This document shows positions 1 to 64,000 of a stretch of DNA of 64,000 nucleotides, piece after piece. Within the stretch, counting starts at the first letter, position 1, and each line of letters opens with the position of its first letter. Position numbers and translations under genes: made by a program. This stretch comes from Dermatophilaceae bacterium Sec6.4 (GTDB lineage Bacteria > Actinomycetota > Actinomycetes > Actinomycetales > Dermatophilaceae). The stretch lies in NCBI GenBank assembly GCA_039636865.1, contig CP144172.1:2108001-2172000 (forward strand), in the 5' to 3' direction. The notes under the pieces are model-generated. The model was not told where the DNA came from and did no database searches. It saw nothing but the letters and a program-made list of their open reading frames with translations.

Positions 1-3
1 GCG

Positions 4-17
4 GGGACGTTCGGCCC
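4..17. promoter_or_regulatory. Dos-box-like palindrome upstream of GAPDH
   Basis: GGGACGTTCGGCCC fits the core pattern GGGnCnTTnGnCCC of the mycobacterial DosR/DevR box (consensus TTSGGGACTWWAGTCCCSAA). It lies about 140 bases before the GAPDH start. A second GGGAC half-site sits at 26-30, 22 bases (two helical turns) further on. Similar full sites occur at 8876, 8899 and 27158. Binding by a DosR-type regulator is inference; no such regulator gene is in the window. Confidence 0.4.
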
Positions 18-154
18 TAGCTCACGGGACCGTCCGGCGACGATCCTAGGGAAGGGGAACTGCGACCCTCGAGGGAGGCCACGGTGCAGGAGCTACCGAC
101 GCCGGAGGACGTGTGCAGCCACCTCGCGTTGACTGAATCAAGAGAAGGACTGAC

Positions 155-1162
155 ATGACGACACGTATTGCCATCAACGGATTCGGCCGCACCGGACGGG
201 CGCTCTACCGGGCGATTCTGGAGCGTCATCTCGACATCCAGATCGTGGCGATCAACGACCTGGGGGCCCCGGAGGCGCTGGCCAGGCTGGTCCGGCGCGA
301 CTCCGTACACGGCCGGTTCCCCGGGACGATCACGGTGCAGGGTGATGACCTCGTTGCGGACGGACACCACAGCCGTCTGCTGCGGGAACCGGATGTCGAG
401 CAGCTGCCGTGGAAAGAACTCGGGGTTCAGGTCGTCGCGGAGTGCACCGGCCGGCATCGGACTCGCGACGCCGCTGCCGCGCACCTGGGCGCAGGCGCCG
501 AGCGGGTCGTGGTCTCGGCGCCGTGCAAGGAAGCGGACGCGACCTTCGTCATCGGCGTGAACGACCACGAGTTCGATCCTGAGCGCCACATCGTGGTGTC
601 CAATGCCTCGTGCACCACCAACTGCTTCGCGCCGATGGCCAAGGTGCTGCAGGATGCTTTCGGGATCGAGTCGGGCCTGATGACCACGGTGCACGCGTAC
701 ACCGGCGACCAGCTCCTGATCGACGGGCTACACAAGGATCCTCGTCGTGCCCGGTCGGCCGCACTGAACATCGTGCCGACCTCGACGGGCGCCGCGCGTG
801 CCGCAAGCCTCGTACTTCCGTCACTGGAAGGGCGCTTCGAGGGAGTCTCGCTGCGGGTGCCGATTCCGGATGGCTCGATCACCGACTTCGTCGCGCTTCT
901 CGCGAGGCCCGCCTCGGCAGCGCAGGTCAACGCGGCGTTCCTCGATGCGGCCAGCGGACCGCTCGGTCACGTCCTGGAGTACTCGCAGGAGCCGCTGGTC
1001 TCCACTGATGTGGTGGGGTCGGCTGCTTCGTGCATCTTCGACTCATCGCTCACGCTGGGCCACGACCGGCTCGTCAAGGTGTTTGGTTGGTACGACAACG
1101 AGTGGGGATACTCCAACCGCCTCGCCGAGATGTGCATGCTGGTGGGTGGTGGCGGGCAGTAG
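155..1162 (+). CDS. gap: Type I glyceraldehyde-3-phosphate dehydrogenase
   Basis: Cytosolic glycolytic enzyme converting glyceraldehyde 3-phosphate, NAD+ and phosphate to 1,3-bisphosphoglycerate. The 335-residue product has normal family length. The N-terminal INGFGRTGR is the NAD-binding glycine motif, and SNASCTTNC around residues 149-157 holds the catalytic Cys153. HAYTGDQ and WYDNEWGYSNR are further family signatures. GAAGGA lies 5 to 7 bases before the ATG. The gene stands alone, convergent with the ANTAR gene. Its place beside phosphoketolase, aldolase and arginine deiminase genes, rather than beside pgk and tpi, suggests a second, condition-specific GAPDH; that is inference. Confidence 0.96.
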   Translation: MTTRIAINGFGRTGRALYRAILERHLDIQIVAINDLGAPEALARLVRRDSVHGRFPGTITVQGDDLVADGHHSRLLREPDVEQLPWKELGVQVVAECTGRHRTRDAAAAHLGAGAERVVVSAPCKEADATFVIGVNDHEFDPERHIVVSNASCTTNCFAPMAKVLQDAFGIESGLMTTVHAYTGDQLLIDGLHKDPRRARSAALNIVPTSTGAARAASLVLPSLEGRFEGVSLRVPIPDGSITDFVALLARPASAAQVNAAFLDAASGPLGHVLEYSQEPLVSTDVVGSAASCIFDSSLTLGHDRLVKVFGWYDNEWGYSNRLAEMCMLVGGGGQ

Positions 1163-1181
1163 GTACCCGATCGGGCGTACC
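1162..1181. terminator. Possible bidirectional terminator
   Basis: An imperfect inverted repeat (GGTAC and GTACC arms around CCGATCGG) directly follows the GAPDH stop and precedes the convergent ANTAR gene's end. There is no T-tract, so factor-independent termination is uncertain. The rest of 1182-1271 shows nothing. Confidence 0.3.
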
Positions 1182-1271
1182 GGAAGCCACGGACATTGGT
1201 TTTGTGCTGCCCGTCCTCTTGTGCACTGATGGTGGATCCGCGATGACATAGGAGGGCGGGCGACGCAACGC

Positions 1272-2051
1272 CTAGCTGCGGGTGTCGCAGGCACGGGCGT
1301 GTCCTACTGCGTCATCGACCAGGTGTTGCGCGACGTCGATCAGTTTCAGGTACTCGCCGTGACTCACCGCGCGTAACCGTTCGCGTGCCTGTTCCGAAGT
1401 GAGGCCGGTACGGGCACGCATCAGGCCGACCGCCTCGTCGGTGATAAGAGGGGCGGTCAGTGGCGTCTGCAGCCGGGTGGTCAGTGCGATCGCCTGGGTC
1501 AGGGTGTGCGCGTTGTTCAGCGCGACGGCAGCGGGCGCGGTGAACAACTCCGCGAGTTCCTGTGCGTGGTCGTCGAAGACGTCCGTGGCGCGGGCGTACA
1601 CACTGATCGTGCCGATGATCTGGTCTGCTGTCACCAGCGGAAGCGCCATCACGCTCTGGATGCCTGCCCGCCCCGCGCGCGGCCCGAACCGTGGCCACCT
1701 CGGCTCGCTCTCAAGATCGCCCGAACACGCCGTCCGGCCCTCCAGTGCAGTGGTGATGCAGGGGCCCTCATGCACGCTTCGATACTGGATCTGGTCGATC
1801 CTGGCGATGAACGGGTCACTCGCGGCGGACGACTCCACCCGGACGTGCGGGTGATCGACGGACAGCAGCGTCACCACGGCTGCGTCGGCGCCTGGAATGG
1901 TGCGTGCCGCGTAGGTCGCGACCTCGTCGAGCATGTCGGGCAGGCCGCCGGCGCCGGTTACGAGCGCTGCCAACTCGATCAGGCCGGCGTGCAGCGTCTG
2001 CAAGGCTGGCGAGGCCCGTACTTCTTCTTGTGTCGGTGAGCTCTGATCCAT
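1272..2051 (-). CDS. GAF and ANTAR domain transcription antitermination regulator
   Basis: 259-residue cytosolic regulator. Residues about 30-175 read as a GAF sensor domain (TIPGADAAVVTLL, HEGPCITTALEGR, SVMALPLV, GTISVYA). Residues about 190-245 are an ANTAR RNA-binding domain (LITDEAVGLMRARTGLT, ERLRAVSH). ANTAR proteins bind paired hairpins in nascent RNA and prevent termination. The GAF ligand cannot be read from the sequence. GAAGGA precedes the ATG. It is the only intact regulator in the survival island, so it may control part of it, but I found no paired-hairpin target by eye. Confidence 0.9.
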   Translation of the reverse strand: MDQSSPTQEEVRASPALQTLHAGLIELAALVTGAGGLPDMLDEVATYAARTIPGADAAVVTLLSVDHPHVRVESSAASDPFIARIDQIQYRSVHEGPCITTALEGRTACSGDLESEPRWPRFGPRAGRAGIQSVMALPLVTADQIIGTISVYARATDVFDDHAQELAELFTAPAAVALNNAHTLTQAIALTTRLQTPLTAPLITDEAVGLMRARTGLTSEQARERLRAVSHGEYLKLIDVAQHLVDDAVGHARACDTRS

Positions 2052-2543
2052 GGCCCGTGTCCTTCGCTGGTCGAGTCTGACGGCGGTAAGCCCTGCAACA
2101 TCGAGGCCATCCAGGTCGTGGCGTCCGGCCGGTTCAGTCGCGGGCAGGACAGGCCGACGTTCGGAATCTACGAGTTCGGATGGGCGGGAAGTCCGCCTAT
2201 GGTCATCTGCCTACGTCCCGACCTCAGGGCGGGCCTTGGGCGGCGATTTCCTGCTGTCGGGGCCACTTACATCTGCAAGCTCACGGTCGCTCTGACCGCT
2301 GATCGAGCGTCCCCCTGAGTGCCTGGCGGTGAGTGATCACTCTGCCGGGAGCGGCGTACGCGGCCTACCCGGATCCAGACTGGCTGGTTACCAGCACTTC
2401 TCAACCTACCGCCGGCCCTGGGCTTTGACCAGAGCACATACCGATGGCGCACCGCGTGAATTCGGGACCTAGGACACTGTGCCGCTACCCGCGTCAGCGT
2501 CATGGTGGAAGTGCGCGAGCCCGCGCCGACGAAAGGCATCATT
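2052..2543. promoter_or_regulatory. Divergent intergenic region with a Dos-type half-site
   Basis: About 490 bases without a convincing gene between the ANTAR regulator and the BON gene. At 2461-2477 TTCGGGACCTAGGAC matches the left arm and flank of a DosR box, but the right arm is poor. A perfect palindrome GAGTGATCACTC lies near 2330. Both divergent genes must be transcribed from here; no clear -35/-10 pair is recognised. Confidence 0.35.
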
Positions 2544-3215
2544 GTGACCACCAGCGCGTTCGTGAGAAGTGACCTCCAGATCCAGGAGTCAGTGCGAGAG
2601 GAACTGGCCTGGACCCCCGATGTCGACGACGCGGGTATCGGGGTGGCTGTCCGGGATGGCGTTGTTGCCCTGTCCGGAGAGGTCGACGATTACGCCCAGC
2701 GCTTGGCTGCCAATCAGGCGGCCTTCCGCACCTCGGGGGTGACCACCGTCGTCGATGACCTGGAGATTCACCCGGCGTCCTACGCGTGGACGGTCACCGA
2801 GACCGATATCGCCAAGAATGTCCAGGACGTGATTGACGAAAGCATCCAGCCGCCAAATTCGGTGCGTGCCACCGTGCAGAATCACACCGTCGTCCTCAAG
2901 GGCGTGGTGCGGTGGAACTACCAGCGTGAGGCTGCTCGTAGTGCGGTCGAACGCATCAAGGGCGTCGTCCTCGTGGTCAACGACATCACCCTCAGCAGTC
3001 GCCCGTCGGCTGCAGATACCGAGGGCAATATTCGTAAGGCTCTGATCCGCAGTGCGACCGTGGACGGCAATCGGGTCCATGTCACCGTGAGCGGCAACAC
3101 CGCCACTTTGAGCGGCCACGTGCGTTCCTATATCGAACGCACAGAGGCCGAGACCGCTGCCTGGGCCTCCCCGCACGTCACGCACGTGACCAACAACATC
3201 GAAATGACCTTCTAG
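2544..3215 (+). CDS. Triple BON-domain protein
   Basis: 223-residue protein with three consecutive BON domains (about residues 10-75, 85-155 and 155-223), each with the pattern V-x-V-x2-G-x-V-x-L-x-G-x-V followed by an alpha helix (DGVVALSGEV, NHTVVLKGVV, GNTATLSGHV). BON domains are thought to bind phospholipid or other ligands, and soluble multi-BON proteins occur among stress and dormancy proteins. The start is set at GTG 2544 because GAAAGG (2531-2536) is well spaced before it; an ATG 42 bases upstream is less supported. There is no signal peptide. A decayed paralogue lies near 33.1-33.3 kb. Confidence 0.85.
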   Translation: MTTSAFVRSDLQIQESVREELAWTPDVDDAGIGVAVRDGVVALSGEVDDYAQRLAANQAAFRTSGVTTVVDDLEIHPASYAWTVTETDIAKNVQDVIDESIQPPNSVRATVQNHTVVLKGVVRWNYQREAARSAVERIKGVVLVVNDITLSSRPSAADTEGNIRKALIRSATVDGNRVHVTVSGNTATLSGHVRSYIERTEAETAAWASPHVTHVTNNIEMTF

Positions 3216-3236
3216 CACCAAGATCGGAGACGTTCT

Positions 3237-4235
3237 GTGCAGGACATGGCGGCATGGGCTGCGGGAGGTGTACCCGGACAGATCAGACTGGTGACGAAGC
3301 CCCGTCCCACGCCGGGCCCGGATGAAGTCGTCGTCCGTGTCGAGGCGTGCGGACTGTGCAGGACCGACCTGCACATCGTCGACCACGAGCTCGAACGCCA
3401 TCTGGTCGACGTGACCCCCGGCCATCAGATCGTCGGGACGGTGACTGCGCTCGGCGATCGCGTGCAGCAGCTGCGCGAAGGCGACACGGTTGGAATTGCC
3501 TGGCTTCGACGTACCTGCGGGGTATGCCCGTGGTGCCGGAGTGGTCGCGAGAACCTCTGCCCAGAATCGCAATACACGGGTTGGGATGTCGATGGGGGCC
3601 TCGCCGAGTACACGACCGTGCCGGAGGCATTCGCGTATGTACTGCCAAGGACAGCTGATGCTGTCGAACTCGCTCCGCTGTTGTGCGCCGGGATCATCGG
3701 GTACCGCGCGCTGTCCCGGGCCGCCGTGCCTGCCGGTGGCATTCTGGGAATTTACGGTTACGGGTCCAGCGGCCACATCACTGCTCAGATCGCGCAGGCT
3801 GCGGGGGCCACCATCAACGCGATGACCCGAGGCGAAGCAAACCGGGATCTCGCGTGCAGCATCGGCGCGGCCTTCGTCGGCGGCGCGATGGACGAGCCAC
3901 CCGCGAAGCTCGACTCCGCAATTGTCTTCGCACCTGCGGGAGAACTCGTCCCGGTCGCGCTCGGCGCAACCAAACGTGGCGGCACAGTGGTCCTGGCCGG
4001 CATCCACATGTCCGAAATCCCCGCGATGAACTACGACACTGAGCTTTTCAACGAACGTGATCTGCGCACCGTCACGGCCAACACGCGCGCCGACGGGGCG
4101 ACCTTCCTCGCGTTAGCGCACAACTTGGCGATCAAACCGACCGTGACGACCTACCCATTCGACAGCGTTGACAAGGCTCTGAGCGACCTCCGTGTCGGAA
4201 ACGCCTCAGGATCGATTGTCATCACCACGCTCTAA
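3237..4235 (+). CDS. adhA: Zinc-dependent alcohol dehydrogenase, AdhA type
   Basis: 332-residue medium-chain dehydrogenase oxidising alcohols or reducing aldehydes with NAD(P). The catalytic zinc site is visible as CGLCRTD and GHQIVG, and the structural zinc loop as CGVCPWCRSGRENLC. The Rossmann region has GIYGYGSSGH. It resembles the AdhA family of actinobacteria (mycobacterial AdhA, Rv1862). A GTG start follows GGAG at good distance, 21 bases after the BON gene, so the two are probably co-transcribed. Under low oxygen it could regenerate NAD by reducing aldehydes; the substrate is unknown. Confidence 0.9.
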   Translation: MQDMAAWAAGGVPGQIRLVTKPRPTPGPDEVVVRVEACGLCRTDLHIVDHELERHLVDVTPGHQIVGTVTALGDRVQQLREGDTVGIAWLRRTCGVCPWCRSGRENLCPESQYTGWDVDGGLAEYTTVPEAFAYVLPRTADAVELAPLLCAGIIGYRALSRAAVPAGGILGIYGYGSSGHITAQIAQAAGATINAMTRGEANRDLACSIGAAFVGGAMDEPPAKLDSAIVFAPAGELVPVALGATKRGGTVVLAGIHMSEIPAMNYDTELFNERDLRTVTANTRADGATFLALAHNLAIKPTVTTYPFDSVDKALSDLRVGNASGSIVITTL

Positions 4236-4269
4236 CCGAAGACGCTTGAGCTGGAGAACGAGAAATCAG

Positions 4270-4406
4270 CTGAAGATTCAGGTTCATACCGACTTGAATG
4301 TCGATGTCGACGAAGCACACAGCGAGCAGATCGATACGCAGATCGCGGATGCGCTGGAGCGGTGTGAAGATCGCGTGACGCGCATGATCGCGCTTTTGGT
4401 GAGCAA
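4270..4406 (+). pseudogene. Truncated ribosome hibernation factor (HPF/RaiA-like) fragment
   Basis: The frame beginning at 4270 reads LKIQVHTDLNVDVDEAHSEQ and then IADALERCEDRVTRM. This matches the N-terminal strand-helix of HPF/RaiA-type ribosome-associated proteins, whose first lines resemble KIQVHTD-N-x-E ... ALxRFxDRVTRVEVHLSD. Similarity stops after about 43 residues, where the 3' end of the opposing ctpF gene begins. The first codon is CTG where ATG is expected, with GGAGAACGAG upstream. I read it as a 5' remnant of a deleted gene. HPF-type factors belong to dormancy regulons, which suits the neighbourhood. Confidence 0.5.
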
Positions 4407-7214
4407 TTATTTTGCGTGCTGCCGTAGTGTCAATTTGCGTGCTTCGCTGACCCAGAGGACGGCGCTGGCCAGCGCGATACATACCCCCCACTGGCTGAGC
4501 GTGAGGGGTGTGGTGGTGAAGGCGGTTTGGAGCACTGGCGTCTGAACGACCGCGACCTGAAGGGCTATTGCGATGCCGATAGCAGCCCAGAGCCACCGAT
4601 TCGCGAACGGCTTGTGGAAGGCGCTGCGGGTCTCTGAGCGGGCGTTCAACGCATTGAACAGCTGCGCCAGGACGAGCACGGTGAATCCCGCGGTCCGGGC
4701 GTTGTCGAGTGTCTGAGTTCCTGGGATCAGTCCGCCCGGTAGGTAGAAGTCGATCGCTGTGAGCGTGGCGATCGCGATGACGAGACCGATCATCACGACA
4801 CCGGCCCACATCCGTCCGTCGATGAGCCGGTCGTTCAGTCGGCGCGGTGGGCGGTCCATCACGTCTTCGGTTTCCGGGTCGACTCCCATGGCGAGGGCTG
4901 TTCCGCTGTCGGTGAGCAGGTTGATCCACAGGATCTGGGTGGCCAGTAGCGGCAGCGCAGTCGTGCCCAAGTCGTCGCTCAGCCCGATCACCCCCGCGAA
5001 GACGACGCCGAGAAACACGGTCAGCACCTCGCCGGTGTTGGAGGACAGTAAATAGCGAAGGAACTTGCGAATGTTGCCGAAGATGATCCGGCCCTCGCGG
5101 ACCGACCGGACGATCGTCGCGAAGTTGTCGTCGGTGAGGATCATGTTGGCGGCTTCTTTGGCGACCTCCGTCCCGGCCAGGCCCATCGCCACGCCGATAT
5201 CGGCGGCCTTCAACGCCGGAGCGTCGTTGACTCCGTCCCCGGTCATCGCGACGACCTGACCTTGCGCTTTCAATGCTGTGACGATGCGTAGTTTGCTACG
5301 CGGCGAGACCCTGGCGTACACCGTCGTGGTCGGGACGATGCGCCGCAACTGCGCGTCATCGAGTGACTCCAGCTCGGTACCGGAAACCGCAACTGTGCCG
5401 GGATCGGTGATGCCGAGGTCGGTAGCGATCCGTGCCGCCGTGCTGGGGTGGTCACCGGTGATCATGACGACCCGGATACCGGCGCGATGTGCTTCCTCGA
5501 TGGCGGTGGCCGCCTCCTGCCTGGGCGGGTCGATGATCCCGACAACCCCCGCGTAGATGAGGTCCTGTTCGAGTCCGTCGCCGTCGCCGTCACCAGCACG
5601 GAATGCGTCCGCAGCATCGTCCCCCAGCGGCCGGTACCCGACGGCGATCGTGCGAAAGGCTTGACTCGAGAGGCGTTCGACATCCCCCAGGAGCTTGCTG
5701 CGCCACGCAGCGTCCAATGGCTCGGTGCGATCACCAACCTGGACGCGTGAACATCGCTGCACCAGTACGTCCGGTGCCCCCTTGGTGACCAGGGTAAGCT
5801 TTCCGTCCCGCTCGCAGTCGGCTTCGATACTGCTCATCATCTTGCGTTCAGACGTGAACGGGACCTCGCCGACGCGGTCGAAACGCCTGGCCCGGTGTTC
5901 TCGAAGGCCCATCTTCGCCTCGGCGACCAGGAAGGCGGCCTCGGTCGGATCTCCGTGGATCAGCCACTCGCCATCTGTCTCGAACAGGGCGGAGTCGTTC
6001 GCCAGGCTCCCACCGGACAGCACGAGAGCAGTTTGCTTCCACACCCCGCTACCGGCCTCGATCGGCGACCCGTCGCACTCCACCTGGCCCTCGGGGCGGT
6101 ATCCGGTCCCGGACACGACGACCTCACCGGCTGCGGTGACAACACGGCCGATGCTCATTTCACCGCGAGTCAACGTGCCGGTCTTGTCGGTGCAGATCAC
6201 TGAGGCTGAGCCGAGCGTCTCCACCGAGGACAGGTCTTTCACGATGGCGTTGCGCCCGGCCATCCGTCGCACCCCGAGCGCAAGAACGACCGACAGGATC
6301 GCCGGAAGTCCCTCCGGGACGGCTGCAACGGCAAGCGCCACACCGAGCAGCAGCGCCGTCACCGCACCCTCGACAGAGTGGACCTTGAACACCAGGAACA
6401 CCGTGCCTATGACGGCGACCGCGATGAGGATGACGGCCCCGCCGAGCATCCGGCCGACCCTGGTGATCTCACGCTGCAACGGGGTCGGGTCCTGGTGTGT
6501 GGTCTCCAGCAGATCGGCGATCTGGCCCGTCTGCGTTGCCATCCCGGTTGCTGTGACCACTGCCCGGCCGACGCCCTGGGTCACCGCGGTGCCGCTGAAG
6601 ATCATGTTCTGCCGATCCCCGAGCGAGGCAGGCCGCTGCAACGGCGCGCTGTCCTTGATCACCGGGGCGCTCTCCCCGGTCAAGGAGGCCTCCGACACCT
6701 GTAACGCCGAGGCGCTCAGCAGCCGAGCGTCGGCGGCGACCGAGTCGCCCTCGCCCAGCACCAGAACATCCCCGGGGACGAGATCGCGGGCGGGTATCTG
6801 CGCGGGCGCACCGTCACGCAGCACGGTCGCCATCGGAGCGCCCATCCGGCGCAGAGCGGCTACGGCCCGCTCGGCTCCCGACTCCTGCAGGTAACCCAGG
6901 ACGGCATTCAGCACGATGATGACCGCGATCACGATCGCGTCATAGGGCCATTCAGCCGTGCCCTCGAGCCACCATGCCGCGAGTGAGATAACGATCGCGG
7001 CGAACAGCAGATAGATGAGCGGATCCTGGAACTGCTGGAGCACCTTGCGCCAGACGGGCACCGGCAGCGACTGACGCACCTCGTTGGGACCAGACCAGAT
7101 CAACCGATCAGATGCTTCGGTGGCCGTCAGGCCGCGCTGTGCATCCGTCTCCAGCCCGCTCAGAACTTCGACCACGTCCAGGATTGAAGGGTCCTCCAAT
7201 TTCGGCTCCGGCAT
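4407..7214 (-). CDS. ctpF: CtpF-like cation-transporting P-type ATPase
   Basis: 935-residue P2-type (PMCA/SERCA-like) ATPase. It has an N-terminal cation-ATPase domain (LTATEASDRL, GPNEV), a TGES actuator loop, a phosphorylation motif DKTGTLT with Asp343, and the hinge TGDGVNDAPALK. About ten membrane segments include the C-terminal group ending LWVSEARKL. The mycobacterial homologue CtpF (Rv1997), a calcium-efflux ATPase, belongs to the DosR regulon. The start is placed at ATG 7214, since a longer frame overlaps the preceding yfcC gene. It is 70 bases downstream of yfcC on the same strand, so probably in one operon. Substrate Ca2+ is inferred from family resemblance. Confidence 0.88.
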   Translation of the reverse strand: MPEPKLEDPSILDVVEVLSGLETDAQRGLTATEASDRLIWSGPNEVRQSLPVPVWRKVLQQFQDPLIYLLFAAIVISLAAWWLEGTAEWPYDAIVIAVIIVLNAVLGYLQESGAERAVAALRRMGAPMATVLRDGAPAQIPARDLVPGDVLVLGEGDSVAADARLLSASALQVSEASLTGESAPVIKDSAPLQRPASLGDRQNMIFSGTAVTQGVGRAVVTATGMATQTGQIADLLETTHQDPTPLQREITRVGRMLGGAVILIAVAVIGTVFLVFKVHSVEGAVTALLLGVALAVAAVPEGLPAILSVVLALGVRRMAGRNAIVKDLSSVETLGSASVICTDKTGTLTRGEMSIGRVVTAAGEVVVSGTGYRPEGQVECDGSPIEAGSGVWKQTALVLSGGSLANDSALFETDGEWLIHGDPTEAAFLVAEAKMGLREHRARRFDRVGEVPFTSERKMMSSIEADCERDGKLTLVTKGAPDVLVQRCSRVQVGDRTEPLDAAWRSKLLGDVERLSSQAFRTIAVGYRPLGDDAADAFRAGDGDGDGLEQDLIYAGVVGIIDPPRQEAATAIEEAHRAGIRVVMITGDHPSTAARIATDLGITDPGTVAVSGTELESLDDAQLRRIVPTTTVYARVSPRSKLRIVTALKAQGQVVAMTGDGVNDAPALKAADIGVAMGLAGTEVAKEAANMILTDDNFATIVRSVREGRIIFGNIRKFLRYLLSSNTGEVLTVFLGVVFAGVIGLSDDLGTTALPLLATQILWINLLTDSGTALAMGVDPETEDVMDRPPRRLNDRLIDGRMWAGVVMIGLVIAIATLTAIDFYLPGGLIPGTQTLDNARTAGFTVLVLAQLFNALNARSETRSAFHKPFANRWLWAAIGIAIALQVAVVQTPVLQTAFTTTPLTLSQWGVCIALASAVLWVSEARKLTLRQHAK

Positions 7215-7284
7215 CTGGGGGGCCCACTCTTCTGCTAGGAAATGCGAACCTGTCTGGCCGGGCGGGGGTCGAACGACTCGTCGG

Positions 7285-8811
7285 CTACAGCACCGATCCA
7301 ACCGCGATCATGGCCGTACACAAAACCACCAGGAGCAGGATCAATGGTGCGACGAAGCGCAGGTACTGGTCGTAGCGAACCTTGGCCAGGGCCAGTCCGC
7401 CCATCACGACCGCCGACGTGGGGGTGATCAGATTGACGACTCCTGAGGCCGACTGGAAGGCCGTGATCACCATCGACCGGGGGACGCCGGCGAAGTCGGC
7501 CAGGGGCGCCAGGATCGGCATGGCCAGTGCGGCGTGGCCGGAAGTTGATGGCACCAGGAATGCCAGCGGCAGATTGATCAGGAACATCAGTCCGCCGAAC
7601 ACTCCTGAAGAGGTGCTATGAACGATGTTCTCCATGGAGTGCAGCACGGTGTCAGTGATCTGTGAGTTGTTCATGATCACGGTCACGCCGCGGGCGAGCA
7701 CGATGATCAGACCGACCCCGACGAAGTCACCGGCACCTTTGACCAGCGTGTCGGTCAGGCCCTTCTCGCCCAGGCCGCCGATCAGGCCGACCACGATCGA
7801 CATCACGAGGAAGAGAGCAGCCAGTTCAGGGAAGTACCAGTCCAGCTGCCAGCTGAAGCTGGCCGCGTCCGGTCCCTTGAAGACCTGCGCCCAGGGCACG
7901 ATCGAGAAGATCATGAACGCGAAGGTGAACGCGATGATCGCCAACACGCTCTTGTGCTTGCCGGTCAGGTCGGGCACCTCACCGATGCCGGCAGCGGCAA
8001 TCGTCGCGTCCCCCTCCTTCGCGCCGACCATCGATTTCGTCGGATCCTTCTTGACCTTCCTCGCGTATCGCAGGACAAATCCGACGCCGATGGGTACGAG
8101 GACGACATACATCAGCAGACGGAAACCGATCCCGTTGCCGATCGATACGCCGGCCGACGCGGAGGCGACACCGGTGGCGAACGGATTGACGGTCGAGGCC
8201 AGCACCCCGATGCCCGCACCGATCAGGATGGTCGCGGCGGCGACCATCCTGTCGTATCCCAGCGACAGCATCAACGGGATCACCAGCGCGTAGAACCCGA
8301 GAGTCTCCTCGGCCATGCCCTCGGTGGTGCCGCCGATCGAGAACAGGATCATCAGAATCGCGATCACGACCGCGCCGCGGCCGGCGAAACGTTTGGCAAT
8401 GTGCGCCACACCCACGTCGATGGCGCCGGTCTTCATCGACATGGTGATGAAGATCCCGATGGCCAGCACGAACAGGAACACTCCGGCAGCGCCGAACAGT
8501 TCGCCGCTTTCATTGGGACCGATGAAGCCGCCGTCCGTGGCCTTGATCCCGTAGAGCCCGTTCACCGGCGCCATGAACAGTTGCATCAAGCGGTCGTAGA
8601 ACGACAGTCCGGACGCGACGTGGTGGTAGCTGCCTGGGATGGGGCCACCGGTCTTCTTACTGACGGTGTAGGCGCCGGTGGGTACGGCGAAGGCGAGCAG
8701 CCACACCGCGATGGTGACCCCGTACAGAATGGTGAACGCACTGGGGAAACTGAACTTGCGTGGTGTATCGCCCGGGTCCGTCTGTTTGACCGTAGCCGTC
8801 TGAGTGGCCAT
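7285..8811 (-). CDS. YfcC-family transporter (possible arginine/ornithine exchanger)
   Basis: 508-residue integral membrane protein with about 12 hydrophobic segments; FSFPSAFTILYGVTIAVWLL opens the first. Family signatures include GTTEGMAEETLGFY, NPFATGVASA and a C-terminal LVPSTSGHAALAMPILAPLA followed by NLITPTSAVVMGGLAL. YfcC proteins were classed as C4-dicarboxylate carriers, but members within streptococcal arc operons are annotated as ArcD arginine/ornithine antiporters and sit beside an M20 peptidase (ArcT). The same pairing occurs here, divergent to an M20 dipeptidase and 8 kb from arcABC. Substrate is therefore inferred as arginine, ornithine or peptides. Confidence 0.85.
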   Translation of the reverse strand: MATQTATVKQTDPGDTPRKFSFPSAFTILYGVTIAVWLLAFAVPTGAYTVSKKTGGPIPGSYHHVASGLSFYDRLMQLFMAPVNGLYGIKATDGGFIGPNESGELFGAAGVFLFVLAIGIFITMSMKTGAIDVGVAHIAKRFAGRGAVVIAILMILFSIGGTTEGMAEETLGFYALVIPLMLSLGYDRMVAAATILIGAGIGVLASTVNPFATGVASASAGVSIGNGIGFRLLMYVVLVPIGVGFVLRYARKVKKDPTKSMVGAKEGDATIAAAGIGEVPDLTGKHKSVLAIIAFTFAFMIFSIVPWAQVFKGPDAASFSWQLDWYFPELAALFLVMSIVVGLIGGLGEKGLTDTLVKGAGDFVGVGLIIVLARGVTVIMNNSQITDTVLHSMENIVHSTSSGVFGGLMFLINLPLAFLVPSTSGHAALAMPILAPLADFAGVPRSMVITAFQSASGVVNLITPTSAVVMGGLALAKVRYDQYLRFVAPLILLLVVLCTAMIAVGSVL

Positions 8812-8875
8812 GGGGCTCCCTTGCCGAGTCCGATGTATGCCGTGTCAGCCAAGCAGCGCCCAAGGTCGCCTGCCA

Positions 8876-8912
8876 GGGTCCTTCGTCCCCCTTGGCGGGG
8901 GACCTTGGGCCC
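8876..8912. promoter_or_regulatory. Tandem Dos-box-like sites in a divergent promoter
   Basis: GGGTCCTTCGTCCC (8876-8889) and GGGACCTTGGGCCC (8899-8912) each match 11 of 14 positions of the DosR core GGGACTWWAGTCCC. They start 23 bases apart, about two helical turns, the arrangement seen for paired DosR dimers. They sit between yfcC (start 8811) and the dipeptidase (start 8968) and could serve both. The palindromes are read directly; the regulator is inference. Confidence 0.5.
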
Positions 8913-8967
8913 TCAGCCGGAACCCCCAGTGGGCCCAGACTTCGGTCATCCGGATAGGAGTAGCTAT

Positions 8968-10350
8968 ATGCCCACCAGCACGCTCGAAGCTCAGGTTGCC
9001 GAGCTCATGCCGCAGTGCAGAGCAGATCTCGGCGAACTCGTCGCTCTGAAATCTGTTGCAGATGCAGCCGAACAACCGATCTCCGAATGCCATCAGGCAG
9101 CCGATTGGATTGTGCGCAAGTTCACCGACGCCGGCCTGCAGGAGATGACCCGTCATCGGACGTCGGACGGTAGTGACTGCGTCACCGGCTATGCGCCCGG
9201 GCCGATCGGCGCCCCTACCGTGCTGCTCTACTGCCACTACGACGTACAGCCGCCCCTCGGGGAAGGCAGCTGGCGGACCCCGGTGTGGGCCCTGACCGTG
9301 GGTCAGGACGGTCGATGGTACGGAAGGGGCACTGCTGATTCCAAAGGCAACATCGTGGCCCACCTGACCGCCCTTCGCGCCCTGAGAGCCGTCGGTGGGT
9401 CATTTCCGCTGAATGTGAAATTCGTTGCCGAGGGGTCAGAGGAACAAGGCACTGGCGGTCTCGAAGCGTTCGTTCCGCAACATCCCGACCTGCTGCGCGC
9501 GGACGCGATCTGCGTCGTCGACGTGGGCAACGAGGCCGTCGGCCATCCCACTCTCACCACCTCGTTGCGTGGGATCACCACCGTGGACATCACGCTCGCA
9601 GCCCTCACCAGCCCGCTGCACTCCGGCCTCTTCGGCGGGCCTGCACCAGATGCCCTCGCGGGTCTCATCGCCGTCCTCGCCTCGTTGCACGACAAGAATG
9701 GCAACACGACAATCGACGGGTTGGACAACGACAACGTCTGGCAGGGGGCGGAATACCCGACCCAGCAGTTCCGCAACGACGCGAACGTCTTGGACGGGGT
9801 GGACCTCACCGGCAGTGGATGCGTCGCCGACATGCTCTGGTCACGCCTCACCGCAACGGTGCTGGGCATCGATGTGCCGGCTGTGGAGAGTTCGGTCAGC
9901 GCGATTCAGGCATCAGTCCGCGCCCGTATCTCCCTACGCGTGCCGCCGCTGATAAGCGCGTCCGACGCGCAGGAGGCGCTCGTTTCCCATCTGCAGGCAC
10001 GCATCCCGTGGCACCTACGCTCGAGCATCGAGAAGATCGACGTGAGCGAACCGTTCACCGGCTCGCTCACCGGCCCGGCCTTCGATGCCATGAAGGCCGC
10101 CATGCGGGAGTCTTACGGCCGGCCCATCGTGACGCGAGGCCAAGGCGCATCGATTCCGCTCTGCAACGTCTTTCAACAGACCTTTCCAGATGCCGAGATC
10201 ATGCTCTACGGCGTGGAGGAACCGCTGTGCCTGATCCACGTACCGAACGAAAGTGTCTCTCCGACCGAGATCGAGCACACGGCTCTCGCCGAGGCGCTGT
10301 TCATGCGTAACTACGGCAGGTGGCAGGCAGAACCGGCCGTGCCCAGTTGA
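8968..10350 (+). CDS. M20-family dipeptidase (ArcT-like)
   Basis: 460-residue metallopeptidase hydrolysing dipeptides or N-acyl amino acids with two zinc ions. Metal-site motifs are clear: YCHYDVQPP (His and catalytic Asp), GRGTADSKG (bridging Asp), EGSEEQGTGG (catalytic Glu-Glu), and IHVPNESV near the C-terminus. ATG 8968 is chosen because ATAGGAG lies seven bases before it. M20 peptidases named ArcT accompany YfcC-type ArcD in streptococcal arc loci. Here it is divergent from yfcC across a region with two Dos-like boxes, so it may feed arginine from peptides into the arginine deiminase pathway. Confidence 0.92.
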   Translation: MPTSTLEAQVAELMPQCRADLGELVALKSVADAAEQPISECHQAADWIVRKFTDAGLQEMTRHRTSDGSDCVTGYAPGPIGAPTVLLYCHYDVQPPLGEGSWRTPVWALTVGQDGRWYGRGTADSKGNIVAHLTALRALRAVGGSFPLNVKFVAEGSEEQGTGGLEAFVPQHPDLLRADAICVVDVGNEAVGHPTLTTSLRGITTVDITLAALTSPLHSGLFGGPAPDALAGLIAVLASLHDKNGNTTIDGLDNDNVWQGAEYPTQQFRNDANVLDGVDLTGSGCVADMLWSRLTATVLGIDVPAVESSVSAIQASVRARISLRVPPLISASDAQEALVSHLQARIPWHLRSSIEKIDVSEPFTGSLTGPAFDAMKAAMRESYGRPIVTRGQGASIPLCNVFQQTFPDAEIMLYGVEEPLCLIHVPNESVSPTEIEHTALAEALFMRNYGRWQAEPAVPS

Positions 10351-10659
10351 GGACGGGCGAACCGAACCGCAGTCCCAGTGCATCCGACCGCGACGCTGTC
10401 GGCACGGGCGGGCTCACGGCGCTCGTGGCCGGGGCCGGTGTGGTCAGCTGCCGCGCCTACGACAACGGCGTCCTGGACACCGGCGACGGCCGCCTCACGA
10501 GGCGTGACGTCACTGGCGCGACGATCCGAGCCCCCTAGCCGTCAGTTCCAACCCTACGCAAGTCGCCTCGGCGGGGCTGGGCCCCGGCTGGACCAGCATC
10601 GCGACACCCTGCGTCGCCCTGCTGGAAATCCCGCTGATTCGCGATTTATCGCGAGTGGA
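10351..10659. other. Gene-free stretch
   Basis: 309 bases between the dipeptidase and the convergent first stress-protein gene. No convincing gene, hairpin with T-tract or promoter was recognised. Confidence 0.5.
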
Positions 10660-11154
10660 TTACGCAGTGTGCGCGTCGTGAAGACGGGGTGGCAGGGAGT
10701 CACCATGCAGCACCACGACGGGGCATTTGGCGTGCTGGGCGCATGCGAGGCTGACCGAGCCGAGCAGAAGTTCGGCGAAGCCGCCATGCCCCCGATTGCC
10801 CACCACGAGCAGTTGGGCGCTCTGGCTGGCCTGTATCAGGGCCTGCGCCGGATTGCCATGCCATACGGTCAGCTGCAGTCGGTCGGGTCGTTCATCGCCG
10901 AAAACGTCGGTGACGATCGCGGCCAGCGCCTTCTTCGCACCCTGATCGGGAGTCCAGCTCGGCGCGAGCCCGGCCAGTCCGGCGTTCATCATGGTGTACT
11001 CGCTCGGGGGCGTCCAGACGATGACGGCTTCCACGGTGCTTGCACTGGCACGTGCCAGGAACGCAGCCCAGCGGAGTGCTCTCTTACTCGAGTCGGAGCC
11101 GTCTACGCCGACCACCACACGACGCGAGGAGGTAGCGGCCGGATCGGCATTCAC
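10660..11154 (-). CDS. Universal stress protein (first of three)
   Basis: 164-residue single-domain UspA-fold protein. VVVGVDGSDSSKRAL opens strand 1 with the nucleotide-facing Asp. GNRGHGGFAELLLGSVS is the G-2x-G-9x-G-S/T ATP-binding signature, followed by CPVVVLHGD. It is probably a cytosolic ATP-binding stress protein; USPs of this type are abundant in the mycobacterial DosR dormancy regulon. It is close in sequence to the USPs at 12835 and 34904. All three share an upstream element exactly 76 bases before the start codon, which supports this start and common regulation. Confidence 0.93.
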   Translation of the reverse strand: MNADPAATSSRRVVVGVDGSDSSKRALRWAAFLARASASTVEAVIVWTPPSEYTMMNAGLAGLAPSWTPDQGAKKALAAIVTDVFGDERPDRLQLTVWHGNPAQALIQASQSAQLLVVGNRGHGGFAELLLGSVSLACAQHAKCPVVVLHGDSLPPRLHDAHTA

Positions 11155-11229
11155 GAGCGCGGCCGCGAACGCGTCGAGGTTCGGATACAGGGACCAGGCG
11201 ATTTAAAGGCGGAAACTGGAAGAACATTC

Positions 11230-11262
11230 ATAATCATCCGAATCTTCCTGTGGTCACTGGGT
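11230..11262 (-). promoter_or_regulatory. Shared USP upstream element, divergent copy
   Basis: Read on the minus strand toward the USP gene, this copy carries GTGACC and then CGGATGATTATGAATGT. It lines up with the much closer pair at 13429-13459 and 34798-34828, with one single-base indel. Its gene-proximal end is 76 bases from the USP start, as in the other two. A TTTAAAT at about 11201-11206 could be part of a -10 region. What binds is unknown. Confidence 0.5.
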
Positions 11263-11822
11263 GTCGGTGTCGAGCGCATGCTCGCGCCTGCAACGTCGGA
11301 TCGCTGAACCAATCTCGACAGGTTCAATCGGCGGGAGTCTCAGAGCTGCAGCGGATGCCGACGCCATTCATCCAGGCCTCGAAGCTGAGGACTCTGCGGC
11401 GCGCTCCGCCGGTTCCGTGGGCTGGGGCGGCAAGAACGGGGGATTCGCTGGGGTTCTTCGGGATGCAAGAAGGACCGACGTTGATGCTTGGGAGTGTGAA
11501 GACGGTGGGATTCATGGTGATCCTGACGCGCAGGAAATCGCCGGTGTGTCCGCGTCGGAGCTCGTGCTCCGGGAGGCGGCAGCGGACGGCCGGCCTCTTG
11601 AGGACCTGCTGGGTTCTCCAGCACCTACAGACTACAGGGTTACTGCGGCTGAAACGAGGTCTGGTCGACCCCGGATCAGGCTGTTTCGATGGTGGTTGGC
11701 AACTCGCCAACAACTGCCGTGCTGAGGACAGCCGGGGAGCGGAAATGACGTGTGTCCGGCCGCAGCACACCGACAGTATGAGCGGGTGCACATTGAGGAT
11801 TCCTGGCTCGGTAGGTCCCCGT
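11263..11822. other. Gene-free stretch
   Basis: About 560 bases with several open frames on both strands, none with recognisable domains, sensible composition or a ribosome-binding site. A decayed gene is possible but cannot be supported. Confidence 0.4.
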
Positions 11823-12026
11823 TCATCCCATCCGACTGGCGTCGAGACGGCGGGCGCAGGCAGCGCAGCGGCAGTAGGCCGAGGACCATTCCTCACCCAT
11901 TTGCGGCCAGGGACCGTCGAGAAATGGCGTGTCGATTCCGCACAGCGAAGTACTTTGCCCGGCTTCGGTCGCGTGTGCCATACCCGTCGCGTTGTTTGCT
12001 GGGTCCAGGCTCCATGCAATCCGCAT
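11823..12026 (-). CDS. Small conserved-looking protein with cysteine pairs
   Basis: 67-residue protein starting MRIAWSLDPANNATG. It contains HATEAGQSTSLCG, DTPFLDGPWP and a terminal CRCAACARR. The spaced cysteines suggest a small zinc-binding knuckle, and the pattern resembles short actinobacterial proteins of unknown role that I recall only by shape. The start is the internal ATG at 12026; an earlier ATG at 12059 would overlap the PRC gene's stop. AGG lies shortly upstream. It directly follows the PRC-barrel gene on the same strand and is probably co-transcribed. Function unknown. Confidence 0.5.
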   Translation of the reverse strand: MRIAWSLDPANNATGMAHATEAGQSTSLCGIDTPFLDGPWPQMGEEWSSAYCRCAACARRLDASRMG

Positions 12027-12055
12027 TGACCTAGTGCCTTGGGAAGTCATTTGGG

Positions 12056-12538
12056 TCATAAGTGGCGCCCGCCATCCATGTTCGGTCGGTACCCGACACC
12101 CCAGTACGGCGCGTATCCGTAATGTTGGTAGACGCCCGCGTGATGGAGCCCGTCGTCAATCAGCTTCGGGTCGTAAGCGGGAGCAGCGGTGACCCTCTCA
12201 CGTGACTGGTCGATCAGCACGTGGTGCTCGGTAATCTTTGTAATGGCTTCGACGGGGATCAGGCTCTTCGTCTCTCCGAATCCCAAAAACCCGCCGTGTT
12301 CGACCAGCATGAACCTGACCTTCTTCTCCCGTTCGTCGATCAGCAGGTCCGCAATCGTGCCGATGCCGGTGCCATTCGGGTCTTTGACCTCGCGGCCGCG
12401 GACGTCGTTGACCAAGCCGTCGATCATCTGGCCGCGGTCGCTGAGCATGTAGAGCGTCGAGCGTCCGGTGAACGTGGGTTCGGTAACGGTGGATTCGGCG
12501 GTCGTGGATTCGGCGGTTGTCGTGTCGTCGATGGTCAT
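12056..12538 (-). CDS. PRC-barrel domain protein
   Basis: 160-residue soluble protein. The first 25 residues are a Thr/Glu-rich repeat (TTAESTTAEST). Residues about 35-115 form a PRC-barrel fold (VNDVRGREV, GTGIGTIADLLIDE, VRFMLVEHGG, LIPVEAITKI, HVLIDQSRERV). The tail is rich in Tyr, His and Gly. PRC-barrel proteins occur in RNA processing, photosynthetic reaction centres and, in actinobacteria, in stress loci. The exact role is unknown. GGAG lies nine bases before the ATG. The ATG overlaps the stop codon of an upstream degraded frame (see 12539-12834). Confidence 0.85.
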   Translation of the reverse strand: MTIDDTTTAESTTAESTVTEPTFTGRSTLYMLSDRGQMIDGLVNDVRGREVKDPNGTGIGTIADLLIDEREKKVRFMLVEHGGFLGFGETKSLIPVEAITKITEHHVLIDQSRERVTAAPAYDPKLIDDGLHHAGVYQHYGYAPYWGVGYRPNMDGGRHL

Positions 12539-12834
12539 TGCGTATCGTCTCCGTGGGCTTCGTAGATGCGGGTCGCGAGATTGCGGTCGAACTCAGTCAG
12601 CAACAGGTGCGGTGATCGTGTTTGCCGATTTCCAGCGCGACGCGGTACCCGACAAAGGAGCGGTCCCGGTACTACCTGACGGTGAGCGAATGCTCCTCGT
12701 GGCGGCCGTGAGGCAGGCCGCGAGATTCAGGCTGGCTGCGATGCAGCTGTTCATCACCGTACGCGCATCAAGCAGCGCCGTACAGGGCTGCTGCGGGGCC
12801 ATCTGCAAGGACGTCGCGGGGTGCCCGGCCCGCT
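12539..12834 (-). other. Intergenic region with a coding stub overlapping the PRC start
   Basis: On the minus strand the frame just before the PRC gene ends SPHLLLTEFDRNLATRIYEA HGDDTQ and stops in the four-base overlap ATGA shared with the PRC start. This is typical of a translationally coupled upstream gene. Further upstream the frame loses protein-like composition, suggesting a gene largely erased by frameshift or deletion. Its family is not recognised. Confidence 0.3.
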
Positions 12835-13353
12835 CTATTTCGCGTCTGTTGCTGCAGAGACCGGATTGACGTCGGGGAGGCCGGGAGGCGCGGTGTCACC
12901 GCGCATCACAACGACAGGGCAGGCCGCATGTGCCGAGCAGACCGAGCTGACCGAGCCGAGCAGGAGCCCCGCGAACCCACCGTGGCCCCGGTTGCCCACT
13001 ACGAGCAGCCGTGCGTTCTGACTGGCTTCGATCAGCACCTGAGCCGCGTTGCCCTCGTGCACGCTCAGACGCAGTCCGGCCGGGCGATGGTCACCGAAGA
13101 CCTCGTCGACCGTCGCCCTCAAAGCTGTACTGGCATCCTCGGCAGGATTCCAGTCGGGTGGGATTGCGGCCAGTCCAGCGCCCATCGCGCCGTAGGTGGT
13201 GAAATGGGCCCAGGCCGCGACTGCCTCGAGGGTGGCGCCGGTCGCCTGGGCAAGGAACTGCCCCCACAAAAGCGCATTCTTACTCGGTTCGGAACCATCA
13301 ACGCCAACCACGATGAGATCCCGCTCCGGGCTGATCATCGGTTCGTCAGCCAT
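12835..13353 (-). CDS. Universal stress protein (second of three)
   Basis: 172-residue UspA-fold protein with LIVVGVDGSEPSKNAL at the N-terminus and the ATP-binding signature GNRGHGGFAGLLLGSVSS near residues 124-141, then CPVVVMRGD. It is closest to the USP at 34904 (both have TLEVVAAW/TLEAVAAW and YGxMGAG segments). Several starts are possible. ATG 13353 is preferred because the shared upstream element is then 76 bases away, as in the other two copies. A GTG at 13374 is the alternative. Confidence 0.93.
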   Translation of the reverse strand: MADEPMISPERDLIVVGVDGSEPSKNALLWGQFLAQATGATLEAVAAWAHFTTYGAMGAGLAAIPPDWNPAEDASTALRATVDEVFGDHRPAGLRLSVHEGNAAQVLIEASQNARLLVVGNRGHGGFAGLLLGSVSSVCSAHAACPVVVMRGDTAPPGLPDVNPVSAATDAK

Positions 13354-13428
13354 CGACCCGCTGCTGCAGCGCACGAGGCGCCCGCGTCATCGCGACATGG
13401 TTCAAGCAGTGGAAAATGGAAGATGATC

Positions 13429-13459
13429 ATGATGGTCCCGATCGAGCGGGTAGTCACCG
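13429..13459 (-). promoter_or_regulatory. Shared USP upstream element
   Basis: Minus-strand sequence containing CGGTGACTACCCG followed by CTCGATCGGGACCATCAT. All 31 positions but one are identical to 34798-34828 before the third USP gene. CCCGctcgatCGGG inside it is an inverted repeat. The conservation ends sharply on the gene-proximal side, arguing for a binding site rather than a recent duplication. Confidence 0.7.
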
Positions 13460-13871
13460 AGTGTCGACAACGAGTGAATACTCGGGAACGCAGCGGCGGA
13501 CAGCTGAATTCTTTCGACTGGCTGATGCAGTCAGCGGTTCAAACCTACCGGCCGGCTCGATGCATCGCCAGGCACGCGGCCTGAGTTTCTTTCTCGACCA
13601 GCTCCCCGTCCGAGGTTCCCAACCCGTACAGGTGCGGCCACCTGCGCAGTTGTCGAACGTGATCCGGTTTTTGAGAGCACAGTTTTCGACGGCGCGTACG
13701 CGGGTCCGGATAGCTGGTCCAACCCGACGTCGATGTCAGACTTCGGGTGTAGCGTTGAAGTCGCTGATCAGTTCAGCCAGTTCGGGAATGGTGTGGCCGT
13801 CCGCCGCCGCGCCGCTGGGGCACAAGCCTCAAGCCCCCTCACACGTCACCACTGCCTCTGAGTAGGTTCTC
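13460..13871. other. Gene-free region upstream of the stomatin-like gene
   Basis: About 410 bases holding the outward side of the USP promoter and presumably the promoter for the stomatin/arc operon. An inverted repeat GGGGC ... GCCCC occurs near 13820-13840. No full Dos-like box was found. Confidence 0.4.
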
Positions 13872-14762
13872 GTGTCTTCTTCAACCCTTTCCCTGACCAT
13901 TGCCATCCTCCTCGTGCTCCTCATCGCGGTGGTGATCGCTGCGCTGAAAATCGTGAAGCAGTACGAAGAAGGGGTGCTGTTCCGTCTGGGTCGGGTGGTC
14001 GGGCAGCGCAAACCTGGGCTGCGTCTGATCATCCCGTTCGTGGATGTGATGCACCGGGTCTCGTTGCGGATCGTGACGATGCCGATCCAGTCCCAGGGCA
14101 TCATTACCCGCGACAACGTCAGCGTTGATGTGTCGGCGGTGGCGTACTTCAAGGTCGTTGACCCGGTCAAGTCCGTGGTCGCTATCGAGAACGTGTACTC
14201 CGCGATCGACCAGATCGCCCAGACCACCCTGCGTAAAGTCGTTGGCCAGCACACCCTGGATGAAACCTTGTCCGAGACCGACCGGATCAACAAGGACATT
14301 CGCGCGATCCTGGACGTCAGCACAGTGGACTGGGGGGTCGAGGTCACCCTGGTAGAGCTGAAAGACATCCAGCTGCCGGACAGCATGAAACGGGCGATGG
14401 CCCGCCAGGCCGAAGCCGAGCGGGAGAAACGTGCCAAGATCATCAACGCCGAGGGCGAATCGTTGGCCGCGGCAGCGTTGGGTGATGCGTCCGACACGAT
14501 GATGAAACACCCGTTAGCGCTGCAACTGCGCAACCTGCAGAGCATGGTCGAGATCGGTGTCGACAAGAACACCACCGTCGTGTTCCCCGCACCACTGATG
14601 AGCACTATCGGCGAACTCGGCGCCTTCCTGGCCCGAGAATCCAAATCCGCGACGGACCTGGTGTCCAGCCACCCGGAACCACCAAAAGATCCTGCGACCG
14701 ATCTGACGAAAACGCCGGTGGACCTGCCAGAGCCCGTCCCGAACGGTGTGGCCTCCCACTGA
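13872..14762 (+). CDS. SPFH/Band 7 (stomatin-like) membrane protein
   Basis: 296-residue protein with one N-terminal membrane helix ([19 protein letters not shown]) and an SPFH domain: [56 protein letters not shown], and a helical [22 protein letters not shown]. The C-terminal 40 residues are Pro-rich. SPFH proteins scaffold membrane microdomains and modulate proteases and transporters. A GTG start follows TAGG. The permease gene begins 67 bases downstream on the same strand, so the protein may be first in the arc operon and could organise its transporter and ATPase; that is inference. Confidence 0.92.
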
Positions 14763-14829
14763 GTCGGACGCTCGGCTGCCTACGCCGCACCCCGTTCACC
14801 CCGCTTCGCCCGTTCGTTCAGGAGTGATG

Positions 14830-16278
14830 ATGAAGAACATCGACGACGACCCGGTCGACACGCCGACCCCCGCCGGTCCGGGGTCGGCGCCCGCTTCCAG
14901 GCGGACAGCACCGGCCGGGGATCGCGGGATGGGCCTGACCCAGTCCACCGCGCTGATCGTCGGCAGCATCATCGGCGTCGGGATCTTCAGCCTCCCGTAC
15001 TCACTCGCGGCCTACGGTCCGATCAGTCTCGTCGCGCTGGGCATAGCGACCGTCGGAGCGCTGGCTTTCGCGGTCCTGTTCGCTGCTCTGACCCGGCGGA
15101 TGCCGGCTGACGGCGGCCCCTACGCGTACGCCCGGACCGCCTTCGGCAATGTCATCGGTTTCGGAAATGCGTGGACCTACTGGATCACCGCGTGGGCGGG
15201 TAACGCGGCAATCGCGGTGGGCTGGGTCTACTACGTGGAGAAGTTCATCAACCAGGGTGGCGGGAAATTCTGGACCATTGTGATCGCCCTGTCGGCGCTG
15301 TGGATCCCAGCATTGGTGAACCTCACGGGCATCCGCAACGTGGGCAGTTTCCAGGTGGTCACCACGGTGCTGAAGTTCATCCCGCTGCTGATCATGGCGA
15401 CCGTTGGCCTGTTCTTCATCCACGGCGGCAACTTCACCCCGTGGAACACCAGCGGGGGCTCGAGTCTGTCGGCGATCGGTGGCGCAATGGCGATCTGCCT
15501 CTTCAGTTACCTCGGCGTCGAAACGGCTGCGGTTGCCGCCGCCCGGGTCCGTGATCCGTCGCGCAACGTGCCGCGTGCCACCGTCTACGGCACATTGGCC
15601 AGTGCTGCCGTCTATCTGCTCTCGATGATCGCGGTTTTCGGCATCCTGCCCACCAGCGAGTTGGCCAAGGGCGCGAACAAGGCGTCCTACTCGGTCGCTG
15701 CCGACACGATGGTCGGTGGCTCCTGGGCGGGCGACCTGGTCGCAGTGGCCGTCATCGTCTCCGGTATCGGCGCCTTGAACGGCTGGACGATGATCTGCGC
15801 CCAGATGCCGCTGGCGGCGGCCAATGACGGCTTGTTCCCCCGTAGGTTCGCGGGCCTGAGCTCGCGGGGTGCGCCCGCATTCGGCATTGTCTCCTCGACG
15901 GCTCTTGCCTCGGTGGCTGCGGTGGTCTCCTACCTCGGCACCAGCGGCTCCACGGTCTTCACGACCCTGGTGTTGATGACCGGGATCACCGCGGCCGTCC
16001 CGTTCGGTTTCTCCGCTCTGGCGCAGATCGTCTGGCGCATGCGGGACCGCGGCCACTCGATCAGTACACCGCGGCTCGTGCGTGACCTCGTGGTCGCCGG
16101 GGTCTCCCTGGTGTTCGCGATCGCGTTCATCTACTTCTCGACCAACACAGGTAATACCTGGTACGTCGTGTGGGGGCCGTTCCTGATGACCGGCGCCGCA
16201 CTGGTGATCGGGGTGCCGGTTTACCTGATCCAGCGCAAACACATGACCGCACCCGAGCCGGTGCCGGCGTATCGGTAA
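14830..16278 (+). CDS. arcD: APC-family amino acid permease, probable arginine/ornithine antiporter
   Basis: 482-residue APC-superfamily permease with about 12 membrane segments. The first carries GSIIGVGIFSLPYSLA, the substrate-backbone glycine motif of basic amino acid/polyamine antiporters. FSYLGVETAAVAAARVRDPSRNVPRAT is the conserved cytoplasmic loop after segment 6. AGGAG at 14820-14824 fits the second of two adjacent ATGs. Location directly before arcA and the fold point to arginine uptake coupled to ornithine export; specificity is inferred from context. The symbol is assigned by role, as ArcD names more than one family. Confidence 0.85.
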   Translation: MKNIDDDPVDTPTPAGPGSAPASRRTAPAGDRGMGLTQSTALIVGSIIGVGIFSLPYSLAAYGPISLVALGIATVGALAFAVLFAALTRRMPADGGPYAYARTAFGNVIGFGNAWTYWITAWAGNAAIAVGWVYYVEKFINQGGGKFWTIVIALSALWIPALVNLTGIRNVGSFQVVTTVLKFIPLLIMATVGLFFIHGGNFTPWNTSGGSSLSAIGGAMAICLFSYLGVETAAVAAARVRDPSRNVPRATVYGTLASAAVYLLSMIAVFGILPTSELAKGANKASYSVAADTMVGGSWAGDLVAVAVIVSGIGALNGWTMICAQMPLAAANDGLFPRRFAGLSSRGAPAFGIVSSTALASVAAVVSYLGTSGSTVFTTLVLMTGITAAVPFGFSALAQIVWRMRDRGHSISTPRLVRDLVVAGVSLVFAIAFIYFSTNTGNTWYVVWGPFLMTGAALVIGVPVYLIQRKHMTAPEPVPAYR

Positions 16279-16334
16279 CCCGCCCGCGCAGCCATCCGCC
16301 CGCCCGCCGACTCCACCCCCGAAAGGAAGCAACC

Positions 16335-17564
16335 ATGAACTTCTCCGTCAACTCCGAGGTCGGCACTCTGCGCCAGGCCATCGTGCATCGCCCCGGTCTG
16401 GAGCTGGACCGGCTCACTCCGCTGAACGTCGACGACCTGCTCTTCGACGACGTGATGTGGGCCTCGCGCGCGAAGGAGGAGCACGATCTCTTCTCCGGTC
16501 AGCTGCGATCGCACGGTGTCGTCGTCCATGAGTTCTCCCAGTTGCTCCGCGAGGCGCTCGATATGCCGGGTGCCCGGGAGTTTCTGATCGAACGGCTGAC
16601 GATCGCGACCCGCTTCGGTCCAGCGCTGGACAAGCCGCTGGATCTGCTGGTCTCCTCCACCCCGGCGGCCGAACTGGCCGACATCCTCATCGGGGGGTTG
16701 CTCAAGCGCGAGATCCTGCCTTTGCTGCATACCTCGAGCCTGCTCATCGACCACCTCGAGGACAACGATTTCCTGCTCACCCCACTGCCGAATCACCTTT
16801 TCCAGCGGGACAACTCGGCCTGGGTGTACGACGGGCTCTCGATCAACCCGATGACCAAACAGGCCCGTAAGCGCGAGACGGTCAATTCCCAGGTCGTCTA
16901 CAACTTCCACCCGATGTTCGTCGGCGCGATCAACACCTTCCTCTACGGCAACGACGGACTGAATCACGAGCCGGCCAACATCGAGGGCGGCGATGTCACC
17001 GTGATCGGTAACGGCGCGGTGCTGATCGGGATGGGCGAGCGCACCACACCGCAAGGGCTGGAGTTCCTCACCAGACGGCTGTTCGAGACCGGCACCGCGA
17101 CGAAGGTGATCGTCGTCGAACTGCCCAAGTCACGCGCTTTCATGCACCTGGACACGGTGATGACGATGATTGATCAGGAGACGTTCTGCGTCTACCCGTT
17201 CCTACCGGGGGAGTTGCGCTCATTCCTGCTCAGCCCGGTCGGAAACGGCGGCGACTACAAGGTCGAGGAGAACAAGACTCTCTTCCCCGTTGTAGCCGAT
17301 GCGCTCGGTCTGGAGAAGGTCAGAGTGCTGCGTACCCCGATCGACGAGATGGGCGCTCAGCGCGAGCAGTGGAACGACGGCAACAACTTCCTCGCCCTCT
17401 CGCCCGGCGTGATCATGGGTTACGAACGCAACACCACCACCAACAGCTACCTCACCGATCACGGCATCACCATCATCCCGGTCGTGGGGTCGGAGCTGGG
17501 CCGAGGTCGCGGCGGACCACGCTGTATGACCTGCCCCATCGAGCGCGATGCGGTGTCGTCATGA
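16335..17564 (+). CDS. arcA: Arginine deiminase
   Basis: 409-residue cytosolic enzyme hydrolysing arginine to citrulline and ammonia. Conserved features: [17 protein letters not shown] at the N-terminus, [14 protein letters not shown] with the guanidinium-binding Asp, an NIEGGDV motif, [12 protein letters not shown] (catalytic His), and [11 protein letters not shown] with catalytic Cys397. Length matches the roughly 410-residue family. GAAAGGAAG lies just before the ATG. The stop overlaps the arcB start in ATGA, so the two are translationally coupled. Ammonia made here can raise internal pH under acid stress. Confidence 0.97.
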
Positions 17565-18616
17565 CCAGCGCCCAGACGATGCCGAGCACGGGCGCGCCGG
17601 TGACGTGGGAGTCACTCGCGGGCGCCAGTTTCCTCAAAGAGCTCGATCTCACTGTGCCGCAGTGGCAGGCGCTGCTGGACCTGGCTCGGCAGTTGAAGGC
17701 GGACAAGAAGGCCGGGCGCGAGCATCGGCATCTGAGCGGTAAGAACATCGCGTTGATCTTCGAGAAGGCCTCCACGCGCACCCGCTGCGCTTTCGAGGTT
17801 GCAGCCCACGACCAGGGCGCCCACGTGACCTATCTGGATCCGACGGGCTCGCACATCGGTCACAAGGAGTCCATTCGGGACACCGCGCGGGTGCTGGGGC
17901 GGATGTACGACGGGATCGAGTACCGCGGCTTTGCGCACGCAACCGTCGAGACGTTGTCCGAGGCGGCCGGTGTACCGGTCTGGAACGGTCTGACCGATCT
18001 GTGGCATCCGACGCAGTCGTTGTGCGACATGCTCACGATGACCGAGCACGCTGGTAAGCCCGCATCTGAGATCTCGTTCGCCTATGTAGGCGATGCCCGC
18101 GACAACACCGCAAATTCGCTGCTGGTCGCCGGGGCGATGATGGGTATGGACGTGCGCATCGTCGGTCCGGACTCGCTGCGAAACCCTGACGACGTGGTTG
18201 AGGCTGCCAGACGGATCGCCACGCAGACCGGCGCCCAGATCACCCAGACCGACGATGTCGGAACAGGGGTGCTCGGTGTCGACTTCGTCTACACCGACGT
18301 CTGGGTATCCATGGGTGAGCCGGACAAGGAGTGGGACCAACGCATTGCGCTCCTGGGGGAATACCGGGTCACATCCCAGATGCTCAATCTCTGCCGCAAC
18401 CCCGCCGTCAAGTTCATGCACTGCCTGCCCGCCTTCCACAACCGCGAGACAGAGGTCGGTGAGGCGCTCTTCAAGCGGACCGGCATCTCCGAGCTCGAGG
18501 TCACCGAGGAGGTGTTCGAGTCGGAGCACTCGATCGTCTTCGACCAGGCCGAGAACAGGTTGCACACCATCAAGGCAGTGCTCGTCGCCACGCTGGCCGG
18601 CCCACAGGGTGGCTGA
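17561..18616 (+). CDS. arcB: Ornithine carbamoyltransferase, catabolic
   Basis: 351-residue enzyme that phosphorolyses citrulline to ornithine and carbamoyl phosphate in the arginine deiminase pathway. Carbamoyl-phosphate motif STRTR begins at residue 71; [16 protein letters not shown] and HCLPAFHN (His287-Cys288-Leu-Pro) are present. The C-terminal [19 protein letters not shown] is the family closing motif. The catabolic role is inferred from its coupling to arcA (ATGA overlap) and arcC (one base apart); sequence alone does not separate it from anabolic ArgF. Confidence 0.97.
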
Positions 18617-18617
18617 C

Positions 18618-19535
18618 ATGCTGACCGTGGTTGCGCTCGGCGGCAACGCACTGCTGCAGCGTGAGGACAAGCCCGACGCCGTCATCCAACGCCACCACAT
18701 CCGCGCCGCTGCCGCGTCGCTCGCACCACTGGCAGCGCAGGACCAGCTGCTCATCTGCCACGGCAACGGCCCGCAGATCGGGTTGCTCGCGATGGAGAGC
18801 GCGGACGATCCGGCGTTGAGCAGTCCCTACCCGCTGGATGCCCTCGGCGCCCAGACGCAGGGGATGATCGGATACTGGCTGGCTCAGGAGCTGCACAACG
18901 CGGGGGTGGCCCGGCCCATCATCACCGTGGTAACGCAGACGCTCGTGGATGCGGCAGACCCCGCGTTCGCCGCGCCGTCGAAGTTCATCGGTCGCGTCTA
19001 TCCCCGCGCGGAGGCTGAGCGACTGGCGGAACAACACCACTGGACGATCCGCGCCGACGGGTCGTCCTGGCGCCGCGTTGTGCCCTCCCCGCGACCACTG
19101 GGCATCGTCGAACAGGGCTGTGTGCAGAGTCTGCTCGAGACCGGAGCGGTCGTCATCTGTGCTGGTGGGGGCGGTGCACCTGTCACCCGGGACGGGTCCG
19201 GTGCACTCATGGGGGTCGAGGCAGTGGTCGACAAGGACTACGTCAGCGCTCGTATCGCCCTGGACCTCGGCGCCCAGCGCCTGCTCATCCTCACCGACGT
19301 GTCGGCCGTGATGCGCGACTTCGGCACCTCGGATGCTTCCGCGATCACGCGCCTCAGCATCGAGCAGGCAGCAGCGCTGCACTTCCCGAACGGCTCCATG
19401 GGCCCGAAGGTCGACGCGTGTGTCCAATTCACCAAAACCTCCGGTCGGCCGTCGGCCATCGGCTCGCTCACCGAGGCTGCCGCCGTTCTGCGCGGCGAGG
19501 CCGGCACCACCATCAGGGAAGAGACCACCTCATGA
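18618..19535 (+). CDS. arcC: Carbamate kinase
   Basis: 305-residue amino acid kinase-fold enzyme making ATP from carbamoyl phosphate and ADP, the energy-yielding step of arginine fermentation. Motifs: [61 protein letters not shown] and [10 protein letters not shown] near the C-terminus. It starts one base after the arcB stop and its own stop overlaps the phosphoketolase start. Length matches the roughly 310-residue family. Confidence 0.97.
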
Positions 19536-21943
19536 CCACCACCATCAGACCGCAGCACTCGGCTGCCACCCCTGGCGAGAGTCCGACGCTCAGCCCGGAG
19601 TTGCTGCAGGCAATGAACGCATACTGGCGCGCGGCGAACTACCTCTCGGTCGGCCAGATCTACCTGTACAACAACCCGCTGCTGCGGCGGCCGTTGGCGC
19701 TGACCGACGTGAAACCGCTGGTGGTAGGGCACTGGGGCACCACACCGGGCCAGAACTTCATCTATGTGCACCTCAACCGGGTCATCAAGTCCGGCGACCT
19801 GAACATGATCTATGTCGCCGGGCCCGGCCACGGCGGTCCGGCGCTGGTCGCCCACACCTACCTGGAGGGCAGCTACAGCGAGATCTACCCCGACGTCAGC
19901 CAGGACGAAGCCGGGATGAAGAAACTCTTCACCCAGTTCTCTTTCCCCGGCGGGATCTCCAGTCACGTCGCCCCCACCACACCGGGTTCGATCCACGAAG
20001 GCGGCGAGCTCGGGTACTCCCTGAGCCACTCGTTCGGGGCAGTGTTCGACAACCCCGACCTGATCGTCGCGTGCGTCATCGGTGATGGCGAGGCTGAGAC
20101 CGGTCCGCTGGCCACCGCCTGGCACTCCACCAAATTCCTCAGCCCGGTCGGTGATGGTGCGGTGCTGCCGATCCTGCACCTGAACGGTTACAAGATCAGC
20201 AATCCGACCGTGCTCGCCAGGATCGAGCCGGAGGAGTTGGACCAGTTCCTACGCGGCTGCGGATGGGACCCGCGCTACGTCGAGGGCGAGGACCCGGAGA
20301 CGATGCACGAGCTGATGGCATCGGTGCTGGACGGCGCGATCGAGACCATCCAGAACATTCAGACAGCTGCTCGTACGGGCGGTAGCACCACGCGGCCGCG
20401 CTGGCCGATGATCGTGCTGCGGTCGCCAAAGGGGTGGACGGGCCCGAAGGTGGTCGACGGCCTTGCTGTGGAGGGCACTTTCCGGTCCCACCAGGTGCCA
20501 CTGCTGGTGAACGACGCGCACCCGGGTCACGTCGAGCAGCTGGACGCGTGGATGCGCAGCTACCGGCCGCAGGAGCTGTTCGACGAGGAGGGGCGACTGG
20601 TGCCCGAGCTGGCTGCCCTCGCTCCAGAGGGTCAACGGCGGATGGGCGCCAACCCGCACGCCAATGGCGGACTGCTGCTGCGCGATCTGCGGATGCCCGA
20701 CTTCCGCGAGCACGCGGTTGCGGTCCCAGTACCCGGCGCTGTGCAGGCGAAGGACACCCTCGTGCTGGGGGAGTTCCTGCGGGACGTCGTCACCCTGAAC
20801 GGACAGGAGCGCAACTTCCGGATCTTCGGTCCGGACGAGACGCTGTCCAACCAGCTCGGTGCGGTCTTCGAGGTCACCGACCGGCAGTGGGAGGCCCGCA
20901 CCGTAGAGAACGACGAGTGGCTGGCCCCTCAGGGCAGGGTGCTCGATTCGATGCTGTCCGAGCACCAGTCGCAGGGATGGCTCGAGGGCTACCTCCTGAC
21001 AGGTAGACACGGACTGTTCAACTGTTACGAGGCGTTCATCCACATCGTTGACTCGATGTTCAACCAGCATGCGAAATGGCTGAAGATCACCAAGGACCTG
21101 CCGTGGCGACGCGATATTTCATCGCTGAACTACCTGCTGGCCTCGCACGTCTGGCAGCAGGACCACAACGGCTTCACCCACCAGGACCCCGGATTCCTGG
21201 ACCACGTGGTGAACAAGAAGGCCGACATCGTGCGGGTCTACCTACCGCCGGACGCGAACTGCCTGCTGTCGGTCGCCGACCACTGCCTGCGCAGCCGGCA
21301 CTACGTCAATGTGATTGTTGCCGGAAAGCGCGATATGCCGCAGTGGCTGACCATGGCGCAAGCGGAGGTGCACTGCACCGAAGGCATCGGCATCTGGGAG
21401 TGGGCGGGCAACGACCGCGGCAGTGAGCCGGACGTCGTGCTGGCCTGCTGCGGTGACACGCCGACCCTGGAGGTGCTGGCCGCCGTCACGATCCTGCGCG
21501 AGCACCTGCCGCAGCTGAAGGTGCGGGTCGTGAACGTGGTCGACCTGATGAAGCTGCAGTCCGCCAGCGAACACCCACACGGGCTGTCCGATGCGGACTT
21601 CGACGCGTTGTTCACCCGCGACAAGCACATCGTCTTCGCCTTCCACGGCTATCCCACCCTGATCCACCGCCTAACCTACCGCCGCACCAACCGCAACATG
21701 CACGTGCGCGGATACGTCGAGGAAGGCACCATCACCACGACATTCGATATGCGGGTGCAGAACCGGCTCGACCGGTTCCACCTCGTGCAGGACGTCCTGG
21801 AACGGCTGCCGCAACTCGGGGCAACCGGGGACTACCTCAAGCAGACGATGGCCGACAAGCTCGTCCAGCACAATCTCTATATCAACCAGCACGGCCAGGA
21901 TCTACCCGAGATCCGCGACTGGACCTGGACGTCGCTGCAGTGA
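19532..21943 (+). CDS. xfp: Phosphoketolase (xylulose 5-phosphate/fructose 6-phosphate)
   Basis: 803-residue thiamine-diphosphate enzyme splitting xylulose 5-phosphate or fructose 6-phosphate with phosphate to acetyl phosphate and an aldose phosphate. Family motifs: [59 protein letters not shown], thiamine-binding [22 protein letters not shown] and [15 protein letters not shown]. Translation is coupled to arcC by ATGA. Acetyl phosphate can yield ATP through acetate kinase, so this adds an oxygen-independent ATP source. No ackA gene is in the window. Confidence 0.97.
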
Positions 21944-22974
21944 GCACCCCCAGTGCGTCATCGCAGTCTGCTGACATGTATTGGCTGGTGGCCGCCGCGC
22001 ATGCACTGGTCGCTGGCGACAGGGGACTGCTCGCGGCCGATGAATCCATTCCCACCTGCAACAGACGATTCGCCCGGCTGGGCATCGCGCAGGACGAACC
22101 CGCCCGCCGCGCCTACCGCGAGATGATCGTGACAACTCCCGGTCTTGGTGACTTCATCAGCGGGGTCATCCTGTGCGATGAGACCATCCGGGAGGCCACC
22201 AGCGACAGCGTCCCGTTCCTGGAGGTGTTGGCCAACGCGGCAATCCTGGCAGGAATCAAGGTGGACCTCGGTGCGAAACCGTTGACCGGCCATCCTGGGG
22301 AGAAGGTGACCGAGGGGCTGGACGGACTGCGGGAGCGACTGGTCGAGTACGCCGCCATGGGTGCGCGCTTCGCGAAATGGCGGGCCGTTTTCGGTATCGG
22401 CGACGCGATCCCGAGCCGAGCGTGCATCGAGGCGAATGCGCAGGCACTCGCGCGCTACGCGTCCCTGTGCCAGGAGGGTGGTCTGGTGCCCATCGTGGAG
22501 GCTGAGGTGCTGATGGCCGGTGACCACTCGCTGGCTGAATGCGACCGGACCACCGAGGCGGTGCTGCGAGAGGTCTTCGCCCAACTTCGTGCCGAGGGGG
22601 TGGTGCTGGAGGCGATGCTGCTCAAACCCAACATGGTCATCTCCGGTGCGGACTACCCGGTCCAACAGCCGGCTGATTCCGTGGCCGCAGCGACCCTTGA
22701 CTGCCTGCGGGAGGTGGTGCCGGCCGCCGTCGCAGGTATCGCGTTCCTGTCCGGTGGGCAGACCGGCGACCTCGCAACCGCCCGGTTGGCGGCAATGAAC
22801 GCCCCTGGACTGACCCCGGCGCCATGGCCGCTCGCATTCTCGTTCGGCCGCGCTATTCAAGAACCGGCACTCACCATCTGGGGCGGCGACGACGCCCAGG
22901 TGAGGAGGGCGCAACAAGCCCTCCTTCAGCGGGCCGGTTCCAATCGCGATGCACGCCGAGGGATACATCAATGA
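21940..22974 (+). CDS. fba: Class I fructose-bisphosphate aldolase
   Basis: 344-residue Schiff-base aldolase splitting fructose 1,6-bisphosphate to dihydroxyacetone phosphate and glyceraldehyde 3-phosphate. [15 protein letters not shown] is the class I N-terminal motif. [10 protein letters not shown] and [13 protein letters not shown] hold the catalytic lysines. [19 protein letters not shown] is the phosphate-binding loop, and [17 protein letters not shown] is also diagnostic. The start is GTG in a GTGA overlap with the phosphoketolase stop. Class I aldolases need no metal; most actinobacteria use class II, so this is probably a supplementary, condition-specific enzyme supplying substrate to the GAPDH at the start of the window. 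Confidence 0.95.
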
Positions 22975-25502
22975 GCACCCATTTAGCCGACCCCTCCGCC
23001 AGCACGGCGTCTGGCAGTACACCCGACCTGAAGAAGATACCCATAGCCGAGGTCGAGAAGCAGCTCGACTGCACCTCGGACGGGCTGACCAAGGCTGAGG
23101 CGACGAAGCGCCTGGCCACATACGGCCCGAACGAGATTGCCGAGCACAAGACCAACCCGCTGCTCAAGTTCCTGTCTTATTTCTGGGGCCCGATCCCATG
23201 GATGATAGAAATTGCGGTAATCCTGTCCGGTGCCGTGGGGCACTGGCCCGATTTCTTCATCATCCTGGTACTGCTGTTTGCCAACGCATTGGTGGGATTT
23301 ACCGAGGAGCGCCAGGCCGGTAGCGCGATCGAGGCGCTGAAAGCCAAGCTCGCGATCAACGCGCGCGTACGACGCGACGGCAAGTGGAGCACTCCCGCTG
23401 CCCGCGAGTTGGTGCCAGGCGACGTGATCCGGCTGCGCCTTGGTGACGTCGTACCCGCCGATGCCCGGTTGCTGGACGGGGATGAGATCGAAGTCGATCA
23501 GTCCGCCCTCACGGGGGAGTCACTACCCACGACATGTGCTGCAGGGGACGCGGTCTTTTCCGGATCGATCATCCGCCGCGGCGAGATCGGCGCGTTGGTC
23601 TACGCCACCGGCACGCACACCTACTTCGGCGAGACGGCCGAGCTGGTGCAGGACGCGCATACGGTCAGCCACTTCCAGAAGGCCGTCCTCAAGATCGGCA
23701 ACTACCTCATCATCCTTGCGGTCGCCCTGGTCAGCGTGATCGTGGTCGTTGCGGTCCTGCGGGGCGACAAGATTCTGACCACACTTCAATTCGCGCTGGT
23801 GCTTACCGTCGCCGCGATCCCTGTTGCAATGCCGACCGTGCTGTCGGTCACGATGGCGGTCGGTGCCCGGTTGCTGGCCAAGCAGAAGGCCATCGTCAGC
23901 AAGCTCGTCGCGATCGAAGAGCTCGCCGGCGTCGACATCCTGTGCGCGGACAAGACCGGCACCCTGACACAGAACTCCCTGACCCTCGGTGACCCGTTCA
24001 GCGTCGGCGACATGGCGCCCGCTGACGTGATCCTTGCGGGTGCGCTGGCTTCCCGCGGCGACAATGACGACCCGATCGACCTTGCGGTACTGGGCGGACT
24101 GCAGGATGAGACGAGCCTGGACAAGTACACCGTGACCCACTTCGAGCCGTTCGATCCAGTGCACAAACGCACCGAAGCCACGGTCACCGACGCCGACGGA
24201 TCGACGCTCAAGGTCAGCAAGGGCGCTCCGCAGGTCATCCTTGCGCTCGCCGACACCGACTCCACCACGACCGCATCGATCAAACCGGCCGTCGATACGG
24301 CGGTGAACGACTTCGCTGCCCGCGGCTTCCGTTCGCTGGGGGTGGCGCGATCAGACGGTGACGGTCCGTGGCGGATGCTCGGCGTGCTGCCGCTGTTCGA
24401 CCCGCCCCGTACAGATGCGAAAGAAACCATCGCGACTGCGCGGTCGATGGGCGTGACCGTCAAGATGGTCACCGGCGACGCGATCGCGATTGCCAAGGAG
24501 ACAGCGTCCAAAGTCGGTCTCGGCACCAAGATTCTGGACGCGGCAGGGCTGGGCGACGTGAAAAAGAAGGAAACGCCGCAGGTGGCCGAATCGATCGAGG
24601 TCGCAGATGGATTCGCTCAGGTCTTCCCCGAGCACAAGTACCACATCATCGACGTCCTGCAGCAGCGTGGACACATCGTCGGGATGACCGGCGACGGGGT
24701 CAATGATGCGCCCGCGCTGAAGAAGGCCGACTGCGGTATCGCTGTGTCCGGGGCGACCGATGCTGCGCGCGCTGCTGCCGCGATCGTGCTGCTCACCCCC
24801 GGCCTGTCGGTGATCGTCGACGCGATCAAGGAGAGCCGCAAGATCTTCCAGCGGATGAACTCCTACGCGATGTACCGCATCGCGGAGACCCTGCGGGTGC
24901 TGCTGTTCATGACGGTGGCGATTCTCGTCTTCAACTTCTACCCGGTCACCGCAATCATGATCGTGATGCTCGCGCTGCTCAACGACGGCGCGATCTTGTC
25001 GATCGCCTATGACAACGTGCACTACCGGATGAAACCCGAAGCCTGGAACATGCGCGTCGTGCTGGGCATCTCCACGGTGTTGGGAGTCGTCGGCCCGATT
25101 GCCGCTTTCGGGCTTTTCTACCTCGGCGACAAGGTCTTCGATCTGGGGCACCCGCGGTTGCAGACCATGATGTATCTGATGCTGTCCGTCGCCGGACACC
25201 TGACGATCTTCCTGACCCGCACCCGCGGCCCGTTCTGGTCGATCCGCCCGGCGCGCATCCTGCTCTTCGCCGTCCTCGGCACCCAGGCCATCGCCACCCT
25301 CATCGCCGTCTACGGGTTGTTCATGCACCCGCTCGGTTGGGGTTGGGCAGCCTTCGTATGGGGTTACGCCATCATCTGGGCGCTACTCAGCGACCGGATC
25401 AAACTGGTCGCCTACCGCGTCTTGGACCGCACGGGCGCTCCCGATCAGCACACGGCGTCCGATACCGATCTCGCCCACCCTGACGGTGTTCGCGTCGGTT
25501 GA
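22971..25502 (+). CDS. Plasma-membrane proton-efflux P-type ATPase (P3A)
   Basis: 843-residue P3A ATPase, the family of fungal and plant H+-ATPases. Visible motifs: GLTKAEATKRLATYGPNEI at the N-terminus, an actuator DQSALTGESLP, the phosphorylation site DKTGTLTQ with Asp327, KMVTGDAIAIAKET, and the hinge MTGDGVNDAPALKKADCGIAV. About ten membrane segments are present, including PVAMPTVLSVTMAVGARLL in segment 4. It is the last gene of the arc operon, overlapping fba by ATGA. It would use ATP from arginine and phosphoketolase metabolism to expel protons, sustaining pH and membrane potential. No obvious C-terminal autoinhibitory domain. Confidence 0.95.
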   Translation: MSTHLADPSASTASGSTPDLKKIPIAEVEKQLDCTSDGLTKAEATKRLATYGPNEIAEHKTNPLLKFLSYFWGPIPWMIEIAVILSGAVGHWPDFFIILVLLFANALVGFTEERQAGSAIEALKAKLAINARVRRDGKWSTPAARELVPGDVIRLRLGDVVPADARLLDGDEIEVDQSALTGESLPTTCAAGDAVFSGSIIRRGEIGALVYATGTHTYFGETAELVQDAHTVSHFQKAVLKIGNYLIILAVALVSVIVVVAVLRGDKILTTLQFALVLTVAAIPVAMPTVLSVTMAVGARLLAKQKAIVSKLVAIEELAGVDILCADKTGTLTQNSLTLGDPFSVGDMAPADVILAGALASRGDNDDPIDLAVLGGLQDETSLDKYTVTHFEPFDPVHKRTEATVTDADGSTLKVSKGAPQVILALADTDSTTTASIKPAVDTAVNDFAARGFRSLGVARSDGDGPWRMLGVLPLFDPPRTDAKETIATARSMGVTVKMVTGDAIAIAKETASKVGLGTKILDAAGLGDVKKKETPQVAESIEVADGFAQVFPEHKYHIIDVLQQRGHIVGMTGDGVNDAPALKKADCGIAVSGATDAARAAAAIVLLTPGLSVIVDAIKESRKIFQRMNSYAMYRIAETLRVLLFMTVAILVFNFYPVTAIMIVMLALLNDGAILSIAYDNVHYRMKPEAWNMRVVLGISTVLGVVGPIAAFGLFYLGDKVFDLGHPRLQTMMYLMLSVAGHLTIFLTRTRGPFWSIRPARILLFAVLGTQAIATLIAVYGLFMHPLGWGWAAFVWGYAIIWALLSDRIKLVAYRVLDRTGAPDQHTASDTDLAHPDGVRVG

Positions 25503-25522
25503 CGGTGCCTGAACACCGTCAA
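25499..25522. terminator. Hairpin ending the arc operon
   Basis: A perfect 9-base inverted repeat, TTGACGGTG and CACCGTCAA with a six-base loop, overlaps the ATPase stop. It precedes the convergent nitroreductase gene's end. No T-tract follows; it may act in both directions. Confidence 0.55.
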
Positions 25523-25537
25523 CCGTGCTGAACGCCG

Positions 25538-26248
25538 TCACCGTCCAGGAACGCGAGGAATGCCCGTGTCAGGGCTGAATCCGAGCGCTGCCAGTTGTGG
25601 CTGTTCGCGCAGGCTGCGTTTGAGCTCGGCGAACCCGGGGAAGCTGGCCAGTGCGACCACGTGATCCCACAGCTGGCCGGCCTGCTCCTCGGCCGGCAGT
25701 CGGCTGATGACGGGACCGAAGAAGGCCACGCCTGCGGGGGGCTCGAAGTGGATGATCGGCGTGCCCACGTCTTTGCCCGTCAAGGCCAGCCCCTCGTCGC
25801 CTTCTGTGCGGATCTGCTCGTCCCACGACTCGTCATCCAGGGCGTCGGTCAGTCCGATCGGCAGACCCGCCTCGGCGAGGATCGGCTCCACGAAAGCCCG
25901 TGACCCGCGCCGTTGATGAAGGTCGCGCTGGGTCTCGTGGTCATCGGCGGGGGCGGTGTCGAAGATGTGTGCTCCGAAAGCGGCGTACAGCGGCCCCATC
26001 GCCTCTCGCCCGTGTTCGGCTCGTGCCCGTGCGGCTACCCGCAGCAACCGCAGGCCAGCGGTATGTCCGGCGTCGTACTCGGGTGGGAAGTGCGCGTCGT
26101 AATCGACCGCGGCGTTGATCAGACGTAATGAGATGAATCGCCAGTCCACGGTGTAGTCACGCTGGGACTGCACCTGGCGCACCCACTTGCTGGTCATCCA
26201 GGCGAAGGGGCATACGGGGTCGAAGTAGAAATTGATGTCTGCATCCAT
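25538..26248 (-). CDS. DsbA-fold mycothiol-dependent nitroreductase-like protein
   Basis: 236-residue thioredoxin-fold protein of the DsbA/2-hydroxychromene-2-carboxylate isomerase-like group. FDPVCPFAWMTSKW at residues 9-22 holds the Cys-Pro-Phe-Ala active motif (a single cysteine). GTPIIHFEPP is the cis-proline loop, and helical insertion sequences occupy 60-150. It resembles Rv2466c, a mycothiol-dependent reductase that protects against oxidants and activates nitro-prodrugs. Mycothiol dependence implies an actinobacterium. It is divergent from the HAD gene across about 85 bases. Confidence 0.88.
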   Translation of the reverse strand: MDADINFYFDPVCPFAWMTSKWVRQVQSQRDYTVDWRFISLRLINAAVDYDAHFPPEYDAGHTAGLRLLRVAARARAEHGREAMGPLYAAFGAHIFDTAPADDHETQRDLHQRRGSRAFVEPILAEAGLPIGLTDALDDESWDEQIRTEGDEGLALTGKDVGTPIIHFEPPAGVAFFGPVISRLPAEEQAGQLWDHVVALASFPGFAELKRSLREQPQLAALGFSPDTGIPRVPGR

Positions 26249-26332
26249 TCCTTCACCCTAAGGTCGATACCGAGGCGAGTTGTGCTTCTTCGTCTGCTCG
26301 GGACGTGCCCTTCACCATGACCAGGAGCATCC

Positions 26333-27049
26333 ATGCATGAACCGCGATCCACGTCTGGCCACCCCGTCGAACTGCGCGGTTCCCGTCGCCCGCAACTGCT
26401 GATCTTCGATGTCAACGAGACGCTCTCCGACCTGGCGCCACTCGGCGCACGTTTCGTTCAGCTAGGGCTACCCGAGCATTCAGCCGGTACCTGGTTCGCC
26501 GGTCTGTTGCGTGACGGGTTCGCGTTGACCGCAGCCGGTGCGAGCGCACCGTTCGCCCAGATTGCCGCGGAATCGCTACGGGTTCTGCTCGGTGCGCACC
26601 AGCTGAACCGCGGACTGGAAGAGGCCGTCGGGCACGTCATGCACGGGTTCGCCGACCTGGGCGTGCACGCCGACGTCCCGGCCGGGTTGACTGCGTTGGC
26701 CCAGCTGGATGTTCGCGTCGTGACACTCAGCAACGGCTCGACGGCCGTGGCCGAGGAACTGCTGAGCGCGGCGGGCGTACGTCATCACTTCGAACGGCTG
26801 CTCTCTGTGCAGGACGCCGGCGCATGGAAGCCCGACTCCCGCTCCTACGCCTACGCGCTGCGGCAATGCCAGGTCGACCCATTGGATGCCATGCTCGTAG
26901 CAGTCCACCCCTGGGATACTGACGGAGCCCGCAGAGCCGGTCTGTCCAGCGCCTGGATCAACCGCAGCGCTGATCGGTACCCCGCGTACTTCCTTGCCCC
27001 TGACGTGGAAGCCGACTCGATAATCAGCCTGGTCGAGCAACTGCACTGA
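26333..27049 (+). CDS. Haloacid dehalogenase type II-like hydrolase
   Basis: 238-residue HAD-superfamily protein. LLIFDVNETLSDL at residues 22-34 carries the nucleophilic Asp in the DVNET form typical of type II 2-haloacid dehalogenases. VVTLSNGS is motif II, AWKPDSRSY holds the motif III lysine, and VAVHPWDTDGARRAGL is motif IV. It might dehalogenate 2-haloacids or act on small phosphate esters; the substrate is not shown. AGGAG lies five bases before the ATG. Confidence 0.88.
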   Translation: MHEPRSTSGHPVELRGSRRPQLLIFDVNETLSDLAPLGARFVQLGLPEHSAGTWFAGLLRDGFALTAAGASAPFAQIAAESLRVLLGAHQLNRGLEEAVGHVMHGFADLGVHADVPAGLTALAQLDVRVVTLSNGSTAVAEELLSAAGVRHHFERLLSVQDAGAWKPDSRSYAYALRQCQVDPLDAMLVAVHPWDTDGARRAGLSSAWINRSADRYPAYFLAPDVEADSIISLVEQLH

Positions 27050-27157
27050 CACGCACCAATCACCGCAGCAGACCGCTCAACTCAGGGCGCGATAGTGCCC
27101 GCTGGTTCTTCTGCTCGCGGGTCGTTGACATTGCTGGTTTCAGACGGGTCTGCTGTG

Positions 27158-27171
27158 GGGCCTTTTGGCCC
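27158..27171. promoter_or_regulatory. Dos-box-like palindrome before the ABC exporter
   Basis: GGGCCTTTTGGCCC is a perfect 14-base palindrome fitting GGGnCnTTnGnCCC, about 126 bases before the original ABC ATPase start at 27297. It could instead be a small hairpin behind the HAD gene. The rest of 27050-27296 shows nothing further. Confidence 0.4.
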
Positions 27172-27296
27172 TTACGGCGGCGATGGTGCGCATTTAGCGT
27201 CTTCAGTAGGGAAGTGCGTCCTCAGATCGCTCCGGGTGACGTGCCCGCCACACGACATACGGTCTGCCTCCTCGCGGGCCTGTTCTGGAGTCCCGA

Positions 27297-28088
27297 ATGA
27301 CGATCACCCGAGAACGCAGTTCAGCTGAGATCGATGCCCTGACTGATGGGGACGCGGTGGCGCGGGCTGAGCATCTGTGCAAGGTCTATGGGGTGGGCGA
27401 TGCGTAGGTCGTGGCCCTGGACGATGTCACGGTGGAGTTCGGTCGTGGCCGGCTTACTGCGATCATGGGCCCGTCGGGGTCGGGTAAGTCCACGCTGATG
27501 CACTGTATGGCAGCGCTGGATGCGCCGACGTCGGGTCAGGTGATCATCGACGGTGTCGATATCCGGGGTCTGAAGGACAAGGCGCTGACGATGTTGCGTC
27601 GCGACCGGCTCGGGTTCGTATTCCAGGCCTACAACCTGGTGCCGACTCTGACGGCGCGCGAGAATATCACCCTGCCGGTCGATATCGCGGGCGCGAAACT
27701 CGACAGCGCCTGGTTCGACACGGTCGTGGATACCCTCGGTATTGAAGATCGGCTGACGCACCGGCCGGGTGAGTTGTCCGGTGGACAGCAGCAACGGGTC
27801 GCCTGCGCGCGTGCCCTGGTACGTCGACCTGCGATCGTGTTCGCCGACGAACCGACCGGCAACCTGGATTCTGCTGCGGGCGCGGAGATCCTGGCGTTCC
27901 TGCGTCGCTCGGTCGACGACTTCGGGCAGAGCATCGTGATGGTTACCCACGACCCGGTCGCGGCGTCGTTTGCCGACCGGGTGCTCTTCCTCGTCGACGG
28001 TCGCATTGTTGATGAGATCCTCGCCCCGACGACCACGTCGGTCCTGGAGCGGATGAAGAGCTTCGAGCTCGCCCGCCGGAAGGCCTGA
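27297..28088 (+). pseudogene. ABC exporter ATPase with an in-frame amber codon
   Basis: MacB/LolD-type ATP-binding subunit. Starting at ATG 27297 (GGAG six bases before), the frame reads a normal N-terminal region with the A-loop (CKVYGVGDA), then TAG at 27405-27407 where glutamine (CAG) is expected, then VVALDDVTVEFGRG in the same frame. Downstream all motifs are intact: GPSGSGKST (Walker A), LSGGQQQRVACARAL (signature), IVFADEPTGNLD (Walker B) and VTHD. Translation could restart at GTG 27411 without a good ribosome-binding site, giving 225 residues lacking the A-loop. A single-base sequencing error is the alternative. It is followed two bases later by its permease. Confidence 0.75.
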
Positions 28089-28089
28089 G

Positions 28090-30627
28090 ATGTTGCATGT
28101 CACCCTTCGGGGTCTGCAGGGCCACGTGATGCGGTTGCTGCTGACGGCGTTCGCGGTGATGCTCGGGGTATCGGTCGTGGCCGGCACCTTCGTGTTGAGC
28201 GACAGTATTAACAACACCCTGGGTGGCCTGGTTTCCCAGGCGTCCAAGGGGTTGGACGTCCAAGTCCGTAGCGTAGGGAACGCGGCCGTGTCTCCGGTCT
28301 CCGCAGGTGGATCCACCGTCAAGCCCGGCATACCTCTGACCCTCGTCCCGGTTGTCGCGGCCGTGCCTGGGGTCGCGCGCGTGGCGCCGGACCTGCAGGG
28401 CACCGCCCTGCTGGCCGGGAAGGACGGGCTCGCTGTCCGCAACGGCGGCGCGCCATCGCTGGGTTTCGCCTTCACCAAGGACGACCCGGCGTTCGTCCTG
28501 GTCTCCGGCCGCGGACCCACAGGCCCCACTGAGGTCGCGGTCGAGAGCAGCACCCTGGCTCGGGCGCATTTGAAGGTGGGGGACCGCACCCGCGCTGTGA
28601 TCGGTGACCAGGCCAGGTCGGTCATCATCACCGGCGAGGTGGCTTTCGGATCGCTTTTCGGTGCCACGGCCGTTCTCGTCGACGATGCCACCGCCCGACG
28701 GGCCTTCGCGCCCGACGGCACGGTCCCGTCACTGTCGGTCACCGCCGCCCCGGGAGTCAGTCAGGCGACGTTGCGGGCAGCCGTCGCGAAAGCCCTACCC
28801 GCCCAGTTGGAGGCGGTGACCGGTGCGACCGTGCAGGCCGAGACCGAGACCTCGGTGCAGCAGGGATTGTCGTTCTTCACCACGTTCTTGCTGGTGTTCG
28901 CCGGTGTCGCGCTCTTCGTCGGTTCGTTCATCATCGTCAATACCTTCTCCATGCTGGTCGCGCAGCGCGCCCGCGAGCTGGCCCTGCTGCGAGCCGTTGG
29001 AGCGACCAGGGCCCAGGTGATCCGGATGGTGCTGGGTGAAGCGGTCGTCGTTGGCCTGGTGGGTTCGGCGTTCGGCATCCTTTTCGGGCTGCTGATCGCG
29101 GCCGGCGCCAAAGCGGTCATCAGCACCTTCCTCAATACCGATCTCGGATCGGGCCTGCCCGTTCACCCCACCACCATCGTGCTCAGCGTGCTGGTCGGGG
29201 TCGTAGTCACCGTCATCTCTGCGGTGCTGCCCGCACGTCGTGCCTCGCGCGTCGCGCCGGTCGCCGGGATGCGCGGCGATGACGGGTCGAACGCCGGTGG
29301 CCTGGGCAGGCGTGGCCTGATCGGCGTGGCCATGGTGATCTGCGGCGCTCTGGTGCTCGGCGTCGCGGTGACCCGCGCACAAGTGTCGTGGCCGGTAGCG
29401 GCCGTGGGAGCAGTGGCGACTGTGCTCGGCATGTTGGTCGCGGCGCCGCTGGCGACCCGCCCGGTCGTCCGGGTGATCGCCTGGCCATTCGTTGCCCTTC
29501 TCGGAGCTGTGGGGCGGCTCGCCCGCGAGAACGCGCTGCGGGTCCCACGTCGTACGGCAACCACAGCGAGTGCCCTGATGATCGGACTGGCCCTGATCGC
29601 CGGTATCTCGGTGCTGGCGCAGAGCGTCAAAGCCAGTGTGAGCAGTGGAGTCGCCGACGAGCTGACCTCCAACTTCGTGCTCAACAGCGGCAATATCGCC
29701 CCGGTGCCGGCACCCGTGGCTGCCGCTGCCCGCGACTTGCCGTCGGTGCGCTCGGTAGCCGCGGTGAGTTTCGTGGATGTCCGGATCGGGACCTTCCACA
29801 CCAGCGCTTCGGCCACCAGTGCCGCCGACGTCGCGGACAACTTCCGGGTGCCGATGAAGAACGGCGCCCTGGCAGCACTGGGTCGACACACCGTCCTGGT
29901 CGATCAGACCACCGCCACCGCACGCGGCTGGCACGTCGGAGAGCCCCTGTCCGCAACGGTCGGCACCCTCAGGGGCGAACCCCTGGTCGTGGGCGGCATC
30001 TACAAGGACAGTCAGGCGTTCGGCTCGCACCTGATCATCGACCGGTCTCTGTACGACGCCGCACTTCCGGTGAGTCAACGGGCCGATGCCCGACTCTTCG
30101 TGCGGGCCGTACCGGGGGCCGACCTCCCGGCCCTGCGAGTCGCGCTGAGCGATCTCGTGCGTCCCTACCTGATCGTCTCGGTCCAGGACGGCACGGAATT
30201 CGCCAACGCCCAAGGCGCCTCGATCGACCTGCTGATCAACCTGCTCTACGTCCTGCTGCTCTTCAGCATCGTGGTCGCCGTCCTGGGAATCATCAACACC
30301 CTGGCCCTGTCGGTGTTCGAGCGAACCCGAGAGATCGGGCTGCTGCGGGCGATCGGCCTGCGCCGTCAACAGCTGGGCGCGATGATCACCATCGAGGCCG
30401 TGACCACCGCAGTATTCGGCGCCGTGCTCGGCACCGGCCTCGGCCTCGGGCTGGGGGTGGCGCTGCAGCGTGGCCTGGTCTCTCAAGGGCTGACCCAGCT
30501 CGCGATCCCCTGGCCGCTCATCCTCGCCATGCTGCTGGCTGCTGGCGTGGTCGGAGTCCTCGCCGCAGGCCTACCGGCCCTGCGCGCTGTCCGCCTGAAC
30601 ATCCTGCAGGCAATCGTCACCTCCTGA
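28090..30627 (+). CDS. FtsX-family ABC exporter permease
   Basis: 845-residue permease with two FtsX modules. An N-terminal membrane helix (LLTAFAVMLGVSVVAGTFVL) is followed by a large extracytoplasmic domain, a three-helix FtsX core at about 265-390, a central hydrophobic region (about 410-480), a second extracytoplasmic domain and a C-terminal FtsX core at about 715-840. RARELALLRAVGATRAQVIRMV and RTREIGLLRAIGLRRQQL are the paired coupling-helix motifs. Such exporters handle lipoproteins, peptides or drugs. It starts two bases after the ATPase stop, so both need each other; if the amber codon is real the exporter may be compromised. Confidence 0.93.
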   Translation: MLHVTLRGLQGHVMRLLLTAFAVMLGVSVVAGTFVLSDSINNTLGGLVSQASKGLDVQVRSVGNAAVSPVSAGGSTVKPGIPLTLVPVVAAVPGVARVAPDLQGTALLAGKDGLAVRNGGAPSLGFAFTKDDPAFVLVSGRGPTGPTEVAVESSTLARAHLKVGDRTRAVIGDQARSVIITGEVAFGSLFGATAVLVDDATARRAFAPDGTVPSLSVTAAPGVSQATLRAAVAKALPAQLEAVTGATVQAETETSVQQGLSFFTTFLLVFAGVALFVGSFIIVNTFSMLVAQRARELALLRAVGATRAQVIRMVLGEAVVVGLVGSAFGILFGLLIAAGAKAVISTFLNTDLGSGLPVHPTTIVLSVLVGVVVTVISAVLPARRASRVAPVAGMRGDDGSNAGGLGRRGLIGVAMVICGALVLGVAVTRAQVSWPVAAVGAVATVLGMLVAAPLATRPVVRVIAWPFVALLGAVGRLARENALRVPRRTATTASALMIGLALIAGISVLAQSVKASVSSGVADELTSNFVLNSGNIAPVPAPVAAAARDLPSVRSVAAVSFVDVRIGTFHTSASATSAADVADNFRVPMKNGALAALGRHTVLVDQTTATARGWHVGEPLSATVGTLRGEPLVVGGIYKDSQAFGSHLIIDRSLYDAALPVSQRADARLFVRAVPGADLPALRVALSDLVRPYLIVSVQDGTEFANAQGASIDLLINLLYVLLLFSIVVAVLGIINTLALSVFERTREIGLLRAIGLRRQQLGAMITIEAVTTAVFGAVLGTGLGLGLGVALQRGLVSQGLTQLAIPWPLILAMLLAAGVVGVLAAGLPALRAVRLNILQAIVTS

Positions 30628-30650
30628 GGATCCACACCAAAAGGGACGTC

Positions 30651-30800
30651 TTGAACCGAAAGGCAGTGCCGCGGAGGGCGACAGGGGCGACGACCGCGCT
30701 ACTGGCGTTGGAGTCGATCACGTCGGTGACCGCACTGTTTGGCGGGTTCCTGCTGGTAGCGGCGCCCGACGGCAGGTTGCTGGCCTCTGGTCCGGCATGG
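30651..30800 (+). pseudogene. 5' fragment of a membrane protein gene
   Basis: From TTG 30651 (AAGGGA upstream) the frame reads LNRKAVPRRATGATTALLAL and then ESITSVTALFGGFLLVAAPDGRLL. This is a clear start of a small integral membrane protein, with one helix and a conserved-looking AAPDG turn. After about 45 residues the sequence loses hydrophobic character and runs without a stop into the next gene in the wrong frame. I read it as a 3'-truncated gene; the family is not identified. Confidence 0.45.
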
Positions 30801-30900
30801 CTGTCCTGGTCCTGGCTTCGCTACCCCCGCAACCCCAGCAGTTCGATCTCAATCATCCTGTCCGCCTCACCTATCCTGCGAACCGAGAGAGCTGATTCCT

Positions 30901-32091
30901 ATGACCACCACACTGCGCTGGGTGCTCGTTGTCGTGCTCACGGGGCACGGTCTGATTCACCTGCTGGGCGCCGCAAAAGGATTCGGGGTGGCCGATGTTC
31001 CCCAGCTCACCAAGCCGATCGGAGTCGTCGAAGGCGGGCTCTGGCTGCTCGCTGCCATCTGCGTGCTCACCGCCGCGGCATTCCTCGCCGCCGGCGCGCC
31101 CACCTGGTGGTGGGCCGGTGCGCTCGGTGCAGCGGTCATCTCACAGATCGCCATTGCCACCTCCTGGCACGACGCGCGGGCCGGGACCATCGTGAACCTC
31201 ATCCTGGTCCTCGCCGCCAGCTACGGCTTCGCCGCTGAGGGACCGACGAGTTTCCACGCTCAATACCGCCAGCATGTCGCGCAGGAGCGGGCCGATGTCG
31301 ACCCCTCCCCAACAGTGCTGGCCGAATCGGATCTCGTAGGCCTACCAGCCCCGTTGGCGGCCTACATCCGAGGTTCCGGCGCAATCGGGCGACCCCGGGT
31401 GGTCAGCTTCCACGCCGACTTCCACGGACGTATCCGCAGTGGCCCGCACGCAGCATGGATGCCGTTCACCGGTCAACAGGTCAACACCTACGGACCACGA
31501 CCACAGCGGATCTTCCTGATGGACGCCACCAAATCTGGGTTCCCCGTCACCGTCCTGCACGTCTTTGCTGACACCACGGCCACCATGCGGGTGAAGCTGC
31601 TTTCGGTGTTCACCATGGTCAACGCATCCGGCCCCGAGATGAACCGAGGGGAGACCATCACCGTGTTCAACGACCTGGTCGTCATGGCCCCTGGCGCGAT
31701 CGCCGACGCTCCTGCCAAGTGGAGCGCCATTGACGCTTTGCACCTCCGTGGGGAATTCACCGACGGCAACCAGACCGTCTCCGCCGTCCTGACCTTCGAC
31801 GCACAGCACGATCTGGTCGATTTCGTCTCCGACGACCGAGCGGCAGCATCCGCCGACGGGAAAACATTCACTCCACAGCGCTGGTCGACCCCGCTCGCAG
31901 GCCACCGTGACACCGGCGGACGCCGGGTCCTGACCTCCGGCGAAGGGGTATGGCACGCCGCAGGAATGGACGGCACGTTTACCTACCTGGAGTACCACCT
32001 CGACGCCATCACCTACAACCCGCGCAACGGTGCGACAAAGGCCGCCGCACCCCGGTCCACACCCGCAGTCATCAACCGCGCCCGCCGCTAA
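30901..32091 (+). CDS. DUF6544-type protein with membrane N-terminus
   Basis: 396 residues. The first 120 form about four hydrophobic segments (WVLVVVLTGHGLIHLLGAAK, LWLLAAICVLTAAAFLAAG and others). Residues about 140-370 match the DUF6544 pattern: YIRGSGAIGRPRVVSFHADF, AAWMPFTGQQ, RIFLMDATKSGFPVTVLHVF, MNRGETITVFNDLVVMAPGA. The family has no established function. It lies behind the exporter on the same strand, 273 bases away, with the truncated gene between. Confidence 0.75.
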   Translation: MTTTLRWVLVVVLTGHGLIHLLGAAKGFGVADVPQLTKPIGVVEGGLWLLAAICVLTAAAFLAAGAPTWWWAGALGAAVISQIAIATSWHDARAGTIVNLILVLAASYGFAAEGPTSFHAQYRQHVAQERADVDPSPTVLAESDLVGLPAPLAAYIRGSGAIGRPRVVSFHADFHGRIRSGPHAAWMPFTGQQVNTYGPRPQRIFLMDATKSGFPVTVLHVFADTTATMRVKLLSVFTMVNASGPEMNRGETITVFNDLVVMAPGAIADAPAKWSAIDALHLRGEFTDGNQTVSAVLTFDAQHDLVDFVSDDRAAASADGKTFTPQRWSTPLAGHRDTGGRRVLTSGEGVWHAAGMDGTFTYLEYHLDAITYNPRNGATKAAAPRSTPAVINRARR

Positions 32092-32570
32092 TTAACCGCC
32101 GTCCACGCGGGGACGACAGCCCCGGGCGCGGCGTCCCTCTCCGCGACAGCGAATCGTCGCCCAGCACGGTCGATGCAGCAGGACGCACCCTGCCTGCCTC
32201 CCCAGCGGGGCAGGCCACCTCGGGTCCGGTCAGGGCATTGGGCAGGACCAGGGGAGGAAGCGGGCCCTGCTGACAACGTGGGTAGGGCCCGCGTGGGCCC
32301 TGCCGGAACCCCAGCTGCGCTCGGCCAGGGGTGTCCCACGGTTATCTGTTCGACGGATAGCTCAATCGCCCTGGCCGCGGTTTGCCCATGCCGTTGCTCG
32401 GACGCACCTTCGGAACGCTGTGGGAGTTTCCGCATGCGCGATGCTCCGAATTTGCGATAGTCCCAGGGCTCGGCCCAGGTATCGATTTCCGGCAGGTCGT
32501 GGGACGTGGTCGGGACTGTGAGCGTCATCCTCAGGTCGTGCTGTCCGGCAACTGGATTCGAGAGTCCCGG
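32092..32570. other. Region between convergent genes with a GC-rich palindrome and a possible gene fragment
   Basis: About 480 bases. At 32284-32301 AGGGCCCGCGTGGGCCCT is a near-perfect inverted repeat that may terminate one or both genes. On the minus strand from ATG 32528 the frame begins MTLTVPTTSHDLPEIDTW and AEPWDYRKFGASRM, which looks like real coding sequence. It soon degenerates into a Gly/Ala/Pro/Arg-rich shadow. Family not recognised. Confidence 0.35.
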
Positions 32571-32885
32571 TCAGCTGGATTGGTCTGATTCCGGCTGATG
32601 ATGGACCTCGATTTCCCAGTCGCTGGCCAAGGCGGCGATTGCTGCAACTGCTGTCAGAGCAGGTGCTGCGATGGCGGCGACGATCCCGGCGGTGACTGGG
32701 ATCTCGATCACGGTGTGGCCCTGGTCGTTTTTGACCGTGATGCGTCGAACGTTGCCCTCGTGCAGGAGGTCTTTGACCTTCGCGGTCATCGCCTCGCCGC
32801 GCAACTTGGTCTTCGGAGTGAATGGTCCGTTAGCCCGGTCTGGAGAGTTGGGACCTTCGTGGCTCGTTGTGTCGTCGTTGTTCAT
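32571..32885 (-). CDS. DUF4342 domain protein
   Basis: 104-residue protein starting MNNDDTTSHEG (ATG 32885, GAAAGG five bases before). After a 30-residue polar N-terminus, KVKDLLHEGNVRRITVKNDQ and HTVIEIPVTAGIVAAIAAP match DUF4342, in which a helix and beta hairpin precede a hydrophobic Ala-rich stretch (residues 68-90) that may lie in the membrane. Function unknown; small proteins of this family appear in envelope- or stress-related contexts. Confidence 0.82.
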   Translation of the reverse strand: MNNDDTTSHEGPNSPDRANGPFTPKTKLRGEAMTAKVKDLLHEGNVRRITVKNDQGHTVIEIPVTAGIVAAIAAPALTAVAAIAALASDWEIEVHHQPESDQSS

Positions 32886-33094
32886 GGCTGCCTTTCGTCC
32901 TTCAAGTTGTCGTGCGCGTGGTGTGTCTAGCGATGAGTTCTGCACCGGATACGACTGGATTCCGGCCGTAGGTTTTGCCGTCGGGGTGGAGTTTCGCGAA
33001 TTGTCAGCGCCGCATGAGAGTGCACGGCAGCGTTGGGGTGCGAGCAGAGGTGCCACAAGGAATCCAGGGTTGGAACCCTAGGGCTGGTGTTAGG

Positions 33095-33340
33095 GAGTGA
33101 TGTGGCGGTGTTGCTCGCGACGGTGACATGGACCTGGTTGGTAGTGATTCCACCGCACCTCTCCTTTGGGGTCCACGGTGTGTTGTGGACGGTCGCGCGC
33201 ACGGAGTCTGGGAGTTTCGCGACCCATTTGATGGCTTCTTCGACGGTTACCCCGATTCTGGCGTCGTCTCGATCTCCCGGACCCGACCAGCTCTTCCTGG
33301 ACGGACTCTCGGATTTGGTAGTCGCCCTTGATGATGGTGC
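33095..33340 (-). pseudogene. Decayed BON-domain gene
   Basis: Minus-strand pieces in shifting frames match the intact triple-BON protein at 2544: GDYQIRESVQEELV against SDLQIQESVREELA, then RDDARIGVTV against VDDAGIGVAV, then LPDSVRATVHN against PPNSVRATVQN, PKGEVRWNHYQ against LKGVVRWNYQ, and NQVHVTVASNTAT against NRVHVTVSGNTAT. Whole BON repeats are missing between pieces, so deletions plus frameshifts destroyed it. Sequencing error cannot explain this. Confidence 0.7.
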
Positions 33341-33596
33341 TGGGGATGGTGCTGGCTTTCGTTGGCGCTTTCGCGCGGTGGACAATGTGCCGTAGTGGTC
33401 AGTGGGTGAGACATTCGAAGTGGGATGCGGCACACGGGGATGCGTGAAGGATCGGTGACCTTCCTCCCGCGAGCGCCGTTGGGTACGCAAGGAAGACCTG
33501 AGGCGTCGAAACTCGAATGTGACGCTGCTGGCCTGGTGCAAAGCTGGAGCTCTTCCAGGTCGGCGGCGGACGGCTTCCGTGGCGAGCGCGCGATGT

Positions 33597-34034
33597 TCAT
33601 AGACAGCGGAGCTGGTTATCGATGTGCTGGTGATCGGCGAGGTAGGTGACGGCGACCTCGACCGCAAGTAGGTCACCGGCAGATGAGGCTACCCCGGTGA
33701 GGGTGATGACGTCGACGTCGATCTGCACGCTGATAGTGGGCAGGGGTAATCGAAAGATGTGCTCAATGGCCAGGTGAGCGGTTGCCGTGGCGAGACTGAT
33801 GACAGGGGTAGTTGCCGGACCAACTGGGCAGAGCGCACCACGAGCGGCATTGACATCATCTGCAACAAGGCGAACATCGCATAAGAAGTTCACCGCAGCC
33901 TGGACACTGAGCCCGGTTTGGGGGGTTGCGCTCGCCCGGATGGGGTAGGTTCTGTGGCCGTCCTGAGTGGTGACCATGGTCGGTGGCGCGTGCCGATCTG
34001 AGCCGGCCCAACGGGCCGGTGTATTGATCCTCAT
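33597..34034 (-). CDS. Hypothetical protein with BON-like C-terminal region
   Basis: 145-residue frame. The C-terminal part ISVQIDVDVITLTGVASSAG followed by DLLAVEVAVTYLADHQHI resembles a BON strand-turn-strand-helix. The middle has DVRLVADDVNAARGALCPV. The ATG at 34034 overlaps the stop of the upstream frame (ATGA), typical of coupled genes. Composition is weaker than for neighbouring genes and conserved glycines are missing, so it may be decaying. It could form a stress-related group with the USP at 34904. Confidence 0.4.
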   Translation of the reverse strand: MRINTPARWAGSDRHAPPTMVTTQDGHRTYPIRASATPQTGLSVQAAVNFLCDVRLVADDVNAARGALCPVGPATTPVISLATATAHLAIEHIFRLPLPTISVQIDVDVITLTGVASSAGDLLAVEVAVTYLADHQHIDNQLRCL

Positions 34035-34342
34035 CGGGCGCGCTCCAGTTCCACCAGCCGGCGGCGAGTTGCTCGATGGACGGAGCTCACCACACTGTCC
34101 GCGACCCGAGAGCGAGGCCGCCCGTTGGGATCACCGATGGTGAAATGTCCGCGTTGTAGCGGGAATGTAATGGCAGCCAGGGCGCGCCCTCGGTCATCGA
34201 TGCCGCGGGTCCGCACGCGGATGCGGTCTTTGTGGGCGCAATTGTTGACCGCATGCACCAGCGGGCTGAGCATGCTGGAATCGTTGGATTCAAGGACGAC
34301 CAGTGTAGTGGCGAGCCCGTTGCGATGCCAGGTAAACCACAC
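34031..34342 (-). CDS. Hypothetical protein coupled to the BON-like gene
   Basis: About 103 residues from a GTG at 34342: VWFTWHRNGLATTLVVLESN, then SPLVHAVNNCAHKDRIRVRT and a charged C-terminus RATRRRLVELERAR. The frame remains open upstream to 34552, but that part looks non-coding. No family is recognised. Four-base overlap with the next gene is the main support that it is, or was, translated. Confidence 0.35.
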   Translation of the reverse strand: MWFTWHRNGLATTLVVLESNDSSMLSPLVHAVNNCAHKDRIRVRTRGIDDRGRALAAITFPLQRGHFTIGDPNGRPRSRVADSVVSSVHRATRRRLVELERAR

Positions 34343-34797
34343 GTCTCCCAGCGCGGGAGACAGTAGACCGCAGGGCCCGGCGCAGCAGTGACCTAGACCG
34401 CACAGCACCACGGCGAGGCAGGGAGAGCGATTCGGTTGTGCCGAGCCGAGCGGGCGTGAATGGGCGCACATGAAGGTAGTCCCGACTTTTCGGTGACCCC
34501 GTACGTTCCGGCTGCGAGCTGAACATGCTCTGAAGCGCGCAGCAGACGGCAACGCTTCTTCCGGTGGGCTGACCTCTCAGCGTTGCCTACGCTAGCAGTT
34601 GGGGCAGCAGTCCGCTCCCTGGGCGTGAACACGTCGGTCTGCGGGCCTTCGACGTGGCTGCGAACAGGATCAGCTCGTCTTGGGGGGTGGGGGATGAGCA
34701 GAACCTGTAGCGTGGGCACGCTGAGAGAATCAGCCAGTCGAAAGGGATTCAGCCGTCCGCTGCTGGATTCGTGAGCCTTTGCTCGGTGTCGACGCCC
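34343..34797. other. Gene-free region upstream of the third USP
   Basis: No convincing gene. It holds the far side of the USP promoter. Confidence 0.4.
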
Positions 34798-34828
34798 CGG
34801 TGACTACCCGCTCGATCGGGATCATCAT
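34798..34828 (+). promoter_or_regulatory. Shared USP upstream element
   Basis: Contains CGGTGACTACCCG then CTCGATCGGGATCATCAT. One mismatch over 31 bases separates it from the copy at 13429-13459 in reverse orientation, and it also ends 76 bases from its USP start codon. GTCGAC a few bases further out is conserved too. Confidence 0.7.
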
Positions 34829-34903
34829 GAATGTGTTTTTTGTTTCTCTGTGTGAATCGTGCCGTAGTGGTGCGATCACCTCGACCTCATCGGCAGCGCG
34901 CTG

Positions 34904-35413
34904 ATGGGCGCCGCGCCCGGGACTGGCTCAGGTCGGGGGGTTGTGGTGGTGGGTGTCGATGGTTCGGATGCTAGTAAGCAGGCGCTGGTGTGGGCCCAGT
35001 TCTTTGCCCACGCGACCGGCGACACCCTCGAGGTGGTCGCGGCGTGGGTGCCGTTGACTTCCTACGGGGTGATGGGCGCCGGGGTAGCAGTTGTCCCACC
35101 GGCCTGGGATCCCCGCGCCGATACCGCCAAAGCCTTGACCGCGACCATCAGCGAGGTTTTTGGACAGCACCCACCTGTCGGTTTGCGCCAGTCTGTGCGG
35201 GAGGGTCATGCGGCGCAGGTGTTGATCGAGGCCAGCCGGGGCGCTCAACTGCTCGTGGTCGGCAGCCGGGGCCATGGTGGCTTTGCTGGGCTTCTGCTGG
35301 GATCGGTCAGTTCAGCGTGTTCCGAGCACGCAGAGTGCCCGGTTGTGGTCGTACGCGGTGACACCCCGCCACCGGGCGTACCTGAGGAAGACCGGGCCAG
35401 CCGGGATAAGTAG
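34904..35413 (+). CDS. Universal stress protein (third of three)
   Basis: 169-residue UspA-fold protein: VVVVGVDGSDASKQALVWAQ at the N-terminus, YGVMGAGVAVVPPAWDP in the middle, the ATP-binding signature GSRGHGGFAGLLLGSVSS, then CPVVVVRGDTPPPG. It is a close paralogue of the USP at 12835, 21 kb away, and shares its promoter element at the same distance. It probably belongs to the same regulon as the survival island despite the separation. Confidence 0.94.
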   Translation: MGAAPGTGSGRGVVVVGVDGSDASKQALVWAQFFAHATGDTLEVVAAWVPLTSYGVMGAGVAVVPPAWDPRADTAKALTATISEVFGQHPPVGLRQSVREGHAAQVLIEASRGAQLLVVGSRGHGGFAGLLLGSVSSACSEHAECPVVVVRGDTPPPGVPEEDRASRDK

Positions 35414-35545
35414 CGGCCTGGCACAACATGCCAGATGGGCGGGACCACCTCGAGGGTCGCGGCGTCGGGCTCAGGGCCTCCGCAGAGCACTACCCCGCAG
35501 AAGCGCGGCGCCGACCTGCATTGGGATCGCGATCCGCACGAATTG

Positions 35546-36769
35546 CTAGCGGACGTCGCCACTCCCGACCTGATCCACGGGAGTACCGACCGTGCCTGCA
35601 AGAGCCGGAGGAACCGGAGGGCTTCCCAGGTCTGCAAGGTTGAGCCCGGCCTCAGGAAGTCGGACGACAGGTTCGATGATCCCCTCGAATCCGCTCGTCT
35701 GGCTCGCGAACGCCGTGAGGTTGGCCGGCGCGTACCCACCCTCCTGGTAGTGGCTGACCGCGGAGGACGCCACTCGCACGGACAGGGCGTGTTTGTCGGT
35801 CAGCAGACGCAGCCGGTGGCTGAACTCGCTCTCCTGCTCATGCCAGGGGAGATGCTCTTTCACCCCAAGAATCGCGTTGTCGACCTTGTATATCAGGCTG
35901 AGGGGGTTGTGACAGATGGGGTCGGACCCGCTGTTGACATAAAATCCCAACAACTCCGTGTCGAAGACCAGGCCCGCGGCGTGGGCCTCGCGCGCCATCC
36001 ACAGCAGCGACGTGTCGGACAGGCCGGTCTGGGCATAGCCCCCTCCGACATCGGAGTGTGCCCCCTCGAACCACACCTGCTTGACCCGCGGGTCCTCTGT
36101 TGCGTCGTCCGAAGGATCGCTGGGGGCCTCCCAGAAGGTGGGCGCGAACTTCAACCTGGTCTCGTCGATCGCCAGCGCCTGTCGAGCACACAGCACCTGG
36201 TCGCTCAGTTGGACGTCGTGGAAGCGTGGTGTGTCGCGCTCGAAGCCGGGCACCCCCAGGGCGCCTACGGTGTCGAAGACGCCGAGGAAGGTCACTTGTG
36301 TAGCGTGGCAGTGGTCGTGCTTGAACTCATCCACACTCTCCCCGAAGGCGCCCTCGGGCATCTTGGTCCGTGTGTAGAGGTGAACGGCCTCGGGCAGTCT
36401 TTCCTGAACCAGCGCCATCTTGGTGAGCAGCCCCACGCGTGCGAGCATCCCGGCCACCGAACGTGCGGTGTATGAGCCCCGACTGAAGCCGATAATGAAG
36501 ATCTCGTCGCCGGGTTCGTAGTTTTGTGCCAAGAACCGGTAGCAGGCAATTACATTGTGTAACAGCCCGAATCCAAAGGCCCCACCCAACACCCGGTCAG
36601 CGCCGTAACTGCCGGCACCGACCCCGCTGATGTAATACACCAGCTGGTGGACGCCTCCGGTCGCCAACGGGTCAGTCTGTACCGTGCGGGCAATCTTCTC
36701 GACGTTGGTGACGTTCTCATTGTCCGGCTTGTTCCACGTTCCGTCGCAGCAGACGACCAACCTTTTCAT
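35546..36769 (-). CDS. DUF2235 alpha/beta-hydrolase-like protein
   Basis: 407 residues. MKRLVVCCDGTWNKPDNE opens the DUF2235 domain (Asp-Gly-Thr-Trp), and FIIGFSRGSYTARSVAGML at about 110-130 is its G-x-S-x-G nucleophile elbow. GVFDTVGALGVPG and FEGAHSDVGGGY are further family motifs, the latter holding the Asp/His region. The family includes phospholipase-like effectors of type VI secretion, but standalone actinobacterial members have no known role and no secretion genes are nearby. The start at ATG 36769 begins the domain directly, but its ribosome-binding site is weak. Confidence 0.9.
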   Translation of the reverse strand: MKRLVVCCDGTWNKPDNENVTNVEKIARTVQTDPLATGGVHQLVYYISGVGAGSYGADRVLGGAFGFGLLHNVIACYRFLAQNYEPGDEIFIIGFSRGSYTARSVAGMLARVGLLTKMALVQERLPEAVHLYTRTKMPEGAFGESVDEFKHDHCHATQVTFLGVFDTVGALGVPGFERDTPRFHDVQLSDQVLCARQALAIDETRLKFAPTFWEAPSDPSDDATEDPRVKQVWFEGAHSDVGGGYAQTGLSDTSLLWMAREAHAAGLVFDTELLGFYVNSGSDPICHNPLSLIYKVDNAILGVKEHLPWHEQESEFSHRLRLLTDKHALSVRVASSAVSHYQEGGYAPANLTAFASQTSGFEGIIEPVVRLPEAGLNLADLGSPPVPPALAGTVGTPVDQVGSGDVR

Positions 36770-36956
36770 ATTGTCATCGTGGCACCGCTGGTGCCGTTGC
36801 GCATCGGTTCGCAACGAAACTTTGAGCTGATCTCTGACCCGGACGATGTGGTCCACGATGAGCCGACCGGACGAGAGAAACAACCGACGTCGCTACAACA
36901 GGCGATGATGGCGGCTGGGCCCACACCCTTCATCCACCCGACGATCTGGAGACGAC

Positions 36957-37961
36957 ATGACGCAGTACGAGAGCAAGCAGGTCCACCTTCGTGAACGCCC
37001 TGTCGGATTACCCTGTGACGACACCTGGGACGTCGTCAGGGTCGATATTCCGGAGCCGGTGGACGGGCAGTTCGTTGTCAAGGTCGACTACATATCGCTC
37101 GATCCAGCGATGCGGGGATGGTTGAACGACGTCCGCTCCTACATCCGCCCCGTGGCAATCGGGGAGGTCATGCGGGCTGCGGCAGTGGGCGTGGTGGTCA
37201 GCTCCAAACACCCGCAGTTCCCCGAAGGGGTGGCCGTGTCCGGTCCGTTCGGAGTCACGGAGTACGCACTCAGTGACGGCTCCGGGGTGTCCGCGATCGA
37301 CCTCGAGGTAGCGCCCGCGCCGACCTGGCTCGGTGCCCTGGGGATGCCCGGTATGACCGCATACTTCGGTCTGCGGGACGTCGGCGCACTGAAGGAGGGT
37401 GACACCGTCCTGGTATCCGCCGCCGCCGGCGCGGTAGGCAGCGTGGTGGGGCAGATCGCCAAGGCTGCCGGGTGCACCGTCATCGGTATCGCCGGAAGCA
37501 ACGAGAAATGCGGATGGCTCACCGAGCTCGGTTTCGACGCTGCGATCAACTACCGCGACGGCGATGTGTTGCGCAAGGTTCGAGCGGCCGCCCCCAAGGG
37601 AATCGATGTCTTCTTCGACAACGTCGGTGGCGACATCCTGGACGCAGGGTTGGCCAACCTGCGTCGTGGAGCGCGCGTGGTGCTGTGCGGCGCGATCTCC
37701 ACCTACAACGACACCGAACTCGCTCCCGGGCCGCGGCGGTACATGTCGCTGCTGGTCTTCCGAGCATCGATGACCGGCTTCGTTGTCTTCGACTTCCAGG
37801 ACCGTTATTCCGAGGCCGTCGAACAGATCAGCGAATGGATCGCGGCCGGGAAGCTGAGCGCCCGCGAGACCATCGTCCCCGGTGGGGTTGAGGCATTCGG
37901 GCAGACTCTCCTCGGTCTCTACAGCGGGATCAACACCGGCAAACTGGTGCTCCAGATCTGA
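36957..37961 (+). CDS. NADP-dependent medium-chain oxidoreductase (PTGR/CurA-like)
   Basis: 334-residue zinc-independent MDR enzyme. DYISLDPAMRGWLND is the diagnostic motif of the prostaglandin/leukotriene reductase and CurA group, which reduces alpha,beta-unsaturated ketones with NADPH. LGMPGMTAYFGL and VSAAAGAVGSVVGQIAKAAG (nucleotide binding), then DVFFDNVGGDILD follow. GGAG is six bases before the ATG. It precedes the SDR gene by 47 bases, so they are probably co-transcribed; both may act on unsaturated carbonyl or lipid substrates. Confidence 0.93.
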   Translation: MTQYESKQVHLRERPVGLPCDDTWDVVRVDIPEPVDGQFVVKVDYISLDPAMRGWLNDVRSYIRPVAIGEVMRAAAVGVVVSSKHPQFPEGVAVSGPFGVTEYALSDGSGVSAIDLEVAPAPTWLGALGMPGMTAYFGLRDVGALKEGDTVLVSAAAGAVGSVVGQIAKAAGCTVIGIAGSNEKCGWLTELGFDAAINYRDGDVLRKVRAAAPKGIDVFFDNVGGDILDAGLANLRRGARVVLCGAISTYNDTELAPGPRRYMSLLVFRASMTGFVVFDFQDRYSEAVEQISEWIAAGKLSARETIVPGGVEAFGQTLLGLYSGINTGKLVLQI

Positions 37962-38008
37962 ACGTCTCGACGATCGTGCAGCCGTAGAACCTACCGAAGG
38001 GCAATCCG

Positions 38009-38782
38009 ATGGACACCAGCACACTGTTCTCGCTCGCAGGACGCACCGCTCTCGTGACCGGGGGGTCCCGCGGCATCGGCCGGATGATCGCTGAGGGATT
38101 CCTGGCCCAGGGTGCGCGCGTCTACATCTCCTCCCGCAAGGCAGCGGTGTGTGATGCCACCGCCTCGGAGCTCTCCGCGTTCGGCGACTGCCTCTCGCTG
38201 CCGGCTGATGTCTCGACGCTGGATGGTGTGAACGACCTGGTACAGCGGTACGCCGATCGTGAGTCCCACCTCGACATCCTGGTCAACAATGCCGGAGCCG
38301 CCTGGGGCGCACCACTGAGCGAATTTCCCGAGTCCGGGTGGGACAAGGTGATGGACCTCAACGTCAAGGCCCCTTTCTTCCTGACCCAGCAGTTCCTACC
38401 GCTGCTGCAACGGGCCAACAGCTCGCACCTCGCCAAGGTCATCAATATCGCCTCGATCGACGGCATCGCCGTCAACCCGGGGGAGACGTACTCCTACCAG
38501 GCGAGCAAAGCGGCGATCATCCAACTGACCCGCCGGATGGGGATCGAACTCGCCGTGAAGGGCGTCGTGGTGAGTGCCATCGCGCCCGGCGCGTTTGCCT
38601 CCAGCATGAATCGGGACGCGCGGGACCACGAGCAGGAGGTCGCAGCCCAGATCCCGGCGGGTCGGATCGGCACTCCGGAGGACATGGCGGCCGCCGCCAT
38701 CTACCTGGCCTCTCGGGCCGGTGACTATGTCGTCGGGTCGACTGTCATCGTCGACGGTGGGATCGCGCATACGAGGGGATGA
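38009..38782 (+). CDS. Short-chain dehydrogenase/reductase
   Basis: 257-residue classical SDR. TGGSRGIG binds the cofactor, NNAG is present, the catalytic Ser lies in NIASIDG, and YSYQASKAA gives Tyr-x3-Lys. APGAF and the C-terminal VIVDGGIAHTRG are typical. Arg after the first glycines suggests NADP(H). Substrate unknown. The stop is adjacent to the end of the convergent ligase gene. Confidence 0.93.
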   Translation: MDTSTLFSLAGRTALVTGGSRGIGRMIAEGFLAQGARVYISSRKAAVCDATASELSAFGDCLSLPADVSTLDGVNDLVQRYADRESHLDILVNNAGAAWGAPLSEFPESGWDKVMDLNVKAPFFLTQQFLPLLQRANSSHLAKVINIASIDGIAVNPGETYSYQASKAAIIQLTRRMGIELAVKGVVVSAIAPGAFASSMNRDARDHEQEVAAQIPAGRIGTPEDMAAAAIYLASRAGDYVVGSTVIVDGGIAHTRG

Positions 38783-40281
38783 TCAGCGAGTCTCTCCATC
38801 GCTGAGGTCGATCGCGCGCTTCAGGATTTTCCCGGTCGCGCCCTTGGGCAGCGTCGGAACGAAGCGGACGATCCGCGGGATCTTGTAGGCGGACATCCGC
38901 TCGCGCGACCATGCGGTGATTTCCTCGCCGGTTACTGACGCGCCGTCCCGCAGGGTGATGACCGCTGCCACTTCCTGGCCGTAGTACTCATCCGGCACAC
39001 CCACCACAGCCACCTCGATGATGTCGGGGTGGCCGTAGAGCACCTCTTCCACCTCGCCGGGGTAGACGTTGTAACCACCGCGGATGATCAGATCCTTCAG
39101 CCGGTCCACGATGCGTAGATCGCCATCGGCATCGAGTGCGCCGAGGTCACCGGTGCGGAACCATCCGTCGACGAATGCTTCTGCGGTGGCTTCGGGTCGA
39201 TTCCAGTAGCCCTTCATCACCTGGGGGCCCCGCATGAAGACCTCGCCCACCTCGCCCTGGGCGACGACCTGGCCGTCCAGTGACCGGATCTGGATTTCCG
39301 AGCGGGGGATCGGTGCTCCTGTCGACCCGATCTTGGGGCCACGATCCAGATCGTTGAAGGTGCCCAGGGCGCTGGATTCGGTCAGTCCGTAGCCCTCGAT
39401 GACCGGGCATCCGAAACGTCGTTCGAAAGCTCTGGAGACCTCCGCCGGCAGGGACGCACCCCCGGAGACGGCCGCCCGCACGCCCGCAAAGTCACCATCA
39501 CCGGCACCTTCAGCGGCGCGCAGCATCGCGTTCCACATCGTCGGTACGCCGAGCACGATGGAGATCTGGTCCCGTCGGATGAGTTCGAGCATTCGATTGG
39601 GCTCGAACGGTGACAGGAGCGACAGCGAAGCCCCCGCTGTCAGAGCCGACATCATCACCGCGATCTGACCGAAGACGTGGAACAGGGGCAGTCCAGTGGC
39701 GAAGCGGTCCTGGGGAGTGCTACGGCCGATCTGCACCGAGATCTCTGCGGAGTCCAGGATGTTGGCGACGCTCAGCTCGGCGCCCTTGGGGCGACCAGTG
39801 GTACCCGACGTATAGAGAATTGCCGCGGTATCACTGCGATCCCGTGGACAGATGGCGCTCTCTGACCCAACCGGCCGATGCGCACCGGGGGTGAGCTGCC
39901 TGAGCACCTGCAGGGGGACACCGAGGTCGTCGGCTGCCTCCCGCGCAGCAGCGCCCAGTGCATCCCACGCAATGATGCGCGCAGCGCCCGAATCGTTCAG
40001 CACGTACCGGATCTCGTCGCGCACCGACATCGTGTTCATCGGGATCACCACGCACCCCGCCGCTGCGATGCCAAGGTAGGCGACCACGAATTCCGGTACC
40101 GACGGGGCGATCACACCATGTGGGTACCGGGCGCCATACCGAAGGCCTGCAGGTCCGCCCCGAATGCCTCGGCGGCGCCGGCCACGTCGCCGTAGGTCCA
40201 GTCGCCCCGTTCGTCGCGGAGCGCGATGCGGCCACGCTCTTCTGCAGCATGACGGAGAATCGGGTCCAATACGCTCGCCAT
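38783..40281 (-). pseudogene. Acyl-CoA/AMP ligase with an N-terminal frameshift
   Basis: Class I adenylate-forming enzyme (about 499 codons if restored). From ATG 40281 the frame reads MASVLDPILRHAAEERGRIA and then DWTYGDVAGAAEAF, ending at TGA 40113-40111. The rest of the enzyme continues in another frame from 40114 (IAPSVPEFVVAYLGIAA). It holds YTSGTTGRPKGAEL, YGLTESSA, WFRTGDLG, RLKDLIIRGGYNVYP and PKGATGKILKR. Removing two bases in the GTGTG at 40112-40116 restores one frame. It begins three bases after the acyl-CoA dehydrogenase stop. It may be a true null or a sequencing error; the downstream 443-residue part lacks the N-terminal helix. Confidence 0.8.
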
Positions 40282-40284
40282 CGC

Positions 40285-42084
40285 TTAGAACCAGGCCTCG
40301 TCCAGATCAAGAGTCGAGCGGTCCAGGGTGGCCAGGAGCGCCAGTTGAGCATCGACTTTGGGCAGTTCGAACAGGTAGAAGTAGCCCGCCGCAGCACGTT
40401 TGCCGTCGTAGAAGCTGCCGGTCCTGCCATCGGCTGCCAGACATTGCTCGAGCCACAGCCAGGCCACCACGATGTGGCCCATGGCTTCGAGGTAGACGCT
40501 GGAGTGGGCCAAGGCAACCTCGGGGTCGCCGCCACGCCACAGCGTGTCCGTCGTTTCGACCAGTGCCTCGATGCGAGGCCTCAGCTGATCGGCACGCTGG
40601 CTGAGGACTCCACCCGCGCTGGACGCGACCTCGACGGTCGCCGACATCCGGTCGACGAGGAATTTGAAATCGAGGCCGCCCCTGGAACGGACCTTGCGAC
40701 CCAGCAGGTCCAGGCCCTGAATCCCGTGGGTCCCTTCATGGATGGAGTTGAGTCGGTTGTCGCGGTAGTACTGCTCCACGTCGTAGTCACGGGTGTACCC
40801 GTATCCGCCGTGTACCTGGATCGCAAGATCGTTGGCCGCGACGCACCACTGGGACGGAAAGGACTTGGCGATCGGGGTCAGGATCCCGAGCAGGGACTCA
40901 GCGGAATCCCGCGTCGATGCCTCCGGCGCGGTGCCCGCCTCATCTACCAGTCGCGCGCAGTAGAGCACGAGTGCCAGACCGCCTTCGACGTACGCCTTCT
41001 GCGCGAGCAGCATGCGTCGGACGTCCGGGTGGTTGATGATCGGGACCGGAGCCGAGCTGGGGTCCCGCTGGCTCACCGGGCGGCCCTGCAGACGGGTCCG
41101 TGCGTAATCCAGCGCATGCAGGTACCCGGCGTACCCGAGGGCCACTGCGGTGGTGCCCACCCCGATCCGAGCCTCGTTCATCATGTGGAACATGTAGGCC
41201 AGGCCGGCGTGTTCTTCACCGACCAGGTAGCCCACGGCCCCCCGCACCTCATCGACGGCATGCGTGCCATCTCCGAAACTGAGCAACGTATTGGTCGTGC
41301 CGCGGTAACCCATCTTGTGGTTGAGACCCACCAGCGTCACGTCGTTGCGTACACCGACCGCGCCGTCATCGGCGACGAGAAACTTGGGCACCACGAACAG
41401 CGACAGCCCTTTGACACCGGCCGGTGCGCCAGGCGTCTTGGCCAGCACGAGGTGCACGATGTTGTCACCGAGTTCGTGGTCGCCACCGGAGATCCACATT
41501 TTCGAGCCCCGGATGCGCCACGTGCCGTCGGCTTGCCCCTCGGCGGTCGTGCGGGTGTCCGCCAGCGAGGAACCGGCGTCCGGCTCCGAAAGGCACATCG
41601 TCCCGTAGAAGCGGCCTTCGATGATGGGGCGCGCATAGGTGTCGATCATCTCCGGTGACGCATGCGCCACCAGCAGATTGGCTGCAGCAGACGCGAGGAA
41701 CGGGTAACTGGTGGTGGCCGCGTTTCCGGCTGCCAGCCAGGCGGCACAGGCGGTGCGGATTGTCTCGGGCAGCTGCATACCGCCCAGCTCCACGGGGAAG
41801 GATGACGCCTGCAGACCGGACTCGTTGTAGCGATCGAGCGCCTGCTTGATCTGTGGAATCAGCTGGACCGAACCGTCTGCTGACATCACCGGCTCGCAGC
41901 TGTCCGAGGCCTTGTTGTGTGGCGCAAACTCATTCACCGCGATGTCTTCGCTCAGATCCAGGACCGCGGCGAAGGTCTCCGCCGAGTGATCCGCGAAACG
42001 AGGCCGCTCGAGCAGGTCGTTCACCTGCAGCCACTCATTCAGCAGGAAGTCCAGATCGCGACGCGACAGATGAAGTGCTGACAC
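40285..42084 (-). CDS. Acyl-CoA dehydrogenase, large FadE type
   Basis: 599-residue flavoenzyme of the long acyl-CoA dehydrogenase group with extra C-terminal domain (resembling mycobacterial FadE5 in size). MCLSEPDAGSSLAD and KMWISGGDHEL are flavin/substrate-contact motifs. The catalytic-base region is IQVHGGYGYTRDYDVEQYYRDNRLNSIHEGT. GTG 42084 follows GAGG. It sits between a nitrilase-like gene upstream and the acyl-CoA ligase downstream, so this minus-strand operon probably degrades an organic acid or acyl amide. Confidence 0.9.
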   Translation of the reverse strand: MSALHLSRRDLDFLLNEWLQVNDLLERPRFADHSAETFAAVLDLSEDIAVNEFAPHNKASDSCEPVMSADGSVQLIPQIKQALDRYNESGLQASSFPVELGGMQLPETIRTACAAWLAAGNAATTSYPFLASAAANLLVAHASPEMIDTYARPIIEGRFYGTMCLSEPDAGSSLADTRTTAEGQADGTWRIRGSKMWISGGDHELGDNIVHLVLAKTPGAPAGVKGLSLFVVPKFLVADDGAVGVRNDVTLVGLNHKMGYRGTTNTLLSFGDGTHAVDEVRGAVGYLVGEEHAGLAYMFHMMNEARIGVGTTAVALGYAGYLHALDYARTRLQGRPVSQRDPSSAPVPIINHPDVRRMLLAQKAYVEGGLALVLYCARLVDEAGTAPEASTRDSAESLLGILTPIAKSFPSQWCVAANDLAIQVHGGYGYTRDYDVEQYYRDNRLNSIHEGTHGIQGLDLLGRKVRSRGGLDFKFLVDRMSATVEVASSAGGVLSQRADQLRPRIEALVETTDTLWRGGDPEVALAHSSVYLEAMGHIVVAWLWLEQCLAADGRTGSFYDGKRAAAGYFYLFELPKVDAQLALLATLDRSTLDLDEAWF

Positions 42085-42232
42085 CGTAGTTACCTCGTTC
42101 GGACGTGCGTTGGTGGTGGAACGCCGCTCAACCGGCGCAGCGCAGCTCTCATGATGGACCTGCTCCACCAACCTAGCCAGTGTCGCGCCCTGGGGACCGA
42201 CGCCACCCGGCGCACTTGATGACTGCTGCTCG

Positions 42233-43111
42233 TCAGCCGCGGCGCGCGAAGTGATCGTACAGATCCGGTCGGCGGTCGGTGTGGACGTTGCTGTGCTGGC
42301 CGATGTTCTTGTCCAGAGCATCGGCCAGGCGGCATTCAGCGATCGTGGTGATGGCCTCGGTGGTCGCGGATCCGCCGGCAATGGGCCACCCGTCGGCGTC
42401 GACGATGACCGACCCGCCGACCCATTCGGCGCCACGTTCCGGGCCGGTTCGGTCGCAGGCAGCGATGTACATCCGGTTCGCGCCGGCATCGGCTTGCACC
42501 CTGACGACTTCCGCGGGGCGTTCGCCGTCCGGGCGGGGATAGGCCGGCCAGTTGACCGGGGCACAGAGCAGCTGGGCACCGGCCAGCGCCGGAAGCCGAA
42601 CCCATTCGGGAAATTCGAGGTCGTAACAGATCATCATCGCGATCGCACCGAATCTGGTGTCGAACACGGGTGGTGCTTGGCCGCCAGGGGTGAAGATGAA
42701 GCGTTCGGCGTCCCACAGGTGTGCTTTCCGGTAGGTCCCGCGCAGGCCGTCCGGGTCGAGGAGTGGGGCACTGTTGTAGACCTCTGCGTCGGACCCCAGT
42801 TCGCAGAATCCGCCGACGATCACGATCGCATGCTCGCGAGCGAGACGCGCCCACAGGGCCAAGGTTTCTCCATCAACGGTTTCCGCACTGCCTGCCGCTT
42901 CAGCGGTGTCGGTGAACATGTATCCGCTGGACATCAGCTCCGGAAGCACGATGATCTGGGCGCCCGAGACGACCGCTTCGGTCACCGCGTCTGCCACACA
43001 TTCCCGGTTGGCGGCTGGATCACCAAGGGTGGGGGCAAGTTGACAGCAGGCTACGACGACAGCCGATCCGGTTTGGGTGTCCACCATCTCAGTATCCGCG
43101 GACTCAGCCAC
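42233..43111 (-). CDS. Carbon-nitrogen hydrolase (nitrilase superfamily)
   Basis: 292-residue amidase/carbamoylase-type enzyme. The catalytic triad is visible: Glu in IIVLPELMSSGY, Lys in GTYRKAHLWD and Cys in IAMMICYDLEFPEWVR. NRMYIAACDRTGPE is a conserved subunit-contact region. It hydrolyses an amide or N-carbamoyl bond; the substrate is not identifiable. ATG 43087 is an alternative start. It is first in the operon with the acyl-CoA dehydrogenase and ligase, and divergent from the GatC-like/amidase pair. Confidence 0.9.
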   Translation of the reverse strand: MAESADTEMVDTQTGSAVVVACCQLAPTLGDPAANRECVADAVTEAVVSGAQIIVLPELMSSGYMFTDTAEAAGSAETVDGETLALWARLAREHAIVIVGGFCELGSDAEVYNSAPLLDPDGLRGTYRKAHLWDAERFIFTPGGQAPPVFDTRFGAIAMMICYDLEFPEWVRLPALAGAQLLCAPVNWPAYPRPDGERPAEVVRVQADAGANRMYIAACDRTGPERGAEWVGGSVIVDADGWPIAGGSATTEAITTIAECRLADALDKNIGQHSNVHTDRRPDLYDHFARRG

Positions 43112-43193
43112 GGTTGGTCAGATCCCTGTCGACGGTTGCCGGTGGGTATTAGGGTCGGTGGGTATCCCACACCTGGACGTTAAGAGGCTCGGC

Positions 43194-43391
43194 ATGGATA
43201 CTTCCCGACCACCAGTCACCACTGAGCTGACCCGCGCGCTCGCGGAACACGCCAGGTTGCCGCTGGCGGAGGAGCGGATTGCCGGCGCAGCGCAGGTACT
43301 CCAGGGAGTTCAAGGGCTGATCGACCAGCTGTACGAGGTCGAGCTCGGCGACACAGCGCTGGCTGCAACCTTCGACCCACGGTGGACGTGA
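43194..43391 (+). CDS. Small GatC/AtzG-like amidase subunit
   Basis: 65-residue protein (ATG 43194, AAGAGG six bases before) with a helical LAEHARLPLAEERIAGAAQV followed by LYEVELGDTALAATFDP. Small proteins with this layout (the GatC or DUF4089/AtzG type) wrap around and stabilise an amidase-signature partner. It overlaps the amidase start (TGATG), the usual arrangement for such a pair. Confidence 0.75.
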   Translation: MDTSRPPVTTELTRALAEHARLPLAEERIAGAAQVLQGVQGLIDQLYEVELGDTALAATFDPRWT

Positions 43392-44794
43392 TGGAGTCCT
43401 ACGAGCTGACCCTGAGCGCCGCTGCCGACGCCATCGCGGCCAAGCAGCTCTCCCCGGTCGAGCTGACGGAATCGGTCATCGGGCAGATTGAACGCCACGA
43501 GACTCAGGTATGCGCGTTTGCGGCACTCACTCTCGATCAGGCTCGCGAATCCGCCCGGATCGCCGAGGCCGAGATCGCAATATCGGGGCCGCGTAGCCGA
43601 CTGCACGGGATACCGATGGGCGTCAAAGACCTGTTCGACACGCAGGGCGTCCTGTCCACGTCGAGCTCACAGACCAGGGCGGGGCGGGTCGCAGCCTCGG
43701 ACTCGGCCGTCTCGGCACGGTTACGCGCAGCGGGCAGCGTCCTGATCGGCCAGACACACACCCATGAGTACGCCTACGGCGTCCTGACCCCGACAACCCA
43801 CAACCCCTGGGATCTGACGCGTACGCCCGGTGGATCCAGTGGTGGCTCCGGTGCCGCATTGGCTGCCCGGATGGTGCTCGGGGCGGTCGGCACCGACACG
43901 GGAGGATCCATCCGGATCCCCTCAGCACTCAATGGCATTACCGGGCTAAAGCCCACGTTCGGGCGAGTATCCCGACACGGTGTCACGCCTCTGTGTTGGG
44001 CGCTGGACCACGCCGGCCCGATGGCTCGGACCGTTCTCGATACCGCGGAGCTGCTTCAGGTCATCGCGGGTTACGACCCGCGTGATCCGGGGAGCTTGGA
44101 TGTACCGGTGCCCGACTACACCACCGGGTTGGGCAACGGGGTGAAGCACATGACGCTCGGGGTGCCGACCAACTACTTCTTCGACCACATCGAGCCGGAT
44201 GTCGAGGCCGCCTTCCGGGCCGCCCTCACGGTGCTCGAGTCGTCGGGCGCCACTATTCGCCAGGTCGAGCTTCCGTTGTCACAGACCTACCTAGCCACCG
44301 AGTACGCATTGTTCGTGGCGGAGGCGAGCAGCTACCACCAGGGCACTCTGCGCGCCAAGGCCGACCTCTATCAGCCCGACGTGCGGGCACTGTTGGAGGC
44401 CGGTGAGCTGCTGTACGCGACCGACTACATCCGCGCGCAGCGCGTCCGCGAGCTGATCAAGCAGGGCTGGAGACAGATGTTCCAGGATTACGGCATCGAC
44501 GCGGTGCTCGCGCCGACCCTCCCCGCCGTAGCGGTACGCGCAGACGACCCGACCGTGCGGTGGTCTGACGGCAGTGCGGACTCGGCGATCAACGCGTACG
44601 TCATCACATCGGCGCCAGGTAACCTCACCGGGCTGCCGTCGCTGTCGGTGCCGTGCGGATTCGACAGGCAGGGCCTACCGATCGGCATTCAGATCATCGG
44701 CAGACCGTTCGACGAGCCGCTGGTGCTGCGTGTCGGGTCGACATTCGAGTCAGACACCGACTTCGCCAACCGGATGCCGACCGGCCTGGGCTGA
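43391..44794 (+). CDS. Amidase-signature family hydrolase
   Basis: 467-residue amidase with the Ser-cisSer-Lys triad: Lys in GIPMGVKDLFDTQG, the serine pair in TPGGSSGGSGAALAA and GTDTGGSIRIPSALNG. It resembles GatA and AtzE-type enzymes. No gatB is nearby, so a catabolic amidase or carboxybiuret-type hydrolase is likelier than tRNA amidotransfer. The start at ATG 43391, coupled to the GatC-like gene, is preferred over GTG 43382. With the divergent nitrilase it suggests a locus for breaking down amide- or urea-type compounds. Confidence 0.92.
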   Translation: MESYELTLSAAADAIAAKQLSPVELTESVIGQIERHETQVCAFAALTLDQARESARIAEAEIAISGPRSRLHGIPMGVKDLFDTQGVLSTSSSQTRAGRVAASDSAVSARLRAAGSVLIGQTHTHEYAYGVLTPTTHNPWDLTRTPGGSSGGSGAALAARMVLGAVGTDTGGSIRIPSALNGITGLKPTFGRVSRHGVTPLCWALDHAGPMARTVLDTAELLQVIAGYDPRDPGSLDVPVPDYTTGLGNGVKHMTLGVPTNYFFDHIEPDVEAAFRAALTVLESSGATIRQVELPLSQTYLATEYALFVAEASSYHQGTLRAKADLYQPDVRALLEAGELLYATDYIRAQRVRELIKQGWRQMFQDYGIDAVLAPTLPAVAVRADDPTVRWSDGSADSAINAYVITSAPGNLTGLPSLSVPCGFDRQGLPIGIQIIGRPFDEPLVLRVGSTFESDTDFANRMPTGLG

Positions 44795-44856
44795 CCGGTT
44801 GCTGCGGCATAGGGGGAGCAACAGGTCTCGTGCTGCTCTCGCGTACCGTTCGAAAT

Positions 44857-45021
44857 GTGACACCGACAGATGACAATGACGGGCCGACGTCAACTCTCGC
44901 TTGTGAGATGTGCGGCGAGCAGATCGCTGTATAACGGATTGCAGCGCTGCCCCGCGCGACGACCTGCATCCGATGCGCCAGCAGGCACAAGCGACCGTCG
45001 CGTGGTCGCACCTGCTCGTGA
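44857..45021 (+). pseudogene. DksA/TraR-type zinc-finger remnant
   Basis: From GTG 44857 the frame reads VTPTDDNDGPTSTLACEMCG and EQIAV, then TAA at 44932-44934, then RIAALPRATTCIRCASRHK in the same frame. CxxC ... CxxC with this spacing and R-x-AALP-x-TTC is the DksA/TraR C4 zinc finger. The stop splits it between the two cysteine pairs. The N-terminal coiled coil is missing. The rest of 44795-45075 shows nothing else. Confidence 0.5.
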
Positions 45022-45075
45022 CCCGGGACTGCGAGGCTCGAGGTCACCCGGGCAACAGGTACAGCTGTCGGGACG

Positions 45076-45543
45076 TCAGGCGAAGCGTGCGACCAGTGCC
45101 TCAAGGGTTTTGGTGATGCCGACCTTGTTCTTCTGGTCGGTCTTCGTCAAACGGATGACCGCGGGGATCTTCGTGGTCGAGTAGTCGAACGTTTCGGTGA
45201 CCATCGTCATGCCCGGTCCGGCAGATTCAAACTCCCAACGCCACAGGTGGCCCATCGGGTGCTGCCACTCCACGAGGTGATCATCCTCGAGTGCGGTGCA
45301 GGTCGAGGTGATGGCGTAGGGAATACCGTACATTTTCATTCCCACCCCAAATTTCGCACCGACCGACAGCCGGTCGGGGCCTTTGACGTCGCGGGCGCGG
45401 ACGGTGCCCGACCCGTCGAGCTCGGGGTGACGGTGCGGGTCGGCTACCAGGTCGAAAATTACGCTCGCTTCGGCGGGCACCAGCACCTGGCAGGAGACTT
45501 GCTCAGGACCGGTGCTGACGGACGTCACGGGGGATTGGCTCAC
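45076..45543 (-). CDS. SRPBCC/START-like domain protein
   Basis: 155-residue helix-grip protein of the polyketide cyclase/START type. VSCQVLVPAEASVIFDLVAD opens it, DPHRHPELDGSGTVRAR is a familiar ligand-entry segment, and WQHPMGHLWRWEFESAG and VTETFDYSTTKIP lie in later strands. These proteins bind hydrophobic ligands. GTG start with weak ribosome-binding site. No partner genes. Confidence 0.88.
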   Translation of the reverse strand: MSQSPVTSVSTGPEQVSCQVLVPAEASVIFDLVADPHRHPELDGSGTVRARDVKGPDRLSVGAKFGVGMKMYGIPYAITSTCTALEDDHLVEWQHPMGHLWRWEFESAGPGMTMVTETFDYSTTKIPAVIRLTKTDQKNKVGITKTLEALVARFA

Positions 45544-45612
45544 GCCGTCACTGTACTGAGGTCGCCACGGCGTTCAGGCCGGCCAACGAGCCATGCCGGC
45601 CACGCAACGGAC

Positions 45613-47247
45613 TCAGCGCGTCCAGGTGCCGTGCTTCTGAGCGTCGAAGAATTGCAGGGTCACCGCGGAGGCCTTGCCGTGGGAGACCACGAATTTGGCC
45701 GAGGACAGCGAGCCGGCTGGTGCGTTCTCGCCGGTCGGTATGAAGGAGAAGGTACTGCCGTCCCAGTGGTTGAGGGTGAAGGTGTACCGGTGCCGGGGGC
45801 CGAGTTCCATCGTCAAGATACCTCCGTGCCGACGCACGACCGCCGTTCCGTAGTAGTGGTTCCGGTAGGTGCCGACCAGAGCGTTCGTGGGTGCGGACGG
45901 TGCTGGGTGCTTCGGTGGCTTGACGCCGACCAGGTCGCCGACGGGGTCCATCAGACCGGCCAGGGCCGGTTGGTAGGTCTTCCACCAGTCGCGGGTGAGG
46001 TAGCCGAACTGCACGATGTCCAGGAACGACGCGATGAGTGATTCAGCGGCTCCCACGGGCGAACCGTTGGTGAGTACGACGATGCCGATGTCGGCGCTGG
46101 GGATCATGGTGAACGCGGTGCCGACTCCTTGGGCGAAGGCTCCGGAGTGACCCATCGTCACTCGACCACCGGGTTGGACCCCGACGTTGAAGCCGTAGCC
46201 GTACTGACCGGGACGAGCCAATACGTCGTTGGCCGGGTGTTGGATCATCTCGGCGCTGATGGCGGGCAGCAGGGCGGTGGTTTCGATCCACTGGTTGTGA
46301 CCGATTTTGCCCTGGGCCAGGACCATTTTCATCCAGGCGGCCATGTCGATGACGTTGGAGGAGACCCCGCCGGCGGGGGACTGTGGGTCGGCGTCGCGTT
46401 GGTAGAGCGGTAGGAACCGTTTGCCGACCTTTGCGTGCATGGCGGCCCGGTTGGTCCGTGCAATGAAGTCGCGGTACCGGGAGCTGGTCGAGGTCATCCC
46501 CAGCGGTCCGTACAGCTGCTGTTGGGACAGGGTGTCCCAGTCGATACCGGCCGCCCGCGCTACCGCTTCGGCGCCGATCGTCAGCCCGAAGTTCGCGTAG
46601 GCGTAGGAGCTACGGAAGGGGGCCAAAGGTTCGTCCCGCAGGTGGTGCAGCACGTAGTCCCGGCCGTACCCGATGTCCTCCAGCAGGTCTCCGGCTGCCG
46701 GTGGCAGACCGCTGCGGTGGGCGTAGCAGTCACCGATGGTCAGGTGGGAGGTGACCCACGGGTCGGCGAGGGCGAAGTGGGGCAACAGCGCCGTCACTGG
46801 CGTGTCCCACTTCACCTGCGAGCGTGAGACCTGCCTGGCCACGACGGTGGCACCGATGGGCTTTGACAGCGACGCCAGCTGGAAGACGGTGCGGGTATCG
46901 ACCCGGCCGGGTTTACCGATCTGGCGGACGCCGTATCCCTGCGCGAACACCGTTTTGCCCTGGTGAACCACGGCGATCGCCAGGCCGGGAACCCTGCTCG
47001 CTATCAGTGTCGAGCCGGTCAGCCATGGCAGCATTCTCAGCGCTTCGCTGACGCCGCCTGCGGGTGACTCCACGACAGCCGTGCCTGGATTCGGCGGGGA
47101 CGTGACTCGGATGCGGGTGTCCACGGGTAGTGGTCGAGGTTTCCCGGCCGCCGGCTGCGACGCCGGTTCTGTCGCTGATGCGGAACCCGTGACTGCTGCG
47201 GCGGCGACGCTCAGGCCGGCGCCGATGAGAAATTCACTGCGTTTCAT
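45613..47247 (-). CDS. Secreted serine hydrolase, class C beta-lactamase fold
   Basis: 544 residues. The N-terminal MKRSEFLIGAGLSVAAAAVT is a signal sequence with Ala cleavage region near residue 26. FQLASLSKPIGATVV holds the nucleophile Ser-x-x-Lys, SSYAYANFG the Tyr-x-Asn, and TMGHSGAFAQG the His-x-Gly motif. The C-terminal 110 residues form an extra beta domain (YYGTAVVRRHGGILTME). It is probably an envelope peptidase or esterase (D-Ala carboxypeptidase-like) rather than a resistance enzyme. GGAG is eight bases before the ATG. A broken paralogue lies immediately upstream. Confidence 0.92.
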   Translation of the reverse strand: MKRSEFLIGAGLSVAAAAVTGSASATEPASQPAAGKPRPLPVDTRIRVTSPPNPGTAVVESPAGGVSEALRMLPWLTGSTLIASRVPGLAIAVVHQGKTVFAQGYGVRQIGKPGRVDTRTVFQLASLSKPIGATVVARQVSRSQVKWDTPVTALLPHFALADPWVTSHLTIGDCYAHRSGLPPAAGDLLEDIGYGRDYVLHHLRDEPLAPFRSSYAYANFGLTIGAEAVARAAGIDWDTLSQQQLYGPLGMTSTSSRYRDFIARTNRAAMHAKVGKRFLPLYQRDADPQSPAGGVSSNVIDMAAWMKMVLAQGKIGHNQWIETTALLPAISAEMIQHPANDVLARPGQYGYGFNVGVQPGGRVTMGHSGAFAQGVGTAFTMIPSADIGIVVLTNGSPVGAAESLIASFLDIVQFGYLTRDWWKTYQPALAGLMDPVGDLVGVKPPKHPAPSAPTNALVGTYRNHYYGTAVVRRHGGILTMELGPRHRYTFTLNHWDGSTFSFIPTGENAPAGSLSSAKFVVSHGKASAVTLQFFDAQKHGTWTR

Positions 47248-47262
47248 GACGGTTTCTCCATG

Positions 47263-48200
47263 TCAATGTTGCTGGGGCGGGGTGAAGGTGTGACCGAGCG
47301 CCGTCGACAGGGCGACGAAGATGCGCACGGCCGGGGAGGAGCAGACCAGCTCGCGCGGGTGATCGGTGAGAGTCGGTGGTAGGCCGCTTCGAGGGCCCGG
47401 CCGGTCACGTTCTGGACGGCCATGACCAGCAGGGCGCTGTTGGTATTGGCGTAGTTGAACTTCGCGCCGGGGGCGAACAGCGGCGACTCGCTGGGGCCAA
47501 CCTTCAGGAGTTGCCGCGGGGTGAACACCGTCTGGGGCTTGGCGAAGTAGGTGTCGGTAAAAGGTGGTGCTCTGCGTGTAACTGGCGACACCGCTGGTCA
47601 TATCCGCGAGCTGACGCAACGTGATCTCGTCCCCGTTGAGGACCCCTGGCACGTACTTACCGGTCGTGTCGTCCAGCGACAGTTTGCCCCGCTGCGCGAG
47701 CTGCATCAGCACGGTGCCGGTGACGGTTTTGGTGATCGAGCGGATACGGGTGTCGATGATGACGGTCATCGATGTAACTGTCGTGGGTCGGCTTTGCCGT
47801 AGGTCTTGGTCCAGGTGCCTTGCGGTGTCCGCACACGAACCACTACGCCAGGGGCGGATGCCCGCCCTAACGGCTCCGTGGCAGCAACGTCAGGCCGGGC
47901 GATGAGACCGGTGGGCAATGCAGCCTTCGTCGTGTGCGGGGTCGGTTTCCTGGCGATGACCTGCGCGACATGTGCGATACACGGCTTCGCTGTCGTCGCT
48001 GATCCGGCCGTTGTCGCGGCCGAGGTGCTGCTGGCCTGTGAGGGGGACGGTGTGCTGGTGGCGGTCTTCGCGCCAGCGGTCGTGGACGACGCAGTAGTGG
48101 TGGTTGTGGAGCATGTGCTCACGCCGGCCGGCGAAATCGCCGCCGTCGCGGCCACTACAACGCGGACACCACCCTGGGGTGGTACTCCAGCTCCCAGCAC
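47263..48200 (-). pseudogene. Degraded serine hydrolase paralogue
   Basis: Three frames carry successive parts of one beta-lactamase-fold gene. A Thr/Ser-rich N-terminal part ends APGVVVRVRTPQGTWTKTYG (frame to 47766). IRSITKTVTGTVLMQLAQRG with the catalytic Ser-x-x-Lys and DDTTGKYVPGVLNGDEITLR follow (from 47769). Another frame has PGAKFNYANTNSALLVMAVQ with Tyr-x-Asn, and the end returns as SPAVRIFVALSTALGHTF. The His-x-Gly region is absent. At least two frameshifts plus an internal deletion make it non-functional. Confidence 0.75.
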
Positions 48201-48244
48201 GATGCGGTCCCTTCTGAGGCGGAAGTACGAACACCATCCACGCT

Positions 48245-48889
48245 AGGCAAACGCGGACAGCGCGTCTGTAGACCCAGGTCCACACTTTGTGCCCGCGACA
48301 GTGCCCGAAATGTGCAGCTGTCTCCTGTCTGATGCTTTTGTTGATAGATCGCTTCGCGTCGGATGCAACATAAGGGCCTGCGTGCAGGTCGGACTCTCCT
48401 CGCGAAACCCCCCAGGCTGGACGTCACCACCGCCACAGCCCAACAGCATCCTGCAGCTGAAGCAGCCCATGCAATCCACCACCACCAGGAAACCCGGCGG
48501 GTTCAGGACGTTCGTTCTCGACATCCCCAACGACCTCATCATCGGCGACCTCATCATCCGCTCCATCAGGTTGACCCGATGATGACGCCCGTCGGCACGC
48601 TCTTCGTCATCCTGCTGGTGATCGGCACATCGTTCTCGATCGGTTCGTCGGGGTCCCGCGCGTGGCCGGTACTGCTGTGGTACGTACATCCGCGCTGTAC
48701 CTGGCCGCCAGAATGATCGCCTGGCGGCGACGCCCACACAACCGCATCGGCCTCACGTGCGGGGACGGTTCGCGCGTTTTCCCGTCCTGGCCGACTATGT
48801 AGCGTCTGCGGTTCTGCAGGTACCGCTTCTCCTGGTCGGCGACGGACCGATGGCCATCTGGGGTTCGAACGAGGAAGCAACGGGCGTTG
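48245..48889. other. Region without intact genes, perhaps an eroded kinase N-terminus
   Basis: About 645 bases. On the plus strand from 48582 MTPVGTLFVILLVIGTSFSI looks like a membrane helix and could be the eroded sensor part of the kinase remnant that follows. Nothing else is supported. Confidence 0.35.
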
Positions 48890-49378
48890 ATCTCCGAGCT
48901 ACGTACCCGTGAATCGTAGTTGTACCGGTCGCGTCGACGGCTGCTCCAGGCCGAAGACGTGGAGCGTCGGAGAATTGCGCGCGACCTGCACGATGGGGCG
49001 CAGCAACACATCGTCTTCCGGGGGCTGATGGCTCGACAGCTGAGTCTCAGTGCCACCGACCCGGACGTGGCAGCGTCGGCTGCCGGTATCGCCGACGGTA
49101 TGACCGGTCTCCTGGCCGGGTTCCGCGACCTGATCGCGGGAATCATGCCTGCACCGTTGCTCGATCGGGGACTACTACCAGCGGTGCATTTGCTGGCCGA
49201 GAGAATGCCGATTCCAACGACTGTGACAGCGTACGTACCGGCCGGTGAGCTGCCCACGGACGCCGAATCGACGCTGTACTTCACGGTCTCTGAAGCCTTG
49301 ACGAACGTCGTGAAGCTCGCAGCGGCCACGTCGACGCAGGTCGGCATCAACAGGGTCGGTGATAACCCTCGGTGGTGA
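48890..49378 (+). pseudogene. Histidine kinase remnant (NarL/DesK type)
   Basis: ISELRTRES, an in-frame TAG at 48917-48919, then LLQAEDVERRRIARDLHDGA QQHIV: the HisKA_3 dimerisation helix with phosphorylatable His in RDLHDGAQQ. After a normal linker (LLAERMPIPTTV) comes ESTLYFTVSEALTNVVKLAA, the N-box of the ATPase domain. The gene ends about 25 residues later without the G-boxes. Both ends are therefore lost. It lies next to a LuxR-type regulator remnant, so a whole two-component system has decayed. Confidence 0.7.
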
Positions 49379-49383
49379 ACAGC

Positions 49384-49624
49384 ATGATCCGGCGTCAACG
49401 CCGCGACAACCCGATCGACCGGCTCAGCCCACGTCGACGAGAAGCGCTCGCACTGATGGCGCAAGGCATGAGCAACGCGCATCGCTGAGGAGCTCGTCGT
49501 GACAGAGCACGCCGTCGCACGGAACATCTCGGCCATCTTCGACACGCTCGGTCTCCCACCATCCACCGACGACCACCGCAGGGTGCGCGCGGTCATCCAA
49601 TACCTCAATCGGCAGGAGAGCTAG
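49384..49624 (+). pseudogene. LuxR-type response regulator C-terminal remnant
   Basis: LSPRRREALALMAQGMSNA ends in a stop after a frameshift near 49482. The next frame continues IAEELVVTEHAVARNISAIF and then LGLPPSTDDHRRVRAVIQYL. Together these form the helix-turn-helix of NarL/FixJ regulators (LSPREREVLxLMAxGxSNxxIAxxLxVTExxV). The receiver domain is missing. The end overlaps the uvrA-like gene's 3' end on the other strand. Confidence 0.7.
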
Positions 49625-52103
49625 CGCGATCGGGAGACAGTCGAGCGAGCAGATACGGCGCCGTCGCGCTGGCTGCCGTGCGGGCAACAGTTTCCGGGGT
49701 GCCGGTCGCCATCACGCAGCCGCCCTTGTCCCCACCGCCGGGCCCGAGGTCGATGACCCAGTCCGCGCTGATGATCGTGTCCAGATCGTGCTCGACCAGC
49801 ACCACGGTGTTTCCGGCGTCGACCAGCCGGTGCAGCTGATGCACCAGCAATGCGATGTCGGCAGGATGTAGTCCCGCCGTGGGTTCATCGAGTAGGTAGA
49901 GCGCGTGCCCCCGGCGGGCGCGCTGCAGCTCGGTCGCCAGCTTGATCCGCTGCGCTTCACCGCCACTGAGTTCAGTCGCCGGCTGGCCGAGGCGCAGATA
50001 GCCGAGGCCGACTTCGCGCAGCGTGGTGAGGCTGCGCGCGGCGGTCGGCACATCGGCGAGGAAATCGGCTGCCTCTTCGACCGACAGGGCGAGGACATCA
50101 GCGACATTTTTGCCGCGGTATTCGATCTGCAGCGTCTCCGGGTTGTAGCGCGTTCCGTGGCAGGTTGGGCAGGGCGCGTAGGTGCCGGGCAGGAAGATCA
50201 ACTCCACCGAGACGAACCCTTCCCCCTGGCAGGTCACGCAGCGTCCCTCTGCAACGTTGAAAGAGAAGCGACCGGCGCCGTACCCACGAGCCTGGGCCTC
50301 CGGCGTCGCGGCGTACAGCTTGCGGACGGCGTCGAAGAGGCCGGTGTAGGTCGCCAGATTGGAGCGCGGCGTACGACCGATCGGGCGTTGGTCGACCCGC
50401 ACGAGTCGGTCGAAGGCGTCCAGGCCGGTGGCGTCGTCGACGTCGACCTCGAATCCGTGGTCCTCGGGACCATCGCCCGCCTGGCCGAGGTGCTGTCGCA
50501 CCAACTCGGCGAGCACCTGGGTGACCAGCGTCGACTTGCCTGACCCCGACACTCCGGTGACCGCTGTCAGCACGCACAGCGGTATGTCGACGCAGAGGTC
50601 GGTGAGGTTGTGCCGACTGACTCCGGTCAGCCGCAGCCAACCGTGCGGGGTGCGCTGGGGGCGCGCAAGTGGCTCCGCACGGCCGAAGAGGTACCTACCC
50701 GTGACCGAGGCCTCCACGTGTTCGAGGCCGGCAACCGGCCCGGAGTAGAGGACGTGTCCGCCCCCTTCACCCGCTTCGGGGCCGATGTCGACGATCCAGT
50801 CCGCACGGCGTACGACGTCCATGTCGTGTTCGACCACGAAGAGTGAGTTGCCAGAGCTCTTCAGCTTGTCCAGCACGTCCAGGAGCGGCTCGGCATCGGC
50901 CGGGTGCAGCCCCGCCGACGGCTCATCGAGGACGTAGACGACTCCGAAGAGACCCGACCGCAGCTGAGTGGCGATCCGAAGTCGCTGCGCCTCACCGGGG
51001 GAAAGAGTGGTGGAGTTGCGGCCGAGCGATAGGTAGCCCAGGCCCAGGTCGAGCAATACCTGGATGCGGTCCACGAGGTCGGTACAGATGCGCACCGCCA
51101 CCTCGGTGACTTCTCCGGAATCAGCAAAGGACGTCGCTGCGCCCGCATGGGTCAGTTCGGCCACCGGTCGGAGCAGCTCCACCAGGTCGGTGAACGACAA
51201 CGCGCTCAGCTGTCCGATGTTCAGGCCTCGTACGGTGACCGTCAGCGCATCCACCCGTAGCCCGGTGCCACCACAGACCGGACAGGTGTCGCTGCGCACG
51301 AAGCGCATCGCCTTGTCCCGCATCATCTGACTCTTGGTGTCGGCCAGCGTGTGTCGGATGTACTTGCGGGCACTCCAGAAGGTGCCGTAGTAGTCCCGGC
51401 CGGTGGAGTCGTCGGGCTCTCCGCGTCGGTCGATGAGCACTCGCGGCTGCTCGTCGGTGTAGAGCAGCCAGTCGCGGTCCTTCTTGGGGAGGTCGCGCCA
51501 GGGGACGTCGACGTCGATACCGACGGTGTTGGTGACCCGCAGCAGATTTTTGCCCTGCCAGGCGCCCGGCCACGCGGCGATCGCACCGTCGCGGATGCTG
51601 AGCGAATGGTCGGGTACGAGCAGGTCCTCGGCGACGTCGTGGGCCTCGCCGAGGCCGTGGCACTCGGCGCAGGCTCCGGCTGCGGTGTTCGGCGAGAATG
51701 CCTCAGCCAGTAGCCGTTCCATGCCATCGGGGTAGGTGCCAGCGCGCGAGTAGAGAATCCGTACCAGGTTCGACAAGGTGGTCAGCGTGCCTACTGTCGA
51801 GCGGGAACTGGGTGCACCGCGCCGCTGCTGCAGCGCGACCGCGGGCGGCAGGCCGGTGATCTCCTGTACGTGCGGTGCACCGACCTGCTGCAGCAACCTG
51901 CGGGCGTAGGGCGCCACCGATTCGAAGTAGCGACGCTGGGCCTCGGCGTACAGCGTGCCGAAGGCGAGCGAGGACTTGCCGGAGCCCGATACACCGGTGA
52001 AGGCGACCATCGCGTTGCGCGGCAGGTCGACGTCGATGTTCTTGAGATTGTTCTCGCTGGCTCCGCGGACGTGAACGAAGTGATCGTTGAGGTCATGGGG
52101 CAC
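49605..52103 (-). CDS. UvrA2-like ABC ATPase (excinuclease A paralogue)
   Basis: About 832 residues, shorter than UvrA (roughly 950), with two ABC modules. VAFTGVSGSGKSSLAFGTLY and VTGVSGSGKSTLV are the Walker A sites. LSPGEAQRLRIATQL and LSGGEAQRIKLATEL are the signatures; VVYVLDEPSAGLHPAD and LYLLDEPTAGLHPADI are the Walker B regions. Cys pairs (CAECHGLG, CPVCGGTGLR, CVTCQGEGF, CPTCHGTR) mark UvrA zinc modules. The UvrB-binding region seems reduced, as in UvrA2/DrrC proteins linked to DNA-damage or drug tolerance. The start is GTG 52103, with a weak ribosome-binding site, so uncertain. Confidence 0.9.
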   Translation of the reverse strand: MPHDLNDHFVHVRGASENNLKNIDVDLPRNAMVAFTGVSGSGKSSLAFGTLYAEAQRRYFESVAPYARRLLQQVGAPHVQEITGLPPAVALQQRRGAPSSRSTVGTLTTLSNLVRILYSRAGTYPDGMERLLAEAFSPNTAAGACAECHGLGEAHDVAEDLLVPDHSLSIRDGAIAAWPGAWQGKNLLRVTNTVGIDVDVPWRDLPKKDRDWLLYTDEQPRVLIDRRGEPDDSTGRDYYGTFWSARKYIRHTLADTKSQMMRDKAMRFVRSDTCPVCGGTGLRVDALTVTVRGLNIGQLSALSFTDLVELLRPVAELTHAGAATSFADSGEVTEVAVRICTDLVDRIQVLLDLGLGYLSLGRNSTTLSPGEAQRLRIATQLRSGLFGVVYVLDEPSAGLHPADAEPLLDVLDKLKSSGNSLFVVEHDMDVVRRADWIVDIGPEAGEGGGHVLYSGPVAGLEHVEASVTGRYLFGRAEPLARPQRTPHGWLRLTGVSRHNLTDLCVDIPLCVLTAVTGVSGSGKSTLVTQVLAELVRQHLGQAGDGPEDHGFEVDVDDATGLDAFDRLVRVDQRPIGRTPRSNLATYTGLFDAVRKLYAATPEAQARGYGAGRFSFNVAEGRCVTCQGEGFVSVELIFLPGTYAPCPTCHGTRYNPETLQIEYRGKNVADVLALSVEEAADFLADVPTAARSLTTLREVGLGYLRLGQPATELSGGEAQRIKLATELQRARRGHALYLLDEPTAGLHPADIALLVHQLHRLVDAGNTVVLVEHDLDTIISADWVIDLGPGGGDKGGCVMATGTPETVARTAASATAPYLLARLSPDRASSPAD

Positions 52104-52408
52104 ACCACTGTCTAGCCGCTCGTCGGGCTCGGTGCAATATCCGGCTGCAAGGCACGCCGCCGCTGTGTGCAATCGGCAGAGCGTGGGACAGAATCACGCG
52201 CTGCGCCTCGCGTCGGGCCGTACACAGCAGAGCCACAGAATGATCGGCTTACGAGGCATGGTCGTCATGCCGGGTGCCCTCAAGAAAACGCGCCCACGCG
52301 TGTCATAAATACCGCCAAGCCCAGCCCAAACGCTCGTTCAGCCATTCATTTTCTACTACCGTTCATCCACCGCACTGAACACGTTTGGCCAACGAAGGGC
52401 AGGCGACC
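52104..52408. other. Region between uvrA-like gene and recombinase remnant
   Basis: About 300 bases, AT-richer toward the end (TCATAAATACC near 52300). It may hold an eroded recombinase N-terminus or its site; no gene supported. Confidence 0.35.
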
Positions 52409-52765
52409 ATGGCGCTCAACGCCCTGATCCGGTTCCAACGCCGTGTTGCGGTCAAGATCATTGAGGTCAGCGCGGCTAATGCCAACGCGGTCGACGAAGA
52501 CACGGAAAACTCCCTGATCCTGGATCTAGCCCTCTCCCTGTCAAAAGACTGCCGCCACGACATCGCCCGCAAAACCAAGAACGGTCTGGAAGCAGCCCGT
52601 CGCCGCGGCTATCTCGGCGGACGATGGCAAGTACTCGATGATGAGGAATGCGCCTCGATCCTCGCCCGCCGTGAACGCGGGCAGTCCATTCCCGCTATCG
52701 CCGCCGGACTCAACGTCTCCATCGAGGCCGTTCAGAAGACCCTCACAGACACCAAAATTCTTTAG
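52409..52765 (+). CDS. Serine recombinase C-terminal fragment
   Basis: 118 residues. HDIARKTKNGLEAARRRGYL followed by GGRWQVLDDEECASILARRE and GQSIPAIAAGLNVSIEAVQK match the end of the catalytic domain plus the helix-turn-helix of resolvase/invertase recombinases. The catalytic Ser and most of the N-terminal domain are absent; the first 40 residues (NALIRFQRRVAVKIIEVSA) do not match clearly. It is probably a mobile-element remnant unable to recombine, though still potentially DNA-binding. Confidence 0.6.
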   Translation: MALNALIRFQRRVAVKIIEVSAANANAVDEDTENSLILDLALSLSKDCRHDIARKTKNGLEAARRRGYLGGRWQVLDDEECASILARRERGQSIPAIAAGLNVSIEAVQKTLTDTKIL

Positions 52766-53187
52766 GTCCGAGCCGGCCACCGGCATCAGCGTTGACGTGC
52801 TCTGCGATCGGCCCGCGCGGTCCTAGATCGCTTCATCCTTCGCCGTGCCCTTTTGAAAATCATCCGGTCGAGTACTGCGTGGCGAATGTTGCGGCCTTCG
52901 TCGTTATTTTGATCGTGAGATCCCCCTTTTTTGCTACTTCGTCGACTCCGGCGGGGGGCCGGCCAAAGCGACTCTGCGAGCACATAGGGATGGTCGAGCG
53001 AGACCGGCTGCGTCGGGTGAGGTCGATTATGGCTGAGATGGCTGCCCGATGATTGATCGCCGCTCTTCGGCAGGAAGCCGGTCCTGTCCCTGTCATCCAT
53101 CCTGCAGTGAAACGGGTTCTGTTGTGTCCCTGGGCGTGTTGGACGCATTTGATTCCAAAGATCATGCCCCGTGGGGATAATTCGCTT
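52766..53187. other. Gene-free stretch
   Basis: About 420 bases, AT-rich in the middle (CCCCCTTTTTTGCTAC). No gene recognised. Confidence 0.4.
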
Positions 53188-53667
53188 ATGACGTGGCGCA
53201 GGGTGGTGCTGGCGGTCGTTCTCACCGTTGCGGTCTCGATCGGTGGGCTGTGGCTGTGGGGAAAACCGCGTTCTTCGCACGTGATGCCCACAGCGCAGAC
53301 GTCGCCAGTCGACGTCGTGATGACGTACGTGCGCGCGTTGAATGATCGAGACTTCGCAGCGTCCGTTCGGATGGGGGCCGATAGCCGTGGCGACATCAGC
53401 GCGGATTGGTTCACCGTTCATGCGCCCAACATGACGAACGTGACGATCGACCACGTCGATGCCGTGATGCCTGGGCCCCGGGCAGCCACCTACCTTTCCA
53501 ACTCCGAGTTGGCGGGCTGGGAGCAGACCGTCCACGTCGATACGACCGTCACCTTGAACAACTTCGAGGGATTTCACGGACCTGAAACCGACCAGCCGTG
53601 GTCATACGAACTCGTGCGACACAACAACTCGAAACCGTGGCGCATCTTTGACCAGGGTGAAGGGTGA
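53188..53667 (+). CDS. Membrane-anchored protein, NTF2-like in layout
   Basis: 159 residues from ATG 53188 (GGGGA upstream). An N-terminal helix WRRVVLAVVLTVAVSIGGLW anchors the protein. The rest is extracytoplasmic, beginning VDVVMTYVRALNDRDFAASV, which resembles the first helix of NTF2-like domains, and ending with a beta-rich YELVRHNNSKPWRIFDQGEG. Conserved-looking but function unknown. It probably faces outward as a small accessory protein. Confidence 0.75.
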   Translation: MTWRRVVLAVVLTVAVSIGGLWLWGKPRSSHVMPTAQTSPVDVVMTYVRALNDRDFAASVRMGADSRGDISADWFTVHAPNMTNVTIDHVDAVMPGPRAATYLSNSELAGWEQTVHVDTTVTLNNFEGFHGPETDQPWSYELVRHNNSKPWRIFDQGEG

Positions 53668-53885
53668 GTCGTGTGACCAGAGCGTTACCTGCGGGCCCCT
53701 CAGACGAGAGTGATGCGGCGACGACAGGCAGTTGCTCGCGCCTCGTGCCGAGGCGTCCCGAAACGGTGTCCCGTATGAAGCGCCCGTCGGCGCGGCCCGA
53801 ATTGCAGCTGCTGTCGCCGGATCCCGTTCGACCTGCGAGTCGTCGCCAACCCGGTTGTGGCCGTGCCGGCTTGTATCGTCCAGCC

Positions 53886-54230
53886 ATGGGTGAAGATCTC
53901 GGGCCGCCCCAACACGAGGATCATCGTGACCGCGGCATGATCACCGGTGCTGATGGGCGCGGATACAGCCGGCGGGGAACCAAAGCCAAGCGCCGCGCTG
54001 CCGATGCTCTTGTGGCCTCAGGTGCGCCGTTGGTTCTTGAGATGTACAGCAGCGGTCAATTCGAATGGTTCGAAGGCGATGCGGCGATAAAGAAGTGGGC
54101 AGAGGTTCGCCCATACGTGATCTCTACCGAACCCACCAGCAAGCAACTGGTCAAGCACGAGGCATGGAATGCCGGGGTTTGGGAGTGCGAGACGGGTGGG
54201 CAGTTGCTGCACCTGACGGGATTCTGTTGA
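53886..54230 (+). CDS. Hypothetical protein
   Basis: 114 residues from ATG 53886. A polar N-terminus (GRGYSRRGTKAKRRAADALV) is followed by a compact part, LVLEMYSSGQFEWFEGDAAI and KHEAWNAGVWECETGGQLLH. Codon positions look coding. The family is not recognised. Upstream frame to 53664 is open but low in protein character. It is separated from the preceding gene by about 220 bases with nothing visible. Confidence 0.5.
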   Translation: MGEDLGPPQHEDHRDRGMITGADGRGYSRRGTKAKRRAADALVASGAPLVLEMYSSGQFEWFEGDAAIKKWAEVRPYVISTEPTSKQLVKHEAWNAGVWECETGGQLLHLTGFC

Positions 54231-54657
54231 CTCGCTCAGGAGCCAGACTTCGGTTCGGCACACCGGTCATCGATCGGGATGGCGGGCGTCGTGGGCTCGG
54301 CGTTTCGCTCGCAGTGCCTTGTCAGGCACTCCTTGGGCGGGCTGGTGGCCCGCCCTACCCCGCCACGTCGATCCTCCGCCGAAGCCCGCAGGTGTTCTGC
54401 CGTTCGTGAGTGTGCCTGACGAACTCACCCTTGACCTTCACGACCTTGATCCCGTAGTCATTGGGTCGAGCCACCACCGTGGGCGAAGGATGCCCGGAGA
54501 ACAACGAAAGTTTTTCGCTGCTGTCCACCGCCTCCTCAGCCATGGCCCGGCCTCGCATAACCAGGACTGCGCGGGCGATCCGACCTCGTCGCGGCACGTG
54601 GCCCGGTTCAGGATCCGTGACCGGTGCCGAGTGGTCAGTGACGTGGCCTAGCCGGGG
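54231..54657. other. Gene-free stretch
   Basis: About 430 bases between the hypothetical gene and the convergent secreted-protein gene. No gene. CAGGCACTCCTTGGGCGGGC near 54325 may contribute to a hairpin. Confidence 0.4.
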
Positions 54658-55380
54658 TTAATCTCCGGACACTACCTGCCCGTAGTCGTACCCGAGTGTG
54701 TCCAGCATCGGTGCCGAGTTGACCTGGGTGGGTGTGTCGCCCCGTAGGCCGGCGGTCTTGGTGGTGGCAAGGTAAGAGACGTCATACCCGGCCCGACCCG
54801 GGGCCACGAAACACGCGTTGTCGGCGCTGATCAGATGAGTATGGGGATTGGTCTCCACCAGGTTGCCGAACCACTGCAACCAGCCCGTGCAGTTGCGCAG
54901 GGTTGCTGAGGGTCCTCTGGTGTCGACGTGATGGTTGTAGTACCAGATGTTGTCGGCATCAACCGGATTCTTGGCGGGTCCGTAACTGGCGCGGTGGGTG
55001 GTCTCAACGAACCGGTCGCTAGTGGCGATAGGTGCACCCGTGGTGGAGGTGTACCCCACCAGGTAGCTCCATTGCGCGCCTTGGACCGGGTAACAGGTGA
55101 ACCGTAGATCGCCGCCATTCTTGGACTCGACGTTCAACTCCGGCAGAAGCGCAGCGCTGCGAGACTTCTTGACCTGGGCAACTTCCCATGAAGCGTGTGC
55201 CGCGCAGTCACTGCGCGCCCAGAAATGCGCCATTCCTCTGGTGCCGTGTACGAAGACCGACCCCGCCGGGTGCGACTCGGCGGCCGGGGCCGGGACGGCC
55301 TGGGCTGGGGTGGCCAATGCCATCACCGAGCCTGCCACGGTCAGACCCAACGGCATTGCGATCAGTGCGAGCTTCTTCAT
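54658..55380 (-). CDS. Secreted protein of unknown function
   Basis: 240 residues starting MKKLALIAMPLGLTVAGSVM at ATG 55380 (GGGGAAA six bases before). It has a textbook Sec signal with cleavage after ALATPAQA (about residue 28). The mature part contains FWARSDCAAHASWEVAQVKK, YPVQGAQWSYLVGY, NIWYYNHHVDTRG, LRNCTGWLQWFGNLVETNPH and ACFVAPGRAGYDVSYLA. Four cysteines could pair. Aromatic-rich repeats suggest binding of carbohydrate or envelope, but no family is recognised. Confidence 0.78.
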   Translation of the reverse strand: MKKLALIAMPLGLTVAGSVMALATPAQAVPAPAAESHPAGSVFVHGTRGMAHFWARSDCAAHASWEVAQVKKSRSAALLPELNVESKNGGDLRFTCYPVQGAQWSYLVGYTSTTGAPIATSDRFVETTHRASYGPAKNPVDADNIWYYNHHVDTRGPSATLRNCTGWLQWFGNLVETNPHTHLISADNACFVAPGRAGYDVSYLATTKTAGLRGDTPTQVNSAPMLDTLGYDYGQVVSGD

Positions 55381-55965
55381 TAGTTTCCCCACGTTCACGG
55401 GCGACGACGCCGCCATGAATGTGTCTGAATTCCTAGCAAGCCGCGGCGCATGCGCCGTGTTCTCGGGCGCCTGCAGTAACTCCGCTCGAACCCCTGCTGT
55501 TGGACCGGATCTGTTCTTCCAGGTCAGTGTCAACGCACGTCTTGAACTGCGTGCCGCACTGGTGACCGCCTCCCATCCCGGGCAAACCAACAACACCCGG
55601 CTACCCCTTCAATATCGCCGGTCTCACCACCTTGTTCCTATCGGGCTCAGTCGCAGCTTTGAAAACATCGGAGGCCTAGGCCCTGCCCACACGGCGCAGT
55701 GGAACCCCCAGCAAATCCTGCGTCAGACCCGCCACGTGTGGTGTTGCGCGTCACACCAGATACCCCAATGCAATCGTCGCGCTGAGCGATATCTGCGCGC
55801 GAGGCTCGCTTCGCGCCCACGACCCTGCCCCAAGGAGCAACACACATTCTGGTCGCCCGCTACCCGCGCGCCCCCACAATCAGCCACCCGCCGTAGACAG
55901 CCTCGCGCGAGATGGCCCACCCGACCCGGCGGTCGCCCTGATCGGGCATCCCGTGAGGGTGAAAA
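55381..55965. other. Gene-free stretch of 585 bases
   Basis: Between divergent genes. A palindrome AGGCCTAGGCCC (near 55670) and a pyrimidine-rich tract occur. No gene is supported on either strand. Confidence 0.4.
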
Positions 55966-56490
55966 GTGGTTGCACGCGTCAGGCGAGACTGTTGCGATGG
56001 CCCAGTGGCCGACCTGCATACGGAGCGATTGATCCTGCACCCCATCACTACCGATGAGGCCGAACGCATGATCGCCCGCCAACCGGGCCCACAAGACGCA
56101 TGGGCAGACGACTTTCCCTTCGACGGCGAACTCATCGCCGCCACGATGTTCCTGCGCGCGACCATCGCGCTCGGTGACCAACAACCCTTCGGTCACTACG
56201 TGATCATCCGAACCGCAGACGGCCTGGCGGTGGGCGGAACCGGATTCAAGAGTCAGCCGAGCAACGGAACAGTCGAGATCGGCTATGGGCTCGCCCCATC
56301 CGCCCGTGGGAAAGGCTTCGCTGCGGAGGCCGCACGAGCCCTCGTCGAACTCGCTGGCGAGCAGGGAATCCTGCGCGTCGTCGCCGACACGGACATGGGC
56401 AACACCGCCTCCCAACAGACCCTTGAGAACGCCGGCTTCACCAACACCGGCATCGATGGAGATCTCCTCCTTTACGAGCGGATCACCTGA
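55966..56490 (+). CDS. GNAT-family N-acetyltransferase
   Basis: 174 residues. LHTERLILHPITTDEAERMI is the usual start of RimJ/RimL-like GNAT proteins. VEIGYGLAPSARGKGFAAEA is motif A with the acetyl-CoA pyrophosphate loop (x-G-K-G-F-A). NTASQQTLENAGFTNTG is motif B. Acceptor unknown (protein N-terminus, amine or antibiotic). GTG 55966 is chosen since GAGGGTG is correctly spaced; GTG 56005 is possible. Confidence 0.88.
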   Translation: MVARVRRDCCDGPVADLHTERLILHPITTDEAERMIARQPGPQDAWADDFPFDGELIAATMFLRATIALGDQQPFGHYVIIRTADGLAVGGTGFKSQPSNGTVEIGYGLAPSARGKGFAAEAARALVELAGEQGILRVVADTDMGNTASQQTLENAGFTNTGIDGDLLLYERIT

Positions 56491-56770
56491 GCGCGCCGTA
56501 TTCGACAATGGCGGCCGCCAGAACGCCCACAGATTGCGGGACAGGACATTGGGCGAAACGCCGATGACGGAGCATCCAGGTGAAGGACGTCCAGCGCGGC
56601 CTTCTGCTCGTGGTGATCAACTCGTCTGCTTCGTGATCGTCGGTGCGCAGGAATACACCTGGCGCGACGACGATGACACCCGTGACAGTCAGATCACGGT
56701 TCGCTGGGCTCATCTCGTCCATGAATCGGGTGGAGCCGCAGATGCAGACAATCTCGGGTCGGTTGGGCAC
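56483..56770 (-). pseudogene. DUF4406/nucleoside deoxyribosyltransferase-like remnant
   Basis: MPNRPEIVCICGSTRFMDEM and NRDLTVTGVIVVAPGVF match the N-terminal half of small deoxyribosyltransferase-like proteins (CxCGSTRF, ANRxLTxxGxIVxxPGVF). After DDHEADEL the frame is lost, and the alternative frame reads HEQKAALDVLHLD, the expected next segment. The C-terminal substrate motif (NPGGYIG) is gone. Confidence 0.55.
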
Positions 56771-56802
56771 GGCAAGCGTGGGTGCTCGCGTGCCGAGAGG
56801 CC

Positions 56803-57609
56803 TCAGGGTGCGACCCGGTAGAGCGTGCAGGCGTTATCGCGTAGCACCCCGGCGGTGAGGTGTTCTCCGAGGACGTTGATGATCAGGTCGAGATCGGCAT
56901 CCCGGAAGGGTCGGGGTGCTCGAGTGGAGGGCAGGTCTGTACCGGCGATCAGCGTTGAGGGGTTGGCGTGTGCCAAATCTCGCAGGGCGGTGGGTACGTC
57001 CAGGTCGCCGCGGCTGAACCCGGTTGCTTTGACGTAGGCGCCGTGTTCGGCCAGGCGCAGTAGGGCCGGAAACCCATGGCGGGACAGGCCGAGGTGATCG
57101 ATGCTGATCTGGGGCAGTGCCGTCAAGATGGGTTCCAGTTCTGGCAGGTCGCGGGCGTCGAGGTAGAGCTCGGTGTGCCAGCCGGCGGTCTCGTGGACCC
57201 GTTGGGCAAGGTCCGCGAGGTGGTTCAGTGTCTCTCCGCCACCGCGGAACAGATTGAACCGCACCGCGCGCACCCCGGCGCTGGTGAGGGATTCAATCTG
57301 ACCGGTCGTGGCCGAGGCTGGCAGTTGGGTGACGCCGACGAAGCCGGGCCCGAGACGGGTAAGGGCATCGAGCAGGTAGGTCTGATCGAAACCCTGGAAG
57401 GAGCCCGATATGACTGCGCCTCCCACGACGTTCAGATGCCTCGTCCGGCTGCGGTAGTCCTGCACGGTAAAGGCCGGCGGTAGATACCCGTGGTTGGCCG
57501 TCAAGGGGAAACGGGGATCAATGATGTGCAGGTGCGCATCGAACAAGGCCGGCCGCTTGCGTTGTGTGTCGTCATTTGTGCCATCGGAGACCATTGGGGT
57601 AACCAGCAT
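56803..57609 (-). CDS. Amidohydrolase-family TIM-barrel hydrolase
   Basis: 268 residues. LFDAHLHIIDPRFPLTANHG has the metal-binding H-x-H motif of the amidohydrolase 2 family (2-pyrone-4,6-dicarboxylate lactonase/ACMSD-like). FNLFRGGGE, ELYLDARDLPELEPIL, ISIDHLGLS and IAGTDLPSTRAPRPF (catalytic Asp) follow at expected spacing. It may open a lactone or decarboxylate an aromatic ring-cleavage product. GAGG is seven bases before the ATG. Standalone, divergent from the phosphotransferase gene. Confidence 0.85.
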   Translation of the reverse strand: MLVTPMVSDGTNDDTQRKRPALFDAHLHIIDPRFPLTANHGYLPPAFTVQDYRSRTRHLNVVGGAVISGSFQGFDQTYLLDALTRLGPGFVGVTQLPASATTGQIESLTSAGVRAVRFNLFRGGGETLNHLADLAQRVHETAGWHTELYLDARDLPELEPILTALPQISIDHLGLSRHGFPALLRLAEHGAYVKATGFSRGDLDVPTALRDLAHANPSTLIAGTDLPSTRAPRPFRDADLDLIINVLGEHLTAGVLRDNACTLYRVAP

Positions 57610-57907
57610 GGTCCATCCTCGCCCGCGATTGACGGGTTCTCAGGACACGGCGGCCGGGCACTGCCTCCACGCCGGGAAGCGGAATCGAAGCACAGCACCT
57701 GACCCGCTGCTGCCATCGTGGCCAGCACGAGCACCACGCATTCAACCGCAGACCGCCCCTCAGGGCGACACAGGCAAAGCAACTCCAGATAAGCGACGGC
57801 ATGTGGCGACAAACTGGCCCTCCGTGAGAGTCGATCGCGGCCGTCCCGCCATTGCTGTAACGGGATCGGTGATCGGTCACTGGAGGTCCGGTAGGTATTC
57901 GTTCGAC

Positions 57908-58873
57908 ATGGTGGCTCGTACCCGGTGGGATGTTCCCGTGACCTTTCATGAGGATGAACTCGGGATCGACGAGCCACTGGTGCGTGCGCTGGTTGATCGG
58001 TACTTTCCCCGATTCGCCGGGCTACCCCTTCGGCGGATGCGCGCTTCGGGATCCAGCAACGCGCTCTTCCGGCTCGGTGTTGACTTCCTGGTTCGGTTGC
58101 CTCGCCAGCCCGGCGGGTCGCAGACCATCGCAAAGGAAGCGCGTTGGGTTCCGCACATGGCGCCCGAGCTGACGGTGTCGATCCCGGAGATCGTGGGTGT
58201 TGGCGAGCCTGACCTTGGGTACCCGGAGTCTTGGTCGATCGTGCACTGGATCGATGGAAAAACACCTGCCGCGCCGTCCCATACCGGTGGGACGACCGAT
58301 CGGCTTGCTCGTGACCTGGCGGGTGTCGTGCGCGCCCTGGGCGAGGTGACCGTGCCGACCACGGCGATGACTGACACGTCGTTGAGCTGGTATCGGGGCG
58401 GCCCGCTGGCGGCGATGGACGAGATCATTCGGCATTACCTTGGTCAGTGCCGCACGCTGCACGGCCTGCATCTTGATCTAGATGCGTGCCTGCAGGTCTG
58501 GGAAGAGGCAATGACAATGCCCGGTGCCAGCGAGGTGACTACGCCGCGATGGCTCCACGGTGACCTGCTCGCTGAGAACCTGCTCGTGCACGAAGACCGA
58601 TTGGTCGCGGTGCTCGATTTCGGTGGCCTTGCGGTCGGCGACCCCACCGTCGATCTGATGGTGGGATGGGAACTGCTCGATCCAGCCGGACGCGAAAAGT
58701 TCCGCTCAGCTTTGCAGGTCGAGGAGTCGACCTGGTTGCGTGGGCGGGCCTGGGCCCTCGCCATCGCGATCATGACCTTTCCGTACTACTGGTCGAGCAT
58801 GCCCGAGCGATGCGCAAGCCGGCTGGTGATGGCCCGCTCGGTGCTCGCCGATACCGGCCTGCTCGCGGAATGA
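57908..58873 (+). CDS. Aminoglycoside phosphotransferase-family kinase
   Basis: 321-residue APH-fold kinase. SSNALFRLGVDFLVRLPRQPGG is the nucleotide loop with lysine replaced by Arg context. IVHWIDGKTP is the hinge, RWLHGDLLAENLLV the catalytic HGD-x4-N loop, and VAVLDFGGLAVGDPTVDL the metal-binding Asp. The family phosphorylates aminoglycosides, other antibiotics or metabolites; resistance is not implied. ATG 57908 begins MVARTRWDVPVTFHEDEL. The 298 bases before it show no gene. Confidence 0.88.
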   Translation: MVARTRWDVPVTFHEDELGIDEPLVRALVDRYFPRFAGLPLRRMRASGSSNALFRLGVDFLVRLPRQPGGSQTIAKEARWVPHMAPELTVSIPEIVGVGEPDLGYPESWSIVHWIDGKTPAAPSHTGGTTDRLARDLAGVVRALGEVTVPTTAMTDTSLSWYRGGPLAAMDEIIRHYLGQCRTLHGLHLDLDACLQVWEEAMTMPGASEVTTPRWLHGDLLAENLLVHEDRLVAVLDFGGLAVGDPTVDLMVGWELLDPAGREKFRSALQVEESTWLRGRAWALAIAIMTFPYYWSSMPERCASRLVMARSVLADTGLLAE

Positions 58874-59049
58874 AGACGCTGACATGCGCAGACACGACCC
58901 CATCAACGAACTCAAGGACGAGGAATGACTCGCCTCCAGCCTGACGCCGCGATCCTGGGCAAAGCGACCGATGGTGGATCACCTATCGGGCGCAGGGAAG
59001 TACTTCAAAATCGGCAGGCTGGTCAGCCCAGTGACCCGATACTGGGGTC

Positions 59050-59246
59050 GTGGTGTTCTCGGGAGACTGGCCCCGTGACCCCAGGCTGGATCCATTCCGC
59101 GATGCAGTGTGGGAGTTGAGTCGTGACGGATGTGTCGAGGCGTTTCTGACGACCGCGGTGAGCCGGATGCGCGGGCTTCCGTTCTTCTGGGTGAAGCGAG
59201 AGTGACTTTGGTACCAGGTCAACTGGCGGGACGACCGGCGTGATGA
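59050..59246 (+). pseudogene. 5' part of a gene interrupted by the IS element
   Basis: VVFSGDWPRDPRLDPFRDAV and RDGCVEAFLTTAVSRMRGLP lead to FFWVKRE, an in-frame TGA at 59203-59205, then LWYQVNWRDDRRDE where the IS begins. Joining across the 9-base target duplication gives a continuous frame with 60720-60882. The family is unknown. Upstream to 58874 only fragments of frames are seen. Confidence 0.5.
59238..59246 (+). repeat. Left target-site duplication
   Basis: GCGTGATGA, identical to 60720-60728. A 9-base duplication fits IS256-family transposition. Confidence 0.85.
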
Positions 59247-60719
59247 GAGTAATGATCAGAACCTGTGGATGGAGTTCGGCGAGGTGACGTGAAGAGGGCG
59301 TACCTCCCGAGCAAGATCTGAAGCCCATGCAAGTTCTGATCGGGGTCGGCGTTGGCGCGCCGGCTCGGGAAGGTACGCCCATGCTCAAGGTAGCTCAGGA
59401 GAACCGCGGGTCCAGCGAGGACAGTAACGAAAAGATCGCCGTGGTTGAGGGCGGGTCGTTGCTGGATCAGATTGTGCGTGATGGTGCCCGGCAGATGCTT
59501 GCGGCAGCGTTGCAGGGTGAGGTCGCCGCGTATATCGACGCGTTCGCGGACCAGCTCGACGTTGATGGTCACCGGTTGGTGGTGCGTAACGGGTTCCACG
59601 AGCCGCGGGAGGTGAGCACTGCGGCGGGCGCGGTGCCGGTCCGGGCACCTCGGGTCAACGACAAGAGGATTCAGGAGGGCACTGGGGCGCGGGCCCGGTT
59701 CGCCTCAGCGATCCTGCCCGCGTGGGCGCGTAAGTCCCCGCAGGTCGCTGAAGTGCTGCCGTTGTTGTACCTACACGGTCTGTCGTCGAATGATTTCGCT
59801 CCGGCGTTGGAGCAGTTTCTAGGCAGTAGCCATGGCCTGTCACCGGCAACGATCACCCGGTTAACGACCGCGTGGCAAGGCGAGGCGGACGCGTTCACCA
59901 AGCGGTCCCTGTCCGGCACCGACTACGTGTACATGTGGGTGGACGGGATCCACCTCAAAGTTCGCCTGGCCCAGGACAAGGTGTGCCTGTTGGTGATGAT
60001 TGGGGTCCGCGCTGATGGGACCAAAGAGTTGATCGCGTTGGAGGACGGGCACCGCGAATCGACCGAGTCCTGGGCGGACCTGCTGCGCTCGTGTAAACGC
60101 CGCGGGATGGCCGCCCCGGTCCTGGCAGCAGGCGATGGGGCGTTGGGGTTCTGGGCTGCTGTGCGCGAGGTGTTCCCCGAAACACGTGAGCAGCGGTGCT
60201 GGTTCCACAAGATCGCCAACGTCCTAAATTGCCTGCCGGAGTCCGCTCAGCCGGGCGCGAAAGCCGCACTGGCCGAAATTTGGAACGCCGAGGACAAGAC
60301 GCACGCCCAGGCCGCGGCCAGGTCGTTCGCGAAGGAGTACGGCACGAAATGGCCCAAGGCTGCCGCGAAGATCACCGATGATCTGGACGTGTTGCTCGCG
60401 TTCTATGACTATCCGGCCGAGCATTGGGTCCACCTACGCACCACCAACCCCATCGAATCAACTTTCGCGACCGTCCGGTTGCGCCAACGGGTGACGAAAG
60501 GACCCGGCTCGAGGGCCGCGGGGGTCGCGATGGCCTTCAAGCTCATCCAGTCCGCCCAAACCAGATGGCGAGCAGTCAACGCACCCCACCTCGTCGCCCT
60601 CGTCCGAGCCGGCGCCACCTTCAAAAACGGCATCCTGATCGAACGACCCAGCGACCACGAATCAGGCGGTGATCAACACGTCGCGTGACACGCCCATCCA
60701 CAGGATTTGACTATTACTC
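59247..60719 (+). mobile_element. IS256-family insertion sequence, intact
   Basis: 1473 bp element bounded by 26-base terminal inverted repeats at 59247-59272 and 60694-60719 (22 of 26 matching; outer GAGTAAT and inner CCTGTGGATGG identical). Perfect 9-base direct repeats flank it. It holds one full-length transposase gene. Ends, transposase and duplication are all undamaged, so the insertion is probably recent and the element potentially mobile. It interrupts a gene whose halves remain on both sides. Confidence 0.9.
59381..60688 (+). CDS. IS256-family (mutator) transposase
   Basis: 435-residue DDE transposase from ATG 59381 (GGAAGG seven bases before); a longer frame from 59327 is less likely. 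MWVDGIHLKVRLAQDK has Asp188, VLAAGDGALGFWAAV has Asp252, and LRTTNPIESTFATVRLR has Glu359. QRCWFHKIANVLNCLP is the mutator signature with the C-x2-H zinc-like motif. FHEPREVSTAAGAVPVRAPR is the N-terminal family motif. It is full length with no stops. Confidence 0.95.
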   Translation: MLKVAQENRGSSEDSNEKIAVVEGGSLLDQIVRDGARQMLAAALQGEVAAYIDAFADQLDVDGHRLVVRNGFHEPREVSTAAGAVPVRAPRVNDKRIQEGTGARARFASAILPAWARKSPQVAEVLPLLYLHGLSSNDFAPALEQFLGSSHGLSPATITRLTTAWQGEADAFTKRSLSGTDYVYMWVDGIHLKVRLAQDKVCLLVMIGVRADGTKELIALEDGHRESTESWADLLRSCKRRGMAAPVLAAGDGALGFWAAVREVFPETREQRCWFHKIANVLNCLPESAQPGAKAALAEIWNAEDKTHAQAAARSFAKEYGTKWPKAAAKITDDLDVLLAFYDYPAEHWVHLRTTNPIESTFATVRLRQRVTKGPGSRAAGVAMAFKLIQSAQTRWRAVNAPHLVALVRAGATFKNGILIERPSDHESGGDQHVA

Positions 60720-60882
60720 GCGTGATGAGCCGAATGAGGACTACGGGCCGCGCTGGTGTGTGGTGGCCGAGCTCGAACAGGGCAGGTTCGAGCACGACAA
60801 TGTGAACGGGCTCGTATTTGACGCCAAACCGGTCGGGAGACCGGAGCGCGATGAGTTGTGGCAGCGGTACGGGCCGCCGTGA
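60720..60882 (+). pseudogene. 3' part of the IS-interrupted gene, with right target duplication
   Basis: RDEPNEDYGPRWCVVAELEQ and RFEHDNVNGLVFDAKPVGRP end in a stop at 60882. It continues in frame from WRDDRRDE before the element. The first nine bases duplicate the left flank. The C-terminal RDELWQRYGPP is acidic and aromatic. No family recognised. Confidence 0.5.
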
Positions 60883-60945
60883 GCGCGGCCATGACCGCAG
60901 CCCGCCGGTCTGTAGGCCGATCGACTACCGGTGTGCGGCACAGGG

Positions 60946-61170
60946 TCAGCGTCCTTGACGACGGGGATGACCCGTAGAAGCCCGCTCGTTCCCGTGCTTG
61001 TAATTGCCGGTCACGCGCGCCATGAGTTGTTGAGGATCTCGATTCTCGACATCACTCAAGAACCGGGTCATGGCGGCACCTCGAAGGATCGTCGCCTGCC
61101 GGCCATGGTGGTCGATCACGATCTCTTCGCCGACGCGTGTGTAGCTGAAACCATGTGGGGATCTCGCCAT
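60946..61170 (-). CDS. Small conserved actinobacterial protein
   Basis: 74 residues from ATG 61170: FSYTRVGEEIVIDHHGRQAT, then LRGAAMTRFLSDVENRDPQQ and MARVTGNYKHGNE. This layout (beta hairpin with a HHGR turn, a helix with RFL, then MARxTGNxKxGNE) recurs in short actinobacterial proteins of unknown function. An alternative ATG lies twelve bases upstream. Opposite strand to the interrupted gene. Confidence 0.65.
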   Translation of the reverse strand: MARSPHGFSYTRVGEEIVIDHHGRQATILRGAAMTRFLSDVENRDPQQLMARVTGNYKHGNERASTGHPRRQGR

Positions 61171-61326
61171 GGTCACCAGCATGCCCTGCAGAGATGATCT
61201 GGGCATTCGTTTGATTCGAGCGTAAAGGCCGACGTCCGCCCATCTCCATCCTCGACCGGTGATCAGCCCAGTGCCCGACATCGACCGCCAATCGGGATGC
61301 TTCGGGAGGGTGCGTCTGTTCCGTCT

Positions 61327-61815
61327 TCAGGCTGGAAAGGGCGCGAAGGACCCGTCGGCAAGTTGGCGATGTTGCATTCGGAAGTGAACGGGCCCGTCCG
61401 CCCATTCAGACTCCTGCGCACGAATCAGAGGGTGCAGGAAGCTGCTGACCTGATCCAGATTGAGAGTCAGCGGATTTCGCCACGCGGCCGCGACGACCTC
61501 TGGTTCCTCGGGGCGGACCCTAGGCTGGGATGCCTCGTCGATAGGGACTGCTGCAAAGAAGCAGATGATTTTGCGCGTCCGTCGCTCGGGCCACTCGTGC
61601 ACGCAGGTAGCCATCAACCGGTCGACGCGAACGACGACACCAGCCTCCTCGAGAGTTTCGCGTGCAGCTGTCTGTTCCAGACTTTCACCGGACTCGACAT
61701 GGCCGCCGGGTAACTCCCAACGGACGGCGCCACCTCGCTGGTGTTGCAACATCAGCCAATCGCTGTCGCGTCGCGTCATCGTGAACGCCGTGACGCGGGT
61801 TTGCCAGTCGGTCAT
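61327..61815 (-). CDS. Nudix hydrolase
   Basis: 162-residue MutT-fold hydrolase of nucleoside diphosphate derivatives. GGHVESGESLEQTAARETLE followed by EAG is the Nudix box G-x5-E-x7-RE-x2-E-E-x-G. WLMLQHQRGGAVRWELPGG precedes it. ICFFAAVPIDEASQPRVRPE is a typical later strand. The start at ATG 61815 matches the family's N-terminus, but the ribosome-binding site is weak. The frame remains open 390 bases upstream without protein character. Confidence 0.88.
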   Translation of the reverse strand: MTDWQTRVTAFTMTRRDSDWLMLQHQRGGAVRWELPGGHVESGESLEQTAARETLEEAGVVVRVDRLMATCVHEWPERRTRKIICFFAAVPIDEASQPRVRPEEPEVVAAAWRNPLTLNLDQVSSFLHPLIRAQESEWADGPVHFRMQHRQLADGSFAPFPA

Positions 61816-62151
61816 CAACGAATCGTAAGTTCTCTGCAGACCGCGCGATGATCCGCAATTGGGACCAGATTCCGCTGGGATTACCGCTGGGTCGGACCGC
61901 CGGACGGCGGTAATGCTGTCACAAGCTCGACGGGCACCGCTCGAACAACCGGACGACTGCGCGGCAGCAGCGTGTCCGCCTATAATACGATCTAACTTTA
62001 GCTGGGTGCCGTGTTGGTTGCTGGCGCAACAGGTTGCAAAAATGTTCGGCGCATGAATTTTTGGGGGAATACCATCGACCGTATGCCTGCTAGTCCCGCC
62101 AAACATCCATAGAAACTTCGCCAAAGAGACCCAGTTCGAGAAAGGCCCTTG
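61816..62151. promoter_or_regulatory. AT-richer divergent region
   Basis: 336 bases between the Nudix gene and the small membrane protein. TATAAT at 61981-61986 could be a -10 box, but no good -35 is spaced before it. Palindrome CCGCCGGACGGCGG occurs near 61898. No gene seen. Confidence 0.35.
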
Positions 62152-62514
62152 ATGTGGTGGTACTGGGTCGTGCCGATCATTGTCTCGCTGATGTGGTTCT
62201 TCCACTTGGCTGATGCGTGGTTACAACCGCAACGAGTAGGTCTTGCCGGCTGGCTTGTCTTAGTAGGGCCACCTGCGACGATCTTGATTATTGCCGTGTC
62301 ATCTACAATTTTAACTGACACGCCAGATAGCCCTGGAACTCAAGGGAGTGATTCGACGCACGGACTATTTTCCTGGCCTATTCTCGTAATTGGTGAATTG
62401 TTGCTAGCGTGGGTCGCGTGTCTCTTTTTGGAATCGATCCTCATCGTCATCCGGGCATTCCGCAGAAGAAATGGCGCCCCGCCTGTATCTGATGTGACCA
62501 GCCCGAGCAACTGA
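62152..62514 (+). CDS. Small two-helix membrane protein, AT-richer
   Basis: 120 residues from ATG 62152 (AAAGG six bases before). Hydrophobic stretches are VVPIIVSLMWFFHLADAWL, LVLVGPPATILIIAVSSTIL and WPILVIGELLLAWVACLFLE; the tail FRRRNGAPPVSD is basic, probably cytosolic. Codon use includes ATT, TTA and AAT, unlike neighbours, suggesting recent acquisition. Function unknown. Confidence 0.65.
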   Translation: MWWYWVVPIIVSLMWFFHLADAWLQPQRVGLAGWLVLVGPPATILIIAVSSTILTDTPDSPGTQGSDSTHGLFSWPILVIGELLLAWVACLFLESILIVIRAFRRRNGAPPVSDVTSPSN

Positions 62515-62709
62515 GAGCGCGAGATCCACTCATTTCTGCAGGCATCACCATTGATGACGTCCTGGTTTGCCCTCTGACCATGTCAAGAGACCAGAACTAC
62601 GCACAGTGACCCACCGCGCCGGTCTGTGTTGCTCGCTGACTGCTGTTCACTTCGCCGTGAGGCAGACGCTCCGAACAACCACACCGCACCAAGCGAAAGA
62701 AACACCCAC

Positions 62710-62874
62710 ATGTTGGCAGTTCTTCAAGTTCTATTGGCTATCGGGACCGTCTTCATCCTGCTCGGCGCCCTCCTACCCGGCCTGTTGTGGCTACTGATCG
62801 TCGGCGTGGTGCTGGTCCTCGCGACCGGCTCCATCAGATTCGTCAAACGGGAGGCACCAGGTCGACGGCGTTAG
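62710..62874 (+). CDS. 54-residue membrane peptide
   Basis: MLAVLQVLLAIGTVFILLGA, then LLWLLIVGVVLVLATGSIRF and a basic end KREAPGRRR. It forms one long or two short helices with a positive-inside C-terminus. GAAAG lies upstream of ATG 62710. It resembles small hydrophobic peptides common in actinobacteria; role unknown. The 195 bases before it contain only a doubtful fragment (TIDDVLVCPLTM). Confidence 0.5.
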   Translation: MLAVLQVLLAIGTVFILLGALLPGLLWLLIVGVVLVLATGSIRFVKREAPGRRR

Positions 62875-63062
62875 ATTCGAGCCGCCGCAGCTAGCCAGAA
62901 GTCAGGTCCTAAAGTGAACCTGAAATTCCAGTGCCTCGGCTTCTGAAGTGAGACCGGGGTGCCGTCAGCCGTTGCTGAGGTAAATGTAGATCGTGGTGCC
63001 GCTTACGACGTTCCCCTTCCGAGCTAGGGCTCGGGGCGACGTCCAAGGCCCGTTTTCCGTAC

Positions 63063-63538
63063 TTATTTGCGGCGGAGATCGCGAAGGTGAAGGAGAGACC
63101 TGAGCTTCAACGCACGCCGATCAGCGGAGTTCTCCAAGCCGTCGACGATGACGGCAGCACCCGATCGTCGGTCCGAAGAACAGAACGACGGATCGCCATC
63201 TCCAACTGCCGATCTCGGTAGTCAGGCGGCGTATTGCGCCGCAGCCACACGTCATCATCCGATGCTCGATCAGCCTCTTTCCGAACTTCTGCGAAACCGA
63301 CGCCCAGCTGCATGGCGACAAGCGGCCCCAGCAAAGAGCCGCGCGACTCCGGACCCATCACCACAGTCGATGTCTCTTCCTCAAACAACGTCGCGAGGGC
63401 ACTGCCGATTTCACTAAGAATGGTGGGTTCGCGCCACCACCCGCTGTTATCCGCGTAGTAGATCCGGTGCTCGGGCCAAACAGGTGGATCGGAGTGCCAG
63501 TGAAACGCTGAGATCAGCTGAGTTCGTACATCCCGCAT
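63063..63538 (-). pseudogene. Phosphoribosyltransferase-like gene with internal deletion
   Basis: MRDVRTQLISAFHWHSDPPV and TVVMGPESRGSLLGPLVAMQ (a PRTase-fold hood and GPESRG loop) run to RRSVLRTDDRVL. There VDDW-type PRPP-loop sequence is expected. Instead the next frame reads AAVIVDGLENSADRRALKLR and SLLHLRDLRRK, the family's C-terminal end. The PRPP loop and about 30 residues are missing with a frameshift, so the product would be inactive. Confidence 0.6.
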
Positions 63539-63592
63539 TTGCGACAGTCTGACAGTCCCTACGGAATGGCCGGTCAGCGATTGGCAATACCG

Positions 63593-63856
63593 CTACGAGG
63601 GAGCGAGGAGCTTCTGAATCTGGTGGAGGAGGTCGAGCGGGTACGGATGTCGAGCCCACATCTTGGCGTAACCATCACGATCGTGCTCGTCCAAGACGGC
63701 CTGGGGTCCGTCCACAATGGCGCGAGCAACGGCAAGGATCAGGGCGTAGAGAGTGCTTTGACGGTGCTGGTCCAAACGTAGACGGGAATCGCGGAGTCGC
63801 GTGGTATCGGTCCTGCTAGTCCAGTACCGCCGCCACGACGCTATGACTCCACCCAC
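63593..63856 (-). CDS. Hypothetical small protein
   Basis: 87 residues. The C-terminal part, LYALILAVARAIVDGPQAVL followed by YAKMWARHPYPLDLLHQIQK, looks like real coding sequence with helical character. The Arg-rich first 30 residues may be spurious, so it could be the end of a truncated gene. No family is recognised. The last 144 bases of the window show nothing. Confidence 0.35.
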   Translation of the reverse strand: MGGVIASWRRYWTSRTDTTRLRDSRLRLDQHRQSTLYALILAVARAIVDGPQAVLDEHDRDGYAKMWARHPYPLDLLHQIQKLLAPS

Positions 63857-64000
63857 ACGCCTTCTTTCATAAAGCCCAGTCAGCCCTGCCTGGTGCCTCC
63901 ACGCCCATGTGCAGGTGTAAAGAAATTCATGTGTGGGTGACCGGCCCCGCCGGCCCGAGAACTACCGACGCTCGCGGCGACGCTGGGGTCGGTCGTATCG

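Follow-up and report, generated by a model that had tools for sequence, protein, structure and literature searches.

In the 64,000-nucleotide stretch of Dermatophilaceae bacterium Sec6.4 analyzed here (the window), three USP genes are preceded by a similar short sequence, which raises the question of what kind of element this is and at which level it acts. A sequence-only reading had reported that the copies at 13429-13459 (−) and 34798-34828 (+) are identical at 30 of 31 bases and that a diverged copy lies at 11230-11262 (−), and we confirmed all three. A 31-mer shifted by one base found the first two copies with 1 and 0 mismatches, none being expected by chance, and searching 3.79 Mb with a 30-nt IUPAC version at ≤ 3 mismatches gave three matches. 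Each precedes a USP gene, and the third lies outside the window (G000:C2:2097486). The proximal end does lie 76 nt from the USP starts at 11154, 13353, and 34904, as had been claimed, but because this end falls on the ATG of an upstream ORF (uORF), the figure is really the spacing of two start codons (77 nt apart), which is shared by four paralogous USP genes with 54–65% amino acid identity to USP C. The element is also real but was delimited too narrowly: the similarity reaches ∼85 nt upstream of the 31-mer, and the full module of ∼120 nt is common to non-USP genes as well. A structured 5′ leader RNA of ∼120 nt probably has the 31-mer as its 3′ end, which carries the start codon together with the ribosome-binding site (Table 1).

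Table 1. Leader copies in the window and the genes behind them (R3, covariance model of the leader).
Feature	Position	Strand	Evidence or remark
GAF-ANTAR protein, candidate RNA-binding partner	1272..2051	−	Pfam GAF_2 66.6 bits; ANTAR 27.3 bits, at cut-off
Leader upstream of GAF-ANTAR gene	2283..2405	−	R3 50.3 bits, E 1.2e-8; outside training rows
USP gene A	10660..11154	−	Pfam Usp 103.4 bits
uORF of leader A	11151..11231	−	26 aa; GTGA overlap with USP start 11154
Leader A, diverged, without TANNNT	11230..11346	−	R3 43.2 bits, E 5.4e-7
63-aa small-protein ORF 3′ of leader E	11324..11515	−	No Pfam match
Leader E	11514..11632	−	R3 88.5 bits, E 1.4e-17
PRC-barrel gene	12056..12538	−	
Leader of PRC-barrel gene, P2 loop differs	12640..12757	−	R3 59.9 bits, E 6.9e-11
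USP gene B	12835..13353	−	Pfam Usp 86.1 bits for ORF 12835-13374
uORF of leader B	13335..13430	−	31 aa; 19 nt into USP if start 13353, ATGA if start 13338
Leader B, 5′ of USP 13353	13429..13545	−	R3 82.6 bits, E 3.3e-16
Leader G, ending directly on GTG start of Band_7 gene	13753..13873	+	R3 90.5 bits, E 4.9e-18
Band_7/SPFH gene	13872..14762	+	
146-aa Cys-containing small protein	34034..34471	−	No Pfam match
Leader divergent from leader C	34473..34591	−	R3 51.8 bits, E 5.3e-9
−10-like box TAGCGT of leader C	34708..34713	+	Sequence
Leader C, 5′ of USP 34904	34710..34828	+	R3 82.3 bits, E 4.0e-16; covariation
P1 of leader C	34720-34734	+	Read by eye
Enclosing helix of leader C	34737-34741/34789-34793	+	Read by eye
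P2 of leader C	34746-34770	+	Read by eye
P3 of leader C	34773-34784	+	Read by eye
Putative SD hairpin of leader C	34799-34803/34822-34826; inner stem 34807-34810/34817-34820	+	Read by eye
uORF of leader C	34827..34904	+	25 aa (MNVFFVSLCESCRSGAITSTSSAAR); stop/USP start overlap TGATG
USP gene C	34904..35413	+	Pfam Usp 99.3 bits

The predicted layout of the leader is a TANNNT −10 box, P1, a covarying helix around P2 and P3, and then, less certainly, a hairpin over the ribosome-binding site. Sequence comparison supports an RNA structure well. In an unfitted MAFFT alignment of 25 copies from this genome, from which the scored structure had itself been derived, standard pairs filled 95.0% of the pair cells, compared with 85.2% after shuffling (0/500) and just 26–50% once the partners were slid, and 11 of the 17 pairs had compensatory changes. 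For the enclosing helix, the summed duplex energy over 54 leaders was −460 against a permuted mean of −377 (standard deviation 13.6), and 0 of 20000 permutations were as low. The single-sequence folds of six leaders were unremarkable (z from +0.95 to −1.88). A pseudoknot of the P2 loop (GUCCG) with CGGAC after P3 was also considered (76.1% of cells paired, one pair double-changed) and was given up because the enclosing helix fits more copies; the totals of the first covariation count still include it. No Rfam family matched in the window at the gathering score, or in 12 leader loci at E ≤ 1. No known class of cis-regulatory leader RNA in Rfam thus matches this one, which looks like a gene-control element not yet described.

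Model R3 detected 32 copies with E < 1e-4 in this genome, eight of them in the window; at E < 1e-3 there were 33, of which 28 had trained the model and five had not. About thirty genes of this bacterium are preceded by the leader, mostly of stress and low-oxygen types, and they include USP, Band_7, PRC-barrel, CBS, succinate-dehydrogenase, cytochrome-oxidase, and NO-reductase genes. Further labels were read by eye from translations: nitroreductase-like (L154, where the scan gave no match, L243, and L244), HPF-like (L234), glycosyltransferase-like (L226, L238, and L239), and small proteins. Homologues of the 146-aa small protein sit behind leaders at L153 in the same genome and in G027, G949, and G935. 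The C-terminal LSFEAWM of the 63-aa ORF behind leader E recurs, by eye, in small ORFs behind other leaders, and arginine-deiminase and phosphoketolase genes lie near the leader-target set. Several further families of actinobacteria also contain clear leaders, as does a plasmid from Rhodococcus; most of the relatives searched lack the leader, as do both other examined species of the genus. Scattering inside genes, or absence before the USP genes of relatives, had been named as evidence against the element, and here the outcome was mixed: the copies are not randomly scattered inside genes, but most examined USP genes of relatives lack it. A convincing copy preceded none of the 80 named USP loci and none of a further 28 from relatives, although one USP gene of another genus (G027) carries a leader. 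The best named USP relatives belong to Lapillicoccus and Terrabacter. Weak model matches were left out (L171–L195, and those with E 0.006–0.1 in L040, L071, and L043). L225 and L227 were dropped from the alignment, promoter, and linkage counts because no TANNNT box was seen by eye at the expected place, and a third match in L260 (20.7 bits) was taken as chance because it lies inside an annotated phosphoketolase gene.

The GAF-ANTAR gene of the window has a leader of its own; by eye, a 5-codon ORF begins at the end of that leader. At 25 of 62 leader loci, a GAF-ANTAR homologue lay no more than 1.5 kb away, compared with 1 of 123 leaderless USP loci, and the examined 1.5 kb contained no such homologue at the other 37 leader loci. 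L005, L008, and L009 (3 of the 18 control USP loci from this genome) were excluded from the control because they bear leaders; all three are without a GAF-ANTAR match. The single positive control locus, L026 from a Lapillicoccus MAG, is, we take it, on the same contig as G154:C315, where a leader lies ∼4.6 kb from that GAF-ANTAR gene. A GAF-ANTAR gene on a plasmid of Rhodococcus sp. AQ5-07, reached by protein search (73.5% identity), has two adjoining leaders (76.2 and 51.6 bits), and three GAF-ANTAR loci of 34–37% identity had no leader above 11.9 bits. Since the leaders are grouped in few gene islands, the linkage may partly reflect island membership. From gene linkage and this one plasmid prediction, we infer that GAF-ANTAR proteins may be the binding partners of the leader RNA.

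Our main reading, with a probability of roughly 0.6, is that an ANTAR-linked leader controls the translation of a hypoxia- or dormancy-like regulon, with presumed ANTAR binding and a sense of regulation that could be either. Transcription from a promoter with the conserved TANNNT box would begin at hairpin P1. Pairing between a GUCCGG-like stretch behind P1 and a CCGGAC-like one behind P3 would enclose P2 and P3 in a three-way junction, and a further hairpin, for which the evidence is weaker, would tend to cover the Shine-Dalgarno (SD) sequence immediately 5′ of the first start codon. This codon would be the target gene's own or that of a uORF ending at or near the target start and possibly handing ribosomes over. 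In response to a signal, which is probably hypoxia or a redox change, GAF-ANTAR proteins and another, ANTAR-like protein, whose genes lie close to many leaders, would bind the RNA and so make the ribosome-binding site of the stress and low-oxygen genes accessible or mask it. The narrower claim falls a little short of even odds: a new class of ANTAR-target RNA, in which a three-way-junction leader is read by GAF-ANTAR sensors and translation is controlled directly or via a leader ORF, in an actinobacterial hypoxia/dormancy regulon with ∼30 copies in one genome, a patchy distribution between families, and one plasmid case. ANTAR-target RNAs of the EutV/NasR/AmiR type, of which an actinobacterial set has been described (PMC8164766), consist of a pair of small stem-loops, both with a hexanucleotide loop (A1, G4), separated by a 2–25-nt linker (PMC8164766, PMC3369931). 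The ANTAR partner is alike, here by gene linkage only, as is the location within the leader of an mRNA, where such RNAs often overlap the ribosome-binding site or start codon; the present leader instead combines P1 with a three-way junction and has differently sized loops. Dual A1/G4 hexaloop hairpins were present in 1 of 73 alignment rows, and at least one ANNGNN hexaloop hairpin with a stem ≥ 4 in 14 of the 73, duplicates being included in both counts.

An unlikely alternative is a metabolite- or ion-sensing riboswitch, in which the junction would be the aptamer and the ANTAR proteins mere fellow members of the regulon. As in translational riboswitches, a conserved folded domain with covariation is followed by a possible SD-sequestering hairpin; the conserved core (P1 GCUGG..CCAGC, CAGUCCGGAA, and CGCCGGACAC) contrasts with variable helices, and the SD and start codon lie at the 3′ end, which by assignment falls directly on the start codon in 22 of 25 copies of this genome (exceptions L143, L146, and L147). 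Second-messenger riboswitches occur in many copies per genome, and the copy number here is similarly high. However, no one metabolite is common to the downstream genes, ANTAR genes repeatedly adjoin the leaders, and the P2 loop CGUCCGC, near-invariant within this genome, is not kept in class-level relatives.

Less probable again is a constitutive 5′ hairpin that stabilizes the mRNA or sets translation strength, the promoter doing the switching and the RNA sensing nothing. Of 55 alignment rows (one of them a truncated duplicate), 51 have a TANNNT box 12–15 nt 5′ of P1, compared with 0.5% at random control positions; this box is the most constant feature of the leader, and it would place the transcript start within a few nt of the stable P1 hairpin, as such a function would favor. 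The SD hairpin is weakly supported by sequence analysis, which also suits this explanation: 798 of 20000 cross-sequence permutations were as good, and dinucleotide shuffling gave a mean z of −0.67, with 39 of 53 below 0. A plain protective hairpin, however, needs no covarying enclosing helix and junction kept across families.

The sequence-only reading had favored a DNA operator for a DosR-like or other transcription factor, which we consider improbable. Its view of a selected regulatory element rather than a chance repeat stands, but the helices change in sequence and yet keep their pairing, which argues for RNA structure, and the block lies 3′ of the −10-like box. The inverted repeat CCCGctcgatCGGG, with its short CCCG/CGGG arms, would suit an operator, but among the USP copies it is confined to B, C, and D, and most copies lack it. 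The mycobacterial DosR dormancy regulon comprises USP, CBS, metal P-type ATPase, and nitroreductase-like genes, and the DosR/DevR box, a TTSGGGACTWWAGTCCCSAA-like palindrome, lies 5′ of the promoter. The gene kinds overlap with those found here (the nitroreductase-like ones by eye), a resemblance that favors the operator view, but the shared feature is the RNA leader: as already stated in that reading, this is not a DosR box, and the window has no match to the DosR consensus at ≤ 3 mismatches. A dispersed repeat or mobile-element remnant landing before genes by chance is hardly credible: the confinement of all 32 copies to three chromosome stretches, the patchiness in relatives, and the plasmid case would fit it, but the near-constant spacing to the −10 box and start codon, the compensatory changes, the coherent gene set, and a mean column identity of ∼60% between copies speak against it.

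At the USP genes, the start codon 76 bases upstream opens a uORF of 25–31 codons that ends either at the USP start or shortly after it. As in translationally coupled uORFs, its stop overlaps the start of the main gene, in A–C as listed in Table 1, as ATGA in D, and elsewhere at the USP gene of G027 (ATGA) and a slipin gene in Rhodococcus (TGATG). Once the frame is fixed, simulation gave a chance of such overlap of 0.57 for A, 0.41 for B, 0.06 for C, and 0.53 for D, and we therefore treat the overlap as suggestive rather than strong. Actinobacterial regulatory uORFs and leader peptides share the short ORF right before the controlled gene and the stop/start overlap, but in the present case a structured leader precedes the uORF, which is found at some targets only. 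The uORFs contain no single-amino-acid run able to sense a particular tRNA; a conserved Cys (E-S/P-C-R) was noticed in them. A coding origin of the 31-mer from an in-frame GTG was dropped, as copy A shifts the frame (by eye). These putatively translated uORFs could pass ribosomes on to the target gene.

For many GAF-ANTAR proteins of actinobacteria, to our knowledge, no RNA target is known. If such proteins read the leader, their targets and biology would become testable, with one fold, two candidate partners, and a defined gene set. If our main reading is true, uORFs between leader and target have been missed by annotation, for example at the plasmid-borne slipin gene of Rhodococcus, and the stress regulon of these bacteria would rest on a common RNA leader rather than on a common DNA operator.

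We found that a real, selected family of structured 5′ leader RNAs lies upstream of a stress regulon in Dermatophilaceae bacterium Sec6.4, and we put the probability of its RNA nature at about 0.9. The leader is a segment of about 120 nt with a −10-like box, a hairpin P1, a helix enclosing the hairpins P2 and P3, and a putative hairpin at the SD-like run (SD hairpin). The sequence-only reading had described a 31-base element, proposed as a binding site, 76 bases before three USP starts. Its three copies in the window (A, B, and C) were located as described, B and C being identical at 30 of 31 bases, and the 76-nt spacing is indeed constant; it is the start-to-start distance from the ATG of a small upstream ORF (uORF) to the USP gene in four paralogous genes. 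With up to three mismatches, the 30-nt pattern has three matches in the whole 3.79-Mb genome, all upstream of USP genes, the third being copy D, outside the window. Because there are 22 USP domain matches in the genome, the majority of USP genes lack this pattern. An nhmmer profile built from the four copies matched related blocks upstream of other, non-USP genes; the element is thus longer than 31 bases and is not USP-specific.

Searching the genome with a sequence model built on the distal 62 nt gave 23 matches at E < 1e-3, including the seven training sequences. The final covariance model gave 32 matches at E < 1e-4, 33 at E < 1e-3 (28 of them training copies), and 35 at E < 0.01; the five non-training matches at E < 1e-3 lie at 2110283, 2103856, 1954112, 2086166, and 2055175. 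The window holds eight leader copies, and all 32 copies at E < 1e-4 are confined to 0.80–0.85, 1.95–2.14, and 2.83–2.90 Mb of contig C2.

Of the 55 alignment rows, which represent 54 places because one is a truncated duplicate, 51 have a TANNNT box, most commonly TAGCGT, 12–15 nt upstream of the first hairpin, versus 0.5% of random positions in the same loci; the box is missing from copy A and from three distant copies. Visual inspection upstream of the leaders revealed no −35 box. In a MAFFT alignment of 25 own-genome copies, not fitted to structure, 95.0% of the cells in P1, P2, and P3 pair, versus 85.2% in shuffles (0/500, a count that is not a probability, because that alignment also supplied the structure and the copies are paralogous), and 11 of the 17 pairs show compensatory change. 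The segment that follows P1 (GUCCGG or a variant) pairs with the one that follows P3 (CCGGAC or a variant), as GUCGA/UCGAC in C and as GCCUGG/CCAGGC, GCCUGA/UCAGGU, or GCCCGG/CCGGGC in others. The summed duplex energy of this enclosing helix, which closes P2 and P3 into a three-way junction, was −460 over 54 leaders, whereas permutations averaged −377 (sd 13.6; 0/20000 as low). The folding domain was more stable than dinucleotide shuffles (mean z −1.42; 50 of 54 below 0); the stability of six full leaders folded singly was not striking. No Rfam family matched the window or the tested leader loci.

At its 3′ end the leader has an SD-like run followed by a start codon (...AGGAUCACC-AUG in many copies), and CGGUGAUC, just before the run, can pair with AGGAUCACC. 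The CCCG/CGGG inverted repeat seen within the proposed binding site would be the inner stem of this putative RNA hairpin in copies B, C, and D. When the alignment is fitted to the other helices, 64.7% of the hairpin's cells are paired and five of seven pairs covary; the mean z against dinucleotide shuffles is −0.67, and the cross-sequence permutation count is 798/20000. The putative SD hairpin is therefore suggestive only, and we consider the odds of the predicted SD sequestration to be about even. At L231 and L232 of one other genome (G931), leaders precede PRC-barrel-like and slipin-like genes (by eye), with a 3′ hairpin without an obvious SD and a gene start further downstream.

The gene-proximal end of the element falls on the ATG of the uORF, which in all four copies can end in an overlap with the USP start (see the table). 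The overlap was retained after shuffling of the intervening bases in 57% (A), 41% (B), 6% (C), and 53% (D) of cases, since shuffling leaves the frame and the bases that follow unchanged; therefore, the overlap alone is weak evidence. The recurrence of the same order elsewhere supports a putative coupling: a leader, a 113-aa ORF, ATGA, and USP in another genus (G027); a leader, an unannotated 47-aa ORF, TGATG, and slipin on a Rhodococcus plasmid; and a leader, an ORF, ATGA, and the next ORF at own loci L140 and L154. At the Band_7, DUF5994, GNAT, and NO-reductase genes, no uORF intervenes and the gene starts directly at the leader end. On balance, coupling of the uORF to the downstream gene is an evenly poised proposition. 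A Cys with R or IxR after it recurs in the uORF peptides of A–D and L260 (PCIR, PCRD, SCRS, SCRG, and VCIGRD).

Coordinates of leader-associated features (window positions unless prefixed by a locus)
Feature	Position	Strand	Remark
Element A	11230-11262	−	diverged copy
Element B	13429-13459	−	
Element C	34798-34828	+	
uORF of A	11231-11151	−	26 codons; stop overlaps USP start as GTGA
uORF of B	13430-13335	−	31 codons; 19 nt into gene if USP start is 13353, ATGA overlap if 13338
uORF of C	34827-34904	+	25 codons; stop overlaps USP start as TGATG
uORF of D	L001:1528-1608		26 codons; stop overlaps USP start as ATGA
GAF-ANTAR gene	1272-2051	−	preceded by its own leader
Second ANTAR-like gene	L256:2256-2852	−	
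Second ANTAR-like gene	L255:12471-13064	+	
Second ANTAR-like gene	L260:8946-9605	+	
Low-oxygen energy island	16170-18616, 19418-22974		
LGHxCxxxC family gene	34034-34471	−	
C-terminal-motif small protein	11324-11515	−	

The leader family is linked to ANTAR proteins by gene proximity. Of 30 own leader loci, 11 have a GAF-ANTAR homologue no more than 1.5 kb away (seven distinct genes, because neighboring loci overlap; two of the 32 copies at E < 1e-4, without a locus of their own, were left out), as do 14 of 32 leader loci in relatives (13 genomes), versus 0/15 own and 0/28 relatives' leaderless USP loci and 1/80 named USP loci. The totals, 25/62 versus 1/123, give a Fisher value of 5e-13, which is overstated by locus overlaps and island membership. 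A second ANTAR-like protein (~200–220 aa, with no named N-terminal domain) also often adjoins leaders; its Pfam ANTAR domain scored 27.4 bits, at the cut-off, in one homologue and 15.3 bits, below it, in another, and was undetected in a third. Its gene is next to the GAF-ANTAR gene in several leader loci. A plasmid search queried with the GAF-ANTAR protein alone returned 67 records, including one close match on a plasmid of Rhodococcus sp. AQ5-07 (NZ_CP046101.1, 73.5% identity). The prediction from protein to RNA was borne out there: the plasmid carries one leader upstream of slipin, phosphoketolase, aldolase, and P-type ATPase genes and another downstream of the second ANTAR gene. Leaders were absent at three examined loci of 34–37% identity among the other 66 records. 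Phosphoketolase, aldolase, P-type ATPase, and carbamate kinase genes lie beside the plasmid leaders. An ANTAR protein is, with moderate confidence, the putative partner of the leader.

All genome counts for the leader include the own genome, and the samples overlap; as the best 9–19 candidates per genome were scored, these counts are lower bounds. Among 186 genomes from the family, at least 5 carried the leader (E ≤ 5e-4); it was found in at least 3 of 396 in the order sample, at least 24 of 394 in the class sample (six families), and, at E ≤ 1e-3, at least 4 of 396 in the phylum sample, where the own genome matched strongly, G677 weakly but apparently genuinely, and two others do not look genuine. 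When 38 chosen genomes were searched with higher sensitivity, all 29 earlier positives were recovered and no leader was found in the other nine, including both other species of the genus. Upstream of USP genes in relatives the element is mostly absent: 0 of 80 named USP loci had a convincing copy. The module is patchy, and the own genome has by far the most copies among the genomes examined.

The defining feature of ANTAR-target RNAs is a pair of hairpins bearing A1/G4 hexaloops (PMC8164766, PMC3369931). The leader, in contrast, fails this dual-hexaloop test and is therefore not assigned to them. The main text of PMC8164766 does not mention "stress protein," "GAF," "phosphoketolase," or "nitroreductase," and among the matching papers listed, in a collection with few subscription journals, no title or abstract opening describes this leader; as far as these searches reach, the family is undescribed.

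Pfam-backed genes behind leaders in the own genome are USP (four), Band_7, PRC-barrel, CBS, DoxD/DoxX, HMA and P-type ATPase, succinate-dehydrogenase cytochrome, DUF5994, baeRF, COX1, zinc dehydrogenase, GNAT, and NO-reductase NorB; COX1, PRC, zinc dehydrogenase, and DoxX lie some hundred bases from the leader, with a small ORF or a further gene in between. A weaker match (E 0.0067) precedes a molybdopterin/cytochrome b561 protein gene. Two families of small proteins also adjoin leaders. Proteins of ~110–150 aa with LGHxCxxxC and no Pfam match (window, L153, L258, L256, and L236) are repeatedly encoded first behind the leader, overlapping a USP start in one case, and ORFs whose small products share, by eye, the C-terminal motif [LT][ST][FY][ED]xW[MI] (window, L156, L158, L167, L168, and L169) begin directly at leader ends in several genomes. 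Window neighbors include arginine deiminase, ornithine carbamoyltransferase, phosphoketolase, and class I aldolase, which together form the low-oxygen energy island, as well as DcuC and cation ATPases. We infer that the genes behind the leaders are a low-oxygen/stress set, on which the leader may work like an ANTAR-target RNA.
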